Part shown: piece by piece, positions 1 to 64,000 of the stretch
How the letters are laid out: the number at the start of each line of letters is the position of its first letter
Numbering within the stretch: position 1 is the stretch's first letter
Assembly: GCA_018333395.1 (NCBI GenBank)
Contig: JAGXSQ010000155.1
Coordinates: forward strand, 27,514-91,513
Direction of reading: 5' to 3'
DNA from: Dethiobacter sp.
Lineage (GTDB): Bacteria; Bacillota_D; Dethiobacteria; Dethiobacterales; Dethiobacteraceae
DNA: 64,000 nucleotides
Translations under genes and position numbers: made by a program
The notes under the pieces: model-generated
What the model was told of the DNA's origin: nothing
Database searches by the model: none
Seen by the model: only the letters and a program-made list of their open reading frames with translations

Positions 1-943
1 CTTCCGGGAACCTGAACGGATCCTTCCCGTTAGCGAGCATCTGGCGCATCCGTATGTCAAAACATTCGGGGTGCCGGGTAAAGATTTCCGTGGCCGAAAT
101 GGCCATCGGGCTGTCGATATAGATAGGGAGACGAGGGAGTTGGCCCTGGTGAATAAGTTGGTTCAGAAAATAGAGCAACTCCTGCGTTCGCCCCACAGCA
201 AAAGACGGAACGACGATATTGCCGCCGACAGCCAGCGTCTCCGTGATGACCTGGCGCAACAGTGTCAGTTTTTGCTCTTCATGTTCATGTTCACGAGAGC
301 CGTAAGTCCCCTCGATAACCAGATAGTCGGCTGCTTCCAGCACATCGGGGTTGCGGATAATCGGTTGGTTCGTCTTGCCCAAGTCACCCGAAAAAACAAT
401 TCTTTGCTGGTTACCGTGTTCCGTGATTAAAAACTCCAGGATAGCCGAACCCAAGATGTGCCCGGCATCATAAAATTTTAAGGAGATTTCCGGAGTAAGC
501 ACGAGTGTTTTGTGATAGTCGGCACATTGAAAAGATTGAAGCGCAGCATAAGCATCCTCCACCGTATAAAGGGGCTCGACGAGCGGGCGCCCAGCTCGTT
601 CGTTTTTTCTGTTAAACCATTCTGACTCCATCATCTGGATATGTGCACTGTCAGGGAGCATTAGCCCGGCCAGGTCGGCTGTAGCTTTGGTCGCCACCAC
701 CCGACCGCCAAAGCCGTTTTTAACAAGCCTAGGCAACAAACCGCAATGGTCGACATGGGCATGAGTCAGGACAATGTAATCAATTCCCTTTGGATTGTAC
801 GGGTAGTTACCGAAATTTCTCTCCCGCAGCCGCTTGCTACCCTGGAACATGCCGCAATCGATCAGTATTTTTTTGCCCGCCGCCTCCAGCAAGAACGAAG
901 AGCCGGTCACAGTACGGGCACCGCCGCAAAAAGTCAGCTTCAT
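1..943 (-). CDS. MBL-fold metallo-hydrolase, beta-CASP family (3' end outside window)
   Basis: The reading frame starts with ATG at 943 and stays open to base 1, giving 314 residues without a stop, so the C-terminus is outside the window. The N-terminus (MKLTFCGGARTVTGSS) and the metal-binding motif THAHVDHCG near residue 60 are typical of the YSH1-like beta-lactamase-fold RNA/DNA processing enzymes. A second metal-site region (YDAGHILGSA, then FSGDLG) follows, and the start of the beta-CASP insert (VPSFAVGRTQELL, IDSPMA) is visible. A GGAGG lies 12 nt upstream. Members are usually nucleases acting on RNA. The substrate cannot be told here. Confidence 0.88.
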   Translation of the reverse strand, partial: MKLTFCGGARTVTGSSFLLEAAGKKILIDCGMFQGSKRLRERNFGNYPYNPKGIDYIVLTHAHVDHCGLLPRLVKNGFGGRVVATKATADLAGLMLPDSAHIQMMESEWFNRKNERAGRPLVEPLYTVEDAYAALQSFQCADYHKTLVLTPEISLKFYDAGHILGSAILEFLITEHGNQQRIVFSGDLGKTNQPIIRNPDVLEAADYLVIEGTYGSREHEHEEQKLTLLRQVITETLAVGGNIVVPSFAVGRTQELLYFLNQLIHQGQLPRLPIYIDSPMAISATEIFTRHPECFDIRMRQMLANGKDPFRFPE

Positions 944-1019
944 CTTATCCTTAAACCTCCGTTTCTCGTCAGAGGAGCACTGCCTTTCATATCTTCTGTT
1001 TACGTCAGGTTTTCTCTGT

Positions 1020-1676
1020 TTACTTCGTATCGTTCCAAGCCTGCCGCAGCAGGCCGCGCACGTCACTGTCCTCCAACTGGTCAAAACAGCGGTAAAACTG
1101 TCCCACCGACCAGAACGGCTCCGGCTGCAACGGGCAGACTACTTTGTCGGCTTCCCTGGCGAGCATAGCTAAGGACTCGGGCGGGCCTACCGGCACTGCC
1201 AGGACCAGTTCCTGCGGTTTATGCCTGGCCACCGACTGCAGAGCCGCATTGAGCGTAAACCCAGTCGCCACCCCGTCGTCAATGACAATCACTCTACGGC
1301 CAGACAGCATCGCCGGAGAACGACCGCCGCGGTAGACGGCCAGCCTCCGCGTGATTTCAGCTACTTCCCCGGCGGCGGCACTGCGGATATATTCGTCGCT
1401 CACCCCTAGGCTCTGCACCAGCCTGCGGTTTAAAAGCACTTCTCCGTCCTCGCAGACAGCGCCAATGGCCAGTTCTGTCTGGCCGGGAGCCCCAATTTTA
1501 CGCGGAATAATCAGATCCAAAGCGCACCCCAATGCTTCCACCACCGGCAACGCTACCGGTACACCGCCGCGCGGAACAGCCAGAACCAGTACCTCCGCAC
1601 CCTGATAGTCCAAAAGCAACTCCGCCAGTACTTCTCCAGCATGCCGGCGGTCACGGTAAGCCGTCAACCTGCCCAC
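1020..1676 (-). CDS. Phosphoribosyltransferase-domain protein
   Basis: A type I PRTase-fold protein of 218 residues. The PRPP-binding loop VIVIDDGVATG is visible near residue 128, and an AVPRGGVPVA segment lies near the N-terminus as in the family of putative phosphoribosyltransferases that start with an FxDRRxAG motif. I place the start at GTG 1676 because GGAGGG sits 7 nt upstream and the protein then begins at the family-like segment (TAYRDRRHAGEVLAELL). A longer frame from TTG 1724 has no ribosome site. It is a single gene between the cooC operon and the metallo-hydrolase. The substrate is unknown. Confidence 0.8.
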   Translation of the reverse strand: MGRLTAYRDRRHAGEVLAELLLDYQGAEVLVLAVPRGGVPVALPVVEALGCALDLIIPRKIGAPGQTELAIGAVCEDGEVLLNRRLVQSLGVSDEYIRSAAAGEVAEITRRLAVYRGGRSPAMLSGRRVIVIDDGVATGFTLNAALQSVARHKPQELVLAVPVGPPESLAMLAREADKVVCPLQPEPFWSVGQFYRCFDQLEDSDVRGLLRQAWNDTK

Positions 1677-1728
1677 GAAGTATCCCTCCAAGCTCTCTCT
1701 TATCCCGATCCACTTACCGGCCAAATAC

Positions 1729-1757
1729 TGTATAAAAAGCCTTCAGGACGGCGCCAA
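1729..1757 (-). promoter_or_regulatory. Sigma-A-like promoter for the phosphoribosyltransferase gene
   Basis: Read on the minus strand there is a -35 TTGGCG (1757-1752), a 17-nt spacer and a -10 TATACA (1734-1729), about 50 nt upstream of the GTG start at 1676. The spacing is ideal. The -35 matches consensus at only four of six positions. Confidence 0.45.
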
Positions 1758-1774
1758 CAAGAGCAGAACAGAAG

Positions 1775-2527
1775 CTACAGGTTTAGCTTGTCAATAATCT
1801 GGCTCACAGCTATCACCGCTGGGGCATTATCCGGCAAATCAACGAGCGCCTTTCCTTTCAGGTCAAATTCCGCTACCAGCGGGTCAAGGGGGATAGTACC
1901 GAGCAGTTCGAGTCCGGTCTTGGCAATTTCTTCATGCAACTGGGCAATCTCATCACCCATCACTTTGGTCACCACCAGATAAGCTGCTTTAATGTCAAGT
2001 TTAACCGCCTGGACGATTTCATACACTCTTGCCGCCGAGCGGATGCTGCGGACGGCGGAGTCACTGACAATAATCAGTACGTCCACTTGTGAAATGATGC
2101 GACGGCTCAGGTGCTCCAGGCCAGCCTCGTTATCTACTGCCACGTAGTCGTAGCTACTGCGCATCTTTTCCAGATGCTTACGCAGCAAATCGTTGGGGTA
2201 GCAATAGCAGCCAGCCTTCTGCGGGTTGCCCATCACCAAAAGATCAATTTCTTTCGTCTCCACTAGGGCGTCCTGCAGCTTATACTCCATATACATTTCC
2301 TTTGTCATACCCGACGGAACAGCCTTGGGGTCCTTAGTACCTTCCAGAATGTTGGAAATCGTTTTCTCCGCTTCCATCCCCAGCGCCTCGTTCAGGTTAG
2401 CGTTGGGGTCAGCATCTACAGCCAGCAGCGTTTTACCCGGCCTGTTTTTCATCAGGTAGCGCAGCATCAGCGCCGTAAATGTAGTTTTACCCACCCCGCC
2501 CTTACCGGCAATAGCAATCTGCTTCAT
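1775..2527 (-). CDS. cooC: CooC-like nickel-insertion ATPase (MinD/NifH fold)
   Basis: A 250-residue P-loop ATPase with a deviant Walker A (GKGGVGKTT, residues 9-17), a DADPN switch motif (38-42), and a CxC pair at C107/C109. The CxC pair in this position is characteristic of CooC, the ATPase that matures the Ni-Fe-S C-cluster of CO dehydrogenase. A GAGGAGG ribosome site lies 7 nt before ATG. It is the last gene of a three-gene operon behind a CoxE-like VWA protein and a CoxD/MoxR-like ATPase (19-nt gap). This suggests a metal-centre maturation unit separate from the cooC that heads the CODH/ACS operon near 40 kb. Confidence 0.85.
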   Translation of the reverse strand: MKQIAIAGKGGVGKTTFTALMLRYLMKNRPGKTLLAVDADPNANLNEALGMEAEKTISNILEGTKDPKAVPSGMTKEMYMEYKLQDALVETKEIDLLVMGNPQKAGCYCYPNDLLRKHLEKMRSSYDYVAVDNEAGLEHLSRRIISQVDVLIIVSDSAVRSIRSAARVYEIVQAVKLDIKAAYLVVTKVMGDEIAQLHEEIAKTGLELLGTIPLDPLVAEFDLKGKALVDLPDNAPAVIAVSQIIDKLNL

Positions 2528-2546
2528 TTTGTGTCCTCCTCGCTTT

Positions 2547-3881
2547 TTATGAGAATATTTTCCCGCGCATCGCCTTCTCTAAATCAAAGATGGTATTACA
2601 CGGATACATCCGGACGATTTTGCGAAAAGCGTCAATAGTCTTAGCACGTTCCCAGTCCTGCGTGGGCAGCGTATTCAGCCAGACGACCTCCTTCACCTTC
2701 CTTTTCAGTTGTGTTAGTTCCCTAGCCGCATCAAACAAGGCCAGCGTTTTGGTGTCACTGACGATAATCACGTAAGCATCCCCGGTCAGCACATGCGCAT
2801 AATTCTGACGCAACGCCCGCAGCGCCACCGCCATATTAGTGCCGCGCCCCCACTGAGCGGAACGGCTCATCATCTCCGGCATGATAGCATTAAAATCTTC
2901 ACCATGCCGAAAATAAGTGGTCACACGCTCCAGGTTTTCCGAAAAAACAAAACTTTCAATACTGCGCACCACGCTGTGCAGGCCGTAGATAAACTGCAGC
3001 ACGAAGCTGGTGTAACGAGCCATAGAACCGGACACGTCACAAAAAAGCACTAAGGGCGGTTTTTGCCGGCGCCGACTGCGGTAGCGCAGGCGAAACATCG
3101 TGCCGCCAAAGCGGATATTGTAGCGGATCGTCCTGCGCAAGTCCAACTTCTGACGTTTCTTGCTTTGGCGATAACGGCGCGTAAGACCGGCTACCAGCTG
3201 GTGGGCCAGCTTATGGATGATCTCCCTAGCTTTCGGCAAATCCTTGTCGGCAATGGCCCTCATATCTTCTTCCAGCAACTCTGCCAAGCCGCCCTCACCC
3301 GCTCCGCCAACCGCCTCGACCAGAGCGTCCAATCCCTGTTCGCCAGCCTTGGGCGCCTCTCGCAGGGATAGTTGGTCTGGCAGGTTCTGTCGCCAGTAAG
3401 CCAGAGAGCCCTTCACCACCTTTTCCATAATGGGGAGAAACTCTTTCTCTACATTTTTCCCTTCCGCCGTCTTTTTGATGAACTCCCGCAGTTTTTGACG
3501 GTCTTTTTCCGGCAGGCTGGCAAAAATCCTTTTTTCGCTGTCCGAAAGATCAAGCGGCGTCCCCTGAAACTTGAGTTCCGAACTGGCCTGCATCAGAGTT
3601 TCCCGGCGATTTTCCTTTTTCTTCTCCTGCTCTTCCTGCTGCTGCTCTCTCGTTTCCGGTGGCGCAAAAAAGACGTTAAAAGCCTTACTAAAGATGGCCC
3701 GCTCACCCGGCCGCTTGATCAGCGTAGCCTGCAGCGCCACCCGGACTGTCTCTCTTTCGGTCAGATCAAGCAGCATCAGCGCCCTTAAAGCATCTATCAC
3801 TTCTCCACTGCCGATACGCACACCCAAGCGTCGCAACAGGTGAATAAAGCGCACTACATTAATCTCCAGATAGTCGGACAT
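2547..3881 (-). CDS. VWA-domain protein, CoxE-like
   Basis: A 444-residue protein with a C-terminal von Willebrand A domain. The MIDAS motif DVSGS (in LVLFCDVSGSMARY) and a later RGTN segment are intact. The middle is charged and rich in E/K/Q (QQEEQEKKKENRR), probably a flexible helix. The start is ATG 3881, one base after the stop of the upstream AAA gene (TGA-G-ATG), so the two are translationally coupled. AAA/VWA pairs of the MoxR/CoxE, NorQ/NorD and CbbQ/CbbO kind act as chaperones that remodel or activate metalloenzymes. The target is unknown. Pairing with cooC downstream hints at a nickel enzyme, which is inference. Confidence 0.8.
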   Translation of the reverse strand: MSDYLEINVVRFIHLLRRLGVRIGSGEVIDALRALMLLDLTERETVRVALQATLIKRPGERAIFSKAFNVFFAPPETREQQQEEQEKKKENRRETLMQASSELKFQGTPLDLSDSEKRIFASLPEKDRQKLREFIKKTAEGKNVEKEFLPIMEKVVKGSLAYWRQNLPDQLSLREAPKAGEQGLDALVEAVGGAGEGGLAELLEEDMRAIADKDLPKAREIIHKLAHQLVAGLTRRYRQSKKRQKLDLRRTIRYNIRFGGTMFRLRYRSRRRQKPPLVLFCDVSGSMARYTSFVLQFIYGLHSVVRSIESFVFSENLERVTTYFRHGEDFNAIMPEMMSRSAQWGRGTNMAVALRALRQNYAHVLTGDAYVIIVSDTKTLALFDAARELTQLKRKVKEVVWLNTLPTQDWERAKTIDAFRKIVRMYPCNTIFDLEKAMRGKIFS

Positions 3882-3882
3882 C

Positions 3883-4773
3883 TCACACTTTTTCCGCCCG
3901 CGCATATTCTTCCAAACGGGCAGCACCAATTTTTTTCTGAAAAGCGTCTAGGTCAGGTTTAGCCTTTAGCAGCATACTGAGCGTCTGCTCAACGACCGCC
4001 TTTGTCAGGCGATCCTTGTCCAGCGCCAGCAGCGAACGCGTCCAGTCCAAAGTCTCGGCAACAGACGGCTTTTTCCTGATTTCCTGCTCACTGCGCACCA
4101 AAGCCACCGCCCGCGCCACCTCCGTGGCCATCTTTTCACCCACTTCTGGAAGTCGGGCGCGAATAATGGCCACTTCCCGCTCCACCGTCGGATAATCCAA
4201 ATATAGGTAAACACACCGTCTCCTCAAGCCATCCGACAGTTCCCGCTCATTATTGCTGGTCAGGACGACCATGGGGATATGACGAGCCGCCAGCGTCCCC
4301 AATTCGGGCACAGAAACCTGAAAATCAGATAACACTTCAAACAGGAACGCCTCGAACTCTTCGTCCGTCTTGTCCACCTCGTCAATCAGCAACACCACTT
4401 TCCTGTCGGCCTGAATGGCTTTCAGCAACGGCCGTTCCAGCAGGTACTGGCGGGAAAAAAGATTCTGCTCCATGTCCTCGATGAAGGCCGTTTCCCTGGT
4501 CATCTGGATTTTTAAAAGCTGGCGCTGGTAGTTCCACTCGTAAAGAGCTTTGTTTTCGTCAAGCCCCTCATAACACTGCAGACGAATCAGCTCCGTGTCA
4601 AAAATAGCAGCCAGCACCTTAGCCAATTCCGTCTTGCCAACCCCCGGAGATCCCTCCAGCAAAAGCGGCTTCTCCAGCTGTAACGCCAGAAAAACAGTAA
4701 TAATTACTTCTTCACTCGTAATATATCCGATATCATGGAAAGCCTTACGCAGGTTGGCAATGGTAATATCCAT
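3883..4773 (-). CDS. MoxR/CoxD-family AAA+ ATPase
   Basis: A 296-residue AAA+ ATPase. The Walker [13 protein letters not shown] is near residue 42, Walker B is LLIDEVDKTD, and an arginine-containing sensor region (DGLRRRCVYLYLDYP) follows, matching MoxR-type ATPases that pair with VWA proteins. I use ATG 4773 because AGAGGTGG lies 5 nt upstream. A GTG at 4797 would add eight residues but has no ribosome site. It is the first gene of the operon with the VWA protein and cooC, downstream of a readable promoter at 4815-4843. Confidence 0.83.
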   Translation of the reverse strand: MDITIANLRKAFHDIGYITSEEVIITVFLALQLEKPLLLEGSPGVGKTELAKVLAAIFDTELIRLQCYEGLDENKALYEWNYQRQLLKIQMTRETAFIEDMEQNLFSRQYLLERPLLKAIQADRKVVLLIDEVDKTDEEFEAFLFEVLSDFQVSVPELGTLAARHIPMVVLTSNNERELSDGLRRRCVYLYLDYPTVEREVAIIRARLPEVGEKMATEVARAVALVRSEQEIRKKPSVAETLDWTRSLLALDKDRLTKAVVEQTLSMLLKAKPDLDAFQKKIGAARLEEYARAEKV

Positions 4774-4814
4774 GCATTCCACCTCTTCTATGTTCACATT
4801 TTGTCAATGGCTAC

Positions 4815-4843
4815 ATTATAAACCATGTCCGGCGGCGCGGCAA
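4815..4843 (-). promoter_or_regulatory. Promoter of the moxR-vwa-cooC operon
   Basis: On the minus strand a -35 TTGCCG (4843-4838), a 17-nt spacer and a perfect -10 TATAAT (4820-4815) lie about 42 nt upstream of the ATG at 4773. Confidence 0.6.
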
Positions 4844-4858
4844 TGACAGGCATCACAA

Positions 4859-4904
4859 AAAAAAAAGACGCTTCGCGTTTTCTATCAACTGACGCGTCTT
4901 TTTT
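4859..4904. terminator. Bidirectional-looking intrinsic terminator
   Basis: An 11-base arm AAAAAAGACGC pairs with GCGTCTTTTTT about 22 nt later. The A and T runs at the two ends would give a U-run on either strand. On the minus strand it lies downstream of the small gene at 5075-5212 and upstream of the moxR promoter, insulating that operon. Confidence 0.6.
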
Positions 4905-4911
4905 ATCCGCT

Positions 4912-4982
4912 AGGGGCTGCCGCCCCTTCGGCGAGCCTGCGGGCTCTGAGCACCCCGCAAGAGTAAGGGGCACGCCCCTTAC
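4912..4982. repeat. Cluster of three adjacent short GC-rich hairpins
   Basis: Three inverted repeats stand in a row: AGGGGC-TGCC-GCCCCT (4912-4927), GAGCC-TGCG-GGCTC (4933-4946) and GTAAGGGG-CACG-CCCCTTAC (4963-4982, perfect 8-bp stem). No reading frame fits here. The pattern resembles intergenic REP-like elements. No second copy was noticed in the window. The rest of the 4774-5074 gap holds only the promoter and terminators listed. Confidence 0.5.
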
Positions 4983-5035
4983 AAACCCCAACGCATAGGA
5001 TCGTAGCTTCCCTGAACGATATAATTTCCTATGCT

Positions 5036-5062
5036 AAAAAAAATGCCGGCTCTTTTGCCGGC
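5036..5062 (-). terminator. Intrinsic terminator after the 45-residue gene
   Basis: On the minus strand the self-complementary GCCGGC is repeated around AAAAGA and followed by ATTTTTTTT, 12 nt after the TAA of the small gene at 5075. It is a textbook rho-independent terminator. Confidence 0.75.
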
Positions 5063-5074
5063 GCTATCTTTTAT

Positions 5075-5212
5075 TTAATTGCTTAGATCTTCTATTTGCT
5101 CGTCAAGGTCAATAATTTTGGTCAGAAGTTCAGCTTTGTACGCCCCGGAAGCCGACACGAACTCACGCAACAGCTCTTCGCGGGCTTCAAATAAATTGTT
5201 CAGCTGTCTCAT
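5075..5212 (-). CDS. Small 45-residue helical protein, weakly Spo0E-like
   Basis: A short frame starting at ATG 5212 (MRQLNNLFEAREELLREF) behind AAGGAGG and ending at TAA 5075, directly followed by its own terminator. The combination of ribosome site, short frame and terminator supports a real gene. The protein looks like a two-helix hairpin with a central glycine (SASGAY), and its end (KIIDLDEQIEDL) recalls Spo0E-family aspartyl phosphatases. The canonical SQELD motif reads IIDLD here, so that assignment is weak. The 278 nt between it and the M56 gene (5213-5490) show nothing else I can support. Confidence 0.6.
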   Translation of the reverse strand: MRQLNNLFEAREELLREFVSASGAYKAELLTKIIDLDEQIEDLSN

Positions 5213-5490
5213 CACGCTGCTTAACCTCCTTTTCCATAATACTCTGTCTTATTATTCTCCATTTTCCAGCAGTTAATCCCCAGGCGTTGTGATGAGCTCA
5301 TCTTTCTCCTCATTCCGAAAACGATCCTTAGGCGTTGGAACCGCTGTTGGTTTATCTGCCGCATACAACTATTGAAGTTTAACTTATTTCATTATTAAAA
5401 TTTTAGCATGAACCCGTTCTCTTGTCCATAGCAATTTGCTGGTTAGTTAAAAGAATTCTAAACATTTCTAAAAACACAGAGAATTTTACG

Positions 5491-6468
5491 CTAGCAGATA
5501 AACCCCAATAATAGAATGGTACCGGCAAAAAACGTGCCGAGTAGAGCAAAGAACAAAGGAGCGCACAGTTTACCTCTATCAGCCGCCTCGTTTTCCAGCA
5601 GACTTTTGACTCTCCATTCCAGGCCGTTTTGAGCCCCAACAAGCTTGGCCGCCAGGCCTAGCTTCATTTCCCGTCGCTGCAGAAGCAGCCGCCAAGCTTT
5701 CAGTAGCGTGGCCGCATAAGCGCGGGCCTCGCCGCCCGTCTGACGCACCACTTCCAGGTCACAGAGACGCTCCTTTTCCAGCAGACAGCGCTCCAGCAAA
5801 AGGCCGCTGAAGGGGCTGAAAAAGACAGCGTCCTTAACTAAACGCAGCAACCATCCTGTGAAGGTGTCGCCGTGGCGGATATGGGACAACTCATGGAGCA
5901 GAATATGCTCCAGTTCGGTATCGGAAAAGACCACCAGCAACGGCGCGCTAAGCACGAGCACCGGCCGACGAACGCCGGCGACCAAGGCCACAAAATTATC
6001 GCGCCGGCAGTAGACAACCTCTGGTAGGCCAAGGCCTACAGCCGCGCAACTTTTGGTCAGGAGGCGGTTTACCCGCTCCCGTTCATCGGTCGGTAGTTCT
6101 GCCGTCTGCTGACGCAGACGCAAAACAAAAACGGCCCCTGCCACTGCTTTTAGCAGATCAATAGCAAGCAGGCCGACCAAGACGGGACCAAGGTAGCCAA
6201 TAGCCGCGTAACCCCCGCGGCAAAAAGCGTCAAACAGTTGCCAGAAAGGCCCTGTTGTCAAAATGCCGGCCTGGCAACGCTTGACGAGCAACGTATGGAA
6301 TAGGACAAAGCCTACAAAAGGCGCGGTCAGCGCTACAAGATAAGCCTGCAGTCGCTGGCCCGGGCACCTGATGGCGAGCAGCCGCAAAAATAGCAAGACG
6401 CCGGGGAAAATGAGGGCATAGCCAAAAAAAGCGTAGATAAAAAAAGAGTGCAGGTCACTTAACTTCAT
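5491..6468 (-). CDS. BlaR1/M56-family membrane metallopeptidase (sensor-less)
   Basis: About 325 residues with several hydrophobic segments (an N-terminal pair, one near residue 100, and a C-terminal one at the end, ALLGTFFAGTILLLGF) and the zinc motif HELSH followed by IRHGD. This is the M56 peptidase of BlaR1/MecR1. It stops where BlaR1 would continue into its penicillin-binding sensor domain (BlaR1 is nearly 600 residues), so the signal is probably not a beta-lactam. It overlaps the blaI-like gene, as in bla/mec operons. ATG 6468 is preferred; GTG 6477 is possible. Confidence 0.78.
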   Translation of the reverse strand: MKLSDLHSFFIYAFFGYALIFPGVLLFLRLLAIRCPGQRLQAYLVALTAPFVGFVLFHTLLVKRCQAGILTTGPFWQLFDAFCRGGYAAIGYLGPVLVGLLAIDLLKAVAGAVFVLRLRQQTAELPTDERERVNRLLTKSCAAVGLGLPEVVYCRRDNFVALVAGVRRPVLVLSAPLLVVFSDTELEHILLHELSHIRHGDTFTGWLLRLVKDAVFFSPFSGLLLERCLLEKERLCDLEVVRQTGGEARAYAATLLKAWRLLLQRREMKLGLAAKLVGAQNGLEWRVKSLLENEAADRGKLCAPLFFALLGTFFAGTILLLGFIC

Positions 6469-6895
6469 GGCCTTCACCGTTTTTCAGCACTGCCAGCATC
6501 TTTTCCAGTCTAGCCAGCGTTTCCTGGTCCCGGGCCGAAACGCGGTTCACCAAGTGTGCCAGCGTGGCATCAGCAAAATCTTCCAATAGCGAATCGACCA
6601 CACTGCCCACCACTTTTTCCGTAAAACCCTCTCTAGTCAGAGAAGGTAGGAAATAAAAGGCCTTGCCTTCTTTGCGCTTATGGAGCAGTTTCTTGTCCGC
6701 CAAACGCCCCATGATGGTCATTACGGTGGTATAAGCGACTTCCCGGCGAGCAACCAGTACTTCATGCACGTCGCGCACGGAGACCTCGCAACCTTTCCGC
6801 CAGATAATCTCCATGATTTCGTTTTCCAAGGTACCAAGCACTTTGCCCAATCCCTGCCTCCCCGGCCGAAAATCAACGGGTAACCGAAATTTCAC
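6455..6895 (-). CDS. BlaI/MecI/CopY-family transcriptional repressor
   Basis: A 146-residue winged-helix repressor. The N-terminal half (LGTLENEIMEIIWRKG, then YTTVMTIMGRLADKKLL) is the typical BlaI DNA-binding domain, and the C-terminus is helical for dimerisation. The start is GTG 6895, since GGAGG lies 8 nt upstream; an upstream ATG at 6910 precedes that ribosome site. It is cotranscribed with the M56 peptidase, which in this family cleaves the repressor. The promoter upstream carries a dyad over its -35 box, consistent with autoregulation. Confidence 0.85.
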   Translation of the reverse strand: MKFRLPVDFRPGRQGLGKVLGTLENEIMEIIWRKGCEVSVRDVHEVLVARREVAYTTVMTIMGRLADKKLLHKRKEGKAFYFLPSLTREGFTEKVVGSVVDSLLEDFADATLAHLVNRVSARDQETLARLEKMLAVLKNGEGHEVK

Positions 6896-6926
6896 CGCTC
6901 TCACCTCCATCTAGGCTCTCACCGCT

Positions 6927-6961
6927 ATTATAGCGCAATTTTTTACTACAGACAATAGTAA
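6927..6961 (-). promoter_or_regulatory. Promoter with BlaI-type operator for the blaI/M56 pair
   Basis: On the minus strand a -35 TTGTCT (6955-6950), a 17-nt spacer and a perfect -10 TATAAT (6932-6927) are visible. An inverted repeat TTACTA-N7-TAGTAA (6943-6961) spans the -35 box. BlaI/MecI operators are dyads of similar TACTACA/TGTAGTA type, so repressor binding here would block the promoter. Confidence 0.65.
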
Positions 6962-6983
6962 GTTATGGAGAGCAGGGGAAGAC

Positions 6984-7559
6984 TTACTTCCTGCTGCCTG
7001 GTTTGACAGCCGGGCTTCCTAAACAGCAAAGGGGACAGTCGGACGGGCTGAACGTTTCCACTTCCAAACGCACCAGCGCCGCAAATGGCACCCCGAAATC
7101 TGCGGTACCACTGCTACGGTCCACCACAGCGCCGACACCGGCCACCTCCCCGCCGAAACTCCTTACCAGCGCCGCCACTTCGCGGACAGACCCCCCCGTA
7201 GTTACTACATCCTCTAGCACCAGTGCCCGCTCGCCCGGCCTGATGGTGAAACCGCGACGCAAGGCCATTTTCCCATCCTGCTCCCGCTCGGCAAACATAG
7301 CCCGCACTCCAAGGCTTCTGGCTGTTTCGTAGGCCATAATCACGCCGCCCAGCGCCGGGCCAATACAAAAATCCACGTCCTCCCCGCCAAAACGAGCAGC
7401 CAGCGCCAGGCAAAGTATCCTGGCCTGTTCCGGGTATTGAAAAACACGGGCGCACTGTAGGTAACGGGCGCTGTGTCTGCCGGAGGTCAGCAGAAAATGC
7501 CCCTCCAGCAGCACACCTGTCTCGGCAAATATTTCTAAAACCTTCTCCTGGGTCAGCAT
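6984..7559 (-). CDS. pyrE: Orotate phosphoribosyltransferase
   Basis: Converts orotate and PRPP to orotidine 5'-phosphate in de novo UMP synthesis. The 191-residue protein has the PRPP loop VLEDVVTTGGS near residue 115 and the N-terminal segment LLTSGRHSARYLQC characteristic of PyrE. It is the last gene of the pyrBCKDFE cluster, starting 3 nt after the pyrF stop with AGGGGGT as ribosome site. The extra C-terminal Cys residues (DCPLCCLG) are seen in a subset of Firmicute/archaeal PyrE proteins. Confidence 0.95.
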   Translation of the reverse strand: MLTQEKVLEIFAETGVLLEGHFLLTSGRHSARYLQCARVFQYPEQARILCLALAARFGGEDVDFCIGPALGGVIMAYETARSLGVRAMFAEREQDGKMALRRGFTIRPGERALVLEDVVTTGGSVREVAALVRSFGGEVAGVGAVVDRSSGTADFGVPFAALVRLEVETFSPSDCPLCCLGSPAVKPGSRK

Positions 7560-7562
7560 GCC

Positions 7563-8276
7563 TTATCTACCCCCTGCCTCTTCCAATAAACGCTTGGCCG
7601 CCTCCCGCTGCTCTTTTGCGGCGGTAACCGGTCTCCCGACAACAATATAGTCCGCTCCGAGAGAAAACGCTTCTTTTGGCGTTACAACACGCTGCTGGTC
7701 ATTTTGCGCGGCCCAGGCTGGCCGGACACCGGGCGTAACAATAACAAACGCTTCTCCACAGGCACGGCGGATCCAAGGTATTTCCCGGGCCGAGGCCACT
7801 ACCCCATCCAGCCCCCTCTCCTGACATTGGGCCGCAAGAGCTGTCACCTGCTCCGTCAGCGGCCGCAAAACCCCGGACTCCCCGCGCAATTCCTGCTCCG
7901 ACATGGAGGTCAGCACCGTCACCCCCAGCAGAAGCGGCACTTTGACGCCCAGCTCGTCTGCCCGCCGCCTAGCGGCAGTAGCTGCGGCAGTCAGCATTTT
8001 TTTCCCGCCCACAGCGTGGAAATTGAGCATAAAAGCGCCTAGTCCCACCACGGACTCGGTGGCGCGGGCTACGGTGTTAGGGATATCGTGGAACTTGAGG
8101 TCCAGGAAAACTTCTCCTCCCGCCTCCCTAATTTTACGCACAATCCCAGGGCCGCAGCGGCTGTACAGCTGCAAGCCGACTTTAAAAGCGCCTGCCAGGT
8201 CGTGCAGCTTTTCAACCAGACAGAGCGCCTCCTCCTCGCTATCTACATCCAGGGCAATAATTATTTTCTCGCGCAC
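7563..8276 (-). CDS. pyrF: Orotidine 5'-phosphate decarboxylase
   Basis: Last step of UMP synthesis, decarboxylating OMP. The catalytic signature DLKFHDIPNT is present near residue 60, and the phosphate-binding end (GADYIVVGRPVTAA) near residue 210. It is 237 residues, as expected. The start is GTG 8276, inside the end of pyrD (16-nt overlap), which indicates translational coupling. Confidence 0.96.
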   Translation of the reverse strand: MREKIIIALDVDSEEEALCLVEKLHDLAGAFKVGLQLYSRCGPGIVRKIREAGGEVFLDLKFHDIPNTVARATESVVGLGAFMLNFHAVGGKKMLTAAATAARRRADELGVKVPLLLGVTVLTSMSEQELRGESGVLRPLTEQVTALAAQCQERGLDGVVASAREIPWIRRACGEAFVIVTPGVRPAWAAQNDQQRVVTPKEAFSLGADYIVVGRPVTAAKEQREAAKRLLEEAGGR

Positions 8277-9217
8277 ACACCTGCACCCCCTGCGTCTTCT
8301 TTGGCCAGCCGTTGCGCGAGCCCCACCAACTCCCGGACGGAAGCAAAGTCATGCTCTGCCAGATAAGCGGCCATGCCGTCAATCACCTCCGGACAGACAA
8401 GTGGGTTGGTGAAGTTTGCCGTGCCGATAGCCACGGCGCTGGCCCCGGCCAGCAAAAACTCTACCGCATCTGCAGCGCAGCAGATACCGCCCACACCGAT
8501 GATCGGAAGGTCTGTCGCAGCGGCAACCTGCCAGACCATGCGCAACGCTACCGGCTTAATAGCGGGGCCGGACAGCCCGCCAGTCAGATTACCGAGCACC
8601 GGGCGCCTGGTGCTGGCATCAACAGCCATTCCGAGCAGCGTGTTGATCAGAGAAACAGCATCGGCGCCGGCACAGGCCGCGGCGCTGGCGATGGTCACAA
8701 TGTCCGTCACGTTTGGCGACAGCTTCACAATCAACGTCTTGGCTGTCAGACGCCTGAGTTCGCCGATAAGGGCCGCTACCGTCCCGGGTTCGGTACCGAA
8801 GGCCATGCCGCCTTTGGCCACGTTGGGGCAGGAGATATTGATTTCAAACGCCGCCACCGCCCGTTCTTCCTCCAGCGCCTCTACTACGGCGCAGTAGTCC
8901 GACACGCTGTGCCCGGCCACATTGACAATCACCGGCACGCCGTAACGTGCCAGGGCAATGATTTTTCCCCTGGCCTCCTCTGCACCGGGATTTTGCAGCC
9001 CGATAGCATTAAGCAAGCCAGCCGGCGTCTCCGCCAGGCGCACCGGCTGATTTCCGCGACACGCCTTGGCCGTGGTTCCCTTTACCACAATAGCGCCAAG
9101 GCGTCTCAGGTCAAAGATATGTTCGTATTCCTCGCCATAACCAAAACAGCCGGACGCCGGCATAACCGGGTTTCTCAGGGTCAGGCTACCTACTTGTACC
9201 GTCAAGTCGGGCGTCAT
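8261..9217 (-). CDS. pyrD: Dihydroorotate dehydrogenase, class 1B catalytic subunit
   Basis: Oxidises dihydroorotate to orotate using FMN. The 318-residue protein carries the class 1 active-site loop with catalytic cysteine (EINISCPNV) and an FMN phosphate site (GVGGI). The 4-nt overlap with pyrK identifies it as the class 1B enzyme, which passes electrons through PyrK to NAD rather than to fumarate or quinone. Confidence 0.95.
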   Translation of the reverse strand: MTPDLTVQVGSLTLRNPVMPASGCFGYGEEYEHIFDLRRLGAIVVKGTTAKACRGNQPVRLAETPAGLLNAIGLQNPGAEEARGKIIALARYGVPVIVNVAGHSVSDYCAVVEALEEERAVAAFEINISCPNVAKGGMAFGTEPGTVAALIGELRRLTAKTLIVKLSPNVTDIVTIASAAACAGADAVSLINTLLGMAVDASTRRPVLGNLTGGLSGPAIKPVALRMVWQVAAATDLPIIGVGGICCAADAVEFLLAGASAVAIGTANFTNPLVCPEVIDGMAAYLAEHDFASVRELVGLAQRLAKEDAGGAGVCARK

Positions 9218-10017
9218 GCGCCAAAAACCTCCTCACCACGAAAAACAGGCCCCTCGACACAGACACGCGCGTATTCCTGCCGTCCGCCCCGGCTGGTCTC
9301 CACCACGCAACCAAGACAGGCTCCGACCCCGCAGGCCATCCGCGACTCCAGCGAAACGAAACACTCCCTTCTGGCCTCCCGGCAGAGCGTGGCTACCGTC
9401 CGTAGCATCGCTGCCGGGCCACAGGCAAAAACGGGAGCGGCAGGGTAGCCTTGCGCCAGCGGCAAAAGGTCGGTAACCAGTCCATGGTATCCCGCCGAAC
9501 CATCCTCTGTGGCCAGTTGCAGCCGGGCGGTGACAGAAGCTAGCTCGCCGGCAAGATAAAGCCCCTCCTGATCTCTCGCCCCAAACAGGAAAAAGACGTC
9601 TTTTCCCTCCGCATGTAAGGTTCTAGCCAGGTAAAAAAGCGGCGCCACACCAATACCTCCGGCCACCAGGATCGCCTGCCGACCTGCCGGAAGGGGGAAC
9701 CCGCGGCCAAGGGGGCCAAGCACATCTACGCTTCCTCCCGGCTTTCTCCCCGCCAGTTGGGCGGTGCCCCGCCCAGCGACACGATACAGCAAGGCCAGCT
9801 CCCCTGGCCGACAGTCCTGCACGCTAAGCGGTCGGCGCAAAAGGGGGTCGCAACTCGGCGGCAACGTGCCGCAAGCCGAGAGGCTAGCGTTGCAGGAGAC
9901 AGCCACCTGCACAAACTGGCCGGGAAGTGCCGAAAGGCTGCCGGCCAACCGCAGACGGAAGACGCCCTGTGCTACCTGTTCGTGGCTGGTAATTGCCAAA
10001 CAATGTTGTTGCAACAC
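9214..10017 (-). CDS. pyrK: Dihydroorotate dehydrogenase electron-transfer subunit
   Basis: FAD and [2Fe-2S] subunit of the class 1B dihydroorotate dehydrogenase. A FAD-binding RRPLSV segment is near residue 60, a nucleotide-binding VAGGIGVAPL near 118, and the C-terminal 2Fe-2S motif CGVGACLGCVV near 230. It starts at GTG 10017 behind GGAGGGG and ends in a 4-nt overlap with pyrD. It hands dihydroorotate electrons to NAD. Confidence 0.95.
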   Translation of the reverse strand: MLQQHCLAITSHEQVAQGVFRLRLAGSLSALPGQFVQVAVSCNASLSACGTLPPSCDPLLRRPLSVQDCRPGELALLYRVAGRGTAQLAGRKPGGSVDVLGPLGRGFPLPAGRQAILVAGGIGVAPLFYLARTLHAEGKDVFFLFGARDQEGLYLAGELASVTARLQLATEDGSAGYHGLVTDLLPLAQGYPAAPVFACGPAAMLRTVATLCREARRECFVSLESRMACGVGACLGCVVETSRGGRQEYARVCVEGPVFRGEEVFGA

Positions 10018-10032
10018 GTTTTCTCCCCTCCG

Positions 10033-11328
10033 TCAGTGATTGGTCAAGAGTTGTGTCCCACGCATCACGACCCGCCCGCCCACCATCGTTAACACTGGCA
10101 GACCGCTCACTGCCCAACCGTGGAAAGGAGTGTTTTTACCTCGGGAATAGAATTGCCAGCGGTCGATGACTCGCTTAGCTTGCGTATCTACCACCACCAA
10201 ATCGGCTAGGCACCCGGGAGCCAGGCTACCATGGGGAACACCAAGGATCCTAGCGGGAGCACACGACATCTTCTCCACCAGCAAGTCAACCGTCATTATC
10301 CCCGTCAGCACCAGCTCGGTGTAAAGCAACGGAAAAGCCGTCTCCAGACCGACTACGCCAAACGGTGCCGACAAAAAGTCGCCGGCCTTTTCCGCCTCGG
10401 TATGCGGCGCATGGTCAGTGGCAATAGCGTCAATAGTGCCGTCCAGCAACGCTTCCCGCAAAGCCTGTACATCCGCGGCGGTGCGTAGCGGCGGCTTCAT
10501 TTTCGCCATAGTATTAAACCCCAGCACTGCTTCTTCCGTCAGTAACAGGTGATGAGGCGTCACCTCCGCCGTAACCGGCACGCCATCTGCCTTGGCCCGC
10601 CTGATCATCTCCACCGCCTGCGCCGTAGAAACATGCATAACGTGTAAGCGCCCGCCTGTCTCCGCCGCCAGCAATAGATCACGCGCCAACATCACCGTTT
10701 CTGCACTGACCGGAAGGCCAGGAAGTCCAAGACGCAAAGCAACCACACCATCATGCACCTGCCCGCCTCTAGCCAGCGCTTCATCTTCGCAGTGTTCAAA
10801 CAACGGCAGATTAAACTGCCGGCAGTAGAGCAACGCATTTTTTAACAGTCTGGCATCGGCCACGCCGTGTCCATCATCGGTCACGGCACGGATACCGCTC
10901 CTCACCATCAGACCGATTTCCGCCAGCTCCCGCCCGGCCAGACCCTTGCTAACCGCCCCTACCGGCCAGACCCGCACCAAGGAAGCACGACCCGCCAGCA
11001 GCCGGACATACTCCACAGTTCTGCTGTCATCCATCACCGGGTCGGTGTTGGGCATAGCGGTAATACTGGTAAACCCACCGGCAGCAGCGGCGCGACAAGC
11101 ACTATCGACCGTCTCTTTTTGTTCAAAACCGGGCTCCCGCAGGTGTGTGTGCAGATCAATTAAACCGGGCAACACCATCCTGCCAGCCGCCTCCAGCACT
11201 TCTGCCCCCGCTGCGTCTATCTGTGGCGCCACTTTAGCCACTACACCATCGCGAACCAGCAGGTCATAGCGCCCGTGGAGTCCCTGTACAGGGTCCACAA
11301 GCGTTCCACCTCGGATTAACAGTCCCAC
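10033..11328 (-). CDS. pyrC: Dihydroorotase, class I
   Basis: Cyclises carbamoyl-aspartate to dihydroorotate. The 431-residue amidohydrolase shows the metal motif DLHTHLREPG near residue 60, later metal-binding histidines (FEHCED, VMHVST) and the catalytic-aspartate region ATDHAPH near 305. I choose GTG 11328 because AAGGAGG lies 8 nt upstream; the frame also opens at GTG 11337, too close to that site. It lies between pyrB and pyrK with short spacers. carAB, often found here in Firmicutes, is absent. Confidence 0.94.
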   Translation of the reverse strand: MGLLIRGGTLVDPVQGLHGRYDLLVRDGVVAKVAPQIDAAGAEVLEAAGRMVLPGLIDLHTHLREPGFEQKETVDSACRAAAAGGFTSITAMPNTDPVMDDSRTVEYVRLLAGRASLVRVWPVGAVSKGLAGRELAEIGLMVRSGIRAVTDDGHGVADARLLKNALLYCRQFNLPLFEHCEDEALARGGQVHDGVVALRLGLPGLPVSAETVMLARDLLLAAETGGRLHVMHVSTAQAVEMIRRAKADGVPVTAEVTPHHLLLTEEAVLGFNTMAKMKPPLRTAADVQALREALLDGTIDAIATDHAPHTEAEKAGDFLSAPFGVVGLETAFPLLYTELVLTGIMTVDLLVEKMSCAPARILGVPHGSLAPGCLADLVVVDTQAKRVIDRWQFYSRGKNTPFHGWAVSGLPVLTMVGGRVVMRGTQLLTNH

Positions 11329-11363
11329 GCTCCGCACCTCCTTCCTGCCGCAGTGTTTTGCCG

Positions 11364-12296
11364 CTACGAGTCAAACTCTTGGCCTGTCCCTAAGAGGTGA
11401 TGCAACACAGCCATGCGCACGGCTACCCCATTGTTTACCTGCCGGAGTACGCGCGAACGCGCCGAAGCATAGGCGGCTGCCGTCAGCTCCACACCAATGT
11501 TAATCGGACCAGGATGCATGATAATGGCCCGGTCGGCCAGCAGAGCCAGCCTCCGCTCGTCGATGCCGTACAGTGAACGGTATTCAGTAAGAGACGGCAA
11601 CATTCCCCCTTGCTGCCGTTCGTGCTGGATACGCAGGACATAAACCACATCCGCCTCGCGCAGCGAACTGTCCAGATCACTGGCCAGTTCCGCACCCAGC
11701 GAGGTCATTTCCTCCGGCACCAGCGTAGGCGGACCAGCCAGCCGCACACGCATGCCACAGGCACGCATGGCATAAAGATTCGACCTGGCCACCCGGCTAT
11801 GGCGAATGTCGCCTAGAAGCAGTACTGTCAGCCCCTCCAGCCGACCAAACTCCTGGCGGATGGTCAGCAAGTCCAGCAACGTCTGGGTAGGATGCTCGTG
11901 GGCACCATCTCCGGCATTGATGACCGGGATGTCCAGAGACCGGGCCAGGAAAAGTGGCACGCCAGCGGCAGCATGACGCACGACCAAAGCATCAACTCCC
12001 ATGGCCTGTAGTGTCCTAGCCGTATCCAGGACGCTTTCCCCCTTGACCACACTACTGGCCCCTGTCTGGAGCTCCACCACCTCGCCGCCCAGGTTTCTGG
12101 CCGCCCGTTCAAAAGAAAGCTTCGTCCTAGTGCTGGGCTCAAAAAAAAGTAAGGCCAGCATCTTGCCGCGCAATACAGAAAGCGGCAGGAGTGCTGAGTC
12201 GTTGTTAACCGCAGAATAATGCTGGGCCGCCTCCAACAAATCACCAATCTCATCTGCGGTCAGGCCGTAAGTCCCAAGGAAGTTTTTTCCCGGCAC
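11364..12296 (-). CDS. pyrB: Aspartate carbamoyltransferase catalytic chain
   Basis: First committed step of pyrimidine synthesis. The carbamoyl-phosphate motif FFEPSTRTKLSFE is near residue 52, and GDGAHEHPTQTLLD and HPGPINIGVE follow as expected. At 310 residues it is a standard catalytic chain. No regulatory chain gene (pyrI) is adjacent. It starts at GTG 12296 behind AAGGAGG and heads the cluster. No pyrR gene and no obvious PyrR-binding attenuator was seen in the 210-nt upstream gap. Confidence 0.95.
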   Translation of the reverse strand: MPGKNFLGTYGLTADEIGDLLEAAQHYSAVNNDSALLPLSVLRGKMLALLFFEPSTRTKLSFERAARNLGGEVVELQTGASSVVKGESVLDTARTLQAMGVDALVVRHAAAGVPLFLARSLDIPVINAGDGAHEHPTQTLLDLLTIRQEFGRLEGLTVLLLGDIRHSRVARSNLYAMRACGMRVRLAGPPTLVPEEMTSLGAELASDLDSSLREADVVYVLRIQHERQQGGMLPSLTEYRSLYGIDERRLALLADRAIIMHPGPINIGVELTAAAYASARSRVLRQVNNGVAVRMAVLHHLLGTGQEFDS

Positions 12297-12478
12297 ACGC
12301 CCCCTCCTTCCCCCAAAACGTCTCTTTAAGCAGCAGTACCGTCGTTATGCGCTAACTTGTACTAGTTCGTCGCCGACTGACATATTTCCTTTTTTACTCC
12401 TGCCGGCGGCTATTTTTCCCCACGGAAAATACTGTCGGAAAATGTCTCGGCATCTTTCCCCGGACAGGCGGAATGTGG

Positions 12479-12484
12479 TACAAT
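12479..12484 (+). promoter_or_regulatory. Extended -10 promoter element for the M23 peptidase gene
   Basis: TGG directly followed by TACAAT forms an extended -10 (TGnTACAAT), 23 nt upstream of the TTG start at 12508. No good -35 is visible. The rest of the divergent 12297-12507 gap shows only minor hairpins. Confidence 0.4.
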
Positions 12485-12507
12485 AGGGGCAGACGGGGGG
12501 GGGAAAG

Positions 12508-13323
12508 TTGTCAAAATTTAATGCTTTGCTGACCTGCACCGCGGCTATTGCTGCCTTGGGAGTACTTTTCTTCAGTAACCTTTTTTTTCCTTTATGGACT
12601 TGGACAAGCGGTGGGCCTGTGGCCGGGGAGGGCTTGCCACAGGTTGCTCAAGGTACACATCCGCCGTCGGCAGAACCGGCAGGCGGGGATGCCCCGTCTC
12701 CTGAAGACCTGCCGTTTTTTGCCGGCAATATCAACAGCCTGCCTCGGGAAACAATCGTTGAATTGCTGGCTTTTCTGGACACACCCATTGCCAACGCCCG
12801 CATCAATATGACGGCAGGTCAGTTGCCGGGAGCGCCACGGCCCTATAGAAACGGCATTCATGAGGGCATCGACTTCTATGATGGTTTTTCTGGAGTACCC
12901 ATCATCCAGGGCACTCCTGTACTGGCCGCCGCAGAGGGCAAGATTATCCGCATTGACCACGCCTACCAGGAAATGACGCCGGCACAGGCTGATGAGTTTC
13001 GCCGCATCAGCGCCGAGTCGCTCGATACTCCCGCCGACATCTTGGACAAGTTCCGTGGTCGGCAGGTCTGGTTAGAACACCAGGGGGAGGTAATCACCCG
13101 CTACGCCCATCTCGAAACGGTCGAGGCCGGGCTGGTTGAGGGCCAGATAGTATCTGCCGGCCAGCAAATTGGTACGGTAGGCAATTCCGGCACGTCACAG
13201 GCGGTGGCCGGGCGGCGCGGAGGAAGGCATCTCCACTTTGAAGTCTGGCTCAAGGGGTATTACCTGGGCGAAGGTCTGCCACTGGAAGATATTCGCTTTA
13301 TCCTTCGCGGCATTTTTGAATAA
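12508..13323 (+). CDS. M23/LytM-family peptidoglycan peptidase, membrane-anchored
   Basis: A 271-residue protein. Residues 1-30 form a hydrophobic N-terminal anchor or signal (LLTCTAAIAALGVLFF), followed by a Pro/Gly/Ala-rich linker to about residue 70. The C-terminal domain has the M23 zinc motifs, a HxxxD element (HEGID) near residue 117 and HLHFE near 246, so it is probably an active endopeptidase outside the membrane. The start is TTG 12508 behind a long G-run ribosome site. It is the only plus-strand gene in the left half of the window and ends at a strong terminator. Confidence 0.85.
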   Translation: MSKFNALLTCTAAIAALGVLFFSNLFFPLWTWTSGGPVAGEGLPQVAQGTHPPSAEPAGGDAPSPEDLPFFAGNINSLPRETIVELLAFLDTPIANARINMTAGQLPGAPRPYRNGIHEGIDFYDGFSGVPIIQGTPVLAAAEGKIIRIDHAYQEMTPAQADEFRRISAESLDTPADILDKFRGRQVWLEHQGEVITRYAHLETVEAGLVEGQIVSAGQQIGTVGNSGTSQAVAGRRGGRHLHFEVWLKGYYLGEGLPLEDIRFILRGIFE

Positions 13324-13440
13324 ACAGCTTCAATCCTCCAACCAGCGTCCCCTCAGTATTTGCAGTTACAGTTTGACACCTGCACCGGAAATTATGCCTG
13401 ACCTGTTTCTGCTGGGGGCGTCGCTCTTAAAGCTCCTTGC

Positions 13441-13476
13441 CCACAAAAAACAGCCGATTAAGGCTGTTTTTTGTGG
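13441..13476. terminator. Strong bidirectional terminator
   Basis: A perfect 15-bp stem CCACAAAAAACAGCC / GGCTGTTTTTTGTGG around GATTAA, with a U-rich 3' arm on both strands. It sits between the convergent M23 gene (plus) and diguanylate cyclase gene (minus) and can serve both. Confidence 0.85.
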
Positions 13477-13509
13477 CTTTATTTGTCCGCTACCGGCAAA
13501 GAAGTTGCT

Positions 13510-14901
13510 TCAGGAAGTTTGGCGCTGTTGTTCGTTCCGCCTCTTTTCCTTGATTTTGTACAAGTTGTCGTCAGCCAGTTTGACCAGCTCCACTTTATCG
13601 CTGGCCTGCAGCGGATAAACGGCCTGCCCGATGGACAACGAAAGCTTACCCCCCGGCATCAGCCCGCAGCCGGGGAAGTTATGCTCCGCCACTAGCAGTT
13701 CGACACGCGTCGCCAGTTGTTTGGTACCTATCTCGTCCGTGTGCGGCAAAATCACAGCGAACTCATCTCCGCCATACCTGACCGGGATATCTGTCTCCCG
13801 GACAGCGCCCTTTAGCACTCCGCCGAATTCCCGCAGCAGCCGATCTCCTTCCGGATGACCAAATATGTCGTTACAATTTTTAAAGTAGTCAATGTCCATC
13901 ATCAGCAATCCCAGCATGGTCCCTTCGCGGGCCGCCAGTTTCAGCGCCCTGTCTAGCGCTTCCTTGAAATAGCGGTGGTTGTACAGTCCCGTCAGCTCGT
14001 CCAGAATCGCCCTTCTTTCCATCTCCTGGTAGAGCCCCGCATTTTGCAGCGCCAGCGTCAGCTGGTTGCCAAAGGTCTGCAGTAACTCGCGCACTTCCGG
14101 CGTAAAAGTGGCTTTTTCCATTCTGGACAGCCACAACACACCAAGTTTTTTGTCTTTATGAATCAGAGGAACAGCGACCTCTGCTCTGTGCCCCAGCTTC
14201 ATAACCCAAGTCTTGTCGCAAATCCGCTCATCTTTTAGCGGGTCTTCACTAAAAACCGCCCTCCCCGTAGTCAGCGCCAATCTAGCTAGGCCGCTATCCG
14301 CAGGGGTAGTGTCCAGCAGATTATAGCTGGCGGGGATATTGCTCGCCGCCAGGCGGAGCGTCCGTTCATCTTGCAACAACCAGACGTCGGCGTAATCAAA
14401 GCCAAACGAAGCTCGCAGCAACACCAAGCACTTATCCAGAATCTCCTCCTGGTGCAAGGAGGAAGACAGTAGCTGACTACTGTGAAACAACGACTTTAAA
14501 CGAGCGTTCTGCTCATCGCGAGACTCTTGGGCACGGTTAGAGTATTCGGTCAGTCTGCCGACAATTAAGGCCACAAATACAGAAGTTGCCAGAGCCAGCA
14601 AACCGTGCATCCAAAGTGAGAACGCCTCCGGTTCCTGCAGTACTTTAAGAATAAGATAGGCCCCCATCAACAGGGAGAGCAGTACGGTAAGGCCAATTCC
14701 TCTATACCCGAAACGGTAGGCAAAGTAAAGAGCCGGAGAAAAATAAAGCCACCACAGCGCCTTTCGGCAAAAATCGAGCCAAAACCCTGATAATAATAGG
14801 GAACACACGAACTGGTTCAGTGCCAGAGGAAGAAGAAAGAGAACAACCGCTACTACTGGTAACCCAGCAGAAAGCAACCGCTGCCTCCGTACAGTAGCCA
14901 T
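13510..14901 (-). CDS. Membrane-bound diguanylate cyclase (GAF-GGDEF)
   Basis: A 463-residue signalling protein. Residues 1 to about 125 hold four or five membrane segments, followed by a GAF-like sensor domain (about 150-295) and a GGDEF domain. The active-site motif GGDEF is intact (RYGGDEFAVI), and five residues upstream an RETD sequence matches the RxxD inhibitory site. It should therefore make c-di-GMP and be subject to product inhibition. Start ATG 14901 has GGAGG 8 nt upstream. The ligand of the sensor part is unknown. Confidence 0.9.
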   Translation of the reverse strand: MATVRRQRLLSAGLPVVAVVLFLLPLALNQFVCSLLLSGFWLDFCRKALWWLYFSPALYFAYRFGYRGIGLTVLLSLLMGAYLILKVLQEPEAFSLWMHGLLALATSVFVALIVGRLTEYSNRAQESRDEQNARLKSLFHSSQLLSSSLHQEEILDKCLVLLRASFGFDYADVWLLQDERTLRLAASNIPASYNLLDTTPADSGLARLALTTGRAVFSEDPLKDERICDKTWVMKLGHRAEVAVPLIHKDKKLGVLWLSRMEKATFTPEVRELLQTFGNQLTLALQNAGLYQEMERRAILDELTGLYNHRYFKEALDRALKLAAREGTMLGLLMMDIDYFKNCNDIFGHPEGDRLLREFGGVLKGAVRETDIPVRYGGDEFAVILPHTDEIGTKQLATRVELLVAEHNFPGCGLMPGGKLSLSIGQAVYPLQASDKVELVKLADDNLYKIKEKRRNEQQRQTS

Positions 14902-14999
14902 GCCCTTTCCCTCCGTCCACTATTTCAACCCTAGGTAAATTCTCGCTGTTTTGCAATTCCCCTCTTTTTATCCAAAAAATTCTATTTTTATTCTCCTGA

Positions 15000-15857
15000 C
15001 TAATGTCGCGGTTTCTGCCGCACCACCTGCAACGCTTTGGTCAGCGCAGCTACTACGTCAACGAAGTGTTGAATTCCCAGGTTATTTGCTGAGGAATATA
15101 CTTCCCCGCGCTCCGTTACCACATAGCAGGCTGGCAGACTGTTCAAAGCGAGAGCAACCACATCCAGCCTGCACTGGGCGCAGTTACAAAACCCGGTCTG
15201 ATCCTTTCCTAGCACTTCATCCAACCGCTGCAGCACAACAGTTTCCATCAAATTGTGTAGTTCCAAAGCGTTGCCCTCCTCATGACGGTTTGTTGATTTA
15301 ATTCCCTGCTCGCAAAGATTTTCCTGCCACGACAAGGATAGCCAAGCTTTCTCCGGAACAAAAAAACTATGGCTGTGCTCTATTATCCGGCAATGCTGTT
15401 CAAGCGCCAGCGCCTCCAGTTGCCTGGCGCGTTGCAGCCTGGTGCGGACAGCACGGTGCGACTGCTGTAGTGTAACCATATGCCCGCCGACCAACTTCAC
15501 GGTACACGGGGCCGGCTCAGCGCGAACATCTGTCAGTGAGCGCAACTTAAAATACCCGTAGGCCGGGTCGCCGACCAGCCGCGGCTTCCTGACTTTCAGG
15601 GGGACAAACAGCAAAAAAGGGGCCAGGGCCAGGGGTACCAAGTTGACCTGCCCGAGCAACGGTCCAAATTTTTTTCTCATTTCTTCCAGGTTAATGCTAA
15701 AAAAACGTGCCAGCTGCTGCACAAAAGCTTTCATGCTTCCTGGCAGAGCACGCACCGTGCCGTCCTGGCAATAAATCTCCAGCCCCTGCCCCACCCCTTC
15801 CTGATAGACGGGAACAAAAGCAACAATGCTCAGTATTTCTGTCAAAGATAGTGGCAA
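15000..15857 (-). CDS. ComFB-domain protein with possible ComK-like N-terminal region
   Basis: A 285-residue protein. The C-terminal about 90 residues (from HNLMETVVLQRLDEV) match the ComFB late-competence domain, including the metal-site cysteines CNCAQC and the ALALNSLPACYVVT segment. The N-terminal 170 residues have a charged, beta-rich pattern that recalls ComK-type competence regulators (a KKFG segment, then PLALAPFLLFVPLKV); this part is a guess. The start is TTG 15857 because GGGAGG lies 7 nt upstream. A GTG at 15896 precedes the ribosome site. A short hairpin may hide that site (15865-15888). Confidence 0.65.
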   Translation of the reverse strand: MPLSLTEILSIVAFVPVYQEGVGQGLEIYCQDGTVRALPGSMKAFVQQLARFFSINLEEMRKKFGPLLGQVNLVPLALAPFLLFVPLKVRKPRLVGDPAYGYFKLRSLTDVRAEPAPCTVKLVGGHMVTLQQSHRAVRTRLQRARQLEALALEQHCRIIEHSHSFFVPEKAWLSLSWQENLCEQGIKSTNRHEEGNALELHNLMETVVLQRLDEVLGKDQTGFCNCAQCRLDVVALALNSLPACYVVTERGEVYSSANNLGIQHFVDVVAALTKALQVVRQKPRH

Positions 15858-15864
15858 TAAAAAA

Positions 15865-15888
15865 CCTCCCTGATCGTTATGTAGGAGG
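15865..15888 (-). promoter_or_regulatory. Possible hairpin occluding the ribosome site
   Basis: On the minus strand CCTCC (15888-15884) can pair with the ribosome-binding GGAGG (15869-15865) across a 14-nt loop, just upstream of a T-run and the TTG start at 15857. The stem is only 5 bp, so this is tentative. Confidence 0.25.
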
Positions 15889-15989
15889 CTATTCACACAG
15901 TATTCTTTTCTATCTGTTTTAGTTCACACCCGCGCCCAGAAACAGCGCCTAAAGTTTGCACCGAAGCGACCCGTCAAATTCCATAGCCA

Positions 15990-17138
15990 CTAGCGTTCGC
16001 GTTTGATATATTCCAACATATTCTGATACGCCTTCCGGTCAATATCAAGCGCCGCGTTGATCTCTCTGAACTTACTCGAAATGCTGGCCTGCGAAACACG
16101 GTACTCCAAAGCCAGATCCTTTTGCGTCAGGCCTACGCAGTGAAACCGCGCTAGGCTGTACTCCAAGGCCGCTGCCCACGTCTCCACCTTGCTAATCCGC
16201 GGGACGCTAGGGTAAACGGTATTGATAAAATCAAGCCAGATAGCCTGCACATCAGCAAAAAATCCTTCATCATAACATTTGCTCTGTCGCATGTTTTTCG
16301 TGACGCAGTCCATCACGTGCTGCCATTCAGACCGCCAGACAGGTGCTTTAACCGGATAGTCATCTAAATCGACATCTTGCAGGGTGCCGCCGGCAAAGAC
16401 CTGCACCTTACCGCCAACCCCCAGTCTTTTCAGTTCCAGCAGTGCCAATTGGCGGAAACGTTCTTTGACCCATGGATTTTTGACAAAATCACGCAAGATC
16501 TTTCTGGACGACTCATCCCCCAGACGGCCGTAAAAGCGCAGTATATCTTCCTTGAACTCGTCCGGTCCCCGGTAAAGGCCATCGCTTAGAGCACATTTAA
16601 AACCACTGTCGTGTGCGTAAAGACTGCTCAGCTCTTCTTTCGTACTGCGGCGCAACACTCTTTCCAGCGGCAGGTTTCTTTCAGCGTAAGATGGCAGTCT
16701 CACCCAGTCCCTGCCGCCTTCCAGCGCCTCCAGCAACTCTCTCGCTTCATAGGCCATCTCCCCTGCGGGATCAGCCTGCAGATACCGTCTTAGGTATTCA
16801 CAGGCCTTCTCCGGGTCATCCAGCAACCCAACATTAACCGCCAGCAGAAAGAAACACTCGGGGATCGGTTGCTCCGGGTCGCTGATAAGCTGCTCAAAGA
16901 TGCGGTTCGCTTCCTGCAGTCGGCCCAGCTTGATCAGCAAACAGGCCAGGTTGTAGTGATTGTAAGGATTATCAGGCTCCAGCTCCACAGCTCTTTTCAA
17001 AAAAAGGTGCGCCTTATCCAGCTTGTTTTTCTGACAGTAAAATATCCCTCTTTGCAAATAATAACCGGCTTCGCGGGCGAAAGGCACGACCTTGCCCGCA
17101 AAACTCTGGATGTTTGTCGTCTTTCCCTTGGCCTTCAT
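15990..17138 (-). CDS. TPR-repeat protein with C-terminal helix-turn-helix
   Basis: A 382-residue soluble protein. Residues about 25-135 contain at least three tetratricopeptide repeats (GIFYCQKNKLDKAHLFLKRA, NLACLLIKLGRLQEANRIFE, LLDDPEKACEYLRRYL). The C-terminus (GLTQKDLALEYRVSQASISSKF, about 345-366) has the pattern of a helix-turn-helix in which recognition-helix residues follow VSQASISS. It may be a TPR-regulated DNA-binding protein. I do not recognise the family. It lies alone between the ComFB and YhaM-like genes. Confidence 0.7.
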   Translation of the reverse strand: MKAKGKTTNIQSFAGKVVPFAREAGYYLQRGIFYCQKNKLDKAHLFLKRAVELEPDNPYNHYNLACLLIKLGRLQEANRIFEQLISDPEQPIPECFFLLAVNVGLLDDPEKACEYLRRYLQADPAGEMAYEARELLEALEGGRDWVRLPSYAERNLPLERVLRRSTKEELSSLYAHDSGFKCALSDGLYRGPDEFKEDILRFYGRLGDESSRKILRDFVKNPWVKERFRQLALLELKRLGVGGKVQVFAGGTLQDVDLDDYPVKAPVWRSEWQHVMDCVTKNMRQSKCYDEGFFADVQAIWLDFINTVYPSVPRISKVETWAAALEYSLARFHCVGLTQKDLALEYRVSQASISSKFREINAALDIDRKAYQNMLEYIKRER

Positions 17139-17168
17139 CCTCCCACCACCCCCAGCGTGAGTTTACTG

Positions 17169-18116
17169 CTAACCCAGGAAGATGCTCCGCTCCAGGTGCC
17201 GGTCCCACTCCGTCCAGCCGCCCTCTCCGCCCTTGCTCATCACAAGGGAAAACTGATTCAGTCTAGCCGAGACCAGATCAGCGTGAAAGAGCGCGAAAGC
17301 CTCGAAAGTCTTTGGCACCTCCGGAGAACCCCATTCCTTTTGACCATGGTGGGAAAGAAGTATGTGAGCCAGCTCCAAACGCAAGTTTTCCGGAAAGCCC
17401 GGGACTTTTTTAATTCGTTCATCCACCATTTCCTTGCCGATAGCAATATGTCCGAGCAATTTTCCAGGAGTAGTCAGCTCAAAATTCAGACTATCGGCAT
17501 CGTACTCCATAATCTTGCCCACATCGTGCAGCAGTGCGCCACAGTAGAGTAAGGAGGCCTCCAGCTGCGGATAAAGGCTGGTCAACCTGCGACACAACAC
17601 CGCCACCTCCAGCGAATGCTCCAACAACCCTCCACTGTAATTATGGTGGATGTTTTTAGCCGCAGGGGCCAGCGCATAACGAGTCAGAAACTTTTCATCC
17701 CCGAAAAACTCTCCCAGTAACGCCGCGAGGTAAGGATCAAGAACGGCGGCCCGTACGTCTGCCAGCTCAGCTAGCATTTCATCTCTGCTGCGCAATGCGG
17801 CCCGCTGAAAAAGGCGGCGATCCACCTCACCCCTGTCCAGCGTTTCCAGAGCATACACCACGAGCTGCAGCCCCTTATATTCGCCGACATCTCCCCGTAC
17901 GCGCACGACATCACCTGCTCTAAATTTCCCGGCCATTGCCGCCCCGTTCTCCCAGACGACCGCCTTAATCGTCCCCGACACATCGGCGAGCTGCAAACGC
18001 AAGAACTGTTCCCCGCTGCGGTTTGGCTGACTGAAGTTAACCAGCACCTTCTCCGTCACTAGGAACTCGCTCTCCACTGTATCGCCAACTTTTAAGTCCC
18101 TGACAAACTGCTTCAC
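17169..18116 (-). CDS. yhaM: YhaM-like 3'-5' exonuclease (OB fold plus HD domain)
   Basis: A 315-residue protein with an N-terminal OB-fold nucleic-acid-binding domain (residues about 10-95) and an HD phosphohydrolase domain. The HD motif is LLHDVGKI near residue 200, and an upstream HHNYSGGLLEHSLEV segment supplies further metal ligands. This is the architecture of the Firmicute exonuclease YhaM. The start is GTG 18116 with TGGAGG 5 nt upstream. A TTG at 18128 overlaps the ribosome site. Confidence 0.88.
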   Translation of the reverse strand: MKQFVRDLKVGDTVESEFLVTEKVLVNFSQPNRSGEQFLRLQLADVSGTIKAVVWENGAAMAGKFRAGDVVRVRGDVGEYKGLQLVVYALETLDRGEVDRRLFQRAALRSRDEMLAELADVRAAVLDPYLAALLGEFFGDEKFLTRYALAPAAKNIHHNYSGGLLEHSLEVAVLCRRLTSLYPQLEASLLYCGALLHDVGKIMEYDADSLNFELTTPGKLLGHIAIGKEMVDERIKKVPGFPENLRLELAHILLSHHGQKEWGSPEVPKTFEAFALFHADLVSARLNQFSLVMSKGGEGGWTEWDRHLERSIFLG

Positions 18117-18310
18117 GGCAACCTCCAAAAAACCTGTCTGCTATCAGGTTCTATATTCCCTGCCGACGCTTTTTTTCCTCTTTTAGCAAGAGAAAAACTG
18201 CGTTTGGGCCTCTGATGTCCAGATTCTGGGGCCAGGGAAGCGCTCCCACAGGCCGCACGACGTTACTCAAAACGGAGAGGCGATAGTTCGTTTAACCTAA
18301 AGCTGCCGAA

Positions 18311-18347
18311 CTAAAGGGCCCGACGTGGCGAACGTCAGGCCCTTTAG
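18311..18347 (-). terminator. Hairpin at the end of the CODH/ACS-metVF operon
   Basis: CTAAAGGGCC pairs perfectly with GGCCCTTTAG, and an inner GACGT/ACGTC extends the stem around GGCGA. It starts 8 nt after the metF stop (18355). There is no clean U-run, so it may be a processing or stability hairpin as much as a terminator. The remaining 18117-18310 gap shows nothing else I can name. Confidence 0.6.
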
Positions 18348-18354
18348 GCGAGCA

Positions 18355-19272
18355 CTAGTTAAAGACAGGGCGCGGCAGAAGGCCGGCGCGTGTGACGATT
18401 TCAGGGACGATTTCCTCCCAGGCCACAGCCATGAGGTGTATGCCAGCCAAGCCTTCCACTTTTTTCAGGCGCTCAATAGTCTCTACGCAAATCTTGACGC
18501 CTTCCGCTTTTTTATCGGTAGCGCCTTTTACGCGCTCCAGCAAGGCATCTGGCACAATCATACCGGACACGTTGTTTTTCATATAGCGGGCCGCGCCCAG
18601 CGATTTTATAGGGATAACGCCAGCCAGGATAGGCACTTTTTTGTGGATACCCAGTTCCCGTACCTTTTCCATCCAGAGCTCGAAGCGCTCCATGTCAAAG
18701 ATGGCTTGAGTCTGGATAAAATCGGCCCCGGCCGCTACTTTCTTCGCCAAGCGGGGCGCACGGTGCTCAAAGGGGTCGGCAAAGGGATTTTCCACCGCGC
18801 CGATGAAGATGTCGATAGGTGCTTCCAGTTTTTCGCCGCCGATGAAGACCTGTTCGTCACGCATCTTTTTCAGCACCTGAATCAGTTGCATTGAATCAAG
18901 GTCGTTGACGTTTTTAGCCGCCGGCTCGTTACCAAATTTGGCGTGATCGCCCTGGATGCAGAGGATGTTTTTGATGCCCAGAGCCACAGCCCCCAGAACG
19001 TCAGACTGGATACCGATGCGGTTCCGATCGCGGCAAGTAATCTGAATGATCGGGTCAAGCCCCATTTGTGCCAGAATAGAACCACTGGCAATGCTGGAGG
19101 TACGCACAATAGCCGTCTGGTTGTCAGTCAAGTTGAAGGCGTCCACAAAACCGCGCAGCATTTCAGCGTGGTGTTCAATTTTTTTCCGTTCCGCACTCTT
19201 AGGGGGGCCCAGTTCACCTGTAACTACAAAATGGCCGCTTTCCAGGACTTTTTGCAGGTTGCTTTTTGCCAT
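18355..19272 (-). CDS. metF: 5,10-methylenetetrahydrofolate reductase
   Basis: Catalytic flavoprotein subunit that reduces methylene-THF to methyl-THF, the last step of the methyl branch. The 305-residue TIM-barrel shows an N-terminal GELGPPK segment, the QITCRDRNR region and the FIQTQAIFD strand typical of MetF. ATG 19272 overlaps the metV stop as TGATG; GTG 19275 is an alternative. The tight coupling to metV and the upstream electron-transfer fusion protein indicates a MetFV-type enzyme fed by an Fe-S/flavin partner, as in acetogens. Last gene of the 22-kb operon. Confidence 0.93.
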   Translation of the reverse strand: MAKSNLQKVLESGHFVVTGELGPPKSAERKKIEHHAEMLRGFVDAFNLTDNQTAIVRTSSIASGSILAQMGLDPIIQITCRDRNRIGIQSDVLGAVALGIKNILCIQGDHAKFGNEPAAKNVNDLDSMQLIQVLKKMRDEQVFIGGEKLEAPIDIFIGAVENPFADPFEHRAPRLAKKVAAGADFIQTQAIFDMERFELWMEKVRELGIHKKVPILAGVIPIKSLGAARYMKNNVSGMIVPDALLERVKGATDKKAEGVKICVETIERLKKVEGLAGIHLMAVAWEEIVPEIVTRAGLLPRPVFN

Positions 19273-19940
19273 CACAGCGCCACATCCTCCCTTACCATTT
19301 TCCTTGGCCCCCCGGAGTGGGAGGTGGACCAGTCTTTGGGAGGCCTGACTTCTGCCAGGCAGTCCAGCTTACCGAAACGGGTCATCCGCTCCACAATCAG
19401 GTGCCAGCCGCAGTCGGTCTCCTTGCTGACCTCGCACTTACCGTCCTGAGAGCCACCGCAGGGGCCGTTTAGCATACTCTTGGAACAGCGGGCGATCGGA
19501 CAGATGCCGAGCGTTTCATCAAGCACGCAATCGCCGCAGCCCAAGCAGTTCTCCATCCATACACCCTGCCGGAGAGGTAGACCCATAAAAGTCGTATTGA
19601 GACCAGGGACGGTCAGCTTTTCGGCGTAGTGCATGTTCATAGTCTGCACGCCTACGCCACAAGCGAGAGAAATGACTAGGTCAGCATCTTCCACCTGCTG
19701 GCGAGTCGCCTCCAGGTATTCAAACTCACACTGCCGCTCCACTGTTTTGCTCTCCACCTGGACTTGTTTGCCGGCACGGTTGCGGGCGATGGAGAGGGCC
19801 AAAGCCGTCTCGCGCGCCTCCTTATCCCCACCAGCCATGCAGACAGTGACGCACTCGCCACAGCCCAGCACCAAGATTTTCTCATACTGTTCCGCGCTTT
19901 GCAAAATCTCCTGCAACGGTTTGCGTTCTCCTACAATCAC
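19272..19940 (-). CDS. metV: MetV, zinc/iron-sulfur partner of methylene-THF reductase
   Basis: A 222-residue protein with the MetV signatures LGCGECVTVC near residue 25 and the C-terminal cysteine cluster ENCLGCGDCVLDE, then CPIARCSKSMLNGPCGG near 150-175. MetV forms the MetFV complex in acetogens and binds an Fe-S cluster. It starts at GTG 19940, overlapping the stop of the upstream electron-transfer gene by 4 nt, and overlaps metF downstream, so the three are translated together. Confidence 0.92.
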   Translation of the reverse strand: MIVGERKPLQEILQSAEQYEKILVLGCGECVTVCMAGGDKEARETALALSIARNRAGKQVQVESKTVERQCEFEYLEATRQQVEDADLVISLACGVGVQTMNMHYAEKLTVPGLNTTFMGLPLRQGVWMENCLGCGDCVLDETLGICPIARCSKSMLNGPCGGSQDGKCEVSKETDCGWHLIVERMTRFGKLDCLAEVRPPKDWSTSHSGGPRKMVREDVAL

Positions 19941-22060
19941 TTGCTATCCCCCCCACCGCCGTTTAAGACGTTTTCAACTTTGGACAGAAATCCGTCGGCC
20001 ACGCCGGCGAAGTTGCGAACCTGGTCGACTGTCAGGTCGAGGTGCTCAATGCGCTCGCCGTCAAGGCCGATTTGCGCCAGTATTTCCCGGGCACGGGCCG
20101 CTCGCTTGCCCGCCCACTTGGCAACGTCTGTATAAGTACATTCTTCTTCCTGCTGGCAGCCGGCTAACAGAATAGCTTCCGCACCCTGCTCAAACGCCTG
20201 CAGGATGCGCTCCACGTCCACCTTAGCTACGCAGGGCACACGCACCACAGCGAGGTTGGCCGGTTTGTGGTGTCTTAAGTACTCGCTGAAAGCCTTCTCG
20301 GCGAAAGCACCGTAGCTACAGCAAAATACTACCGCCGGCGGTCCGTTTTTGCTGGCCAGAAGCACCGCCTCTGTCAGCTGGCCAAGGGCAGCCTCCACGT
20401 AGCCGTCGCGGAAACGGATGGCGCGGGCCGGGCAGATGCCGACACATAGCCCGCACGCCTGACACTCTTCATTACGGATCGTAAAAACACCGTCCTCACT
20501 GATGTGCGGTACGCCATAGGGGCAGGTACGCAAACAGGTGAGGCAAACGGCACAGATTTCATCCAGGCACTGAGCGCCGGCGGCGCAGTCCATACAGCGG
20601 CGGCTCTCGCACAACGCCATACGCTCATCATAGCCAACTTCGGCGTGGCCAAAATGGGTTTTTCTCGTGTCATGGTCAAGCAACGGCACGGGCAGGCGGT
20701 CAATCCGTTTCACTTTCTCCACCGTGGAAGGCGAAAGTGCCCCGAAGGTGGTAAACGGCTCCGGCAGACCGGCGTCAAAAGGAACGCCGTCCAGGTAGGC
20801 TTTAACAGCCAGCGCCGTTTTCCGACCGGTAGACATGGCTTTTACTGCTGAACCGGGGCCAAAGACAAGCTCGCCGCAGGCAAAGACACCAGAGCGGGTA
20901 GTCTGCATGGTGCGCTGGTTGTATTTCAACAAGCCTCTTTCGGTTATTTCCACCCCAAATTCAGACAGATAAGACAGGTTGTCATTGGCCTGACCAATGG
21001 CAAAAATCACCGTATTGCCCTCAAGAACCTGCAGTGCCTCGCCAAGCTTGGGATTAAAGCGCTTCTGCTCATCAAAGACACAGAGGCATTCCTGTACTTC
21101 AAGACCGGTGATGTTGCCGGTGTCATCAAGCACGATACGCTTTGGCCCCCAAGCCGGGTACATGACGACGCCCTCTTCCAGGGCCTCTTCAATTTCCCAG
21201 GCAAAGGCTGGCATTTCTTCGCGGCACTCCAGACAGACGAGCTGGACGTTTTCGGCGCCGCAGCGCAGCGCCGTACGGGCCACGTCCATAGCCACGTTGC
21301 CGCCACCGATAACGATGACACGGCGGCCAGGCGCAAAGTTGAAGCCCTGGAACTTCGCGCCGTTTAGGAAGGGCAGCGCCAGCAACGCATCTTTGGCCTC
21401 TGCGCCAGCGATGGGCAGAGCGCGACTGACGGGAAGCCCCAAAGCCAGCACTACCGCCTTGTATTCTGCGGACAGGCTGTCTAGGTTCAGTTCCCGGCCC
21501 AGTTCCACACCGGTACGGATCTCCACGCCGCGCGCCGCTACCTGCAAGACGTCTTTGCGCAGCCATTCCATAGGCAAACGGTAAAGGGGAATAAAGTTAG
21601 CTATTGCTCCGCCGCACTCCGCAGTGCGTTCAAAGATAGTAACAGCAAAACCAAGAGCCGCCAGTTCCCTGGCCGCCATCAGGCCGGCTGGGCCACCACC
21701 TACTACCGCCACTTTTTCAGGGCGCGTGATGGCCGCTTTCTGTACCTCGGGCCAATGGCCGTTTTCCACAGCAAATCGTTTCAGGGCTCGAATGGAGACG
21801 GCTTCATCCACATCTTTACGGCGGCACTCGCTTTCGCAAGGGTGCGCACAAAGCATCCCGCAGACAGCCGAAAGCGGGTTGGCCTCCGTTATGACTGCCA
21901 GCGCCTTGCTGTAGTCGCCGGTGGCAATCTGACGGACATACTCCTGCACATCGGTGTTGATGGGACAACCCGCCTGGCAGGGGGGGTACTGCGGTGATAC
22001 GGCAGATGCGTTTCCCTGCACAGAAGCAGGGACGGGGACAAGATTTTGTTTGTTGCTCAA
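19937..22060 (-). CDS. GltD-like FAD/NAD(P) oxidoreductase fused to ferredoxin and MvhD domains
   Basis: A 707-residue three-part redox protein. The N-terminus has GltD-type Fe-S cysteines (C28, C32, C67, C71, C75, C79), then a FAD site GGGPAG (121-126) and a second dinucleotide site IGGGNVAMD (251-259). A ferredoxin-like region follows (about 490-545, with CAVCLTCLRTCP and CQACGLCVGICP). The C-terminal about 130 residues resemble MvhD/FlpD, the 2Fe-2S subunit linking hydrogenase or formate dehydrogenase to heterodisulfide reductase (FCCSYGA, VPCVAK, GCQQEEEC). It starts at TTG 22060 behind GGAGG and overlaps metV. It probably moves electrons between NAD(P)H and MetFV; the route is inference. 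Confidence 0.82.
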   Translation of the reverse strand: MSNKQNLVPVPASVQGNASAVSPQYPPCQAGCPINTDVQEYVRQIATGDYSKALAVITEANPLSAVCGMLCAHPCESECRRKDVDEAVSIRALKRFAVENGHWPEVQKAAITRPEKVAVVGGGPAGLMAARELAALGFAVTIFERTAECGGAIANFIPLYRLPMEWLRKDVLQVAARGVEIRTGVELGRELNLDSLSAEYKAVVLALGLPVSRALPIAGAEAKDALLALPFLNGAKFQGFNFAPGRRVIVIGGGNVAMDVARTALRCGAENVQLVCLECREEMPAFAWEIEEALEEGVVMYPAWGPKRIVLDDTGNITGLEVQECLCVFDEQKRFNPKLGEALQVLEGNTVIFAIGQANDNLSYLSEFGVEITERGLLKYNQRTMQTTRSGVFACGELVFGPGSAVKAMSTGRKTALAVKAYLDGVPFDAGLPEPFTTFGALSPSTVEKVKRIDRLPVPLLDHDTRKTHFGHAEVGYDERMALCESRRCMDCAAGAQCLDEICAVCLTCLRTCPYGVPHISEDGVFTIRNEECQACGLCVGICPARAIRFRDGYVEAALGQLTEAVLLASKNGPPAVVFCCSYGAFAEKAFSEYLRHHKPANLAVVRVPCVAKVDVERILQAFEQGAEAILLAGCQQEEECTYTDVAKWAGKRAARAREILAQIGLDGERIEHLDLTVDQVRNFAGVADGFLSKVENVLNGGGGDSK

Positions 22061-22082
22061 GCCTTAAACCTCCTTACAGCAG

Positions 22083-22877
<795 letters not shown>

Positions 22878-22891
22878 TCACCGCCTTACTT

Positions 22892-23884
22892 CTAGAGGTT
22901 GGCTTGCCCGGCGTGGCTGCTTTTGACCATCAGATCATCAATATTTTGTCGGACGAGCTTGATAGCCTGCGGGTGACGCATAACCAGGATATCAATGCCC
23001 GCCTGCAGCAACGCCGCGGCAGTAGTCGCTTCCCAGAGGATACCGCGATCGATCTGGTCGCCCCAGCTGGGAAATTCGCTTCGCGGCGCAATCGCCTCCC
23101 TGGTGCGCCAGACTTCTGCCCCTATATCGCCAATCATCGGCATGGCTAGCATCGTATCACCCTGCAAAGCTCCAAAGCGTGCCCGTTCCATAATCGAATA
23201 GCCGTACTCCAGTCCGTATCCCAACGCGGCAGTGGTAGGATCTATGATGATACGATCGGCCGGCAGGTTCATTTCGGTAATAAGGATGTTCAGCTGTTTG
23301 CAGATATTGATATCAACGGGCGACTGAGCAATTATCGAGTGCTTGTGCACCATGCAGGCGGCCGTCAGCGACTTGTAATTGTCCTGTTCAGCCACGCCAA
23401 GAAGCAGGTTCTCACCGGCAGCCGCCTCCGCCACAGCCGGCATGATCAGGTTGTCTTTCTCTGCCTTACCACAGCCCAGAACGACAAGCGGACACCCGAC
23501 AGCAGCCAGGACCTTCCTAACGACACCGGCGCACTCTTCCGGGGAGGCGTCGTTTAGGTCAGGGTCAGCGCCTCTTAGCTGTAAAACTATCAGGTCGACG
23601 CCGTACTCCGCGACGCCTTTTCGCGCCCAGGCCGCCGGGTCATGAAAAACGTCTTCAAAGTACGGGACCAAGCAGGCCGGCCAGTCAGCGGGAGCTACGT
23701 CCCAGACTTCCAAGCCTATCACCGGACGGTGGGCGATCTGCCCTTCAAAGTGGAGAAAAGGCAACGACGTCTCCCCGCCAACAGTCACAGTAAAGGCGCG
23801 CGTGCCACCCTGTTCCCTGGTAGCGCCAAGAACCACCTCCTTCACTTTGCTCCGGTACTTTTCCATGCTGGGAGTAAAAGGCAT
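22892..23884 (-). CDS. acsD: Corrinoid/iron-sulfur protein small subunit
   Basis: A 330-residue TIM-barrel subunit that, with AcsC, holds the cobamide carrying the methyl group between AcsE and acetyl-CoA synthase. Recognisable segments are [13 protein letters not shown] near residue 37, the central [13 protein letters not shown], and [13 protein letters not shown] near 220. It starts at ATG 23884 behind GAAGGAG. A paralogue (37695-38579) accompanies the archaeal-type genes. Confidence 0.93.
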
Positions 23885-23919
23885 AGTATGATGCTCCTTC
23901 TTTAGGTTGGGCTGCCGTG

Positions 23920-25827
23920 CTAGCCAATTACCGAGGGGAAAAGGCTTCTGTCCGTATGGGGAAGGAAGAGTGCTGAAACAAATTCATGCAAAAAATCGTT
24001 CCCGGCGGAAAGTTCCAAATAAGTGATCCTTTTGCCCAGTTCCAGCGCCTCGCGAAAGGCTTCCTGTGAGAGCAGGCCCTGCCGCGCTCCTTTGACCGCT
24101 GAGTTGCCGATAAAGATGTACTTATCCGCCGGCAGATCAGGCAAAAGGCCAATGGCGACGGCATCGCGAATGTTGATATGACTGCCGAACCCGCCAGCAA
24201 CCAGGACTTTCTCAATGCCTTCCTGCTCAAGCTGCACTGACTTCAACAGGCAGCGGATGCCGGCATAAACAGCCGCCTTAGCCCGCAGCAAATTTTTGCT
24301 GTCGTTCTCGGTCAGAACAATGTCCTTGCCGCCGGCGGCCGCCTCCGCAAAGACGAGAATAAATTCCGGACCGTCATCACCCTGGCGGAGGCGCGAGGTA
24401 GCTAAGCCTGTCTGCATCTTGCCAGCCCGGTCAATGATGCCGGCGGCCCGGAGCTTGGCCAAACAATCAATCAAGCCAGAACCACAAACACCAAGTGGCT
24501 GAACATCACCAATCGTCTCTACCGTAACCTCGTAAGTTTTGGGGTCAATTTCGACCCGTTCAATGGCGCCTTTCATGGCCCGCATGCCAAAAGTAATGCC
24601 GCCGCCTTCAAAAGCAGGCCCGGCAGAACAGGCTACAGAAATGAGCCAGTCCCGGTTGCCCAGCACCATCTCGCCGTTAGTGCCGATGTCAATAAAAAGC
24701 GTCACTTCCTGCCCCCTGGCCATACCGGTCAGCAGTGTGCCGGCCACGATGTCCCCTCCGACATAGGAAGCAACGGCCGGGAAAGAAACCACATAAGCGT
24801 GCGGGTTGACAGTCAAGCCTAATTCAGCAGCCCGAGCCGGAGGTGGGAACGAGGAGAGCGGGATATACGGCTCCAGGCGAATGTATTTGGGGGAAAGAGC
24901 AAAAAATAGGTGGGTCATAGTCGTATTGCCAGCCACCACAGCCAGGTGTACGTCTTGACCGCTGATACCGTTCTCCGCCAATAATTCGGCGATAAGCTGG
25001 TTAACAGTGGCAATGACAGCTTCATGTAACTCTGATAAGCCCTGCTCTTTCTCCGTGGCATAGACAATACGCGTAATGACGTCCTCTCCAAAACGGGCTT
25101 GCTTGTTATAGGTACCCTTTTTCCCCAGGGTCAGGCCGGTCTCCAAATCGAGCAGATAGACGACGACGGTGGTAGTCCCGATGTCGATAGCCAAGCCAAA
25201 CGCTGGTCTCAGGGAGTGCCCTGGCTCGAGCAGGACAACGTCCGCGCAACCGTCCAGTTCCACCACCGTTGCCGTCACCTGCCAGGCTCCAGTGCGCAAT
25301 GTTTCTGGCAGCGTACGCAACACCGGCAGACTAATGTGTATTTTGCTGCAGGCGAATTCTTCCCGTAACGCCGTCTGCAGACGCGACCAGTCGGAAAAGT
25401 TTCCGACCAGCGTTGGTTCAGCAAGCGTCAGCCTGATTTTGCGGCACAACGGCTGCAATTTATACACTTGTCCCAGAACAATGTCCTGTTCCTTCAAAAC
25501 ATCCCTCTCCCCGAGCAACACCTGATGCAGGGCCAAGCGAGAGTCTTGAGGAACATCCACGACCACATGACCGTCCACCAGTGTCTGACACGCCAGAACT
25601 GGGCTGGCCGGGCACACCTGGGGGGCGTTGTCACCGGCGGCTTCGTCTTTGACGAAGCCGTCCTTGATCCTGACCTGGCAACGGCCGCAAGTGCCGGCAC
25701 CGCCGCAGTTGCTTTTCAGTTCAAGGCCCGCCAGCATAGCGGCCTGCAAGATCGAGGTACCCGCTTCAACGTGGGCCACCAAGCTATCCGGTAAAAAAAG
25801 AACTGTTACCTTACCAGCCGTACTCAT
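23920..25827 (-). CDS. acsV: Corrinoid-protein reductive activator (RACo-like ASKHA ATPase)
   Basis: A 635-residue reactivator that uses ATP to reduce Co(II) back to Co(I) when the corrinoid protein is oxidised. An N-terminal plant-type 2Fe-2S domain has C41, C47, C50 and C80. A linker follows, and then the ASKHA ATPase with the phosphate motif [16 protein letters not shown] near residue 212 and an ATP-site region VAGGFGSH near 560. It lies between acsC and acsD. It is the only activator in the operon, so it may have to serve both corrinoid proteins. Confidence 0.93.
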
Positions 25828-25857
25828 CAGTTCTCCGCCTTAAGCAAATTGCCACTG

Positions 25858-27189
25858 TTAGCTGGCAAAATTTTCTCTAGCAAACTTTGGTATGCCGGAG
25901 GCCTCCCGCGGACCTACCATTACCTTCCAGCCGGTAGCTTCCTGCGTGCTGCCGGAGAGGACGGCTACGTACCCCGGCAAAACTAACGTCTTGTGGTTAA
26001 GCCGTGAAGCTAAGTCGTTCTCCTCCAAGGCCTTGTTGATTGCCTCACCGGTCAGCTTGCCGGCGGCCCAAGCCGTCAGCACCGAGGTCCCCTCCGTATT
26101 GACAGGTAGAATAAAGGCGGGAATTTTGCTGTTAGCGACTTCACCTTCGACAATAAAATAAGTCAAAGAAAAATTGGTGGTGATATAGACAGGGGAGTCC
26201 GGTCCCGCGGCGCCCACGGCCACAAGCCTGGACTCGACTTGGATCGGCTTTTGCGGGTCAGTGTAAAGATTGGCACGCCACGTCATCAGCGGCAGCAAAT
26301 GTTCAGGCCGGCGGGCCTTCAGGACAACCAATGAGGCATATTTACTCAGATACGTACTCGCCTGTACAATCTCGGCCAACGGGTCGTCTTTACCGGTAAA
26401 AGCCATCGCCGGATAGGCAAAGGGCAGGTAGCGCTTACGCACAGCTGCCCGGCGTAACTGGGTCAGGTCATGCAAAACAGTAGCCGTCTCCCTGCTGCCG
26501 CTATCCAGCACCAGCTCTCTGTGGCCCAGTTTAATGATTTTTTCAGTCAAGTCGGAAAGATCGGCCAGACTCCCGCCCCGCACCGCCAGCGGACAACTAT
26601 ATTTTTTGGCCAACTCCGTCATAGCCTCGAAGTTTTGGGGCGTAGCAGCACAGATGAGCGGCCTGCCAGCTGCTAGGACAACTACGGCAGCCGACATAGC
26701 CGTCACGTCATCGCTGATCAGCACTACCGGCCGTTTGGTGCCGACCTTGATTGCTTCTGCGGCCTCTCGAAAGCGCCCCACATCGCCGGAGACGTGGCGC
26801 AACGCCACCAAATCAGCAACATAATGCTGCCCGACCCGGTCAATCTCCAGGCTGCTAAAGTCCGCCAAAAAAGCGTGCAGGTCCTCTGTGTCGGTAACTT
26901 CAACGGCAATGGCACCAGGGTTATGAAAACGCTTATCATGGCGAAAGAGCTCTGTCTCGTTGCCGATAGCCACAGAGGTCCCTTCCGATCCGATCCTAAC
27001 GAGTCGCATGGGCGGAGCAGCAGCGGCAGCCAGGACTTCCCGCCCCTCTGCCGATAGGTGGGGGCACTTTTCCTGAACGGTCTTACCGGCGGCCAAAGCC
27101 ATAGCAAAAGCGAGACAAGTAGGAAAGCCGCAGTCACTGGTATTCGTTTTCGGCAGCAATTTATAAATTTCCAATCCCGTCAAGCCCAT
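25858..27189 (-). CDS. acsC: Corrinoid/iron-sulfur protein large subunit, one cluster Cys replaced
   Basis: A 443-residue large subunit with the N-terminal Fe-S domain and a C-terminal corrinoid-binding barrel ending in the usual VGPREASGIPKF. In this family the 4Fe-4S cluster is bound by four cysteines in the pattern CxxCx4Cx16C. Here C20, C25 and C42 are present, but position 17 is threonine (TNTSDCGFPTC, codon ACC). The rest looks intact. The paralogue at 32174-33538 keeps all four. The change may alter the cluster used in reductive activation; the consequence is inference. Confidence 0.92.
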   Translation of the reverse strand: MGLTGLEIYKLLPKTNTSDCGFPTCLAFAMALAAGKTVQEKCPHLSAEGREVLAAAAAPPMRLVRIGSEGTSVAIGNETELFRHDKRFHNPGAIAVEVTDTEDLHAFLADFSSLEIDRVGQHYVADLVALRHVSGDVGRFREAAEAIKVGTKRPVVLISDDVTAMSAAVVVLAAGRPLICAATPQNFEAMTELAKKYSCPLAVRGGSLADLSDLTEKIIKLGHRELVLDSGSRETATVLHDLTQLRRAAVRKRYLPFAYPAMAFTGKDDPLAEIVQASTYLSKYASLVVLKARRPEHLLPLMTWRANLYTDPQKPIQVESRLVAVGAAGPDSPVYITTNFSLTYFIVEGEVANSKIPAFILPVNTEGTSVLTAWAAGKLTGEAINKALEENDLASRLNHKTLVLPGYVAVLSGSTQEATGWKVMVGPREASGIPKFARENFAS

Positions 27190-27226
27190 CAGTTCTCCCC
27201 TTTCCGCAGGCGTGCCGTGAATCGTT

Positions 27227-29410
27227 TCAAAAAAGCGGATCCATGTTCAGTGCCGGATGCCTGTTCTCTTCCAGAAAAGGTAGAACTTCTTCGACTGCGA
27301 TCCCGACCGTCTCATCAGCAATTTTGTCCACAAAATCTGCGCCCAGACCGTCTTCTTCCGCCCTGCGCCGCAAATCATCTCCCAAAAAATCTTTCAACTC
27401 TTTTGGCATCCAGACAATGCGCGACAGGCCACCGTCAGCTTTCAGAAACTTGCGCGACAGCAGGTAGGAGCGGCCAATACCCATGAATCCGGGGATCTGT
27501 ACCCCACCACCGACCGAACCGGCCAGCGTGGAAAAAGACATGCCGGAGGGCGTATTGCCCGCGTATTCCCGGGTGGTAACCATTAGCCCATTGGCCTCCG
27601 GTACGATCGCCAAGATTGCTTCAAAGCAGCCGCAGGAAGTCATTGGTTTATCCATCAGCGTGTACAAGTTCACTTCCTCCACGCTGCGGTTAGAGGCCTC
27701 GCCAATAAAGTCGTTGACCGCCTGCCACATCCCCCGCTCGGCGTCGATGGCCGCACCTTTTTTAATCGGCCTGTTTGGGCCGTTCGGGTCGATTTCGCAG
27801 GAGGCTTTAGCGTCAAGCCAACTGACCGCGCCGCACAGGCCCACCCGCTCCGGGGAAATGACGCAGACATGGTTGGGCGCAAAAGACTGACACAACGTAC
27901 AGGAGTAGAGCTCCTCCACTGCCTCGTCCGTTAAGCCTTTGAGGCGGGCGTCTCTTGCGGCATAGCGTTCGCGGGCAACCGGCAGCATCTGCTCCACCTT
28001 TTCTCTGTCGGTCAGCAGCATTACTTCCACCCGGTCTACAATGGCCGGGAACTCGTCTTTAAGCTTGGCCACCAATAGCTCGCCTAGATGCCTGATGTTA
28101 AAACCTTTGGCTTGTGCGTCCTTGGAGATGCGTAACCAGCACAGATCGCGCTGGGCTACATGCCACAGCCCTTCTCCGTAGTTGAGAAAATAATGGATGC
28201 GTCTTTCCAGCACGCTCTCGAAATCTTCCTGCATTTTGCGGCCAAAGATTTTGACGACAAGACCTAGAGGCAAATTTCCGCCTTCCGGCACTTCGTCCAA
28301 GTCAGGGCCAAACAAGGTAACCTTGCCATCTGTTATTTCATCTTCTCTGACCATCTGCACCAGCTCAAAGGCAGGCGTGCGGCCACCGCCGAACTCTGCG
28401 TACATCTCGCCCCTGCGGATAGTTTCGCCTTCGAAGGCCGGGCCGTAATTAACCGGGATGGGGATTTCCACAATTTTAAGCTTAATGCCGCGCAACTCCA
28501 TGGCATAGCTAACCATGGTCTCATAAGCAGGATGTGAAACATACCAGTCGGGAATCTCTGCCTCCAGCTTTGTGTCACAGATTACCGGAAAGCCCAGGAA
28601 AATAGCGGCAAAATGCGCCGCAACCTGAACATCGTCAATTTCGCCCAGCTGCAGCACAAAAGCACGGACACGGCGCCGCTGGTAATCGCGGTGTTCTTCA
28701 CGCTGTCCGGGAGAGATGCCGCCGAAAGCCATGCCAGCACGCAAAGCGTAGTTGACGGCATGAATAACTTGAGTAAAGTTACCAAGCGGAAAAGCGATAT
28801 AGTCAACCCCGAGCTTCATGTTCTGTTCCAGCAGCTGCTCAATAACCTCGTTGACAAGAAAAATCATCATTCCCTTGGCCTGTAGCTCTTGGACGATTTT
28901 GGCTGCCTCGGCACTGGTACGCGCTTTCCCCATAATTATGGCCTGTCCCGGAATGGTCCAGTCTACCAGTTGGATGCCGAATTTGCGCAAGAGTGGGTCG
29001 CTGAGAAACCCGGTCCAAGGCGGCACATGGGGCTCGGCACCGTTAAGATAGCGCAGCGCCTCAATAATCTCGGCGGAATAAGCTGTCGCCTCGCCCGCTA
29101 GACGGGCATTTGGAAAGCTCAGCGCCTCTTTAATCTGATAGCGCATCCTGTTTAAGATCGGAGGTAGTTCCCCCAGTCTAGTAACTTTTTCACCCGAAAG
29201 GCTACTAATTACAGGCAGAAAGTACGCCGTATCCGGGAAAGACACTTGCTGGTTCTCACCATAAGTACGTATGGCCCGGCTGAGCAAAACCTCCGCGTAA
29301 CTTGTCGCCACAATCGCCCCGTTTAAGGCACGCTGAAAAAGTTTTTCGGGAGATTTTCCATCTTCGGGAATCGCACCACTGTAAATTTCCTCAAAAGCTG
29401 TCGCTGGCAT
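27227..29410 (-). CDS. acsB: Acetyl-CoA synthase, bacterial type
   Basis: A 727-residue full-length acetyl-CoA synthase that joins CO, the corrinoid methyl group and CoA at the Ni-Ni-4Fe4S A-cluster. All ligands are visible: C504, C507, C516, C526 for the cubane and the CGC motif (C593, G594, C595) for the distal nickel. The N-terminal 310 residues form the CODH-binding domain that the short CdhC paralogue at 33566-34753 lacks. It is preceded by the DUF166-CooS gene (27-nt gap), its presumed CO-producing partner. Confidence 0.96.
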   Translation of the reverse strand: MPATAFEEIYSGAIPEDGKSPEKLFQRALNGAIVATSYAEVLLSRAIRTYGENQQVSFPDTAYFLPVISSLSGEKVTRLGELPPILNRMRYQIKEALSFPNARLAGEATAYSAEIIEALRYLNGAEPHVPPWTGFLSDPLLRKFGIQLVDWTIPGQAIIMGKARTSAEAAKIVQELQAKGMMIFLVNEVIEQLLEQNMKLGVDYIAFPLGNFTQVIHAVNYALRAGMAFGGISPGQREEHRDYQRRRVRAFVLQLGEIDDVQVAAHFAAIFLGFPVICDTKLEAEIPDWYVSHPAYETMVSYAMELRGIKLKIVEIPIPVNYGPAFEGETIRRGEMYAEFGGGRTPAFELVQMVREDEITDGKVTLFGPDLDEVPEGGNLPLGLVVKIFGRKMQEDFESVLERRIHYFLNYGEGLWHVAQRDLCWLRISKDAQAKGFNIRHLGELLVAKLKDEFPAIVDRVEVMLLTDREKVEQMLPVARERYAARDARLKGLTDEAVEELYSCTLCQSFAPNHVCVISPERVGLCGAVSWLDAKASCEIDPNGPNRPIKKGAAIDAERGMWQAVNDFIGEASNRSVEEVNLYTLMDKPMTSCGCFEAILAIVPEANGLMVTTREYAGNTPSGMSFSTLAGSVGGGVQIPGFMGIGRSYLLSRKFLKADGGLSRIVWMPKELKDFLGDDLRRRAEEDGLGADFVDKIADETVGIAVEEVLPFLEENRHPALNMDPLF

Positions 29411-29437
29411 GCTTGCTCTCCCTTTCGCCCAATTTCC

Positions 29438-32134
29438 TTACCAGGTACCCGTAACGGCAACGCCGAGTTTTTCCGCCGCCTGTCTGTGAACTTTCAGCTT
29501 CCAGGAGCGCACATCGAGCGCCGCTAGGATCTTCTCTGCCGCCTGTGCTGGGTCTGTCTCCCAGATAAAATGGCCGCCGAAAACATCCTGCGCTGTTTGC
29601 AACAGGAGGCCATTGATCAGGTCACTGCCCAGCACCGGGGGAATAACGCCCACGTGGACAGGTAACCCCATGGCTACATTCCAGGAGCCAATGGAGAGCG
29701 ATTTTTCTGTCATCGCCTCCGGCGCACTGGCCGCAAAGGGTATTTTCGGCATATCCACACCGAGGTCGTTGGCGATGGCTGTGGCCAAGTCAGCAGCCCT
29801 AGTGTTATCAACACAGGAACCCATATGGAAAACGAGCGGCAGACCGCCTTGCAGCTTCCCGGCGTTGGCCCGCTCCAGACGTTGAAGGAAACTTTTCAGG
29901 CCGTCGCCGGCATAGCTATCTACCGCGTCAGCATTAAGCAGACCCAGTTTGGCATAAGCACCAGCGGCACAACCAGTAGCCAGCAAAAAGACATCCTTCT
30001 TGGCCAGCGCTTTGGCCATCGTCACATAATTGTTGTCCTGCGTGGTCTTCAGATTGTTGCAACCGGCAAAGAGCACCACCCCACGCAACTCTCCGCTTTT
30101 TAGCGCCTCAGTCAGTACCCGTACAGGCTCGTCCTGGTTAAGCGCCGAAAACAGATCATAGAGCGCCTCCAGGCTAAAGCCAGCCATAACCTTGTTTTTG
30201 ACCGCCGGTATGAAGCAGGGCGAACCGGCACGTTCTCGGTAAGCGGCAATAGCCAAGCGGATTACCTCTCTGGCCTTCTCCAGCGCATTCTCCGTGGAAA
30301 ACTCCACATAATGTGACCCGGGAATGCGGGCATTCCTAGCCGTAGTAACAATCCGCGTTTTAAAGCACTCGGCGGCTGACTGGATGCTCGGCATAATACA
30401 CTGCACATCCACAACCATCACGTCGAGAGCCCCGGTCATAATTGGTAGCTCCTGAGACATAAAGTTAGTAGCCAGCGGGACGCCTTGGCGCATCAGTACT
30501 TCATTGCCGGTACAGCACACACCCATCAGTTGTATGCCGGTAGCACCAACCGCCTGCGCCTCGTGTTCCTGCTCCCGCGCCGCTCTCACAATCATTTCAG
30601 ATAAAAGAGGATTATGACCATGGACAGCGATGTTGACCTTATGCTGATCCATCACGCCCAAGTTCGCTTCCGTATATACAGGTGTTGGAATACCAAAAAG
30701 AATGTCAGAAAGGTCTGTGCCGGCATGCATGCCGGCAAAATCGGCCAATGCCGCCTCCAGCGTCTTAAATATCAAGCTGACCGGGTCAGCGTCCATGCCC
30801 AGGTGGGTCTGGCTCATAGCTGTAGCTATCGTATCAAAAATGCTGGTTGGCATGATATCGGTTTCATGAAATTTAAGGACGCGCCCGGGGGTAACTATCT
30901 TTTCCACCCATTGCAGGTAACCATCGGACAGACGGCCAAATTCAGTCAAGCCAAAGGCTACTACATCACGCAAAATTTCCAGGTCTTCCCGTCCTATAGT
31001 CGAAATAGCGAATCTCTCTGCTACAGCCTTCAGTTTTTGCGGGCTGGCAATCCCATAATCGCCGCCTCGCCCCTCGGCCACTTCCTTTAGAGTAAGCAGG
31101 ATGTGCTTGCCGTGGTCGGAGTGTGCCGCCGTCCCTCCGAGGACGGAACGGAGCAGGTTGCGGGCCACAATAGTATAGGCCGTAGCTCCACAGACACCCT
31201 TGGGGGCAGCGGAAGTAATTTGGCACGGCCCCTGGATACAGATGCGGCAACAAATGCCCGTGTCGCCAAAGCGACACTGCGGCTGTTGCGCCAGGTAGCG
31301 GTCGTAGGCGGTATCACCCGCCAAGTTGGTGGCCAGCATGACTTGCACTGCAGGGTCCACAGACCTTTGCCGATCCTCGGCCAGACTAAGGGCCGCCGCC
31401 ACCTCTGCTCGGTGAATTTCACCGGCGTAGTGCAGGATTGTATCTTTCAGCTCCCGGTCCATCTTCATGCTGGCGGTGCAGGGATAATTATGCCACCTAT
31501 TGCCTACTATTTCCGGCAGTTTCTCGCCATCGGGAACACCCGCTAAGTTGCGGGCCACAAAATAGGCCGCCCCACAGGGGGAACTTTGCAGAACTCGGGC
31601 TTCCTGGATAACACCGTCCAGCTTTCTGATACTGAACCGGGGAACTCCGATACGAAAATAGCGGATAAATTTGTTAACCTCCGGATGCACTTCAGACTCC
31701 TGCAGGGCACAGAAAGGCTTGGGGAAAACGATTTCTAGATTTGTCCCCCTAGCCTTCTGTTGCACCTGTCTGCGGGCGCCACCCGGCAGCCAAAGTGAAT
31801 CCTCCAGCGGGACAACCAGCGCCTTGACGCCTGCCTGGCTGCAAATCTCCGGCAAGGACAGCAAGATGTCCTGATGCAGGTTGATGGCCAGCACAGTATG
31901 CACGCCGCTGAACGCGGACACAGGCGGTAGGTACTGAGCCGGATCTTCCTCCAGCATGAGCGGCAGGTTGTCAGGCTGTTCCCAGACAAGCGCTATGTCC
32001 CGGGAATAGTTCAAATCGTACTGCCGACGGCATTCCGTGCAGTCGGTACAACCAGTACAGAACTTTTCCACATCGCGCAGGTGGCTGAGCACTTTCTGGC
32101 CGAAGGACCCGCTATACAAAACAGCTGTTTTCAC
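29438..32134 (-). CDS. cooS: CO dehydrogenase (CooS type) with N-terminal DUF166 fusion
   Basis: An 898-residue protein, about 250 longer than a normal CooS. Residues 1 to about 250 resemble the archaeal DUF166 family, with an N-terminal AVLYSGSFG, a CxxCxxCxxC at C26-C35, PKPFC, SSPCGAAYFVA, a YPC segment and DTILHYAG. Residues 255-898 are a complete CooS. D-/B-cluster cysteines are C287, C295, C296, C299, C304 and C315. C-cluster residues appear in VHGHNP, GVCCTG, DVQC, AGCNN, TGCAAGA and GSCVDN, and a lysine in TEKSLSIG. The frame is unbroken; it starts at GTG 32134 with GGAGG 8 nt upstream. It should reduce CO2 to CO for AcsB. Confidence 0.88.
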   Translation of the reverse strand: MKTAVLYSGSFGQKVLSHLRDVEKFCTGCTDCTECRRQYDLNYSRDIALVWEQPDNLPLMLEEDPAQYLPPVSAFSGVHTVLAINLHQDILLSLPEICSQAGVKALVVPLEDSLWLPGGARRQVQQKARGTNLEIVFPKPFCALQESEVHPEVNKFIRYFRIGVPRFSIRKLDGVIQEARVLQSSPCGAAYFVARNLAGVPDGEKLPEIVGNRWHNYPCTASMKMDRELKDTILHYAGEIHRAEVAAALSLAEDRQRSVDPAVQVMLATNLAGDTAYDRYLAQQPQCRFGDTGICCRICIQGPCQITSAAPKGVCGATAYTIVARNLLRSVLGGTAAHSDHGKHILLTLKEVAEGRGGDYGIASPQKLKAVAERFAISTIGREDLEILRDVVAFGLTEFGRLSDGYLQWVEKIVTPGRVLKFHETDIMPTSIFDTIATAMSQTHLGMDADPVSLIFKTLEAALADFAGMHAGTDLSDILFGIPTPVYTEANLGVMDQHKVNIAVHGHNPLLSEMIVRAAREQEHEAQAVGATGIQLMGVCCTGNEVLMRQGVPLATNFMSQELPIMTGALDVMVVDVQCIMPSIQSAAECFKTRIVTTARNARIPGSHYVEFSTENALEKAREVIRLAIAAYRERAGSPCFIPAVKNKVMAGFSLEALYDLFSALNQDEPVRVLTEALKSGELRGVVLFAGCNNLKTTQDNNYVTMAKALAKKDVFLLATGCAAGAYAKLGLLNADAVDSYAGDGLKSFLQRLERANAGKLQGGLPLVFHMGSCVDNTRAADLATAIANDLGVDMPKIPFAASAPEAMTEKSLSIGSWNVAMGLPVHVGVIPPVLGSDLINGLLLQTAQDVFGGHFIWETDPAQAAEKILAALDVRSWKLKVHRQAAEKLGVAVTGTW

Positions 32135-32173
32135 TTTGGCTGCCTCCTTAAAGAATGGCCCCTTTAGGCTTAC

Positions 32174-33538
32174 TTATGCTGCACTATCGCGACGCTTTTT
32201 CAGCTCGTTTAGAAACTTGGGCAGATCGGATGCTTCCCGTGGTCCGACAAGAATCTCCCAGTCGGGCAGTTCTTCTTCCAGGTCGCCCTTGATGCGGGCC
32301 ACATAGCCGGGGATCACTAGTTGTTTGCGGGTTACTTTGTCAGCCACGGCCTGCTTTTTGACCATCTCGGCAATTGTTTCCGGCCCCAGCTTGCCTGTAG
32401 ACCAAGCCGCCAGAACACCCAAGCCGCCCGTATCCTGACAGAGGAGATAAACAGGCAGTTTACTGTTTTCTGTTTCGCCGGCCACCGCGTAATACGTCAG
32501 GGCAAAGTTGGTCGTCACCAGCACAGTGGCACTCTCATCCGCATCGTTGAAGGGATAGACTTTGCTTTCCACCGTTGGCGCCACCCGCGGGTCGGTGTAG
32601 ATATCTTGCCGCGCTGTCAGCAGCGCCTGGAAAGCATTTGCTGATACATCATCGAGCACAATGATGCCGGCGTATTTGGCTACACCAGCCACTGCCAGCA
32701 GCAATTGCTGTTCTGGGTCGGAGGTGATTCCGGCAGCAGAGAAGAGGGTGGGAAAACCAAAAGGCCGGAACTTGTGGAGCAGAGCGGCACGGCGGATAAC
32801 AGTCTGGTCCCGAACCAGATCAGGCAGTGTGCGGGATCCCGGATCAAGCACCAGGTTTTCCAGGCCCGCCGCTTTCAGCTTGCCCACCAGGTCCACCAGC
32901 GCCTCCAGACCGGAAGCGCTGGCACAGACGGCCGCACTCTTCTCAAGGCGGGGAGCAACTTGCGCAAAATTGTCGATAGTAAGACAGACCAGCGGATTCC
33001 TGCTCTTACTCGCCTCATAAGCCGACAGTAAAACATCGGCTTCTGCCGCCAGCAAAATCAGACCAGCATCAGTCTCAGTCATTACTTTCTGCACCAGTCG
33101 TAGATACCGTCCACTGTCGCCGCTGGTGTATCGCAAAGCCGCTAGGTCAAAACGAGAAGTTTTGTCAAGCCTTTCTTGACACCAGCCAAGCTTGGCAATT
33201 TTGGCCGACCAGGATTCTTCATTTTCCCCATCCGCAATCTGTAAAGCCATGCCAGGGGCCCGCAAAAAAGTCTTCTGATGGCGGTGCATTACTTCTTCTT
33301 CCCCGATGGCCACCTGCCGTGTTCCCTGTCCAATGAAAACCTGCCTGATCGGCGGCTGCAGCATGTCTTCCAGCTGCGCCCGCGACTCGGTGGAAAGGTA
33401 AGTGCACTTGTCAAGCGCAATGCCGGCGTTCGCCAGTTTCATGGCGAACGCAAAGCAAGTAGCCAAGCCGCACTCCTTACAGTTTTTTTTGCCGTTTTCC
33501 GGTAAAAGTTTCTGAATATCTGAAGCTTTGACAGGCAT
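32174..33538 (-). CDS. cdhE: Second corrinoid/iron-sulfur protein large subunit (CdhE/AcsC paralogue)
   Basis: A 454-residue paralogue of the acsC product. The N-terminal cluster motif is complete (NCKECGLATC plus a fourth Cys about 16 residues on), and the C-terminus ends in the family's VGPREASDLPKF. It lies between cdhC and the DUF166-CooS gene, the junction of the archaeal-type and bacterial-type halves of the operon. It presumably pairs with the CdhD-like subunit at 37695-38579. Confidence 0.9.
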   Translation of the reverse strand: MPVKASDIQKLLPENGKKNCKECGLATCFAFAMKLANAGIALDKCTYLSTESRAQLEDMLQPPIRQVFIGQGTRQVAIGEEEVMHRHQKTFLRAPGMALQIADGENEESWSAKIAKLGWCQERLDKTSRFDLAALRYTSGDSGRYLRLVQKVMTETDAGLILLAAEADVLLSAYEASKSRNPLVCLTIDNFAQVAPRLEKSAAVCASASGLEALVDLVGKLKAAGLENLVLDPGSRTLPDLVRDQTVIRRAALLHKFRPFGFPTLFSAAGITSDPEQQLLLAVAGVAKYAGIIVLDDVSANAFQALLTARQDIYTDPRVAPTVESKVYPFNDADESATVLVTTNFALTYYAVAGETENSKLPVYLLCQDTGGLGVLAAWSTGKLGPETIAEMVKKQAVADKVTRKQLVIPGYVARIKGDLEEELPDWEILVGPREASDLPKFLNELKKRRDSAA

Positions 33539-33565
33539 AAAGACCCTCCTTATTCCAGGCTACGC

Positions 33566-34753
33566 TTAGAGACGCCCGGCGTTCTGCATGAACGCAGTCA
33601 GTTCATCCATGTTCTGCACATCTTTTTCTGTAGCAATTTTATCTGCCACATCGGCCGGGATATTATCCCCGGCTACTTCTTTCAGCGTCGAAGGCATCCA
33701 GGCTACCCGGTTAAAACCTCCGTCAGCAATCAGAAACTTCGGCGATTTGAGGTACTGAACGCCAATACCTACATAGCCTTCGTTCTGCTTGCCACCGCTG
33801 GCCAGGCCGGCCAGAGTGGAAAACGGTTCACCGGTCACGGTAGCACCGACAAAATCCCTAGAGACAACACCAAATCCATCAACCTCCGGGATGTAGAAAA
33901 CGATGGCCTCAAAGCAGCCGCAAGAAGTGTGCGGATAGGTGAGGGCGCTGTGCAGACTAAACTGGGTCGTCTCGCCCATGGACCGCTCGGCCACCACTTG
34001 GTTAACGTTATCATAGGAGATATTTTCCGGGTCAATAAGATTACCCTTGGGTACGGCAAACTGGGCGCCCTCGGGGTCAACTTTGGTAGCGGCGCGTCCG
34101 TCAAGCCAGTTGATGGCACCGCAGAGAGAAACACGCTCCGGCGTGACAATGCAAACATGGGTGGGAGCAAAGCTCTGGCAGAGGACACAGGCGTAGAACT
34201 CTTCCACGTCTTCCTCCCGCATACCTTTGATTCTATCGTCCCGCTCTTTGTAAACAGCCATCGCCCCGGCCAGCAGCTCCTGAACCTTAGCCGGGTCAGT
34301 GACGAACTCCACCGACATCTTTTCAATGACCGGCAGTTCGGCGGTAAACAGGTCGATTAAAATCCGCCCGACGTGCTCTAGAGAATCCAGCCCTTTCTGA
34401 AAGGCGTTTTTGTGAATTCTGATCCAGACGTCATAGCGCTGAGCCATGTGGAAAATGCCTTCCACATAGTTGATATACTGGTGGATACGCCTCTCCAGCA
34501 CCGCTTCCAAGTCTTTTTCCAGCACCTCCCCGGCCACATCCACCTTGATAAAGATCGGGCTGGAGGAGCCTACCGGGAAATCTTTGATGTCAGGGCCGGT
34601 GATGGTAATCTTGTCGTGTTCTACCTCATCCAACCCCTTGACCGTTACCAGCTCGCCCTTATGGCTGACATCGGGGCCACCAAACTCCACATGAAACTCG
34701 CTTTTACGAATTCGTTCGCCCTCATACTGCGGGCCTACGTCTACCACGTACAT
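33566..34753 (-). CDS. cdhC: Acetyl-CoA synthase beta subunit, archaeal (CdhC) type
   Basis: A 395-residue acetyl-CoA synthase lacking the roughly 310-residue N-terminal CODH-docking domain of AcsB, as in methanogen CdhC. The A-cluster ligands are intact: C189, C192, C201, C211 and the CGC at C278-C280. It is therefore probably catalytically competent, and coexists in one operon with the full-length AcsB at 27227-29410. It would dock to CdhA/CdhB encoded immediately upstream. Confidence 0.92.
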   Translation of the reverse strand: MYVVDVGPQYEGERIRKSEFHVEFGGPDVSHKGELVTVKGLDEVEHDKITITGPDIKDFPVGSSSPIFIKVDVAGEVLEKDLEAVLERRIHQYINYVEGIFHMAQRYDVWIRIHKNAFQKGLDSLEHVGRILIDLFTAELPVIEKMSVEFVTDPAKVQELLAGAMAVYKERDDRIKGMREEDVEEFYACVLCQSFAPTHVCIVTPERVSLCGAINWLDGRAATKVDPEGAQFAVPKGNLIDPENISYDNVNQVVAERSMGETTQFSLHSALTYPHTSCGCFEAIVFYIPEVDGFGVVSRDFVGATVTGEPFSTLAGLASGGKQNEGYVGIGVQYLKSPKFLIADGGFNRVAWMPSTLKEVAGDNIPADVADKIATEKDVQNMDELTAFMQNAGRL

Positions 34754-34789
34754 ACTTCTCTTCCTCCCACTCTATTTTTAATCTTTGAA

Positions 34790-35347
34790 CTAAACAGTCC
34801 CCAACTGCGAGACTAGGGCTTGCAGATACTCACGCCATTTATCGACCTTGGGAATCACCGGCACAGCAAAGTCGGCGTTGGGGTGGCTGCGACGGCAGAT
34901 AGCAAACGTCTTCAGGTGAGGAGCAAAGTGTTTGAGCGTTGACAGCCCCCGCTCCGCCAGATCGCACCTGACGCCAGTAAACAAGACCATGTCATGGTAG
35001 CCTTTGCCGCGGACGCCCGCCCAGTTCTTGTTCTTCAAGAAATGGACGATCTCAATGATGTCATAGGTAGAGTCGGGGCGAACCCCGAGTTCCATCATCT
35101 TTTTCTTGACATGGGCCGTGGCGCAGATAGGAATGTCGCGGGATTTGGCTATTTCCAGCGCATAATCAATCAGCAGTCTGTCACCGACAGGTGTCGCGAT
35201 AACTTCCGGGCCAAAAACATAGAGCGGGTTCTTGGCCTTGTCAATAATGGCGGCCGCCTCGGACGGTTCAGAGACTACCTTGGCCGCTTTTGTGCCCGTC
35301 AGGATATTTACCTTGTAATAGGGCGACGTCATTAACTCAGCTGCCAC
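34790..35347 (-). CDS. cdhB: CODH/ACS complex epsilon subunit
   Basis: A 185-residue DHS-like NAD/FAD-binding protein resembling the epsilon subunit that associates with archaeal CdhA (NPLYVFGPEV near residue 42, then CATAHVKKKMMELGV). Epsilon is a hallmark of the archaeal acetyl-CoA decarbonylase/synthase complex and is not part of the classical bacterial CODH/ACS. It starts at GTG 35347 behind GGGAGGG, 17 nt after cdhA. Its role is proposed to be in electron transfer or stability of CdhA. Confidence 0.9.
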   Translation of the reverse strand: MAAELMTSPYYKVNILTGTKAAKVVSEPSEAAAIIDKAKNPLYVFGPEVIATPVGDRLLIDYALEIAKSRDIPICATAHVKKKMMELGVRPDSTYDIIEIVHFLKNKNWAGVRGKGYHDMVLFTGVRCDLAERGLSTLKHFAPHLKTFAICRRSHPNADFAVPVIPKVDKWREYLQALVSQLGTV

Positions 35348-35364
35348 TTAAATCCCTCCCTTTT

Positions 35365-37671
35365 CTACTTAATGGTGGCCTCGATGGGAACCTTGGTCTC
35401 GTAAGTGCCGATGATCGTCGGCAAAGAGAGAACCGGCTTGGGCTGCCAGCCAACTTCCTTCAGATAAGCAAGCACTTCCCGCTTGTAAACGATTGGTATC
35501 TCCTTTTCCGTACGGATAAAGTTTTGCAGGTCATCAGGCAAGGTACCAATGAGTTGCTTGTAGGCAGAAATATAACTGTTTAGTTTGATAGCCCGACCGG
35601 GAGGCGTATCATTACGGCGGAAGCATTGCTTGATGATGGTGATGAGGGCTCTTTCTTTGGTCTCCGTCACAACCATCATGTGTTCCGGCGTCGGTTCTTT
35701 GGTATCCACCCGCGTCTTGGTGCGGCCGTCCATCACATTCCAGTCGCCTTCCTCTTTATTACTCATGAACAGGCGCCGGTACTTAGATCCGTGCGGGCCA
35801 AGCACGATCGGGATTCCCCAGCGTACCGCCCCGGTACCGATGCATAGCGCCTTCTGGGAATACGGACCCCAGACCACGCCACACGCACCAACACGGTTTA
35901 AGATATAGTCGGAGATCAGCTCGAAGTTGGCGCGGTTCGGCAAAGTGGCAAAAATGTTGGCGATTTTAATCGCCGCGCCGACTACGTGGGCGTTGGAGAC
36001 ACAGGAGCCAACGTTGACAATGCAGCCAGCATCAAACTCCGGGATATATTTTTCATAGATGGTCTTGCCGTCGGCGTCTTTTTTCATGGCCGCAGCCATG
36101 GCCGCACAGCCGGAGAGGGTGACGATATACTTGCGGCGGGCCAGCTCTTCGGCAAGCCAAGCCACATCGTCAATATCACCGGGGAAGTTGGAGCAGCCCG
36201 CAAAGAGAACCACGCCCGGGATGGTGCCAAGAACGATGGGCGAGCCGACCTTCCTGATTTCCACGTCGTGAATCGGACCGCGGCCAGAACGCATCTTGTA
36301 GGTCTCCCCATCGGCTGCCGCCCGCATCACCTTTAGAATGGGGATTTCATTAGCGCAGGCCTCTTCACATTTACCACAGCCTATGCAACGCAGGAAAAGC
36401 GCTCCCAGCTTGTCAAACTCACCTTTGCCAGCCAAATGGACGGCAGTATTCACCGCCAGCAGGTTGGCGCAGGCCCGGTTACACGCTTCACATGTACCTC
36501 TACACTTAGCCGCCAGTTGCGCCGCGTCCTCTTTGCTAAGATACTTCTTGGCTTCTTGGCGTTTAGGATCTAGAGCCAGCGCCGCCCGCACAGCTACTTC
36601 GGCTGCCTTGTCCACGTCTAGGATCAAGCATTGTTTCCGCTCGTCCACGATGGCTTGCAAAAGATCGTCGGCGGTTCTTTCCGAGACGTTTTCCAACCCG
36701 TAACAGATCTTATCCGAAACAGCGATTAACGCCGACCCGGTTTCTTTGGCCATCTGCGGGATGTCAGTCAGGACACACTGCTCGTCAGTGACAATGACGT
36801 CCGCCACGCCCGTCTTTAAGAAAAAGCGCTGCCGCGAGAGCGGGCCGATGACTTTGGCGGCGGCGGCATAACGGGTCACATCCTGAGCCGTACAGCAGAT
36901 TCCCCCTACCTCCACCTTATCATACAGATCATGCTGCCGCAGGTATTCGATGATGGCGTTGGCCACAACGGCATTATGGCCGACAACGATGATGGTAGGC
37001 TTTTTCCGGTCCACAGCCCCCAGACCCACATCCACCAGCGGTGTATCAGCCACCGAGGTAGGGTAGCCGAAACCGACAATCTGGGCAATATCCGCCGCCT
37101 CCAGCGCCACATGGTCCAGCATGCCGGCGTGAAACGACTTGGACTCAAAGTCCCGATAGTTACCTTCCTGCCCCATGTGAGTAGCTGATACCAGATGGAT
37201 CATTTCGCGCTCCACATATTCAATCGCATTCAGCAGATCGCCAAGCGTCTCTGGCTTCAGGCCCATAACCGTTCTGATAATCGGGGCTTCCACGTTTACT
37301 TGGCTGCCAAGATCAATTCTGAAATCAGCCCCCAATTTCTCGATCAGGTAATCAATAATGTGCCGACCGTGGGCCCCATGCGCCGCTGTGCCCATCAGGC
37401 AGCAAATCAGAATCCACCTGGCCTGCTGCGAAGCCATATCAATGCCGCAGGCACCCTTCTTATCTCCTGTCAAATCACATTTGCCAAAGGTACACAGACA
37501 GCACAGGTCACAAAATGGAGCATAAAACGGCTCGTAAGTGTCCAAGAGTCTTAAGTCCCAGTTGCGCAGATCCATCAGCGAAGCCATGGGCGTAGGACCT
37601 ACCGGCTCCCATTTGTCATCCGCTCTGATGATCCTATTTATTTCTTCCGCTCTCATCTTCCCTTTGCTCAT
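35365..37671 (-). CDS. cdhA: CO dehydrogenase alpha subunit, archaeal (CdhA) type
   Basis: A 768-residue CODH of the CdhA class. N-terminal Fe-S cysteines (CDLCCLCTFGKC) are followed by the C-cluster segments VVGHNA, GGICCTA, DEQCVL, AGCSN, SGCAA and GSCVSN. Unlike CooS, it has two extra ferredoxin-like clusters in the middle (CRGTCEACNRAC and CIGCGKCEEAC), as in the methanogen enzyme. I start at ATG 37671, since GGGGAGGG lies just upstream. A longer open frame reaches 37842 but runs into the preceding gene. The next gene is cdhB. Confidence 0.94.
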   Translation of the reverse strand: MSKGKMRAEEINRIIRADDKWEPVGPTPMASLMDLRNWDLRLLDTYEPFYAPFCDLCCLCTFGKCDLTGDKKGACGIDMASQQARWILICCLMGTAAHGAHGRHIIDYLIEKLGADFRIDLGSQVNVEAPIIRTVMGLKPETLGDLLNAIEYVEREMIHLVSATHMGQEGNYRDFESKSFHAGMLDHVALEAADIAQIVGFGYPTSVADTPLVDVGLGAVDRKKPTIIVVGHNAVVANAIIEYLRQHDLYDKVEVGGICCTAQDVTRYAAAAKVIGPLSRQRFFLKTGVADVIVTDEQCVLTDIPQMAKETGSALIAVSDKICYGLENVSERTADDLLQAIVDERKQCLILDVDKAAEVAVRAALALDPKRQEAKKYLSKEDAAQLAAKCRGTCEACNRACANLLAVNTAVHLAGKGEFDKLGALFLRCIGCGKCEEACANEIPILKVMRAAADGETYKMRSGRGPIHDVEIRKVGSPIVLGTIPGVVLFAGCSNFPGDIDDVAWLAEELARRKYIVTLSGCAAMAAAMKKDADGKTIYEKYIPEFDAGCIVNVGSCVSNAHVVGAAIKIANIFATLPNRANFELISDYILNRVGACGVVWGPYSQKALCIGTGAVRWGIPIVLGPHGSKYRRLFMSNKEEGDWNVMDGRTKTRVDTKEPTPEHMMVVTETKERALITIIKQCFRRNDTPPGRAIKLNSYISAYKQLIGTLPDDLQNFIRTEKEIPIVYKREVLAYLKEVGWQPKPVLSLPTIIGTYETKVPIEATIK

Positions 37672-37694
37672 TTTCTTCCCTCCCCTGTAATTTT

Positions 37695-38579
37695 CTAGCT
37701 TACCAAGGACCTGACACGTTGCAAGCTTTCCGGATGTCGTAACGTCACAATGTCTGCACCAGCCAACAGCAGAGTAAAGGCGGTAACCGCTTCCCAAACA
37801 ATTCCTTTGCTGGCATCCTGAATGGCCTCCTTGGTTTTCCATACCTCCCTTCCGACTATGGCAATTAATGGAGACTGCAGGGTTTTGTCATCATGCACAA
37901 CAGCCGAGAGACGTATGCGTTCCATGGTAGAAAACGCATACTCCAGCCCATAGCCAGCGGCACACGTCAGCGGATCGATGACTACCCTGTCCAGCGGGAA
38001 AAACTTGCCTAGCCTGATATTTAAGTCTTTCGCCAGATTGATGTCCATGGGTATCTGGGCGATAATGGCATGCCCATGCTCCAGGGCCGCAGGCGCTATT
38101 TCCTGGTAGTTTTCCTTCAGCACCGGGCCAAGCAACAGGTTCAGACCGCTGCAGGCTGCGGCTACTACTGGCAGAACAGCCGCATCTTTTTCCTTTTCGC
38201 CCAGTCCAAAAACGACCAGTGGCACATTAATAGCTTCGGCCACCTTTTTTACACCAGCGGCAATCTCGGCGGCCGGGGTATCTTTTTCCATGCTGTTTAG
38301 CGTCATAAAAATCATGTCCGCCCCGAAAACATCGACACTTTTCCTGGCCCAAGCCACCGGAGAAGATTTGACGTCCGCATAAAACTCCTGCAACCCTGGG
38401 GCCCAGTCTGCCGGGTCGCTATCAGCTACCTCCAGAGCAAACTTAAGTTGACTCGGCTTTCCTTCAAAAAAATGAAAAGGAAGCGTGTTTTGGCCGCCAA
38501 AAGTAGTTTTTTTCCCTTCCGTCCCCAGCAGCAGTTCCTTGATTTCACCCGGATATTTCTCCAAAAACTTTTCCAACAT
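37695..38579 (-). CDS. cdhD: Second corrinoid/iron-sulfur protein small subunit (CdhD type)
   Basis: A 294-residue paralogue of AcsD, shorter, with the same TIM-barrel features (GGQNTLPFHFFEG near residue 30, AQIPMDINLAKDLN, DPLTCAAGYGLEYAF). I place the start at ATG 38579 with GGGAGG 8 nt upstream; a TTG at 38615 would overlap the previous gene and lacks a ribosome site. Its neighbours are a methyltransferase upstream and cdhA downstream, so it belongs to the archaeal-type half. Confidence 0.9.
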   Translation of the reverse strand: MLEKFLEKYPGEIKELLLGTEGKKTTFGGQNTLPFHFFEGKPSQLKFALEVADSDPADWAPGLQEFYADVKSSPVAWARKSVDVFGADMIFMTLNSMEKDTPAAEIAAGVKKVAEAINVPLVVFGLGEKEKDAAVLPVVAAACSGLNLLLGPVLKENYQEIAPAALEHGHAIIAQIPMDINLAKDLNIRLGKFFPLDRVVIDPLTCAAGYGLEYAFSTMERIRLSAVVHDDKTLQSPLIAIVGREVWKTKEAIQDASKGIVWEAVTAFTLLLAGADIVTLRHPESLQRVRSLVS

Positions 38580-38599
38580 ACTCTCTGCCTCCCGAAGTG

Positions 38600-39478
38600 T
38601 TAAATTTCCAGCCAAGAAGGAGAATACAGTTCGCGCCCCATGATGATCCTAGCCGTCTTATAGTAGTTCTTCTCCTCCAGCGACATGGCGGCCATGTCCA
38701 GATCTTCCCCATCCATCACTCGCAGGATAATGGAAATAATCTCGGGCTTTTCGCCGGCATTAAGGGCCAAAAGATCCTGGTCGAAGCTGTCTACGATCGC
38801 CGAGTACAGGCCAGCGTTCCCCAAAATAACTGTCGCCACCTGATTGACAATGTGGCGCAAGTGACGAGGCACACCATTAGACAGATTGGAAAGACCAATG
38901 GTAGATTTTACGCCGGGGGCAATATCAGGCAACATTCTGATGAACTCCAGCACTTCCAAAGTATCAGCCTGACTCACACCTATCGGCATCAGGATCGGGT
39001 CAACCCAGATATCTTCAGTTGGAATACCGAGGCCGTTAGCATAGTCAATTGTTTCCATGATGGACTCGGCTCGTGAAGCAGCATCAGAAGGAATCCCAGC
39101 GTCATTAAGTACTGAAATTACGACATTGGCGTTATACTTCTTGGCCAGAGGCATCATCCGCTCCTTGCTGTCCTGCGTGCCAGCGGCAGAATTAATCAGC
39201 GGCTTCCGCCGGCAGATAGCCAAGCCCGCCTCCATGGCTACTGGGTTGGTGGTATCCAGGGATAGCGGAAGGTCGACAGCTTCCTGAACAAGATTAACAA
39301 GCCAACTCATTGTCTCCGTCGGATTTTTGCGCGCAGGGCCAATGTTCAAGTCTATCCAGTGCACACCGGCCTCAGCCTGCTTGCTGGCCAGTTCCCGCAA
39401 AGGACTCGCCTCCCTGCCGGAAAGAGCTTCCGAAACGACCTTGGAGAGAATCTGAATGTTTTCTCCGATAAGAATCAT
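38600..39478 (-). CDS. Second methyl-THF:corrinoid methyltransferase-like protein
   Basis: A 292-residue pterin-binding TIM-barrel related to AcsE but with a longer C-terminus (EEKNYYKTARIIMGRELYSP). Conserved segments are LIGENIQILS, DLNIGPARKNP, LSLDTTNPVA and TIGLSNLSNG. It is likely to methylate the CdhD/CdhE corrinoid protein encoded with it. Whether it uses THF or another pterin cannot be told from sequence. MtrH-like or other corrinoid methyltransferases are alternatives. Confidence 0.85.
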   Translation of the reverse strand: MILIGENIQILSKVVSEALSGREASPLRELASKQAEAGVHWIDLNIGPARKNPTETMSWLVNLVQEAVDLPLSLDTTNPVAMEAGLAICRRKPLINSAAGTQDSKERMMPLAKKYNANVVISVLNDAGIPSDAASRAESIMETIDYANGLGIPTEDIWVDPILMPIGVSQADTLEVLEFIRMLPDIAPGVKSTIGLSNLSNGVPRHLRHIVNQVATVILGNAGLYSAIVDSFDQDLLALNAGEKPEIISIILRVMDGEDLDMAAMSLEEKNYYKTARIIMGRELYSPSWLEI

Positions 39479-39513
39479 GCTTTCTCCTCCTTCTATTTTT
39501 GAAGATTTAACTC

Positions 39514-40320
39514 CTACCGCTGATGCGGTATTTCCGGCATAATTTTGGCTACCACTTCATCCATCCCAGGCAAAGTGCCGCCGGTCGCGCCCAGTAAGCC
39601 GCTTTGCTCAGCCATGGCATTGTCCAAGACTTCTTCAGCAAAAGGCAAAATGCCGATGAGTTCGTCAGGGGGAAAACGGGACTGGATAAAGTCCCTCTCC
39701 CGGGCGGTGCGTACCTTATTGGCCAAAAATTTCACCCGGCCTATACCCAGTTCAGTCGCTAGCTTTCGCACTACCTGTGCCGTCTGCACGGAAACCAAAG
39801 TAGGCTCGGTAACAATAATCATCAGATCCACCCCGCGGGACGTTCCTCGCGTCAGGTGCTCAATGCCGGCACTCATATCCATAATGACCATATCGTCCCT
39901 ATCAAGCAACAAGTTACCAAGAACGGCATATAAAAAAGAGTTTTCGCGGCAATAGCAGGAGGTACCCCCCTGCTTGACAGAACCCATGCGTAAAAAACTG
40001 ATCCTATCCCGCCGCAGCGAGAAGCCCTCAATCAGGTCGTCCACTTTCGGATTAAGAGCGTAAAAAGCTCCCCCGCCACCGCCACGTGCCGCGATGACCT
40101 CCTGCATCTCCATAACCGGACGGAGACTGGCAAGCTCCCCTGCAGGAAACCCTAGCACCGCACCCAAGCTGACGTCAGGGTCAGCATCTATGGCATAAAC
40201 ATGATAACCTTTAGCGGCAAAGGCCAGAACCAGATTGGCCGCCACCGTCGTCTTGCCCACGCCGCCTTTACCAGATACCGCAATTTTCAGAAAAATCCCC
40301 CCTGACACAGGTGCGCCCAT
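39514..40320 (-). CDS. cooC: CooC/AcsF-like nickel-insertion ATPase heading the CODH/ACS operon
   Basis: A 268-residue MinD-like ATPase with Walker A GKGGVGKTT near residue 18, DADPD near 46, and a CxC pair (C122, C124), the CooC signature. It probably loads nickel into the CODH or ACS encoded downstream. The start is uncertain. ATG 40320 has no good ribosome site, while an AGGGGGG lies 5 nt before a CTG at 40290, from which the protein would begin at the family-typical KIAVSGKGG. First gene of the 16-gene operon. Confidence 0.9.
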   Translation of the reverse strand: MGAPVSGGIFLKIAVSGKGGVGKTTVAANLVLAFAAKGYHVYAIDADPDVSLGAVLGFPAGELASLRPVMEMQEVIAARGGGGGAFYALNPKVDDLIEGFSLRRDRISFLRMGSVKQGGTSCYCRENSFLYAVLGNLLLDRDDMVIMDMSAGIEHLTRGTSRGVDLMIIVTEPTLVSVQTAQVVRKLATELGIGRVKFLANKVRTARERDFIQSRFPPDELIGILPFAEEVLDNAMAEQSGLLGATGGTLPGMDEVVAKIMPEIPHQR

Positions 40321-40347
40321 CTCTAGAAGATGGACACCCTAGTTTGT

Positions 40348-40366
40348 ATTCTACCGTACTGTAGAA
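40348..40366 (-). promoter_or_regulatory. Dyad over a possible -10 upstream of the CODH/ACS operon
   Basis: A perfect inverted repeat TTCTAC-N6-GTAGAA (40349-40366) overlaps a -10-like TAGAAT read on the minus strand (40353-40348), 28 nt upstream of the ATG at 40320. No convincing -35 is present, which could mean an activator-dependent promoter. It is a candidate operator for the whole operon. Confidence 0.4.
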
Positions 40367-40439
40367 AATCCTTCTTTTCTAAAAAAATCATTTTTGTCCC
40401 GTTTTCGACACCTTCTGCGCCTTTCCGGCGGCTTTTTTC

Positions 40440-42887
40440 TCAGCCAGTAATGGCCACTTCCCCCTTGCTGATGGACAGCTGATCGCCAAGCACGCTTACA
40501 ATAACGGTGTCACCGGAAGTAAAGACGCCCCGCAACAACTTTTCGGAAATTTCGTCTTCCAACCGTTTCTGGATAATCCGGCGCAGGGGTCTCGCGCCAT
40601 AAACCGGGTCGTAGCCTTCCCTGGCCAGCAAGGCCTTGGCCTCGCCGGTTACCTCGAGCAGGAGCGCAAAGTCAGCTAGGCGTCCGGTCAGTTCACGCAG
40701 CATTAGTTCTACGATTTCAGCCAGATGCTCTTCAGCCAGTGGGTGAAAAACGATTACGTCGTCTACCCGGTTCAGGAATTCGGGACGAAAAGTACGCTTC
40801 AGCTCGTCCATAATCTGATTTTTCATGTCCTCATACTTCCGCTCCCGGTCACCTGAACGAAAGCCCATAGCGCCCTGTTTTTTCAGATGTGTCGCCCCAA
40901 CGTTGGAGGTCATAATGATGACCGTGTTACGAAAATCTACCACACGCCCCTTGCCGTCGGTAAGACGCCCGTCCTCCAGCACTTGCAGCAAGACGTTAAA
41001 TATCTCCGGATGAGCTTTTTCAATCTCATCAAACAGCACGACCGAATAAGGCTTGCGACGGACTTTTTCCGTCAGCTGCCCACCCTCATCATAGCCGACA
41101 TAGCCGGGAGGCGCGCCTACTAGGCGGGCGCTAGTGTGCTTCTCCATATATTCAGACATATCAAGACGCACCATGGCCTCTTCGTCCCCAAAAAGGCTTT
41201 CGGCCAACGCCCGGGCCAGCTCCGTCTTACCTACACCGGTAGGCCCAAGAAAGATAAAAGAACCAATCGGCCTCTTCGGGTCTTTCAAGCCCGCTCGGGC
41301 GCGCCGGACGGCGCGAGAAACGGCTCTGACCGCCTCGTCCTGCCCGATTACTCGCTGGTGCAGGATAACCTCCATCTTGAGTAACCGCTCGCGCTCTTCC
41401 TCCGCCAGTCTTTTGACCGGAATTCCCGTCCAGGCAGCCACAATCTGAGCGATATCCTCAGCAACAACTGCCGCTTCGTCCGTTACTTTGCGTTGTTCCC
41501 ACTCTTTTTTAAGATTTTGCAGTTCATCCCGCAGATGCTGTTCTTTGTCACGCAGCTTGGCTGCCAGCTCAAATTCCTGGCCACGGATCGCCGCTTCTTT
41601 TTCGTTGCGCAGTGTATCCAATTTTTCCCCCAAAGCCTTCAAGTCAGGCGGCGCGGTATGAGCTTTGAGCCTCACCCTGGAGGCAGCCTCATCAATCAGG
41701 TCAATAGCTTTGTCGGGCAGAAAGCGATCCGTGATGTAGCGGTCAGCTAAGCTTACTGCGGCACTCAGCGCCTCATCGGTAATTTTAACCCTGTGGTGCG
41801 CCTCGTAGCGATCACGTAGCCCTTTCAATATCTCGAGCGACTCTTCGTTGGTTGGTTCGCCTACGGTAATCGGCTGGAAGCGCCTCTCCAAGGCCGGGTC
41901 ACGCTCAATATGCTTCCTGTACTCAACCAAGGTGGTAGCGCCAATGGCCTGCATTTCACCGCGCGCCAGCGCCGGCTTTAAAATGTTGGAAGCATCAATA
42001 GCGCCTTCGGCGGCGCCAGCGCCAATGATAGTGTGTAACTCATCAATAAAGACAATCACATTACCGACATTGCGCAACTCCTCCATCAGTTTGCGCAGGC
42101 GCTCCTCGAACTCACCGCGGTACTTGGTGCCGGCCACCACGGCCGCCAGATCCAGAGTCACAACGCGTTTGTCTTTGATTGTCTCCGGCACGTTTCCCTC
42201 AATAATCCGCTGGGCCAAGCCTTCAGCAATAGCCGTTTTACCCACACCAGGCTCGCCGATCAGACACGGATTGTTTTTCGTCCGCCTGGAAAGCACCTGA
42301 ATAACGCGTTCGATTTCCAGTTCGCGGCCAATCACGGGGTCAAGTCGCCCCTCACGGGCTAATTTGGTGAGGTCGCGCCCAAACTGGTCGACTGTGGGTG
42401 TCTGCGGCACCGCTTTGCCGGCTTCGACCGGTAGGGACTCGTCACTGCCGCCAAGCAGGGTCAAAATCGCTTTGCGTGTTTTGTGGATATCGACACCCAG
42501 GTTATTCAGCACCTGTGCCGCAATACCTTCGCCTTCCCTGATTAAGCCTAGCAGCAAGTGCTCGGTTCCCACATAATTATGACCGAGATTTAGACCCTCT
42601 TCAATCGCCAATTCAATGACCTTCTTAGCCCGCGGCGTGTAGTTGACTCCCTGGGGAGCGGAACGCTGGTCCCCTTTACCAATCAGCTTCTCAATTTCTA
42701 GGCGCGCCTTGCCCGCCTCTACACCAAGCGACTGCAACACCTTGGCCGCGATTCCCTCCCCTTCCCGGATTAGGCCCAGAAGAATGTGTTCTGTGCCTAC
42801 AAAATTATGTTTAAAACGTTTCGCTTCCTCCTGAGAAAACACCAGCACTTTTTGGGCTCTTTCCGTGAATCTACCATACATAAACAT
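40440..42887 (-). CDS. clpC: AAA+ protease ATPase ClpC
   Basis: An 815-residue Hsp100 unfoldase that feeds ClpP. It has two N-terminal repeat motifs (residues about 3-145), a first AAA module with [15 protein letters not shown], a UVR/middle domain ([15 protein letters not shown]) that marks ClpC, and a second AAA module with [16 protein letters not shown] choose ATG 42887 because GGAGGGA lies just upstream. It is the last gene of ctsR-mcsA-mcsB-clpC, and expression should follow the CtsR operator at 45004-45020. Confidence 0.96.
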
Positions 42888-42920
42888 AGGCACTCCCTCC
42901 ATGTATCGTAATAGTCATTG

Positions 42921-43982
42921 TTATCTACAGTTGAAATACTGACTGATTACCCGGCCCCGTTCCCGGTCAAACTCTAATCCGGTCAGTTCTCTTTCTGCCG
43001 CCAGCTGCAAGCAGGCCGGGCTCTGCATAACCATTAGTTCTTTAAACACATTCGCTGGCACCCCCTCAACCAACCTTAAGTCTACACCTAACCGCACATC
43101 GGACAAATGCTGCATCGCTTCTGCCGCTGGCATGAGCAACGCATGCTTGAGCAGGCCTAGTGCCCGGTTTACCCTGTCGGCAAGAAAGTCGCGCCCTTCG
43201 TTTAGCATCAGCTGGCGGGCCTGCAGTTCCTGCTCCATAATCTGTCTGGTCACGCCGTAAAGGTTGCGGACAATCTCCTCTTCACTTTGGCCGAGCGTAA
43301 TCTGATTGGAAACCTGGACCAGATTGCCCGAGATCTCGGACCCTTCCCCGTGTAACCCACGGACAGCCAGACCGACTTGAGCAACGGCCGCCAGCACTCT
43401 GTTAATCTGTTTCGTCAGCACCAGCCCGGGCAAGTGGGCCATGACTGAGGCACGCAGGCCGGTGCCCACGTTAGTAGGGCACGCCGTCAAGTACCCCCAT
43501 TCCTCGTGAAAAGCAAAATCGAGCTCCTGTTCCAGCAAGTCATCATATTTTCCCGCCTCCTGCAACGCCGCCTCCAACTGTAGCCCAGGCAGCAGGCACT
43601 GAATCCGCAGGTGGTCTTCCTCGTTAACCATGATGCTGACCGCTTCATCAGCATGCAACAGGAATGCTGAATTACGCGGCTCCCTGATTAATTGGGGGCT
43701 AACCAGACGTTTTTCTACCAACACCTGCCGGCTTAGCGACGAGATGTCCTTAACCGGCCAAAAGCTGAACCCGGCAAAGCACGGCGCATGTTTTTCATAA
43801 ATATTGCCTACCTGACGAAGCACCTCCTCCGTCTGGCTGTCAGAAGCCAGATAAGGGAAAGGCAAGCCACGGATATTTCGAGCCAGACGCACACGACTGC
43901 TCAGCACAATTTCGCCTTCCGGCCCGGCTGTCTCCAGCCATTTACTTTTATAACCGCAAGTCACTTCTTTATAGGCCACCAT
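42921..43982 (-). CDS. mcsB: Protein-arginine kinase McsB
   Basis: A 353-residue phosphagen-kinase-fold protein that phosphorylates arginines on proteins to mark them for ClpC-ClpP. Characteristic segments are VLSSRVRLARNIRGLPFP near residue 27, the catalytic region LTACPTNVGTGLRASVMAHLPGL, and the C-terminal RVNRALGLLKHA. The start is ATG 43982 behind GGAGGAGG, 14 nt inside the end of mcsA, consistent with coupling to its activator. Confidence 0.94.
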   Translation of the reverse strand: MVAYKEVTCGYKSKWLETAGPEGEIVLSSRVRLARNIRGLPFPYLASDSQTEEVLRQVGNIYEKHAPCFAGFSFWPVKDISSLSRQVLVEKRLVSPQLIREPRNSAFLLHADEAVSIMVNEEDHLRIQCLLPGLQLEAALQEAGKYDDLLEQELDFAFHEEWGYLTACPTNVGTGLRASVMAHLPGLVLTKQINRVLAAVAQVGLAVRGLHGEGSEISGNLVQVSNQITLGQSEEEIVRNLYGVTRQIMEQELQARQLMLNEGRDFLADRVNRALGLLKHALLMPAAEAMQHLSDVRLGVDLRLVEGVPANVFKELMVMQSPACLQLAAERELTGLEFDRERGRVISQYFNCR

Positions 43983-44505
43983 CGCTACCTCCTCCAGCCA
44001 ACTCCCGCTCCTGCTGCCGAAGGCGGTCACGCACCACAGCAGCCTGCTCAAATTCTTCCCTCGTCACATGTTCCTGCAGTTGCCGGCGCAAGTCCTCAAT
44101 ATCGCGACGCATTTTAAACAGTCCACCGGCGCGGGACGGCAATTTGCCCACATGCTGGGCAGAGCCGTGCACCCGGCGGAAAAGGGGCAGCAACCGGATG
44201 TTAAACGCGCCATAGCAGCTACTGCAGCCAAAACGGCCAATCTGCCCGAACTGGGCATAGGTCAGACCGCAGTTATCACACTGCACCCTAGCGGCCGTAT
44301 CAGCTGCTGGGCACGCAGGCGGCACCTCCATGCCCAGCAGCCCTGCCAGCAGATTATGGATCGAAAAAGGCGGATGGGCCTTGAAGGTGAGCGCCCCTTT
44401 CTCCTGTGCACATAGTTCGCAGAGGTGAAGAGCACTTTGCTGGTTATTGACAATTTGAGTCAGATGTACACTCGCCGGACGTTTTTGGCACTCTTGGCAG
44501 AGCAT
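43969..44505 (-). CDS. mcsA: McsA, zinc-binding activator of McsB
   Basis: A 178-residue protein with CxxC zinc pairs (MLCQECQKR; LCELC; CDNCG; CSSC) and a C-terminal UVR helix-hairpin (HVTREEFEQAAVVRDRLR), the standard McsA architecture. The start is ATG 44505 with GGAGG 7 nt upstream; the frame is open further upstream without a ribosome site. It activates the McsB arginine kinase and sits between ctsR and mcsB. Confidence 0.93.
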   Translation of the reverse strand: MLCQECQKRPASVHLTQIVNNQQSALHLCELCAQEKGALTFKAHPPFSIHNLLAGLLGMEVPPACPAADTAARVQCDNCGLTYAQFGQIGRFGCSSCYGAFNIRLLPLFRRVHGSAQHVGKLPSRAGGLFKMRRDIEDLRRQLQEHVTREEFEQAAVVRDRLRQQERELAGGGSDGGL

Positions 44506-44519
44506 GTTTTCGCCTCCTG

Positions 44520-44990
44520 TCACAAGTCGTAGAGCAAAACTTCCAGAACGCTGGCCAGCGCTGTCACTCTCCACCGGCGCATAACAACTTCCCCCACATA
44601 GTAGCATTCCTGGCAGAACGCGGCCCGCATCATCCGCGCCTCACGATCGGTTAGGAGCTTGGCGTCAGCCAGTCGCCCGATAAGATCAGCCGCCTCCCGG
44701 GAAGAAACACCCTCTTGAGCCAAGTCCTGCAGCATGGCAAACAGATACTTTGCTTGCTCGCAGCCTAAATCGATTCTCCGGATGCGCAAAAAGCCGCCTC
44801 CACCGCGCCTACTTTCCACCAGATAGCCCTTTTCCACAGTAAAACGGGTAGACAGGACATAGTTAATCTGCGATGGCACACACTGAAAGTAGGCGGCCAG
44901 CTCTTTGCGTTGTAGCAGAATAGCAGCTCCGGGAGAAGCCTCCAGCAGCCTCTTAAGATAAAATTCAATACTATTCGCCAAGTTGTTCAT
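44520..44990 (-). CDS. ctsR: Heat-shock transcriptional repressor CtsR
   Basis: A 156-residue winged-helix repressor of clp genes. The N-terminus (LANSIEFYLKRLLE), the DNA-binding segment (ELAAYFQCVPSQINYVLSTRF) and the glycine-rich wing (VESRRGGGGFLRI) are intact. The glycine tract of the wing is the heat-sensing loop in this family. ATG 44990 has AAGG about 10 nt upstream; GTG 44999 is an alternative. It controls its own operon through the repeat at 45004-45020. Confidence 0.94.
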   Translation of the reverse strand: MNNLANSIEFYLKRLLEASPGAAILLQRKELAAYFQCVPSQINYVLSTRFTVEKGYLVESRRGGGGFLRIRRIDLGCEQAKYLFAMLQDLAQEGVSSREAADLIGRLADAKLLTDREARMMRAAFCQECYYVGEVVMRRWRVTALASVLEVLLYDL

Positions 44991-45003
44991 CAGCCACACA
45001 CCT

Positions 45004-45020
45004 TCTGACCTTCTCTGACC
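45004..45020 (-). promoter_or_regulatory. CtsR operator
   Basis: On the minus strand the heptamer GGTCAGA is repeated exactly with a 3-nt spacer (GGTCAGA-GAA-GGTCAGA). This closely matches the CtsR box, a direct GGTCAAA repeat with a 3-nt spacer. It lies just downstream of the promoter -10 and upstream of ctsR, giving autorepression. Confidence 0.88.
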
Positions 45021-45028
45021 ATAGTCCC

Positions 45029-45057
45029 ATTATAACTAATAGTTTCCTACATTTCAA
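45029..45057 (-). promoter_or_regulatory. Sigma-A promoter of the ctsR-mcsA-mcsB-clpC operon
   Basis: TTGAAA (45057-45052), a 17-nt spacer and a perfect TATAAT (45034-45029) on the minus strand. The CtsR operator begins 9 nt downstream of the -10. Confidence 0.85.
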
Positions 45058-45088
45058 TAGGCGCTGTAAATCTTATTGTATCCCGAAG

Positions 45089-45117
45089 CGGCACAATAAA
45101 AAAATTTTATTGTGCCG
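45089..45117. terminator. AT-rich perfect hairpin
   Basis: CGGCACAATAAAA pairs with TTTTATTGTGCCG almost without a loop. It lies between the mgtC-like terminator and the ctsR promoter and probably adds termination or insulation. Confidence 0.5.
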
Positions 45118-45153
45118 TAAAAAAAAATGCGCCTGCTTACCACGGAGCGCATC
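45118..45153 (-). terminator. Intrinsic terminator of the mgtC-like gene
   Basis: On the minus strand ATGCGC pairs with GCGCAT about 14 nt later and is followed by a run of nine or more T, about 30 nt after the mgtC-like stop at 45185. Confidence 0.7.
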
Positions 45154-45184
45154 TTGGGGCTTATCATTATGGCGTTGGTACAGA

Positions 45185-45901
45185 TTACCTCGGCAGGGAG
45201 CAGACTCCTGTATCCGTCCCATCCCAGGAAACCTCTAATAAACCGGGGATGTGGAGCATCTGTTCCATCAGCTTTGAGCCGTTAAAATCAGCAGGAATTT
45301 TCACCCGTAATTCAATAGCTACCGTCTCCGCTTTATAGGCATCCATGTACAGGGCTTCTGACAGCATCACGTTAGTGATACCGATGCCATGGTCTCCAAG
45401 CAAAGCGCCAATCCGACCCAAAAGCCCCGGCTGATCCACGGCACGCAGCCAAAGTGCTTTATCATGTCGACCGCGGGCAGCCAGTTTCTCCAACCCCGAC
45501 AAGGAGAAAAGACTGGCCAGCACCAAGGTGGTAGCAAAGACGGCCGGACCGAGCAGCCCGACGCCCACAGCCAAGCCGATAGCAGCAACAACCCACAGGC
45601 TGGCTGCCGTCGTCAGGCCACGAATCGCGCTGCCCTGCCGCATAATGGTCCCCGCCCCCAGAAAGCCGATGCCGCTGACAACCTGCGCAGCAATCCTGGC
45701 TTGGTCTCCCCTGGGACCCAACTCCCCGGAAAAACCGACTACAGAAACAATCATCACCAGCGTAGAGCCCACGCAGACCAGAATATGCGTCCGCAGCCCC
45801 GCCGGACGGTTATTCCTCTCTCTTTCAAATCCTACCAGGCCGCCAAGGACTGCCGCCAGTAGCAGGCGCAAAAACAAATCCAGATCTTCAAACCCCGCCA
45901 C
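45185..45901 (-). CDS. MgtC/SapB-family inner-membrane protein
   Basis: A 238-residue protein with the MgtC membrane domain: FLRLLLAAVLGGLVGFERE, GLRTHILVCVGSTLVMI, and the conserved VSGIGFLGAGTI with RGLTTAASLWV. A C-terminal ACT-like cytoplasmic domain starts near residue 155. I start at GTG 45901 because the promoter's -10 lies at 45941-45946, so an ATG at 45940 would precede the transcript, and AAGGTGG is placed just before this GTG. MgtC proteins are linked to magnesium homeostasis; the exact role here is unknown. Confidence 0.85.
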   Translation of the reverse strand: MAGFEDLDLFLRLLLAAVLGGLVGFERERNNRPAGLRTHILVCVGSTLVMIVSVVGFSGELGPRGDQARIAAQVVSGIGFLGAGTIMRQGSAIRGLTTAASLWVVAAIGLAVGVGLLGPAVFATTLVLASLFSLSGLEKLAARGRHDKALWLRAVDQPGLLGRIGALLGDHGIGITNVMLSEALYMDAYKAETVAIELRVKIPADFNGSKLMEQMLHIPGLLEVSWDGTDTGVCSLPR

Positions 45902-45940
45902 CGTCCCACCTTCCCCCTCTTTTAATCTTTCATACGTCAT

Positions 45941-45968
45941 TCTATACAGCTATGGCCTCTTCCGTCAA
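45941..45968 (-). promoter_or_regulatory. Promoter of the mgtC-like gene
   Basis: TTGACG (45968-45963), a 16-nt spacer and TATAGA (45946-45941) on the minus strand. The predicted transcript start is about 35 nt before the GTG at 45901. Confidence 0.55.
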
Positions 45969-46071
45969 CGGCAAGTTAGACTTACAAATTTTAACAGACA
46001 GGATGTTCCAGCATAAACGTCCGGCACCTGCAAAAACTATAACCACTACTGAAAAAGGTGGTGACAAACAA

Positions 46072-46251
46072 ATGACCAAAGACGAAAAGGGCAAAGACCT
46101 GGGCCGGAAGAGCATCAAGGACAAAGCCTGCAAAGTCCCCCGGGACTGTAGCGTCTCCGATGTGACCGACTCGGTGGAGTTTGCCAGTGAACCTTTTGAT
46201 GAAGTGTGCCGGAAAAAAGGCGGCGATAACCGCGATAAGCGCTGCAGGTAA
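46072..46251 (+). CDS. Small hydrophilic hypothetical protein
   Basis: A 59-residue frame from ATG 46072 with GGTGG about 10 nt upstream, followed 50 nt later by a terminator on the same strand. The protein is very charged (MTKDEKGKDLGRKSIKDKAC start, RCR end) with three cysteines and a central acidic part (SVEFASEPFDEVC). I do not recognise it. It is divergent from the mgtC-like gene. An open frame reaches back to 45952 but overlaps the divergent promoter. Confidence 0.55.
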   Translation: MTKDEKGKDLGRKSIKDKACKVPRDCSVSDVTDSVEFASEPFDEVCRKKGGDNRDKRCR

Positions 46252-46300
46252 TTAAATAAAAAGCAACATTAAAAACCCCACATTCTAACACTTTAGCTTG

Positions 46301-46334
46301 AGTGCCTTTCGCAGATGAAGGGGCACTTTTTTTT
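46301..46334 (+). terminator. Intrinsic terminator after the 59-residue gene
   Basis: AGTGCC pairs with GGGCACT, an inner TTTC/GAAG extends the stem, and eight T follow. It is oriented for the plus-strand small gene. Confidence 0.75.
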
Positions 46335-46359
46335 AGACTTTCTATGGCGTTCCCAAATT

Positions 46360-47526
46360 TTAAACAGACACCGGCTCATCGGGCGTCAGAGAAATTTTGC
46401 GCGCCCCTTCTTTCCTCACTACCCAGGTATTCTCAATGCCGACCACCCCGATCCCTGGAAAAACAAACTTCGGCTCCACCGCTACCACACAGTTTTCAGC
46501 CAGCAGGTGCGGCGAGCCTTTGGCCAGGACAGGAAATTCATCAAACTCCAGGCCTACACCGTGCCCGACAAACCTGACCTGCGTATCGCCAAACCCCATA
46601 AAATGGTTCGCTAGGCCTGCCTTGGCCGCTGCCGCGGCGGCGGCTAGGTAAATTTCTTCCCCGCTTTTCCCCGGCATCAGCAACTCACAAACCTTGTCTT
46701 GGACGGCCAAGGCGGCGTCAAAAGCCCTGTTCAGCTCGTCCGGCAAGGGTCCGATGGAAAATAGACGCGTCTGATCCACGGTGTAGCCCTGATAAATGCC
46801 AGCGTAATCTATGGTAATGGGCTCGCCGTACGCCAGCTTCTTCCTTCCCGCGCTTTGCGGCTGCGCCGCAGACAAGCCGGTTCCTCCCGTTGGACTGTCC
46901 AGGAAACTGGCCACCCCGCCGCTCTCACCGCTTAAAACATGGCCGTAAAACATTTCCTGGCTGAAGCCGCGCATTCTCGATACGCCTTGGTGTCCTAACG
47001 CTCGCAAAATGGCCTCCGCTTCACTGGCCAGAACAATTTCTTCTTTCCCTTCGACCAACAGTTCCGGCACACGGCGGTTCATTGCGTCCACCATGCGAGC
47101 AGCCTCTGCTAAAAGTTCCAGCTCGTACGGCGACTTGACCTGCCGCACCTCTCGGACCGGCCTGGAGATATCAGTAAGCTCACTCTTTGAAAACAAGGCC
47201 GCCAGTCGCAGGTAAAGTGTTGCCGGCAAGATGTCCAGTTCGAGGCCAAGGCGCTCGTTCTCTCCAAGCAACGCCGGCAATGACGCAAACCCGGAAAGCG
47301 GTACAAGGCTCACACCGGCTTCCGCCTGCGCACGTATCATGTTTTTGCGGACCAGCCCCAGAACTTCCCCCTCGGCTGGCACGTACACGTATTGGCACTG
47401 CATCGTACCGGTAAAATAGTACATGGACATCTGCTGCACAAGCAACGCGCCGTCCACAGCGCCTTGCTGCAATTTCTCCTGGAAGACGTCACGGCGCCGC
47501 TCCAGCTCACTCCTAGTAACGTTCAT
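46360..47526 (-). CDS. M24-family Xaa-Pro aminopeptidase-like protein
   Basis: A 388-residue pita-bread-fold peptidase: an N-terminal creatinase-like domain to about residue 140, then the M24 domain. Metal-ligand regions are visible as ITIDYAGIYQGYTVDQTR (two aspartates), RFVGHGVGLEFDEFP (histidine) and VVAVEPKFVFPG (glutamate), ending with GVVGIENTWVV. It is likely to cleave N-terminal residues before proline. It is a single minus-strand gene with no functional link to its neighbours visible. Confidence 0.88.
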   Translation of the reverse strand: MNVTRSELERRRDVFQEKLQQGAVDGALLVQQMSMYYFTGTMQCQYVYVPAEGEVLGLVRKNMIRAQAEAGVSLVPLSGFASLPALLGENERLGLELDILPATLYLRLAALFSKSELTDISRPVREVRQVKSPYELELLAEAARMVDAMNRRVPELLVEGKEEIVLASEAEAILRALGHQGVSRMRGFSQEMFYGHVLSGESGGVASFLDSPTGGTGLSAAQPQSAGRKKLAYGEPITIDYAGIYQGYTVDQTRLFSIGPLPDELNRAFDAALAVQDKVCELLMPGKSGEEIYLAAAAAAAKAGLANHFMGFGDTQVRFVGHGVGLEFDEFPVLAKGSPHLLAENCVVAVEPKFVFPGIGVVGIENTWVVRKEGARKISLTPDEPVSV

Positions 47527-47735
47527 CTTTTCCTCCTAAAAGGCCTAGCCTACAAAGTTTTTTGCTAATAGTTCCACATCGCCGCTTCCCTTCCTGCAGA
47601 CCTAGCCATCATTTCCGCTTTCTTCGTCCTTCCTGACGGAGCGAAATAATTTAGGCCACTGTTTATCGGTTTCCGCAGGAAACAGGAGAAGCATAGCGAA
47701 TAAAGGACTGAAAAACGTAACGCTCGGAGGCTTTC

Positions 47736-48305
47736 ATGATCGACCAAGAGAAAATCAGAGTAGCCGTGCGCCTGATCCTGGAGGCCATCGGCGAGAATCC
47801 CGATAGGGAAGGCTTAAAGGGAACGCCGGCACGCGTGGCTAAAATGTACGCCGAAGTGTTTTCCGGGCTGCACAGCGACCCGCGCCGCCACCTGGAAACA
47901 TGTTTCTACGAAGAACTCCACGATGAGATGGTCTTAGTCAAAGATATCAGCCTGTACTCTATGTGCGAGCACCACTTGCTCCCTTTCTACGGCAAGGCTC
48001 ATGTAGCCTACATCCCGGATCAGGCCAGGATTACCGGCTTAAGTAAATTGGTGCGCGTGGTAGAGACGCTGGCACGCCGACCCCAGCTGCAGGAACGTCT
48101 GACGACCCAGATTGCCGACACCATCATGGCGTCATTGTCTGCCAAAGGCGTGGTCGTAGTTGTGGAGGCTGAGCACCTGTGCATGACTATCCGCGGCGTA
48201 AAAAAACCGGGGTCGCTGACGGTTACCTCCGCCGTACGCGGTATTTTCCGTAAAAATCACCTGACCCGTGCCGAAGCCTTCTCCCTGATTAAGGGTGTCA
48301 GGTAG
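47736..48305 (+). CDS. folE: GTP cyclohydrolase I
   Basis: First enzyme of folate synthesis, making dihydroneopterin triphosphate from GTP. The 189-residue protein has the zinc-site segment [21 protein letters not shown] near residue 72 and the later cysteine ([11 protein letters not shown]). ATG 47736 has CGGAGG 5 nt upstream. It heads a seven-gene plus-strand operon that makes dihydropteroate and p-aminobenzoate. The 208-nt gap before it shows a small hairpin (GTTTCC-GCA-GGAAAC) but no tetrahydrofolate riboswitch that I can recognise. Confidence 0.96.
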
Positions 48306-48319
48306 ATGTCGGAGGGAAA

Positions 48320-49153
48320 ATGGCTATCCTGACTTTAAACGGCAAAAGCTACGACCTAGAAAAAAAGACGCTCATCATGGGCATTCTGAACATCACTCCC
48401 GATTCTTTTTCCGATGGCGGACGCCATTTTAACCAGGACACCGCACTGGCCCGTGCGCTGCAAATGGTGACCGAAGGTGCAGACATCATTGACGTGGGCG
48501 GGGAATCCACCCGCCCGGGAGCCGTTCCTGTTTCCGTGGCGGAGGAATTGGAGCGGGTAATTCCGGTTATTACCGCCATACGCTCCACCAGCGCTATCCC
48601 GATTTCCGTTGACACCTCTAAAGTTGCTGTAGCCGAAGCAGCGCTGGCCTCCGGCGCCAGCATGTTAAACGATGTCTGGGGAGGGCGAAAAGATCCCGCC
48701 ATGCTGAAGCTGGCTGCCAGGGCAGATGTTCCCATCTGTCTGATGCATAACCGGACGAAAGCAGTTTATGCTGATGTGGTTAGCGAAGTCGCTGCCGACC
48801 TGCTGGAATCTGTGGAGGCGGCACTGCAGGCTAGCATCAAGGAAGAAAACATCCTCCTTGACCCGGGCATTGGTTTTGGCAAGACGCCGTTGCACAACTT
48901 GGAGCTTCTGAGCCGGTTAAAAGAGATAACCGGCCTTGGCTATCCGGTGCTGCTTGGAGTCTCGCGCAAGTCGGTGATCGGCAAAGTGCTCGATTTGCCT
49001 GTCGAGCAGCGCCTAGAAGGGACGGCAGCTACCGTAGCCTACGGCGTAGTTCATGGTGTAAAAATCTCCCGTGTCCATGATGTGCTGGCCATGCAGAGGG
49101 TCGTAAGGATGATAGAAGCGCTGCTACAGGGGAGGTTGTCACCTGTTGACTGA
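48320..49153 (+). CDS. folP: Dihydropteroate synthase
   Basis: Condenses p-aminobenzoate with the pterin pyrophosphate. Signatures are MGILNITPDSFSDGG near residue 20 and DVGGESTRPGA near 57. The phosphate-binding lysine region (VLLGVSRKSVIG) is near 210. At 277 residues it is of normal length. It lies 14 nt after folE and overlaps folB by 8 nt. Confidence 0.96.
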   Translation: MAILTLNGKSYDLEKKTLIMGILNITPDSFSDGGRHFNQDTALARALQMVTEGADIIDVGGESTRPGAVPVSVAEELERVIPVITAIRSTSAIPISVDTSKVAVAEAALASGASMLNDVWGGRKDPAMLKLAARADVPICLMHNRTKAVYADVVSEVAADLLESVEAALQASIKEENILLDPGIGFGKTPLHNLELLSRLKEITGLGYPVLLGVSRKSVIGKVLDLPVEQRLEGTAATVAYGVVHGVKISRVHDVLAMQRVVRMIEALLQGRLSPVD

Positions 49154-49502
49154 CCGCATTATTATGGAAAACATGCTTTTTTTTGGTTATCACGGTGTCC
49201 TGCCGGCGGAAAATTCCCTGGGGCAGCGTTTTAGCGTCAGCTTGGTCATGGAGAACCCCTGCGAAAAGGCTGCTGCTACCGATGAACTAGCCCATGCTCT
49301 GGATTATTCTCTCGTTTACACGGCCGTGAAAGAAATTATGGAAGGACAGCCGTACCGCCTACTAGAGACGCTGGCCGAGAAAATTGCCGCCCAGGTGCTC
49401 GCCCTGGGCGCACGCCGTGTCTGCGTCACCGTTAAAAAAATCCACCCGCCCCTCCCGGGGCTGCTTGATTTCATCGCTGTAGAAATCACCAGGGGAGGAT
49501 AG
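49146..49502 (+). CDS. folB: Dihydroneopterin aldolase
   Basis: A 118-residue tunnelling-fold enzyme that splits dihydroneopterin. The typical start (IIMENMLFFGYHGVLPAE) and the C-terminal active-site region (VTVKKIHPPLPG) are present. It starts at TTG 49146 inside the end of folP, with GGGGAGG about 10 nt upstream. Confidence 0.93.
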   Translation: MTDRIIMENMLFFGYHGVLPAENSLGQRFSVSLVMENPCEKAAATDELAHALDYSLVYTAVKEIMEGQPYRLLETLAEKIAAQVLALGARRVCVTVKKIHPPLPGLLDFIAVEITRGG

Positions 49503-49506
49503 CTCC

Positions 49507-49989
49507 ATGGTTGAAGCAATCTTGAGCCTAGGTAGCAATCTGGGAGATCGCTACGGCACACTTGACAAAGCTATCAGGCGTCTAGACAGTCATCCCGGCA
49601 TCAGCGTCAGCAAAGTGGCCGCTTACCTAGAGACGGCTCCGGTAGGGTACCTTGATCAAGGCAAGTTCATCAATTCAGCAGTCTGCATCGAAACTTCGCT
49701 CTCCCCCGTGGAGCTGCTGGAGACTGTGCTGCAAATTGAAGCGGAGTTTGGCAGGAAGCGCGAGGTTCGCTTTGGCCCGCGCACGTTGGATATTGATATT
49801 CTGCTCTACGGCGACTTAGTCATAAACAGCGAAGCACTGACCATTCCTCATCCCCGCCTGCGCGAGCGGGAATTTGTGCTCGTCCCTCTGGCGGAAGTAG
49901 CACCCAATAAGCGTATCCCGCCGGCCGGCCTGACAGCGCCAGAGATGCTCGCACTATTACACCGACAGCGGAGGCCCTCATGCTCCTGA
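49507..49989 (+). CDS. folK: Hydroxymethyldihydropterin pyrophosphokinase
   Basis: A 160-residue kinase that activates the pterin for FolP. It has the N-terminal SLGSNLGDR, the central [22 protein letters not shown] and the C-terminal [15 protein letters not shown] that mark FolK. It begins 4 nt after folB and overlaps pabA by 10 nt. Confidence 0.95.
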
Positions 49990-50582
49990 TGATCGATAAC
50001 TATGACTCCTTTACCTACAACCTGGTGCAGTTCCTTGGGGAACTAGGCGCCAAGGTACGCGTCTTTCGCAACAACCGTCTGCAAGTCGATGACACCGCGC
50101 GCCTCACTCCCAGGCAAATTATCATTTCTCCCGGCCCCGGTACGCCGAACGACGCCGGCATCTCTATGGAGGTCATCCGTGCCTGCGCCGGGCAGATTCC
50201 TATCCTAGGCATCTGCCTTGGCCACCAGTGCTTAGGTCAGGTTTACGGCGGGCACATTGTACGAGCCGGGCGGCTGGTCCACGGCAAGACTTCCCTGATC
50301 TACCACAATAGGGAGGGTGTTTTTGCTGGGCTGCCCTCCCCCTTTAACGCTACGCGTTACCACTCCCTGCTGGTAGAACGGAGCACGCTGCCGGACTGCC
50401 TAGAGATAACAGCTGAAACGGACGCCGGGGAAATTATGGGGCTACGTCATAAAACTATCCCTTGGTTGGAAGGTGTGCAGTTTCACCCTGAAGCCATCCT
50501 GACGGAACACGGGATGTCCCTTCTGGCCAACTTCCTGCGTTATCGCCCCGCCAAGGAGGGATATTTTTTTGCCGCCGGTTAA
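49980..50582 (+). CDS. pabA: Aminodeoxychorismate synthase, glutamine amidotransferase subunit
   Basis: A 200-residue class I amidotransferase supplying ammonia to PabB. The catalytic triad is visible: nucleophile in [11 protein letters not shown] near residue 80, and the His-Glu pair in [14 protein letters not shown] near 170. It could also serve anthranilate synthase, but the operon context (folate genes, pabB, pabC) favours p-aminobenzoate. ATG 49980 has GGAGG 5 nt upstream. Confidence 0.92.
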
Positions 50583-52008
50583 GCCGCTTGTCCGGGAGAT
50601 GCCGTTGTCCCTAGAGCTCGAAGAGCTCTTTGCCTTGTTCCTGTCCGACCCGCACCCTTTTTGGTTGGACAGCAGCCGCGCCGGTAGCGTCATGGGGCGC
50701 TATTCCTTCATGGGCAGCAGCCCGTTTCTTATTTTAAAGACTTATGGCAGCCGCCTTCTGCAGGAAGAAGGCGGACGGCAAACCTGCTGCCAGGGCAGTC
50801 CCTTCCGGACTTTGCGCGGGCTGTTGGAACGCTTCCGTACACAACAGGGCGAGTTGCCGTTTTCCGCCGGAGCTGTAGGCTTTTTTTCCTACGATTTGGG
50901 ACGGACCGTTGAAAAGCTGCCTATCCTTGCCGCTAACGATCTTGAAGTGCCTGACATCTTCTTAGGCTTTTATGACCGCGCCGTCGTTATCGACCATCAG
51001 ACAAAACGCCTTTACCTCTCCGCTACCGGTTTGCCGCTGGCGGGCGAGGCCGCCAAGGCCAAAGCGGCAGCAGACCTAGACAAACTGACACTGCGTATCG
51101 AGTCAGGCAAAACGGACTTATGCAATAACGACCCCTGGCTTGAGGCGGATGTTTCACCGGCCGAAATCTGCCGGCACTTCACGCCATCCGCCTACCAGCA
51201 GGCCGTGCTAAAAGCCAAGGAATACATCTCGTCCGGCGACATTTACCAGGTTAACCTGACACAGCGGTTTACGGCACCGCTTAAAATGGCGCCCTACCAG
51301 CTTTACCGGCGCCTGCGCCGGGCCAATCCGGCGCCGTTTGCCGCTTATCTAGATTGCGGTGAAGATTTGCGGATACTCTCATCGTCCCCGGAAAGGTTTT
51401 TGCTTCTGGAAAACGGTCAGGTAGAAACACGCCCCATCAAGGGAACCAGACCGCGGGGACAGACACCGGAGGAGGACAGGGACAGGCGTCAGGAGCTGCT
51501 TTCTAGCGAAAAAGATCGGGCTGAACTGGTGATGATTATCGATCTGGAACGAAATGACCTGGGCCGCGTCTGTTCCTACGGGACTGTCCGGGTGCCCGAA
51601 CTGATTACGCTGGAAGAATACGCTACCGTTTTTCACTTGGTTTCCACAGTCAAGGGAATGCTGGCCCCGGGTAAAGATGTGGTCGATTTACTCAAAGCTT
51701 CCTTCCCGGGAGGCTCCATCACCGGAGCGCCTAAAATCCGGGCCATGGAAATCATTGAGGAGCTAGAGCCCGTCCGTCGCGGTATCTATACCGGCGCCAT
51801 CGGTTATCTCGGCTTTGACGGGCGAACTGACTTAAACATCGCCATCCGTACGCTGATCAATAAGGGCGACCGCGTCTACCTACAGGTGGGCGGCGGCATT
51901 GTCGCGGATTCCGATCCTCGCCTTGAATATGAAGAAACACTGCACAAAGCGCGGGCTCTGCTGAAAAGCCTGGGGGCAGAGCGTTTTCCGGAGGTGGGCC
52001 ATGAGTGA
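50569..52008 (+). CDS. pabB: Aminodeoxychorismate synthase component I
   Basis: A 479-residue chorismate-utilising enzyme. The C-terminal chorismate-binding domain shows [16 protein letters not shown], the [10 protein letters not shown] loop, and [19 protein letters not shown] near residue 415. The [19 protein letters not shown] segment with its lysine is that of aminodeoxychorismate and anthranilate synthases. It starts at TTG 50569, overlapping pabA, behind GGAGGG. With PabA it makes aminodeoxychorismate. Confidence 0.93.
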
Positions 52009-52870
52009 TTTCTTCTATGTCAATGACCGGTTGCTCGCGGCCGAGGAAAGCGTGTTGCCGGTACAGGATCGCTCCTACCTGTTGGGCGATGGCCTTTTTG
52101 AGACCATTCTGGTACATTCCGGGCGTCCTGTTTTCCTGCGAGAGCACCTAGAGCGACTGACTTCTTCCGCCCACTTCTTCGGGTATTCCTGGCCAGGCAA
52201 AGAATACCTTGCCGGCATCATACATCTGGTCATTAAAAGTAACTCTCTGCCAGAGGGAGCACTTCGTCTCACCGTCTCTCCCGCTAAAAGCGAAGGCTTG
52301 CTGGCAGCGGCAGAAAGCACCTTAAACATTACCGTCACCTGCCGGCGGGGAGGCCCTTATGGTGACGTCCTTTACAAAAAAGGCTTCCGGGCGGTCATCG
52401 CCCGGACAACGCGCCGCAATGAACATTCTCCCCTCTCCCGGCACAAAACAACCAATTTCCTGGACAGCATCGTGGCGCGACGGGAGGCATACGCTGCCGG
52501 TGCTGATGAAGCGCTCCTGCTGAATACCGCCGGCAAGCTGGCTGAAGCCAGCGCCAGCAACGTGTTCACGGTACACAAGGGAGAAGTGCTCACCCCGTCG
52601 GTGACAGACGGGGCGCTGCCCGGTGTTGTCCGCGCCAAGGTCAGCGAGCTCTGCGCACTACTAGGTATCCCCTGGAGGGAAGCCTCTCTTTCCCAAGCTG
52701 CGCTACAGCAGGCTGAAGAAGCCTTTCTGACCAACTCCCTGCTCGGCCTCATGCCGCTTGTCAGCATAGACGGTAGACCCGTGGGGGAGGGCGCGCCCGG
52801 CTCTATCACCCGCCTCCTGGAGGCCTCTTACACAAAACAGCTAACTTATAGTGATGCCCCTCCCCGCTAA
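52001..52870 (+). CDS. pabC: Aminodeoxychorismate lyase
   Basis: A 289-residue class IV PLP enzyme that releases pyruvate from aminodeoxychorismate to give p-aminobenzoate. The PLP-lysine segment is RHKTTNFLDSIVARREA near residue 147, and EASASNVFTV follows near 185. ATG 52001 overlaps the pabB stop. D-amino-acid or branched-chain aminotransferases share the fold, but the operon position makes PabC by far the best reading. Last gene of the folate operon. Confidence 0.92.
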   Translation: MSDFFYVNDRLLAAEESVLPVQDRSYLLGDGLFETILVHSGRPVFLREHLERLTSSAHFFGYSWPGKEYLAGIIHLVIKSNSLPEGALRLTVSPAKSEGLLAAAESTLNITVTCRRGGPYGDVLYKKGFRAVIARTTRRNEHSPLSRHKTTNFLDSIVARREAYAAGADEALLLNTAGKLAEASASNVFTVHKGEVLTPSVTDGALPGVVRAKVSELCALLGIPWREASLSQAALQQAEEAFLTNSLLGLMPLVSIDGRPVGEGAPGSITRLLEASYTKQLTYSDAPPR

Positions 52871-52882
52871 ACCGCTCAAGTC

Positions 52883-52911
52883 AAAAAAAAGAAGCCTACA
52901 CCTTGTGAGGC
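52883..52911 (-). terminator. Intrinsic terminator after trxA
   Basis: On the minus strand GCCTCAC, an AAG loop and GTGTAGGC form a stem with one bulged base, followed by TTC and eight T, 30 nt after the trxA stop at 52941. Confidence 0.65.
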
Positions 52912-52940
52912 ATAGACCGTCCTTCCGGGAAACGTTTAGG

Positions 52941-53273
52941 CTACGCGCCGAACACGTCCTCGATCTTCTTCTTCAACTGTTCCTTGGCCACAAACCCGAC
53001 TTGGGTATCCACTGGCCCGCCATTTCTGAAAAACATCAGCGTAGGAATACTCATAACCTTATAATTGCCGGCAATAGTGCGGTTCTTGTCCACATTCAGT
53101 TTGACAATTTTCACTTTGCCGTCCAGTTCAAGTGCCACTTCTTCCAGAACAGGCGCCATCATGCGGCACGGACCGCACCACGCCGCCCAAAAGTCTACCA
53201 CCACAGGCTTATCGGACGCTAACACCTCTTCCGCAAAGTTCGCGTCGCTCACTTCCAAAACATGCTCGTTCAT
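52941..53273 (-). CDS. trxA: Thioredoxin
   Basis: A 110-residue thioredoxin with the active-site WCGPC near residue 33 (DFWAAWCGPCRMM) and the cis-proline region MSIPTLMFF near 75. It overlaps the stop of trxB by one base (TAATG) with GGAGG 7 nt upstream, so reductase and substrate are made from one transcript. Confidence 0.96.
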   Translation of the reverse strand: MNEHVLEVSDANFAEEVLASDKPVVVDFWAAWCGPCRMMAPVLEEVALELDGKVKIVKLNVDKNRTIAGNYKVMSIPTLMFFRNGGPVDTQVGFVAKEQLKKKIEDVFGA

Positions 53274-54220
53274 TATTTGTCCTCCTTATCGCTAAGTTGA
53301 TCGACATATTTCACGGCACTAATCGCAGCAATAGCACCATCGGCAACGGCGGTGACAACCTGACGCAAGCCTTTCTCCCGAACGTCCCCAGCCGCGAATA
53401 CACCAGGAAGAGAAGTTTCCATCGCATCGCTGGTAATCAAGTACCCCTGCTCATTTTTTTTCAGATCCCCGTTTAAGTAATCTGTATTGGGGATTAGCCC
53501 CACGTAGAGGAAAATGCCATCCACCGCTACATCCCATGTTTTGCCATCCACGACATCATGCAGCGTTGCGCTTTCCACCCGCTCCCGACCGCTTATTTCT
53601 TTGACGATGGTATTGTAAATCACTTCAATTTTGTCATTTTTTTGTACCCGATCCTGCAGAATACGAATGGCGCGCAACTCACTCCGACGGTGGACGATAT
53701 AGACCTTGGCAGCAAACTTAGTTAGTACGAGCGCTTCCTCCAGCGCCGAATCGCCGCCGCCGGCCACCAGCACCTTCTTGTCCTGGAAAAAAGAGCCATC
53801 GCAGGTCACACAGTAAGAAACACCTCTGCCTTTTAGCTCCTGTTCGCCGGGCACACCAAGCGGACGCGCCCGTGTCCCGGTGGCAATCAGCAGAGTAAGG
53901 CCGCGGAATGTCCCTTCCGTAGTCTGAACTTCTTTAAGTTCTCCCTTGAGGGAGACTTTTTCCACCATGGCCAGTACCATTTCCGTGCCGAAATTGCGTG
54001 CTTGCTCCTCCAGTCGCTGTCCGAACTCCAACCCTCCGATCCCTTCGGGAAAGCCAGGATAGTTCTCCACTTTTTCCGTAGTAGCAATCTGACCACCGGA
54101 AAGCATCTGCTCAATCACTAAGACCGAAAGACGGGAGCGAGCCGCATAAATAGCCGCTGTCAAACCGGCTGGCCCGGCACCAAGCACCAGCATATCATAA
54201 ACTTTTTCCTGTCTCATCAT
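53273..54220 (-). CDS. trxB: Thioredoxin reductase
   Basis: A 315-residue FAD/NADPH flavoprotein. The FAD motif GAGPAGLTAAIYAARS is near residue 14, the redox pair is CVTCDG near 137, the NADPH site is VAGGGDSALEEA near 152, and the FAD-binding end (GVFAAGDVREKGLRQVVTAVADG) is complete. The CxTC spacing is standard for TrxB. A possible extended -10 (TGGTATAGT) lies 12 nt upstream. Confidence 0.95.
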   Translation of the reverse strand: MMRQEKVYDMLVLGAGPAGLTAAIYAARSRLSVLVIEQMLSGGQIATTEKVENYPGFPEGIGGLEFGQRLEEQARNFGTEMVLAMVEKVSLKGELKEVQTTEGTFRGLTLLIATGTRARPLGVPGEQELKGRGVSYCVTCDGSFFQDKKVLVAGGGDSALEEALVLTKFAAKVYIVHRRSELRAIRILQDRVQKNDKIEVIYNTIVKEISGRERVESATLHDVVDGKTWDVAVDGIFLYVGLIPNTDYLNGDLKKNEQGYLITSDAMETSLPGVFAAGDVREKGLRQVVTAVADGAIAAISAVKYVDQLSDKEDK

Positions 54221-54231
54221 AAGTCATCCTC

Positions 54232-54241
54232 ACTATACCAT
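54232..54241 (-). promoter_or_regulatory. Extended -10 of the trxB-trxA operon
   Basis: TATAGT (54237-54232) with a TGG immediately upstream on the minus strand forms an extended -10 close before ATG 54220. No clear -35 is visible. Confidence 0.4.
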
Positions 54242-54346
54242 AGGCTTGTATCTTGATTTTACCAAAAACAAGCGCAAAACGCAACTGCCAGAACGTCAAG
54301 AGTCACGGCAAAGGCATGAACCCACAGCACGAACCTGTGGAGCCGT

Positions 54347-57300
54347 TTATATTGAGAGGTTGAATATTTCGCGCAGTTCACTGTCGGACATTTCGGTCAG
54401 CCACATTTCTCCCGCTGATACGGTCAGATCCGCCAGTTCTTTTTTTGCTTCTAGCATAGTATTGATTTTTTCCTCCAGTGTGCCGAGCGTAACGAATCTG
54501 TGTACGGTAACATTCTGTTTCTGGCCGAGGCGGTATGCTCTGTCTGTGGCCTGGTCTTCCACTGCCGGGTTCCACCATAAGTCATAGTGGAGCACATGGG
54601 TCGCCGCAGTCAGGTTCAGGCCTGTGCCGCCGGCCTTCAGGGAAACTACCATCAAGCGGCTGTCCGGATCGTGCTGAAACGCTTCAACCAGCTTTTCCCG
54701 TGCTTTTCTCTGCAAACTGCCGTGAAAAAAGCTGACCGGCATAGCAAGCTTGCTTTCCAGCATCTGTACCAGCAGTTCGCCCATTTCTTTGTACTGGGTG
54801 AAAATCAGTGCATTTTCGTTTTGTTGAGCTATCTGCCGCAGCAAGGCCAGCGCCATCTCCGCTTTGCCGGAATGATGCGGTTCAGGCAGGCCTTTTTTTG
54901 CGAAATGGACAGGATGATTGCAAATTTGTTTCAGCGCTGTCATCAGGCTGAAAACCAACCCCCTTCTGGCCATCCCGTCGCTGTCGCTGATCCTTTTCAT
55001 TTCCCGCTCCAGCACTTCGTGGTACAGCGCGGCCTGTTGGGCCGTCAGACGGCAGTATTCATTTTTGATTATTTTCTCCGGCAAGTCTGAAACCACGGTT
55101 TTGTCGGATTTCATCCTGCGTAAGATAAAGGGCGCTATGGCTTTGCGCAGCAACCTGGCTCTTTCCAGATCTCTGTACTTCTCAACCGGTACGGCAAAAC
55201 GCTGGCCAAACTCTTTTCTTGTTCCCAAGAACCCGGGCAGGATGAAATTAAATATACTCCAAAGTTCATCAAGCCTGTTTTCCACAGGTGTGCCGCTCAT
55301 CGCCACATACCCGTCGGCCCGGAGCGATTTTACCGCCATTGCCTGGGCACTGTCGGCATTTTTCACATTCTGAGCTTCATCAATCACCAAGAGGCCCCAG
55401 GTGCTTTTTGACAGCAACTCCTTGTCGTTGCGCGCTACGCCGTAACTGGTAATAATCACGTCTGTCCCTGTTGCCTGCAGTTCCCTGTCTGGACCGTGAC
55501 AGACAGCGACCTTCAGCGACGGCGCAAAACGGGCGCATTCTTTCTCCCAGTTGCCAAGCAGCGTGGTGGGGCAGACTACCAGTGCCGGCTTGTGCAATTT
55601 CCCTTCTTCTTTGAGCTTTAGTATTAGCGCAATCACCTGTACTGTTTTGCCAAGGCCCATATCGTCAGCCAGGCAACTGCCCAGCCCTCTGTCATAATTG
55701 CCGTACAACCAGCGCAGGCCGCGCTCCTGATAAGGGCGAAGTTTGGCCTGCAATCCCACCGGCACAGGCACGTTTATCTCCGTCTGCAGATCAGCCAGAA
55801 GCTTTGCCAAAACAGCATCATGCTCAAACCTGACATCGCCCGCCTCTCCCGTCAGGCCGGCACGCAGCAGTTGTGTCGTTCCGAGCTTTGGCAGAGGCTT
55901 TTCCAGCTGCGTCAATATCCTCTCTACATCATCCGGCTGCAGCAAAAGATAACTGTCGCGGTAATGCACAATCCCTGACGCATCCATGGCCAGCTTTTTA
56001 AACTCTTCTCCGCTCAGACGCAGCTCACCCAGCGATACTTCCCAGTCAAAAGCAACCATCTCCGCCACTGAAAGATAAGTAACGTTTTTCCCTTTGCTCC
56101 TGGCAGACAAAACTAGCTTAGGCGCAACAACGGAGCGCAGCTCTTTAGGCAGTAGCATCCTAATGCCTAGCATCGCCAGCACTTCTTTCCCCTCGCCCAA
56201 AAACCGCGCCACCTCGTCCGTTCCCATAGCAAGCGCCTGCTCTCCCTTATTGGCGAGCATTTCCTTCAGCCAAGGACAATACCCGGCAGCAGCGGCGACT
56301 TGTCTTGCTACCATAGCCAGCACTTCTCCCGCCGGCCGGCAAAAATCGTCCGCTCCAGCGAACAGCTTGGCCAAAGGCAGCGGCGGCGCCAGCGGGTCTT
56401 CCCTGTCTTCCACATCAAGAAAGAATCTGAACTTTTTCTGACGCCCGGTCGGCAGCTCAATACGCACCAGCGGGCCGAAGCGTCCGGTAACCCCCGACAG
56501 GCTTCCCATCCAGTCAGCAACCGCTTTCCCCGTCTTCCTTTCCTCGAACCTTTCCGGGCGGTAGTCGGCCATCCTGAAAAAGGAGAGGCACAGCTTGTCG
56601 TCCGATTCAATATGGCTATATTCCCGCATCATGTGCGCCAGATAAAGCGACAATATTTCCTCCACACCTTGCCTGCCCGGCAAAACCGCTTTATTTTTGC
56701 GGTGAAAAATCAACTCGGGCGGCATCAGCTTTGTCAGCAGATCAATAACCGCCAAAACGTCGGCATCATGCGCAAGCGGCCTGTAGGCGACATAAAAATG
56801 GCCTGTTTTCAGATGAACGGCTTCCGGCACAAAAGCAGAGGCCCGCGCCAGTGCCAGCGCCACAGAGGCGGCGGCGCTCAAAAACTTTATTTCCGGGGAG
56901 CCCTCCAGCAATAAAGGCATCTCCAGAAACATTTTCAGTAAATTAGGCACCCCGGTCTTTATGCCGCGGAAGCGCCTCATCCTGCTTTGTCCATTTTCCA
57001 TCACCGGGACACTTACCATCGCCCCTTTGTCCTCCGCGCCAAAGGACGGCAGCTGCTCCGGCCAGACAAAAGCTGCCGCTGCAAAAAGGGGTTGCCCCTC
57101 ACCATGATATAAAATCCGTATGCCAGCCGCCTTCTCAACAGCGCTGCTCTTGGCAACTTCAAGCGTCTCCAAGGCTGCCGCCACGTTTTTATAGGCCTTC
57201 ATTAACAGTCTCTTAAAATTCTCGCCTTTGAAAAAAAGTGGTTTATCGGCCAGCAGGGAAAACATCGCCCCATATGCTTTTTTATCCAACCCGGCTAGAC

Positions 57301-58894
57301 TGAACTCCAGGGCCTCATCCGGCAGCGGTGCCACTTCCGTCAGCGGGATAAACCTGTCTTCCCGTTCCATCTCGCCGGCGAATCCGGCGGCGCCCATCAG
57401 CTCTTCTTTTGATAGCCCCCGCAGACTGAATAGAATAAACGGATCAATATCTATTTCTTGTGCCAGAACGTAGTAGACTGCCGCCAAATGTTTGCAGGGA
57501 TTAGCCCAGTCAGGGCAAGAACAGTCTGCGTCCACTTCATCCCATGAGCCGGGAAACAGTTGAATCCCCTGCCTCTCAAAAAGAGACAGCAACTCTGTCG
57601 GCAGCTTACCCACCGCCAGGTCTGCGGCAAACGCCGGGTTATCGCCTATTGCCCTGTTTATGGTTTCCACCTGCGCCGACGTAAACGGCATTAGCCCAAG
57701 ATTTATTCTGTATGCAGACGTACGCTGTCCCTTTACCCGCGCCTCCAATATGCCATCACGAATTTTTACATCTGTAACCCTGCCACCTTTCGCATAGCTT
57801 CTGCCTCTGGGCAGGCGGTTACTGTGATCGAACTCCCGCAGCGCCTTCAGCCAGGCGCTGCCCCATGATGTTTTAGCAAATTTCTGTCTCCCGCTCTCTT
57901 TTTCGGCGTCCAATGCCGGGCTAATTTTTTTGCTTATTCTTACCAGCTGCCTTTTCCCTTCCAGCAAAATGGGAATGTCTTCATTTTCCTGGAAAACACC
58001 GGCTTTTACCAACCCCAGCGCGGCAGATAATTTCACGGGAACGGAAAACACTGTGGCCTCCAGAACTTCCCGGCCAAACTTTTTACCCCACTCGCCGCCG
58101 TTAACGACCACCATTTCCACAATGGCAGCTACCCGCGACTCGTCTTTTTTCTCGTGAACTACAGTCAGTAACAATGACATCCGAGCCATTCCGCCTTCGA
58201 GTACGACGACAGGCAGATTGTCTTCCTTAAGGCATGTCAATATTTCTTCTAGGTGCTGTGCCGTAATCACCTCATACTCCAGCCTAAAAGGAGGTACGGT
58301 TCCCCTGTCAGCCAGAAGCGCCACGTATTGCATATCGGGAGCATAACTCAACTCCGGGATGTCTCCCCAATAAGAGGCTGCCTGCCGATACCTTTTTAGA
58401 TTAAATGCGGCGATACCTGCAAGATACTTATTCTCCCAGTTAACATGGTGCGACTGCCAGCGTTTATACAAATCAAGCACCTGACGGTCATCACCAAGTT
58501 TTCCCGCTGCCCTCATGATCATGCTGATATACTCCTGCCATGTGCGAAGCGCAGCCGCTCCCATCCCCCTCATTACCGTCAAACCGCGCTCAAACTCACG
58601 CACCGCTTCATGTAATTGTTTTTTTGCCTCCTGGAGCTGCCCCAGTTCAGCAAAACACAAGGCCGCCAGACTTTTCCCATATGGGTTGACTATTCCCTCC
58701 TGTAAAGCTAGCGTCTTCAGCGCCTCTTCCGCCCTGTCCTGTAAAAACCTGGCCGTCGCCAGATTATTCCGTACCACATGGTTATCTTTCACCGCCAGCA
58801 TCTTTATCAGAATATTTTCAGCCTGCCTAAACATTCCCTGCCTTAAATATTCTCGCGACTTCTCCTCCAGTCTTGCCAGCTCGTCTCTCTCCAT
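54347..58894 (-). CDS. SNF2-family helicase with SWIM zinc finger and N-terminal TPR-like region
   Basis: A 1,515-residue protein. The N-terminal roughly 200 residues are helical repeats (REYLRQGMFRQAENILIKML onward). A SWIM zinc motif (DADCSCPDWANPCKHLAAVYY) lies near residue 470, and the SNF2 motor occupies the last third: Walker A ADDMGLGKT, DEAQNVKN, and motif VI QATDRAYRLGQKQNV. This is the bacterial SWIM-SNF2 type. It probably remodels nucleoprotein or translocates on DNA; the target is unknown. ATG 58894 has AGAGGTG just upstream. A longer frame opens at 58939 without a ribosome site. Confidence 0.85.
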   Translation of the reverse strand: MERDELARLEEKSREYLRQGMFRQAENILIKMLAVKDNHVVRNNLATARFLQDRAEEALKTLALQEGIVNPYGKSLAALCFAELGQLQEAKKQLHEAVREFERGLTVMRGMGAAALRTWQEYISMIMRAAGKLGDDRQVLDLYKRWQSHHVNWENKYLAGIAAFNLKRYRQAASYWGDIPELSYAPDMQYVALLADRGTVPPFRLEYEVITAQHLEEILTCLKEDNLPVVVLEGGMARMSLLLTVVHEKKDESRVAAIVEMVVVNGGEWGKKFGREVLEATVFSVPVKLSAALGLVKAGVFQENEDIPILLEGKRQLVRISKKISPALDAEKESGRQKFAKTSWGSAWLKALREFDHSNRLPRGRSYAKGGRVTDVKIRDGILEARVKGQRTSAYRINLGLMPFTSAQVETINRAIGDNPAFAADLAVGKLPTELLSLFERQGIQLFPGSWDEVDADCSCPDWANPCKHLAAVYYVLAQEIDIDPFILFSLRGLSKEELMGAAGFAGEMEREDRFIPLTEVAPLPDEALEFSLAGLDKKAYGAMFSLLADKPLFFKGENFKRLLMKAYKNVAAALETLEVAKSSAVEKAAGIRILYHGEGQPLFAAAAFVWPEQLPSFGAEDKGAMVSVPVMENGQSRMRRFRGIKTGVPNLLKMFLEMPLLLEGSPEIKFLSAAASVALALARASAFVPEAVHLKTGHFYVAYRPLAHDADVLAVIDLLTKLMPPELIFHRKNKAVLPGRQGVEEILSLYLAHMMREYSHIESDDKLCLSFFRMADYRPERFEERKTGKAVADWMGSLSGVTGRFGPLVRIELPTGRQKKFRFFLDVEDREDPLAPPLPLAKLFAGADDFCRPAGEVLAMVARQVAAAAGYCPWLKEMLANKGEQALAMGTDEVARFLGEGKEVLAMLGIRMLLPKELRSVVAPKLVLSARSKGKNVTYLSVAEMVAFDWEVSLGELRLSGEEFKKLAMDASGIVHYRDSYLLLQPDDVERILTQLEKPLPKLGTTQLLRAGLTGEAGDVRFEHDAVLAKLLADLQTEINVPVPVGLQAKLRPYQERGLRWLYGNYDRGLGSCLADDMGLGKTVQVIALILKLKEEGKLHKPALVVCPTTLLGNWEKECARFAPSLKVAVCHGPDRELQATGTDVIITSYGVARNDKELLSKSTWGLLVIDEAQNVKNADSAQAMAVKSLRADGYVAMSGTPVENRLDELWSIFNFILPGFLGTRKEFGQRFAVPVEKYRDLERARLLRKAIAPFILRRMKSDKTVVSDLPEKIIKNEYCRLTAQQAALYHEVLEREMKRISDSDGMARRGLVFSLMTALKQICNHPVHFAKKGLPEPHHSGKAEMALALLRQIAQQNENALIFTQYKEMGELLVQMLESKLAMPVSFFHGSLQRKAREKLVEAFQHDPDSRLMVVSLKAGGTGLNLTAATHVLHYDLWWNPAVEDQATDRAYRLGQKQNVTVHRFVTLGTLEEKINTMLEAKKELADLTVSAGEMWLTEMSDSELREIFNLSI

Positions 58895-58980
58895 CGCACA
58901 CCTCTTTAAAAAAAATCGCTGAACCCTACCCGCCTCCATAACACCGGCATTCCAGCGGCACCCTCGTCACGGATCAGCAG

Positions 58981-59003
58981 CTAACCGCGGTTTCGCAGGT
59001 TAG
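58981..59003. terminator. Hairpin downstream of the DUF1156 remnant
   Basis: CTAACC pairs with GGTTAG around an inner GCG-GTTT-CGC stem. No U-run follows, so its role as a terminator is unproven. Confidence 0.35.
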
Positions 59004-59007
59004 GCCT

Positions 59008-59168
59008 TCAAAGGAGGGGGACTATCTTATACCTGAGCGCCCTCTTGCGGTTTGGCTTCTTGCACAGCCCAAAGGAGCGCACCAGCCGAATCTCCGCGCC
59101 GCGTGCTTGCTCACCACGGCAATCGGGAAGTCCACCTCCGCCAGGCGCTTGCATTCCTTCGGGATCAT
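59008..59168 (-). pseudogene. Remnant of a DUF1156 adenine-specific DNA methylase gene
   Basis: An ATG at 59168 overlaps the stop of the AlbA_2 gene (ATGA) and begins with a DUF1156-like N-terminus (KRLAEVDFPIAVVSKHAAR). The expected [20 protein letters not shown] never comes. After the GCGGCGCGG stretch, homology resumes in another frame with GAEIRLVRSFGLCKKPNRKR, which matches an internal segment of the same family (LVRSFWLxKKPxRK), and then ends at TGA 59008. This reads as a large internal deletion plus frameshift. DUF1156 methylases are known partners of DUF499 ATPases, one of which lies upstream at 61865-64000. Confidence 0.72.
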
Positions 59169-60457
59169 AACCGCTTCGGCTCCTTCCAAAGGCGAACGGT
59201 GAAACGGTCTTCTTCTTCGATAAGGTCCGGGTCAGTTCCGTTGTGCTCAAGCATACCGCGGACGATCTTTCGAGGCACACCCAGTCCGGTTGCTTCAACA
59301 TAACGATAATCGCGAAGGATCTCCTTGATCAGCTCGTTACGCGATGCGCGGTAGCCGGATCGCATCTTCTCCACCGTCACTGTGTTCGGAAGCCGCCCCG
59401 GCGAGATGACCTCCAGGCGGTTGGAGTAAATCGAGAGTTCAATGTCACTGACGGTAATCGTATAATCGCGGTGCGCAATCGCGTTGACCACAGCTTCACG
59501 AACCGCATCCAGCGGGTAGTCCCAGCGCTCCTGCCGTCGTCCGCCGTCATCGATCCAGGCCTTCACCTCGATGTTCCTGCGTACGAAATCGAGCGCCTGC
59601 TCGATCACGCCGGCGTCGACCGTGTCGGGGTTCCCGGAGAACGTACTGGACATCGCGGAATAAAGGTGGGCCCTCTCCTCCGACCGAGCCGAGAAGAGAG
59701 ATACAACTGGTCCCCGCAGCACCGCCCGAGCCTTCGCGTCGTAATCCTTCTCGACACCCGAGTACGCCACAGCCGTGATTCCCGCCTGCGGTATATAACG
59801 ATTCGGGCGCGCGCCAAACAGCAGCAAGCCAGCGGTACTGGCCAAAACGCGACCCCGATCTTCGATCATCAGCTCGGTGTTCACAAGCAGGCGCAGCCAA
59901 GATTCGTCATCTTCAACGGGAGGGTGGTCCTGCTGCCGGATGTCGCGGAAGTAATTGACAAGGCGACGCCTGTCGAGGTCATCGAGAGAGGAACCGGGGA
60001 CAGACTTACGGTCGTACGGGAGGCGGCCCGACTGCATATAGAGGCGCGCCTCCTCTTCTCTGGTCGCATCCCGCGTGGTAGAGCCGACGCGAATCTGGGT
60101 GACCCAAGCAGACCCGCGCTTTGCTTTGTAGGGTTTGTCAGGGCTGTCGGCCGGCAGGGAAACAATGCCGATGGTCCGCGTGTTATCCCACGAGTGCTTC
60201 TCCCAGTATGGAATAACCGCAGGTTGGACATGGGTACGAGCCGTCTCCATCACCCATTCTTCGGTTCTCTTTGGATCGCGGGTAAGCCCGGAGACGGTTC
60301 CGTCATCCTCTACTCCCAGCAGGATATGGCCTCCCTCTAAGTTGAGGAAACCGGCAATCCCTTTTGCCAAATCCTCGGGCCGGATGTCGTCACGCTTGAA
60401 TTCGACACCCGAGTTTTCGCCGTTTCTCAGCATCTCCAAGAGTTCAGTCTTAGTCAC
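59165..60457 (-). CDS. AlbA_2/Schlafen-like putative regulator or helicase-like protein
   Basis: A 430-residue protein with an N-terminal AlbA_2 (divergent Schlafen AAA_4) domain: SGVEFKRDD near residue 15, ILLGVEDDGTVSGL near 45 and the phosphate-site-like region following it. The C-terminal half (REAVVNAIAHRDY near 315, then LEVISPGRLPN) is the GHKL-like ATP-binding fold found in COG2865 proteins. I use GTG 60457 with GGAGGG 5 nt upstream; a frame from 60604 has no ribosome site. Such proteins recur in defence and mobile islands. The function is not established. Confidence 0.78.
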   Translation of the reverse strand: MTKTELLEMLRNGENSGVEFKRDDIRPEDLAKGIAGFLNLEGGHILLGVEDDGTVSGLTRDPKRTEEWVMETARTHVQPAVIPYWEKHSWDNTRTIGIVSLPADSPDKPYKAKRGSAWVTQIRVGSTTRDATREEEARLYMQSGRLPYDRKSVPGSSLDDLDRRRLVNYFRDIRQQDHPPVEDDESWLRLLVNTELMIEDRGRVLASTAGLLLFGARPNRYIPQAGITAVAYSGVEKDYDAKARAVLRGPVVSLFSARSEERAHLYSAMSSTFSGNPDTVDAGVIEQALDFVRRNIEVKAWIDDGGRRQERWDYPLDAVREAVVNAIAHRDYTITVSDIELSIYSNRLEVISPGRLPNTVTVEKMRSGYRASRNELIKEILRDYRYVEATGLGVPRKIVRGMLEHNGTDPDLIEEEDRFTVRLWKEPKRL

Positions 60458-60545
60458 GATGACCCTCCCCAAAATCCGCATCAGAAGAATGTGGCGCAAC
60501 GCATTCAATACTGCTGAAATGTGCAGAAACTGCTCTACAACAGCT

Positions 60546-60767
60546 TTATTTTTGGGAATCCTCCCATTCTCCGGCCAGCTTGCCCCACAATTCAGTTTGA
60601 GCATCTATGGAAATAGTGTCGAGGTTTTTCCCCAAGGAATCTTGCATTACGCTTTTTTCAAGCAACACAAGCACCTCGCTGTTTAAGCTTCTTCGCTCCT
60701 TTTGTGCCAACTTACGCAAATTATTTAGAAGGTCCTCCGGAATATTGCGTATGGTCAAGTTTGCCAT
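60546..60767 (-). CDS. FitA-like ribbon-helix-helix antitoxin, no toxin adjacent
   Basis: A 73-residue protein starting at ATG 60767 with AGAGGTGG 5 nt upstream. The N-terminus (MANLTIRNIPEDLLNNLRKLAQ) is the FitA/VapB-type ribbon-helix-helix. The partner, usually a PIN-domain toxin just downstream, is missing; the next frame is the AlbA_2 gene. It is either an orphan antitoxin or a remnant. Confidence 0.7.
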   Translation of the reverse strand: MANLTIRNIPEDLLNNLRKLAQKERRSLNSEVLVLLEKSVMQDSLGKNLDTISIDAQTELWGKLAGEWEDSQK

Positions 60768-60852
60768 GGGCGCCACCTCTTATAGTTTCATTATGATTGC
60801 AAAATAACACTATTTTAGACTGCCGTCAAACTCTAACACCCGGTGAGCAGGA

Positions 60853-61014
60853 TCAGGTCTATATTTTTAACATTAATGCTCCAACAGCACTTCGTTCCAG
60901 TACTTTACGCTTTACGTGATTTTCAGCAGTCTCACATTGGTTCTTATCCCTTCGCCAAGCCATAATCCGTGAGCCTATGCGCAACTCATCTCCTTGAACT
61001 AAATATAGACCTGA
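60853..61014. repeat. Small element bounded by 14-bp perfect inverted repeats
   Basis: TCAGGTCTATATTT (60853-60866) and its reverse complement (61001-61014) flank about 134 nt. GGGGTCAGGTCTATATT-type sequence is familiar to me from intergenic repeats near REP-associated transposases, though that is recollection. No complete transposase is inside; a 65-codon open frame across it shows no recognisable domain. It fills most of the 319-nt gap between the antitoxin gene and the ParE-like gene. Nothing else is visible there. Confidence 0.55.
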
Positions 61015-61086
61015 CCCCAGCATTGTTCCCTGATACAGAGCAAGCGCAAGTAACATGAAGCAGCTTTTTGCAACGGAATCAATAAT

Positions 61087-61395
61087 TTAAATCAGATTAG
61101 CATAATCACGAGCTCCATAGAAGAAACGCAGAACACTCACTGTTTTAACGCTTTTATCCACTTTGTATATAAGGATGTAGTTTTTTATAACTGCCTTGCG
61201 ATAACCCTCTTTTTCCAACCGCCTATCATTACATTTGGAATACATCATCGGATTGCTTTTCAGAAAGCCGTAGCACTTATCAACCTCATCAAGAAAATCC
61301 GATGCAGCCGCCGGATTTGCCAATTGGACAGCGATGTACGCTACAATGTCGTCCAAATCCTGATGGGCAAGTTCTGTAACAACCAGCTTATACAT
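61087..61395 (-). CDS. ParE/RelE-superfamily toxin
   Basis: A 102-residue toxin-fold protein with the N-terminal VVTELAHQDLDDIVAYIA helix and the C-terminal strand pattern YILIYKVDKSVKTVSVLRFFYGARD, typical of the RelE/ParE superfamily. ATG 61395 overlaps the end of the antitoxin gene by 8 nt. Whether it cuts mRNA or poisons gyrase cannot be told from sequence. Confidence 0.88.
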   Translation of the reverse strand: MYKLVVTELAHQDLDDIVAYIAVQLANPAAASDFLDEVDKCYGFLKSNPMMYSKCNDRRLEKEGYRKAVIKNYILIYKVDKSVKTVSVLRFFYGARDYANLI

Positions 61396-61648
61396 TATGC
61401 TTTTCTCTTATTCTCTGCAGAGATTTACCTCCGTCAAGTATTTCCCCACGCGTCAATTGTTCCTCGGCAGCATTCAGCTTACCGTATACATCGGATATGA
61501 ACATCCTTTCCTCGTACATTTTCATGCTCATAATAACCATATCCCCATAGCCGTTTTTAGTTACAAAAATAGGCTCATTCGATTCATGGCACATCTGAGA
61601 AATCTCGCTGGTATTTTTTAAATCGCGAATTGGAATAATTTTAGGCAT
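61388..61648 (-). CDS. Phd/YefM-family antitoxin
   Basis: An 86-residue antitoxin. The N-terminus (IIPIRDLKNTSEISQMC, then EPIFVTKNGYGDMVIMS) is the Phd/YefM DNA-binding fold; the C-terminus is the toxin-neutralising tail. ATG 61648 has GGGAGG 8 nt upstream. It precedes its toxin with an overlap, and a palindrome over the -10 of its promoter suggests autoregulation. Confidence 0.87.
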   Translation of the reverse strand: MPKIIPIRDLKNTSEISQMCHESNEPIFVTKNGYGDMVIMSMKMYEERMFISDVYGKLNAAEEQLTRGEILDGGKSLQRIREKHNV

Positions 61649-61674
61649 AATAGTTGCCTCCCTTCTGTGGCTTT

Positions 61675-61703
61675 ATTATGCCATAATTATGTATCAATAT
61701 CAA
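61675..61703 (-). promoter_or_regulatory. Promoter and operator of the toxin-antitoxin operon
   Basis: TTGATA (61703-61698), a 17-nt spacer and CATAAT (61680-61675) on the minus strand. A palindrome ATTATG/CATAAT (61675-61687) covers the -10, a likely antitoxin operator. Confidence 0.6.
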
Positions 61704-61864
61704 CCGCTTATTCGCTTTATGCTCCTGTCCTCGCCGGGGGACGGCAGGGGAAAAGGCCAAATTAATCCATAAAATCAGGGCAAGCGTCGGCCGCATTACT
61801 ATATGAAAAAGGTTTCACTGCAAAAGAACCTCCGTAGCGCCGGCAGCTTGCCGGCGTTTCAATT

Positions 61865-64000
61865 TCAGCCTTCGCTGATCCGTAACCGGCCTGTCAAACC
61901 CAGATCATCCAGTATCTGTTTCAGGTCGGCTTCAAAACTACGGGAGATCCCGCTCTCCACGGTAACGGAAAACTCGACATCGATTTTTAAATCGGTGCCG
62001 CTCCGCAACTTGGGCAGGATTCTTGTTCCCAGCCTGTTCCAAACTTCCGGGGGCAGGTCTCCGGCAATCCGCAGCGTCCTGGTGGCAGCCCCCGGAACAA
62101 GTGCAGGCCCCGGTTCCTGGCCGGGGATCGGTTCCGGTTTCCATCCCAGTCCTGACTCTGGTTCCCATCCCGGTCCGGGTTTCGGTTCGGGTTCAACTGT
62201 CTCTTCGTGTCCCGGTGCGACCTTTAAAGCTTCGGCCCTGGACTTTAGCAACAAGAACACACCCGGTTCAAAGGACACTTCCTCTAATGGGATATACTCC
62301 TTAAACCACAAACGCTGGTAGCCGCCATCCGGATTTAGCCCGGATACAATACCGAAATCGCCCCGCTCCACAAATTCAACGATCTTGCCGCGCAAAACGG
62401 CATCCGGGTCCAGCAGCCTAGTCAGTGAGCCGTTCAAGAAGCTTTGCCGCAGGCCGACCAGCGGCCAGGCCCCGGCTTGTTTGAGAGCCGGCGGCCAGTT
62501 CCGTTCGAGGTAACCCGCGCCCACAGACTCGTTCAGCAAGGCCCGCGACTTTAGAGCGGCAATCACGCGGCCGCAGAGCGTTTCGCCGGCGCTGGAATGG
62601 CCCGCGCCAAGGTCAATGGTCTCGAGCCCGTCTCCCTCACCCTCACTCCCTCTCCCAGTGAGAGAGGGCTGTGGTGTGGGATCATAGAGCACCACAAAAC
62701 GGTAGCCGGCCCAGACCTCATTCTTGGCCGCCTCCGCCATTTCGGCCGCCTTGCCCTTTATTTCCGCCCGGTCAGCGCGGTCAAAGTCACCGCCTAGTGT
62801 GCCTTCATCCATCTCACGCGCCACCCGCTTCCAGGCTAGCCACATTTCCACGCTGTCCCGCAGGTCACGGCCCGGCTTTTTCAAGCACCATACCAATGCC
62901 CCAGGGTACAGCCGCGGCGACTGGCCTCGAAACTTTGTCCACTCTCCTATTTGCTGACGAAGTGTAGTTCCGCCTGTCCACTCTTGCTCCGGATCTATCA
63001 GCACCAGTGTGAGCTTCGGAGTATCCTGCACAGCGGTTCCATCCTCCGGGAATACCACCAAGGGCACACTCGCGCCGTGCCTGAACGCCTCCTCAACAAG
63101 TTTACGCATGGCCGGCTTTGTTTCGGATTCTTCATCCAGGGAAGCCCTCCGGTCATTAACCACCTTTTTCACCGTCGGCTGGTGGCTGATCTTAAACCCG
63201 TCCGACCCCACCCTCCGGATGAAGTAGGACTTATCCTCCAAGGCGAAGGCCGCGTTATCCACCGAGGTCGTGTCCACCTCAGGCTCCCCGAGCGCAAACC
63301 GTAACTCGGGCAGATGCGCCACCTTGTCCACCTGGCCGCCGGAAGACTCAAACATAATCGTGGTTCCTGTACGGCGGTGAATGTTCCGTAAAGACCCCTT
63401 GGTATCCGCGTCAAGGGCCCGCGCATGGGAATGGTTTCCGGAGATATCGGCGTCAATCGCGGCAATAAGGCGTGATTCCCCCAGCTGCCCCAGTACCACA
63501 CCGCGGAAACCAGGCGCTGCCAGCGGCGCCGAGCCTAGCGTGATGAGTGGTTCCCGCCGGGCCTCGGTGTAGCCCGATTGATACGCCCAGGAAATCCATT
63601 GCGCCAGCATGGCTAAGGTTCCCCGCGTCTGCTGGTACTGCGAAAGCGTCTGCCATTTGCGCTGGAACACCGACAAGGTGGACGGATGGAAAGGATAACA
63701 AGTCTCAAAACGGTCGCAGAGATATTCTCTGGCTTTTGCCTCGGTGGTACCGGTATCCACAGCCGTCCATTCGGGCGGGAGTTGCGCCCGCCGTTCAAAA
63801 CACCAATCCGCATAGGTTTTGGCCACCTTTTTCCGTACCCGCTCGTTTCCGATATCTTCAAAAAGGCGCCGTCGCACCACTTCGCTGATCTCGGTCTCAT
63901 CGTTGGCGATGAGGTCCTTAGCCACCCGTCGCACGACCCTGGTAATCTTCTCCTGCCACTGCATATCCCAGTCTGTCATCTCCACCTGACTGCGCGGCAG
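61865..64000 (-). CDS. DUF499-family AAA+ ATPase (N-terminus outside window)
   Basis: The frame is open from base 64000 to the stop at 61865, at least 711 residues; family members are around 1,000, so the N-terminal ATPase core is beyond the edge. Recognisable are FETCYPFHPSTLSVFQRKW, the NIHRRTGTTIMFESSGG region, and the C-terminal PEVWNRLGTRILPKLRSG. A Pro/Gly/Glu-rich linker (PEPKPGPGWEPESGLGWKPE) separates the last domain. DUF499 ATPases occur with DUF1156 methylases in defence islands. Here the partner survives only as the remnant at 59008-59168, separated by a toxin-antitoxin pair. Confidence 0.85.
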   Translation of the reverse strand: MPRSQVEMTDWDMQWQEKITRVVRRVAKDLIANDETEISEVVRRRLFEDIGNERVRKKVAKTYADWCFERRAQLPPEWTAVDTGTTEAKAREYLCDRFETCYPFHPSTLSVFQRKWQTLSQYQQTRGTLAMLAQWISWAYQSGYTEARREPLITLGSAPLAAPGFRGVVLGQLGESRLIAAIDADISGNHSHARALDADTKGSLRNIHRRTGTTIMFESSGGQVDKVAHLPELRFALGEPEVDTTSVDNAAFALEDKSYFIRRVGSDGFKISHQPTVKKVVNDRRASLDEESETKPAMRKLVEEAFRHGASVPLVVFPEDGTAVQDTPKLTLVLIDPEQEWTGGTTLRQQIGEWTKFRGQSPRLYPGALVWCLKKPGRDLRDSVEMWLAWKRVAREMDEGTLGGDFDRADRAEIKGKAAEMAEAAKNEVWAGYRFVVLYDPTPQPSLTGRGSEGEGDGLETIDLGAGHSSAGETLCGRVIAALKSRALLNESVGAGYLERNWPPALKQAGAWPLVGLRQSFLNGSLTRLLDPDAVLRGKIVEFVERGDFGIVSGLNPDGGYQRLWFKEYIPLEEVSFEPGVFLLLKSRAEALKVAPGHEETVEPEPKPGPGWEPESGLGWKPEPIPGQEPGPALVPGAATRTLRIAGDLPPEVWNRLGTRILPKLRSGTDLKIDVEFSVTVESGISRSFEADLKQILDDLGLTGRLRISEG

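Follow-up and report, generated by a model that had tools for sequence, protein, structure and literature searches.

The gene order of the window (the whole stretch of 64,000 nucleotides analysed in this study) indicates a nested operon, in which a hybrid CODH/ACS cassette lies within an ordinary bacterial acs operon and a DUF166 gene is welded to acsA at the seam. CODH/ACS is generally counted as one of the most ancient carbon-fixing enzymes, and DUF166 is an uncharacterised protein family. The host bacterium is related to ones from alkaline springs. The hybrid set and the co-occurrence of both sets are already known; for the nesting and the DUF166::acsA fusion, no report was found in the literature searched. 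An operon inside an operon, joined by a protein weld, would be one route by which both versions of CODH/ACS come to stand in one bacterium.

The two CODH/ACS sets form one tight gene run, predicted to be a single transcription unit. As the sequence-only reading of this DNA had claimed, sixteen minus-strand genes follow one another at 18355..40320 with no gap above about 40 nt; the largest internal gap between these tandem ORFs is 39 nt, and several of them overlap. In transcription order, preceded by the gap upstream and named by profile searches, they are:

40321..40439, minus strand: clpC-cooC gap, 119 nt (pattern scan)
39514..40320, minus strand: cooC, nickel-insertion-type MinD/ParA ATPase, name from position and family; 119 nt 3' of clpC
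38600..39478, minus strand: acsE1, methyl-THF:corrinoid methyltransferase, first hybrid-cassette gene (NF005719 226 bits, cutoff 259; NF040758; PF00809)
37695..38615, minus strand: acsD1/cdhD, small corrinoid subunit (NF003376 339 bits)
35365..37671, minus strand: cdhA, archaeal-type CODH subunit, 768 aa (TIGR00314 1018 bits, cutoff 781)
34790..35347, minus strand: cdhB, epsilon subunit (TIGR00315/PF02552)
33566..34753, minus strand: cdhC, short acetyl-CoA synthase, 395 aa (profile and structure alignment; A-cluster cysteines kept)
32174..33538, minus strand: acsC1/cdhE, large corrinoid Fe-S subunit (profile)
31388..32134, minus strand: DUF166 domain (PF02593), N-terminal part of the fusion (CxxCxxCxxC and three conserved Cys)
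29438..31387, minus strand: acsA-type CODH, C-terminal part of the fusion (closest solved chains 7zkj_A and 1mjg_A; trees)
27227..29410, minus strand: acsB, full-length bacterial acetyl-CoA synthase, 727 aa (PF18537, PF03598, PF19436)
25858..27189, minus strand: acsC2, large corrinoid Fe-S subunit (profile)
23920..25827, minus strand: acsV/RACo, corrinoid reductive activator (profile)
22892..23884, minus strand: acsD2, small corrinoid subunit (profile)
22083..22874, minus strand: acsE2, methyltransferase (NF005719 316 bits)
19937..22060, minus strand: GltD/HdrA-like flavoprotein with C-terminal FlpD/MvhD domain, 707 aa, adjoining metVF (profile)
19272..19940, minus strand: metV (PF12225)
18355..19275, minus strand: metF (PF02219)

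For cdhA, the start near 37671 (768 aa) is common to the relatives, the listed ORF being too long at its 5' end. Upstream of cooC stands clpC and before it mcsB, both identified by profile; two smaller genes before mcsB have no profile match and were taken as mcsA and ctsR. In a pattern scan, no terminator- or promoter-like site was listed inside the clpC-cooC gap. The best promoter-like site (11/12 positions) is at 45057, ahead of the putative ctsR, and a minus-strand site with 10/12 positions is found inside cdhB.

The promoter-proximal set had been described as archaeal-type. CdhA, CdhB, and the short CdhC, all of which also occur in archaeal ACDS (CdhABCDE), agree with this description, but the set as a whole is the published hybrid type (CdhABC + AcsCDE) and not an archaeal complex, because it includes AcsE1, whereas archaeal ACDS is defined by the lack of an AcsE methyltransferase. 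The genes cdhA, cdhB, and cdhC stand beside acsC, acsD, and acsE in one cluster, in an order that recurs at L001-L004, L006, L007, and L031. The CdhC of the window stops about 70-80 residues short of the end of the archaeal profile and chain, and in archaeal loci with corrinoid-subunit matches the best matches are to AcsD2/AcsC2 of the window (31-41%). A tree of CdhA against archaeal and bacterial homologues, as had been suggested, is consistent with the archaeal type of this subunit, but places it in a bacterial-hybrid clade of 12 rows (the window, 10 Bacillota loci, and one Hakubella locus; SH-aLRT 100); a 100% branch parts the bacterial clade from 16 archaeal rows, the exception being one ANME-1 row inside the bacterial group. 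The hybrid CODH/ACS of NPL-UPA2 Unc8, Ca. Desulforudis audaxviator, and Hakuba actinobacterial single cells has the same subunits in the same order, acsE-acsD-cdhABC-acsC (in the Unc8 locus, L030, acsE and acsD are separated by a DUF166 gene), whereas the set in the window is embedded in a bacterial acs operon and ends in DUF166::acsA. The available parts of earlier papers describe the hybrid set in Unc8 and two clusters in Ca. Desulforudis audaxviator, with a single transfer from Euryarchaeota suggested (PMC6305446), and acsED-cdhABC-acsC in a Hakuba actinobacterial single cell (PMC7325909).

The AcsB of the window has the N-terminal domain as well as the A-cluster domains, and its residues 4-726 align to 1oao_C. 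Both acetyl-CoA synthases and both CODHs had been said to keep their metal ligands, and alignments to solved structures agree: the presumed A-cluster cysteines of CdhC and AcsB, the presumed C-, B- and D-cluster ligands of the AcsA part, and the presumed C-cluster and extra ferredoxin-like cysteines of CdhA are all kept. The CODH named CooS in the sequence-only reading is actually AcsA fused N-terminally to DUF166, and in four related genomes (G001-G004) it travels with the hybrid cassette. It scores 776 bits to 7zkj_A, which comes from entries also holding an acetyl-CoA synthase chain, and 756 bits to 1mjg_A, versus 633-653 bits to the free CODHs 1su6 and 1jqk; since 6ytt_B, the CODH of the Clostridium complex, scores 484 bits and thus below the free CODHs, bit scores alone are insufficient for the kind of CODH. 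Its assignment to the AcsA kind is partly carried by synteny with acsB in the kin.

A CdhA alignment was scanned against genome contigs, by which 242 relatives were found and 80 were kept. The same gene order, for which a search had been proposed, is present in MAG HKB214 (locus L031, genome G009; we take the prefix HKB to mean Hakuba), where a 214-kb contig has mcsB, clpC, and all 16 genes as in the window. All seven cassette-free relatives of HKB214's order with full context have clpC-cooC-acsA-acsB-acsC-acsV; acsD-acsE-hdr comes next in six of them (other genes follow acsV in L168), and mcsB is found in six (the contig of L170 stops at clpC). In L167, whose upstream part is cut, metV-metF follows hdr. 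The window shares with this ordinary operon the flanks and the order from acsA to the hdr-like gene, with metV-metF as in L167; it differs, together with HKB214, in seven extra genes (acsE1-acsD1-cdhA-cdhB-cdhC-acsC1-DUF166) exactly between cooC and acsA, and in the fusion of acsA to DUF166.

The earlier claim that both complete sets in one run are unusual holds, as close relatives, too, generally lack this layout: the cdhA cassette occurs in 5/19 genomes of the order (intact fusion in 4/19) and in 8/97 of the class (full-length fusion in 5/97, and in G125 a fusion that spans a stretch of N), and HKB214 is the only one of these eight with the one-run layout. Co-occurrence in Firmicutes is already published; the available part of PMC9751293 reports hybrid and conventional sets together in Firmicutes of serpentinising springs, where every Hakuba/Cedars putative homoacetogen studied has genes for the hybrid complex, the Firmicutes lineages having those for conventional AcsABCDE as well.

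By their titles, the genomes with a cassette in this comparison are MAGs, and the absences reported for them are therefore soft. The two sets are on different contigs in G001-G005, and other genes follow the fused acsA in G125. In the CROMO MAGs (G001-G003), the block acsE1...DUF166::acsA is found on a separate contig, and the order in the clpC-linked operon is cooC-acsB-acsC-acsV-acsD-acsE-hdr, with acsA missing. In UBA993 (G004), the relocated block begins with cooC, and the clpC-linked operon is without cooC, acsA, acsV, and hdr. Other bacterial-type CODH matches in the CROMO MAGs are 28-49% identical to the window AcsA; UBA993 gave no bacterial-type CODH match beyond the fusion and CdhA.

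That the cassette was transferred is supported by trees of the fused AcsA when these are compared with trees of native operon genes. The 20 fused rows form one clade (SH-aLRT 100) in a quick tree, adjacent to the order's stand-alone AcsA, and the six fused rows in a careful tree group at 100/100. Two other placements of the CROMO AcsA were rejected, namely with G056, the nearest kin in native-gene trees (cost 217 log units, p 4e-65), and with stand-alone AcsA of the order (cost 79 log units, p 8e-7); these p-values and those that follow are optimistic, because the groups were partly picked after the trees were seen. A concatenate of ClpC, McsB, AcsB, AcsC2, AcsV, AcsD2, and AcsE2 from 14 genomes, with gaps, groups CROMO and Cedars with genomes that have no cassette, at only 83/99 and then, with G056, 81/82, and rejects the window, HKB214, CROMO, and Cedars as one clade (p 9e-5). 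The CooC tree is split in the same way, with the cassette-borne CooC of G004 and G006 beside that of the window (100/99). With AcsB alone, one clade of the window, HKB214, and CROMO is not rejected (p 0.28; p 0.042 with UBA993 added), and therefore the case for transfer rests on the concatenate and CooC.

The fusion protein has 898 aa, of which residues 4-249 match PF02593 (DUF166; 164.8 bits, far over the Pfam cutoff of 24.4) and TIGR01702, a CODH profile, matches residues 260-880. DUF166 reads into acsA in frame and without a stop. At the seam the fused protein has '...LAEDRQRSVDPAV' (across the seam, ...SLAEDRQRSVDPAV...), versus '...VDRNRSIDPAV' in stand-alone AcsA and '...IAENK' at the end of stand-alone DUF166. 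AcsA is not a separate protein in the window, whereas in seven cassette-free relatives it has 655-669 aa without DUF166. The fusion is intact in 14 among the best 120 protein clusters listed, from several sources. An assembly chimera is unlikely, because on the HKB214 contig the full set of 16 genes recurs in this order, preceded by mcsB and clpC; given this independent contig and the 14 clusters, it is hardly conceivable that assembly or binning joined two genomes.

Both the fusion and a recurrent linkage tie DUF166 to CODH/ACS, and it seems to belong to the hybrid set. DUF166 lies at most 300 nt from cassette-type cdh/acs genes in 23 of the 80 cdhA loci, at 345 nt in one more, and 3-4 kb away in four archaeal loci; in the remaining 52, several of which are truncated where a contig ends, nothing scored above the threshold applied. 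PF02593 was matched in 31/51 genomes tried. Among 14 controls it gave a hit in Methanosarcina acetivorans, Methanocaldococcus jannaschii, and Bacillus subtilis, two of these three hits exceeding the cutoff. In cdh loci DUF166 is mostly a stand-alone protein of about 225-265 aa, in contrast to the fused form of the window. The window domain shares the three near-universal cysteines of the family (C142 in 30/30 rows, C187 in 29/30, and C219 in 30/30); judging by sequence only, Firmicutes-type members have an additional CxxCxxCxxC. Two CxxC pairs (spacing 2-4) occur within the first 70 residues in 24/26 DUF166 proteins, being absent in P0251 (a fragment) and P0266, and the CxxC set plus both later motifs tested is found in 19/26. 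The predicted domain has a pLDDT of 90.9 and no clear match to any solved fold. As a whole word, DUF166 appears in the literature searched in table rows of two selenoprotein reviews only, and the word 'fusion' is absent from the available text of a marine CODH survey (PMC13240472).

In the DUF166 tree, stand-alone P0249 and P0250 are at the base, followed by the fused rows with several stand-alone rows inside, which suggests that fission also happened. Combined with the single fused-AcsA clade, this is read as one fusion followed by repeated re-splitting in which DUF166 was retained. Given that DUF166 was retained in the re-splitting and that G006 gave no AcsA-type match, DUF166 is taken to serve the hybrid enzyme, with AcsA as a passenger.

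We regard the following scheme as fairly probable: the nested operon arose by cassette insertion, the fused acsA is mobile with the cassette, the fusion serves AcsB, and DUF166 is an accessory. The hybrid cassette would have been inserted between cooC and acsA, and the fused acsA would have become part of it. The unit (cooC)-acsE1...DUF166::acsA, with cooC optional, would then have passed into other Firmicutes, in which acsA is now missing from the acsB operon. AcsB would receive CODH activity and CO from the fused protein, in cis in the window and in trans in the recipients, and CdhAB-CdhC would form a second, hybrid synthase. Because acsB has no acsA next to it in genomes whose fused copy is at another site, and in view of the transfer trees, the fused AcsA is probably the CODH partner of AcsB even in trans; G001-G004 represent a natural experiment in this respect, which makes CODH-ACS partner exchange directly testable. 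AcsB could also use free CooS. More weakly, DUF166 may be a Cys-rich metal-handling or electron-transfer accessory of the hybrid CODH/ACS; if it is an accessory of the archaeal-type CODH, the fusion would put it on the bacterial CODH too and may unite the two enzymes. Both synthases would be regulated together as one unit and would draw on a single methyl-THF supply (MetVF). A combined reading is rather doubtful: archaeal-type CODH/ACS would have in DUF166 an unrecognised metallo- or electron-transfer subunit, the fusion would dock the bacterial CODH onto hybrid CdhABC to give a mixed enzyme in which CO, electrons, or methyl groups pass between CODHs and acetyl-CoA synthases of two kinds each, and the cassette would spread as a portable upgrade displacing the acsA of its new host.

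Each set owns AcsC, AcsD, AcsE, a CODH, and an ACS, and the authors of PMC9751293 suspect, in the available part of their text, that the hybrid is adapted to high pH and low CO2. A tentative alternative is that the two enzymes are independent and run in parallel, with nothing in common but a predicted transcription unit; the hybrid would carry out low-CO2 alkaline acetogenesis, the bacterial set would work in another direction or with another electron partner, and the fusion would be a neutral by-product of tight packing. However, a neutral weld would be expected to revert to a separate acsA and is thus disfavoured: the fusion is intact in the 14 clusters, and no second gene more than 50% identical to AcsA was matched in the five intact-fusion genomes G001-G004 and HKB214.

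A replacement in progress, with the hybrid and DUF166 as the working enzyme and the AcsA-AcsB pair on its way out within this clade, has a similarly modest chance of being correct. GPS1B09 (G005) retains the cassette and an intact DUF166, but its AcsA is a C-terminal remnant and its AcsB is in three fragments (acsV is not between acsC and acsD). P0241, a 256-aa stand-alone DUF166 cluster that stands for 4 contigs, has a source name sharing the DDT30 prefix with the G005 contigs. G006, a 1.2-Mb MAG, and G008 have the cassette and a stand-alone DUF166 but gave no AcsA-type or AcsB match. On the other hand, MAGs are incomplete, the AcsB frame is open over its full length in the window, HKB214, and G001-G004, and dN/dS between the window and HKB214 is 0.06 for AcsA and for AcsB alike (0.04-0.15 for operon genes), values that are rough because dS is mostly above 1. 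In G007, an AcsB-type gene stands at the end of a contig and a cdhA cassette is present, but there is no AcsA-type match whatever; therefore, its AcsB may use CdhA, or acsA may be unassembled.

The 707-aa oxidoreductase with its GltD/HdrA-like and FlpD parts is a further member of the run that was absent from the gene names of the sequence-only reading.

In the protein cluster P0243, DUF166 continues into the start of AcsA; the contig that carries it is short and bears the name Candidatus Hakubella thermalkaliphila. Hakubella is listed under Actinomycetota in the taxa of the CdhA tree, where its CdhA (locus L005) clusters with the CdhAs of the CROMO MAGs (100%). Since the read-through from DUF166 into AcsA and the grouping of CdhA with CROMO are both found, it is possible that the fused cassette crossed between phyla; contamination may also lie behind this pattern.

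An archaeal MAG, Methanophagales ANME-1-LC, also has a CdhA of the bacterial hybrid type.

L034, 9276-14127: cdhA with adjoining DUF166

This CdhA groups with those of Unc8 (NPL-UPA2) and Acetothermia, within the bacterial hybrid clade (100%), as a result of either back-transfer to archaea or a binning error.

In the MAG GPS1B09, the core of AcsA is missing by deletion and AcsB is broken into fragments (L006 8165-9206 and L136 9202-9621), although DUF166 and the hybrid cassette are both intact. It seems that the bacterial AcsA/AcsB pair has been lost from this genome.

Within the window, a flavoprotein gene lies between acsE2 and metV.

19937-22060: GltD/HdrA-like flavoprotein with FlpD domain, 707 aa

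All but one of the seven cassette-free relatives have this flavoprotein as well, and it is a possible electron partner of MetVF. In the clpC-cooC gap (40321-40439), a small inverted repeat, TTCTAC-N6-GTAGAA, was spotted by eye and could serve as an operator.

Other gene sets in the window are as follows.

1775-4797, minus strand: CooC/MinD-like ATPase, CoxE-type VWA protein, and MoxR-like AAA ATPase, consecutive
54347-58939: SNF2-family helicase, 1530 aa
59165-60604: Schlafen/AlbA_2 protein
61087-61648: ParE-type toxin and Phd/YefM-type antitoxin gene pair

The first three genes possibly form a second metal-cofactor maturation set. The Schlafen/AlbA_2 and helicase genes adjoin each other (54347-60604).
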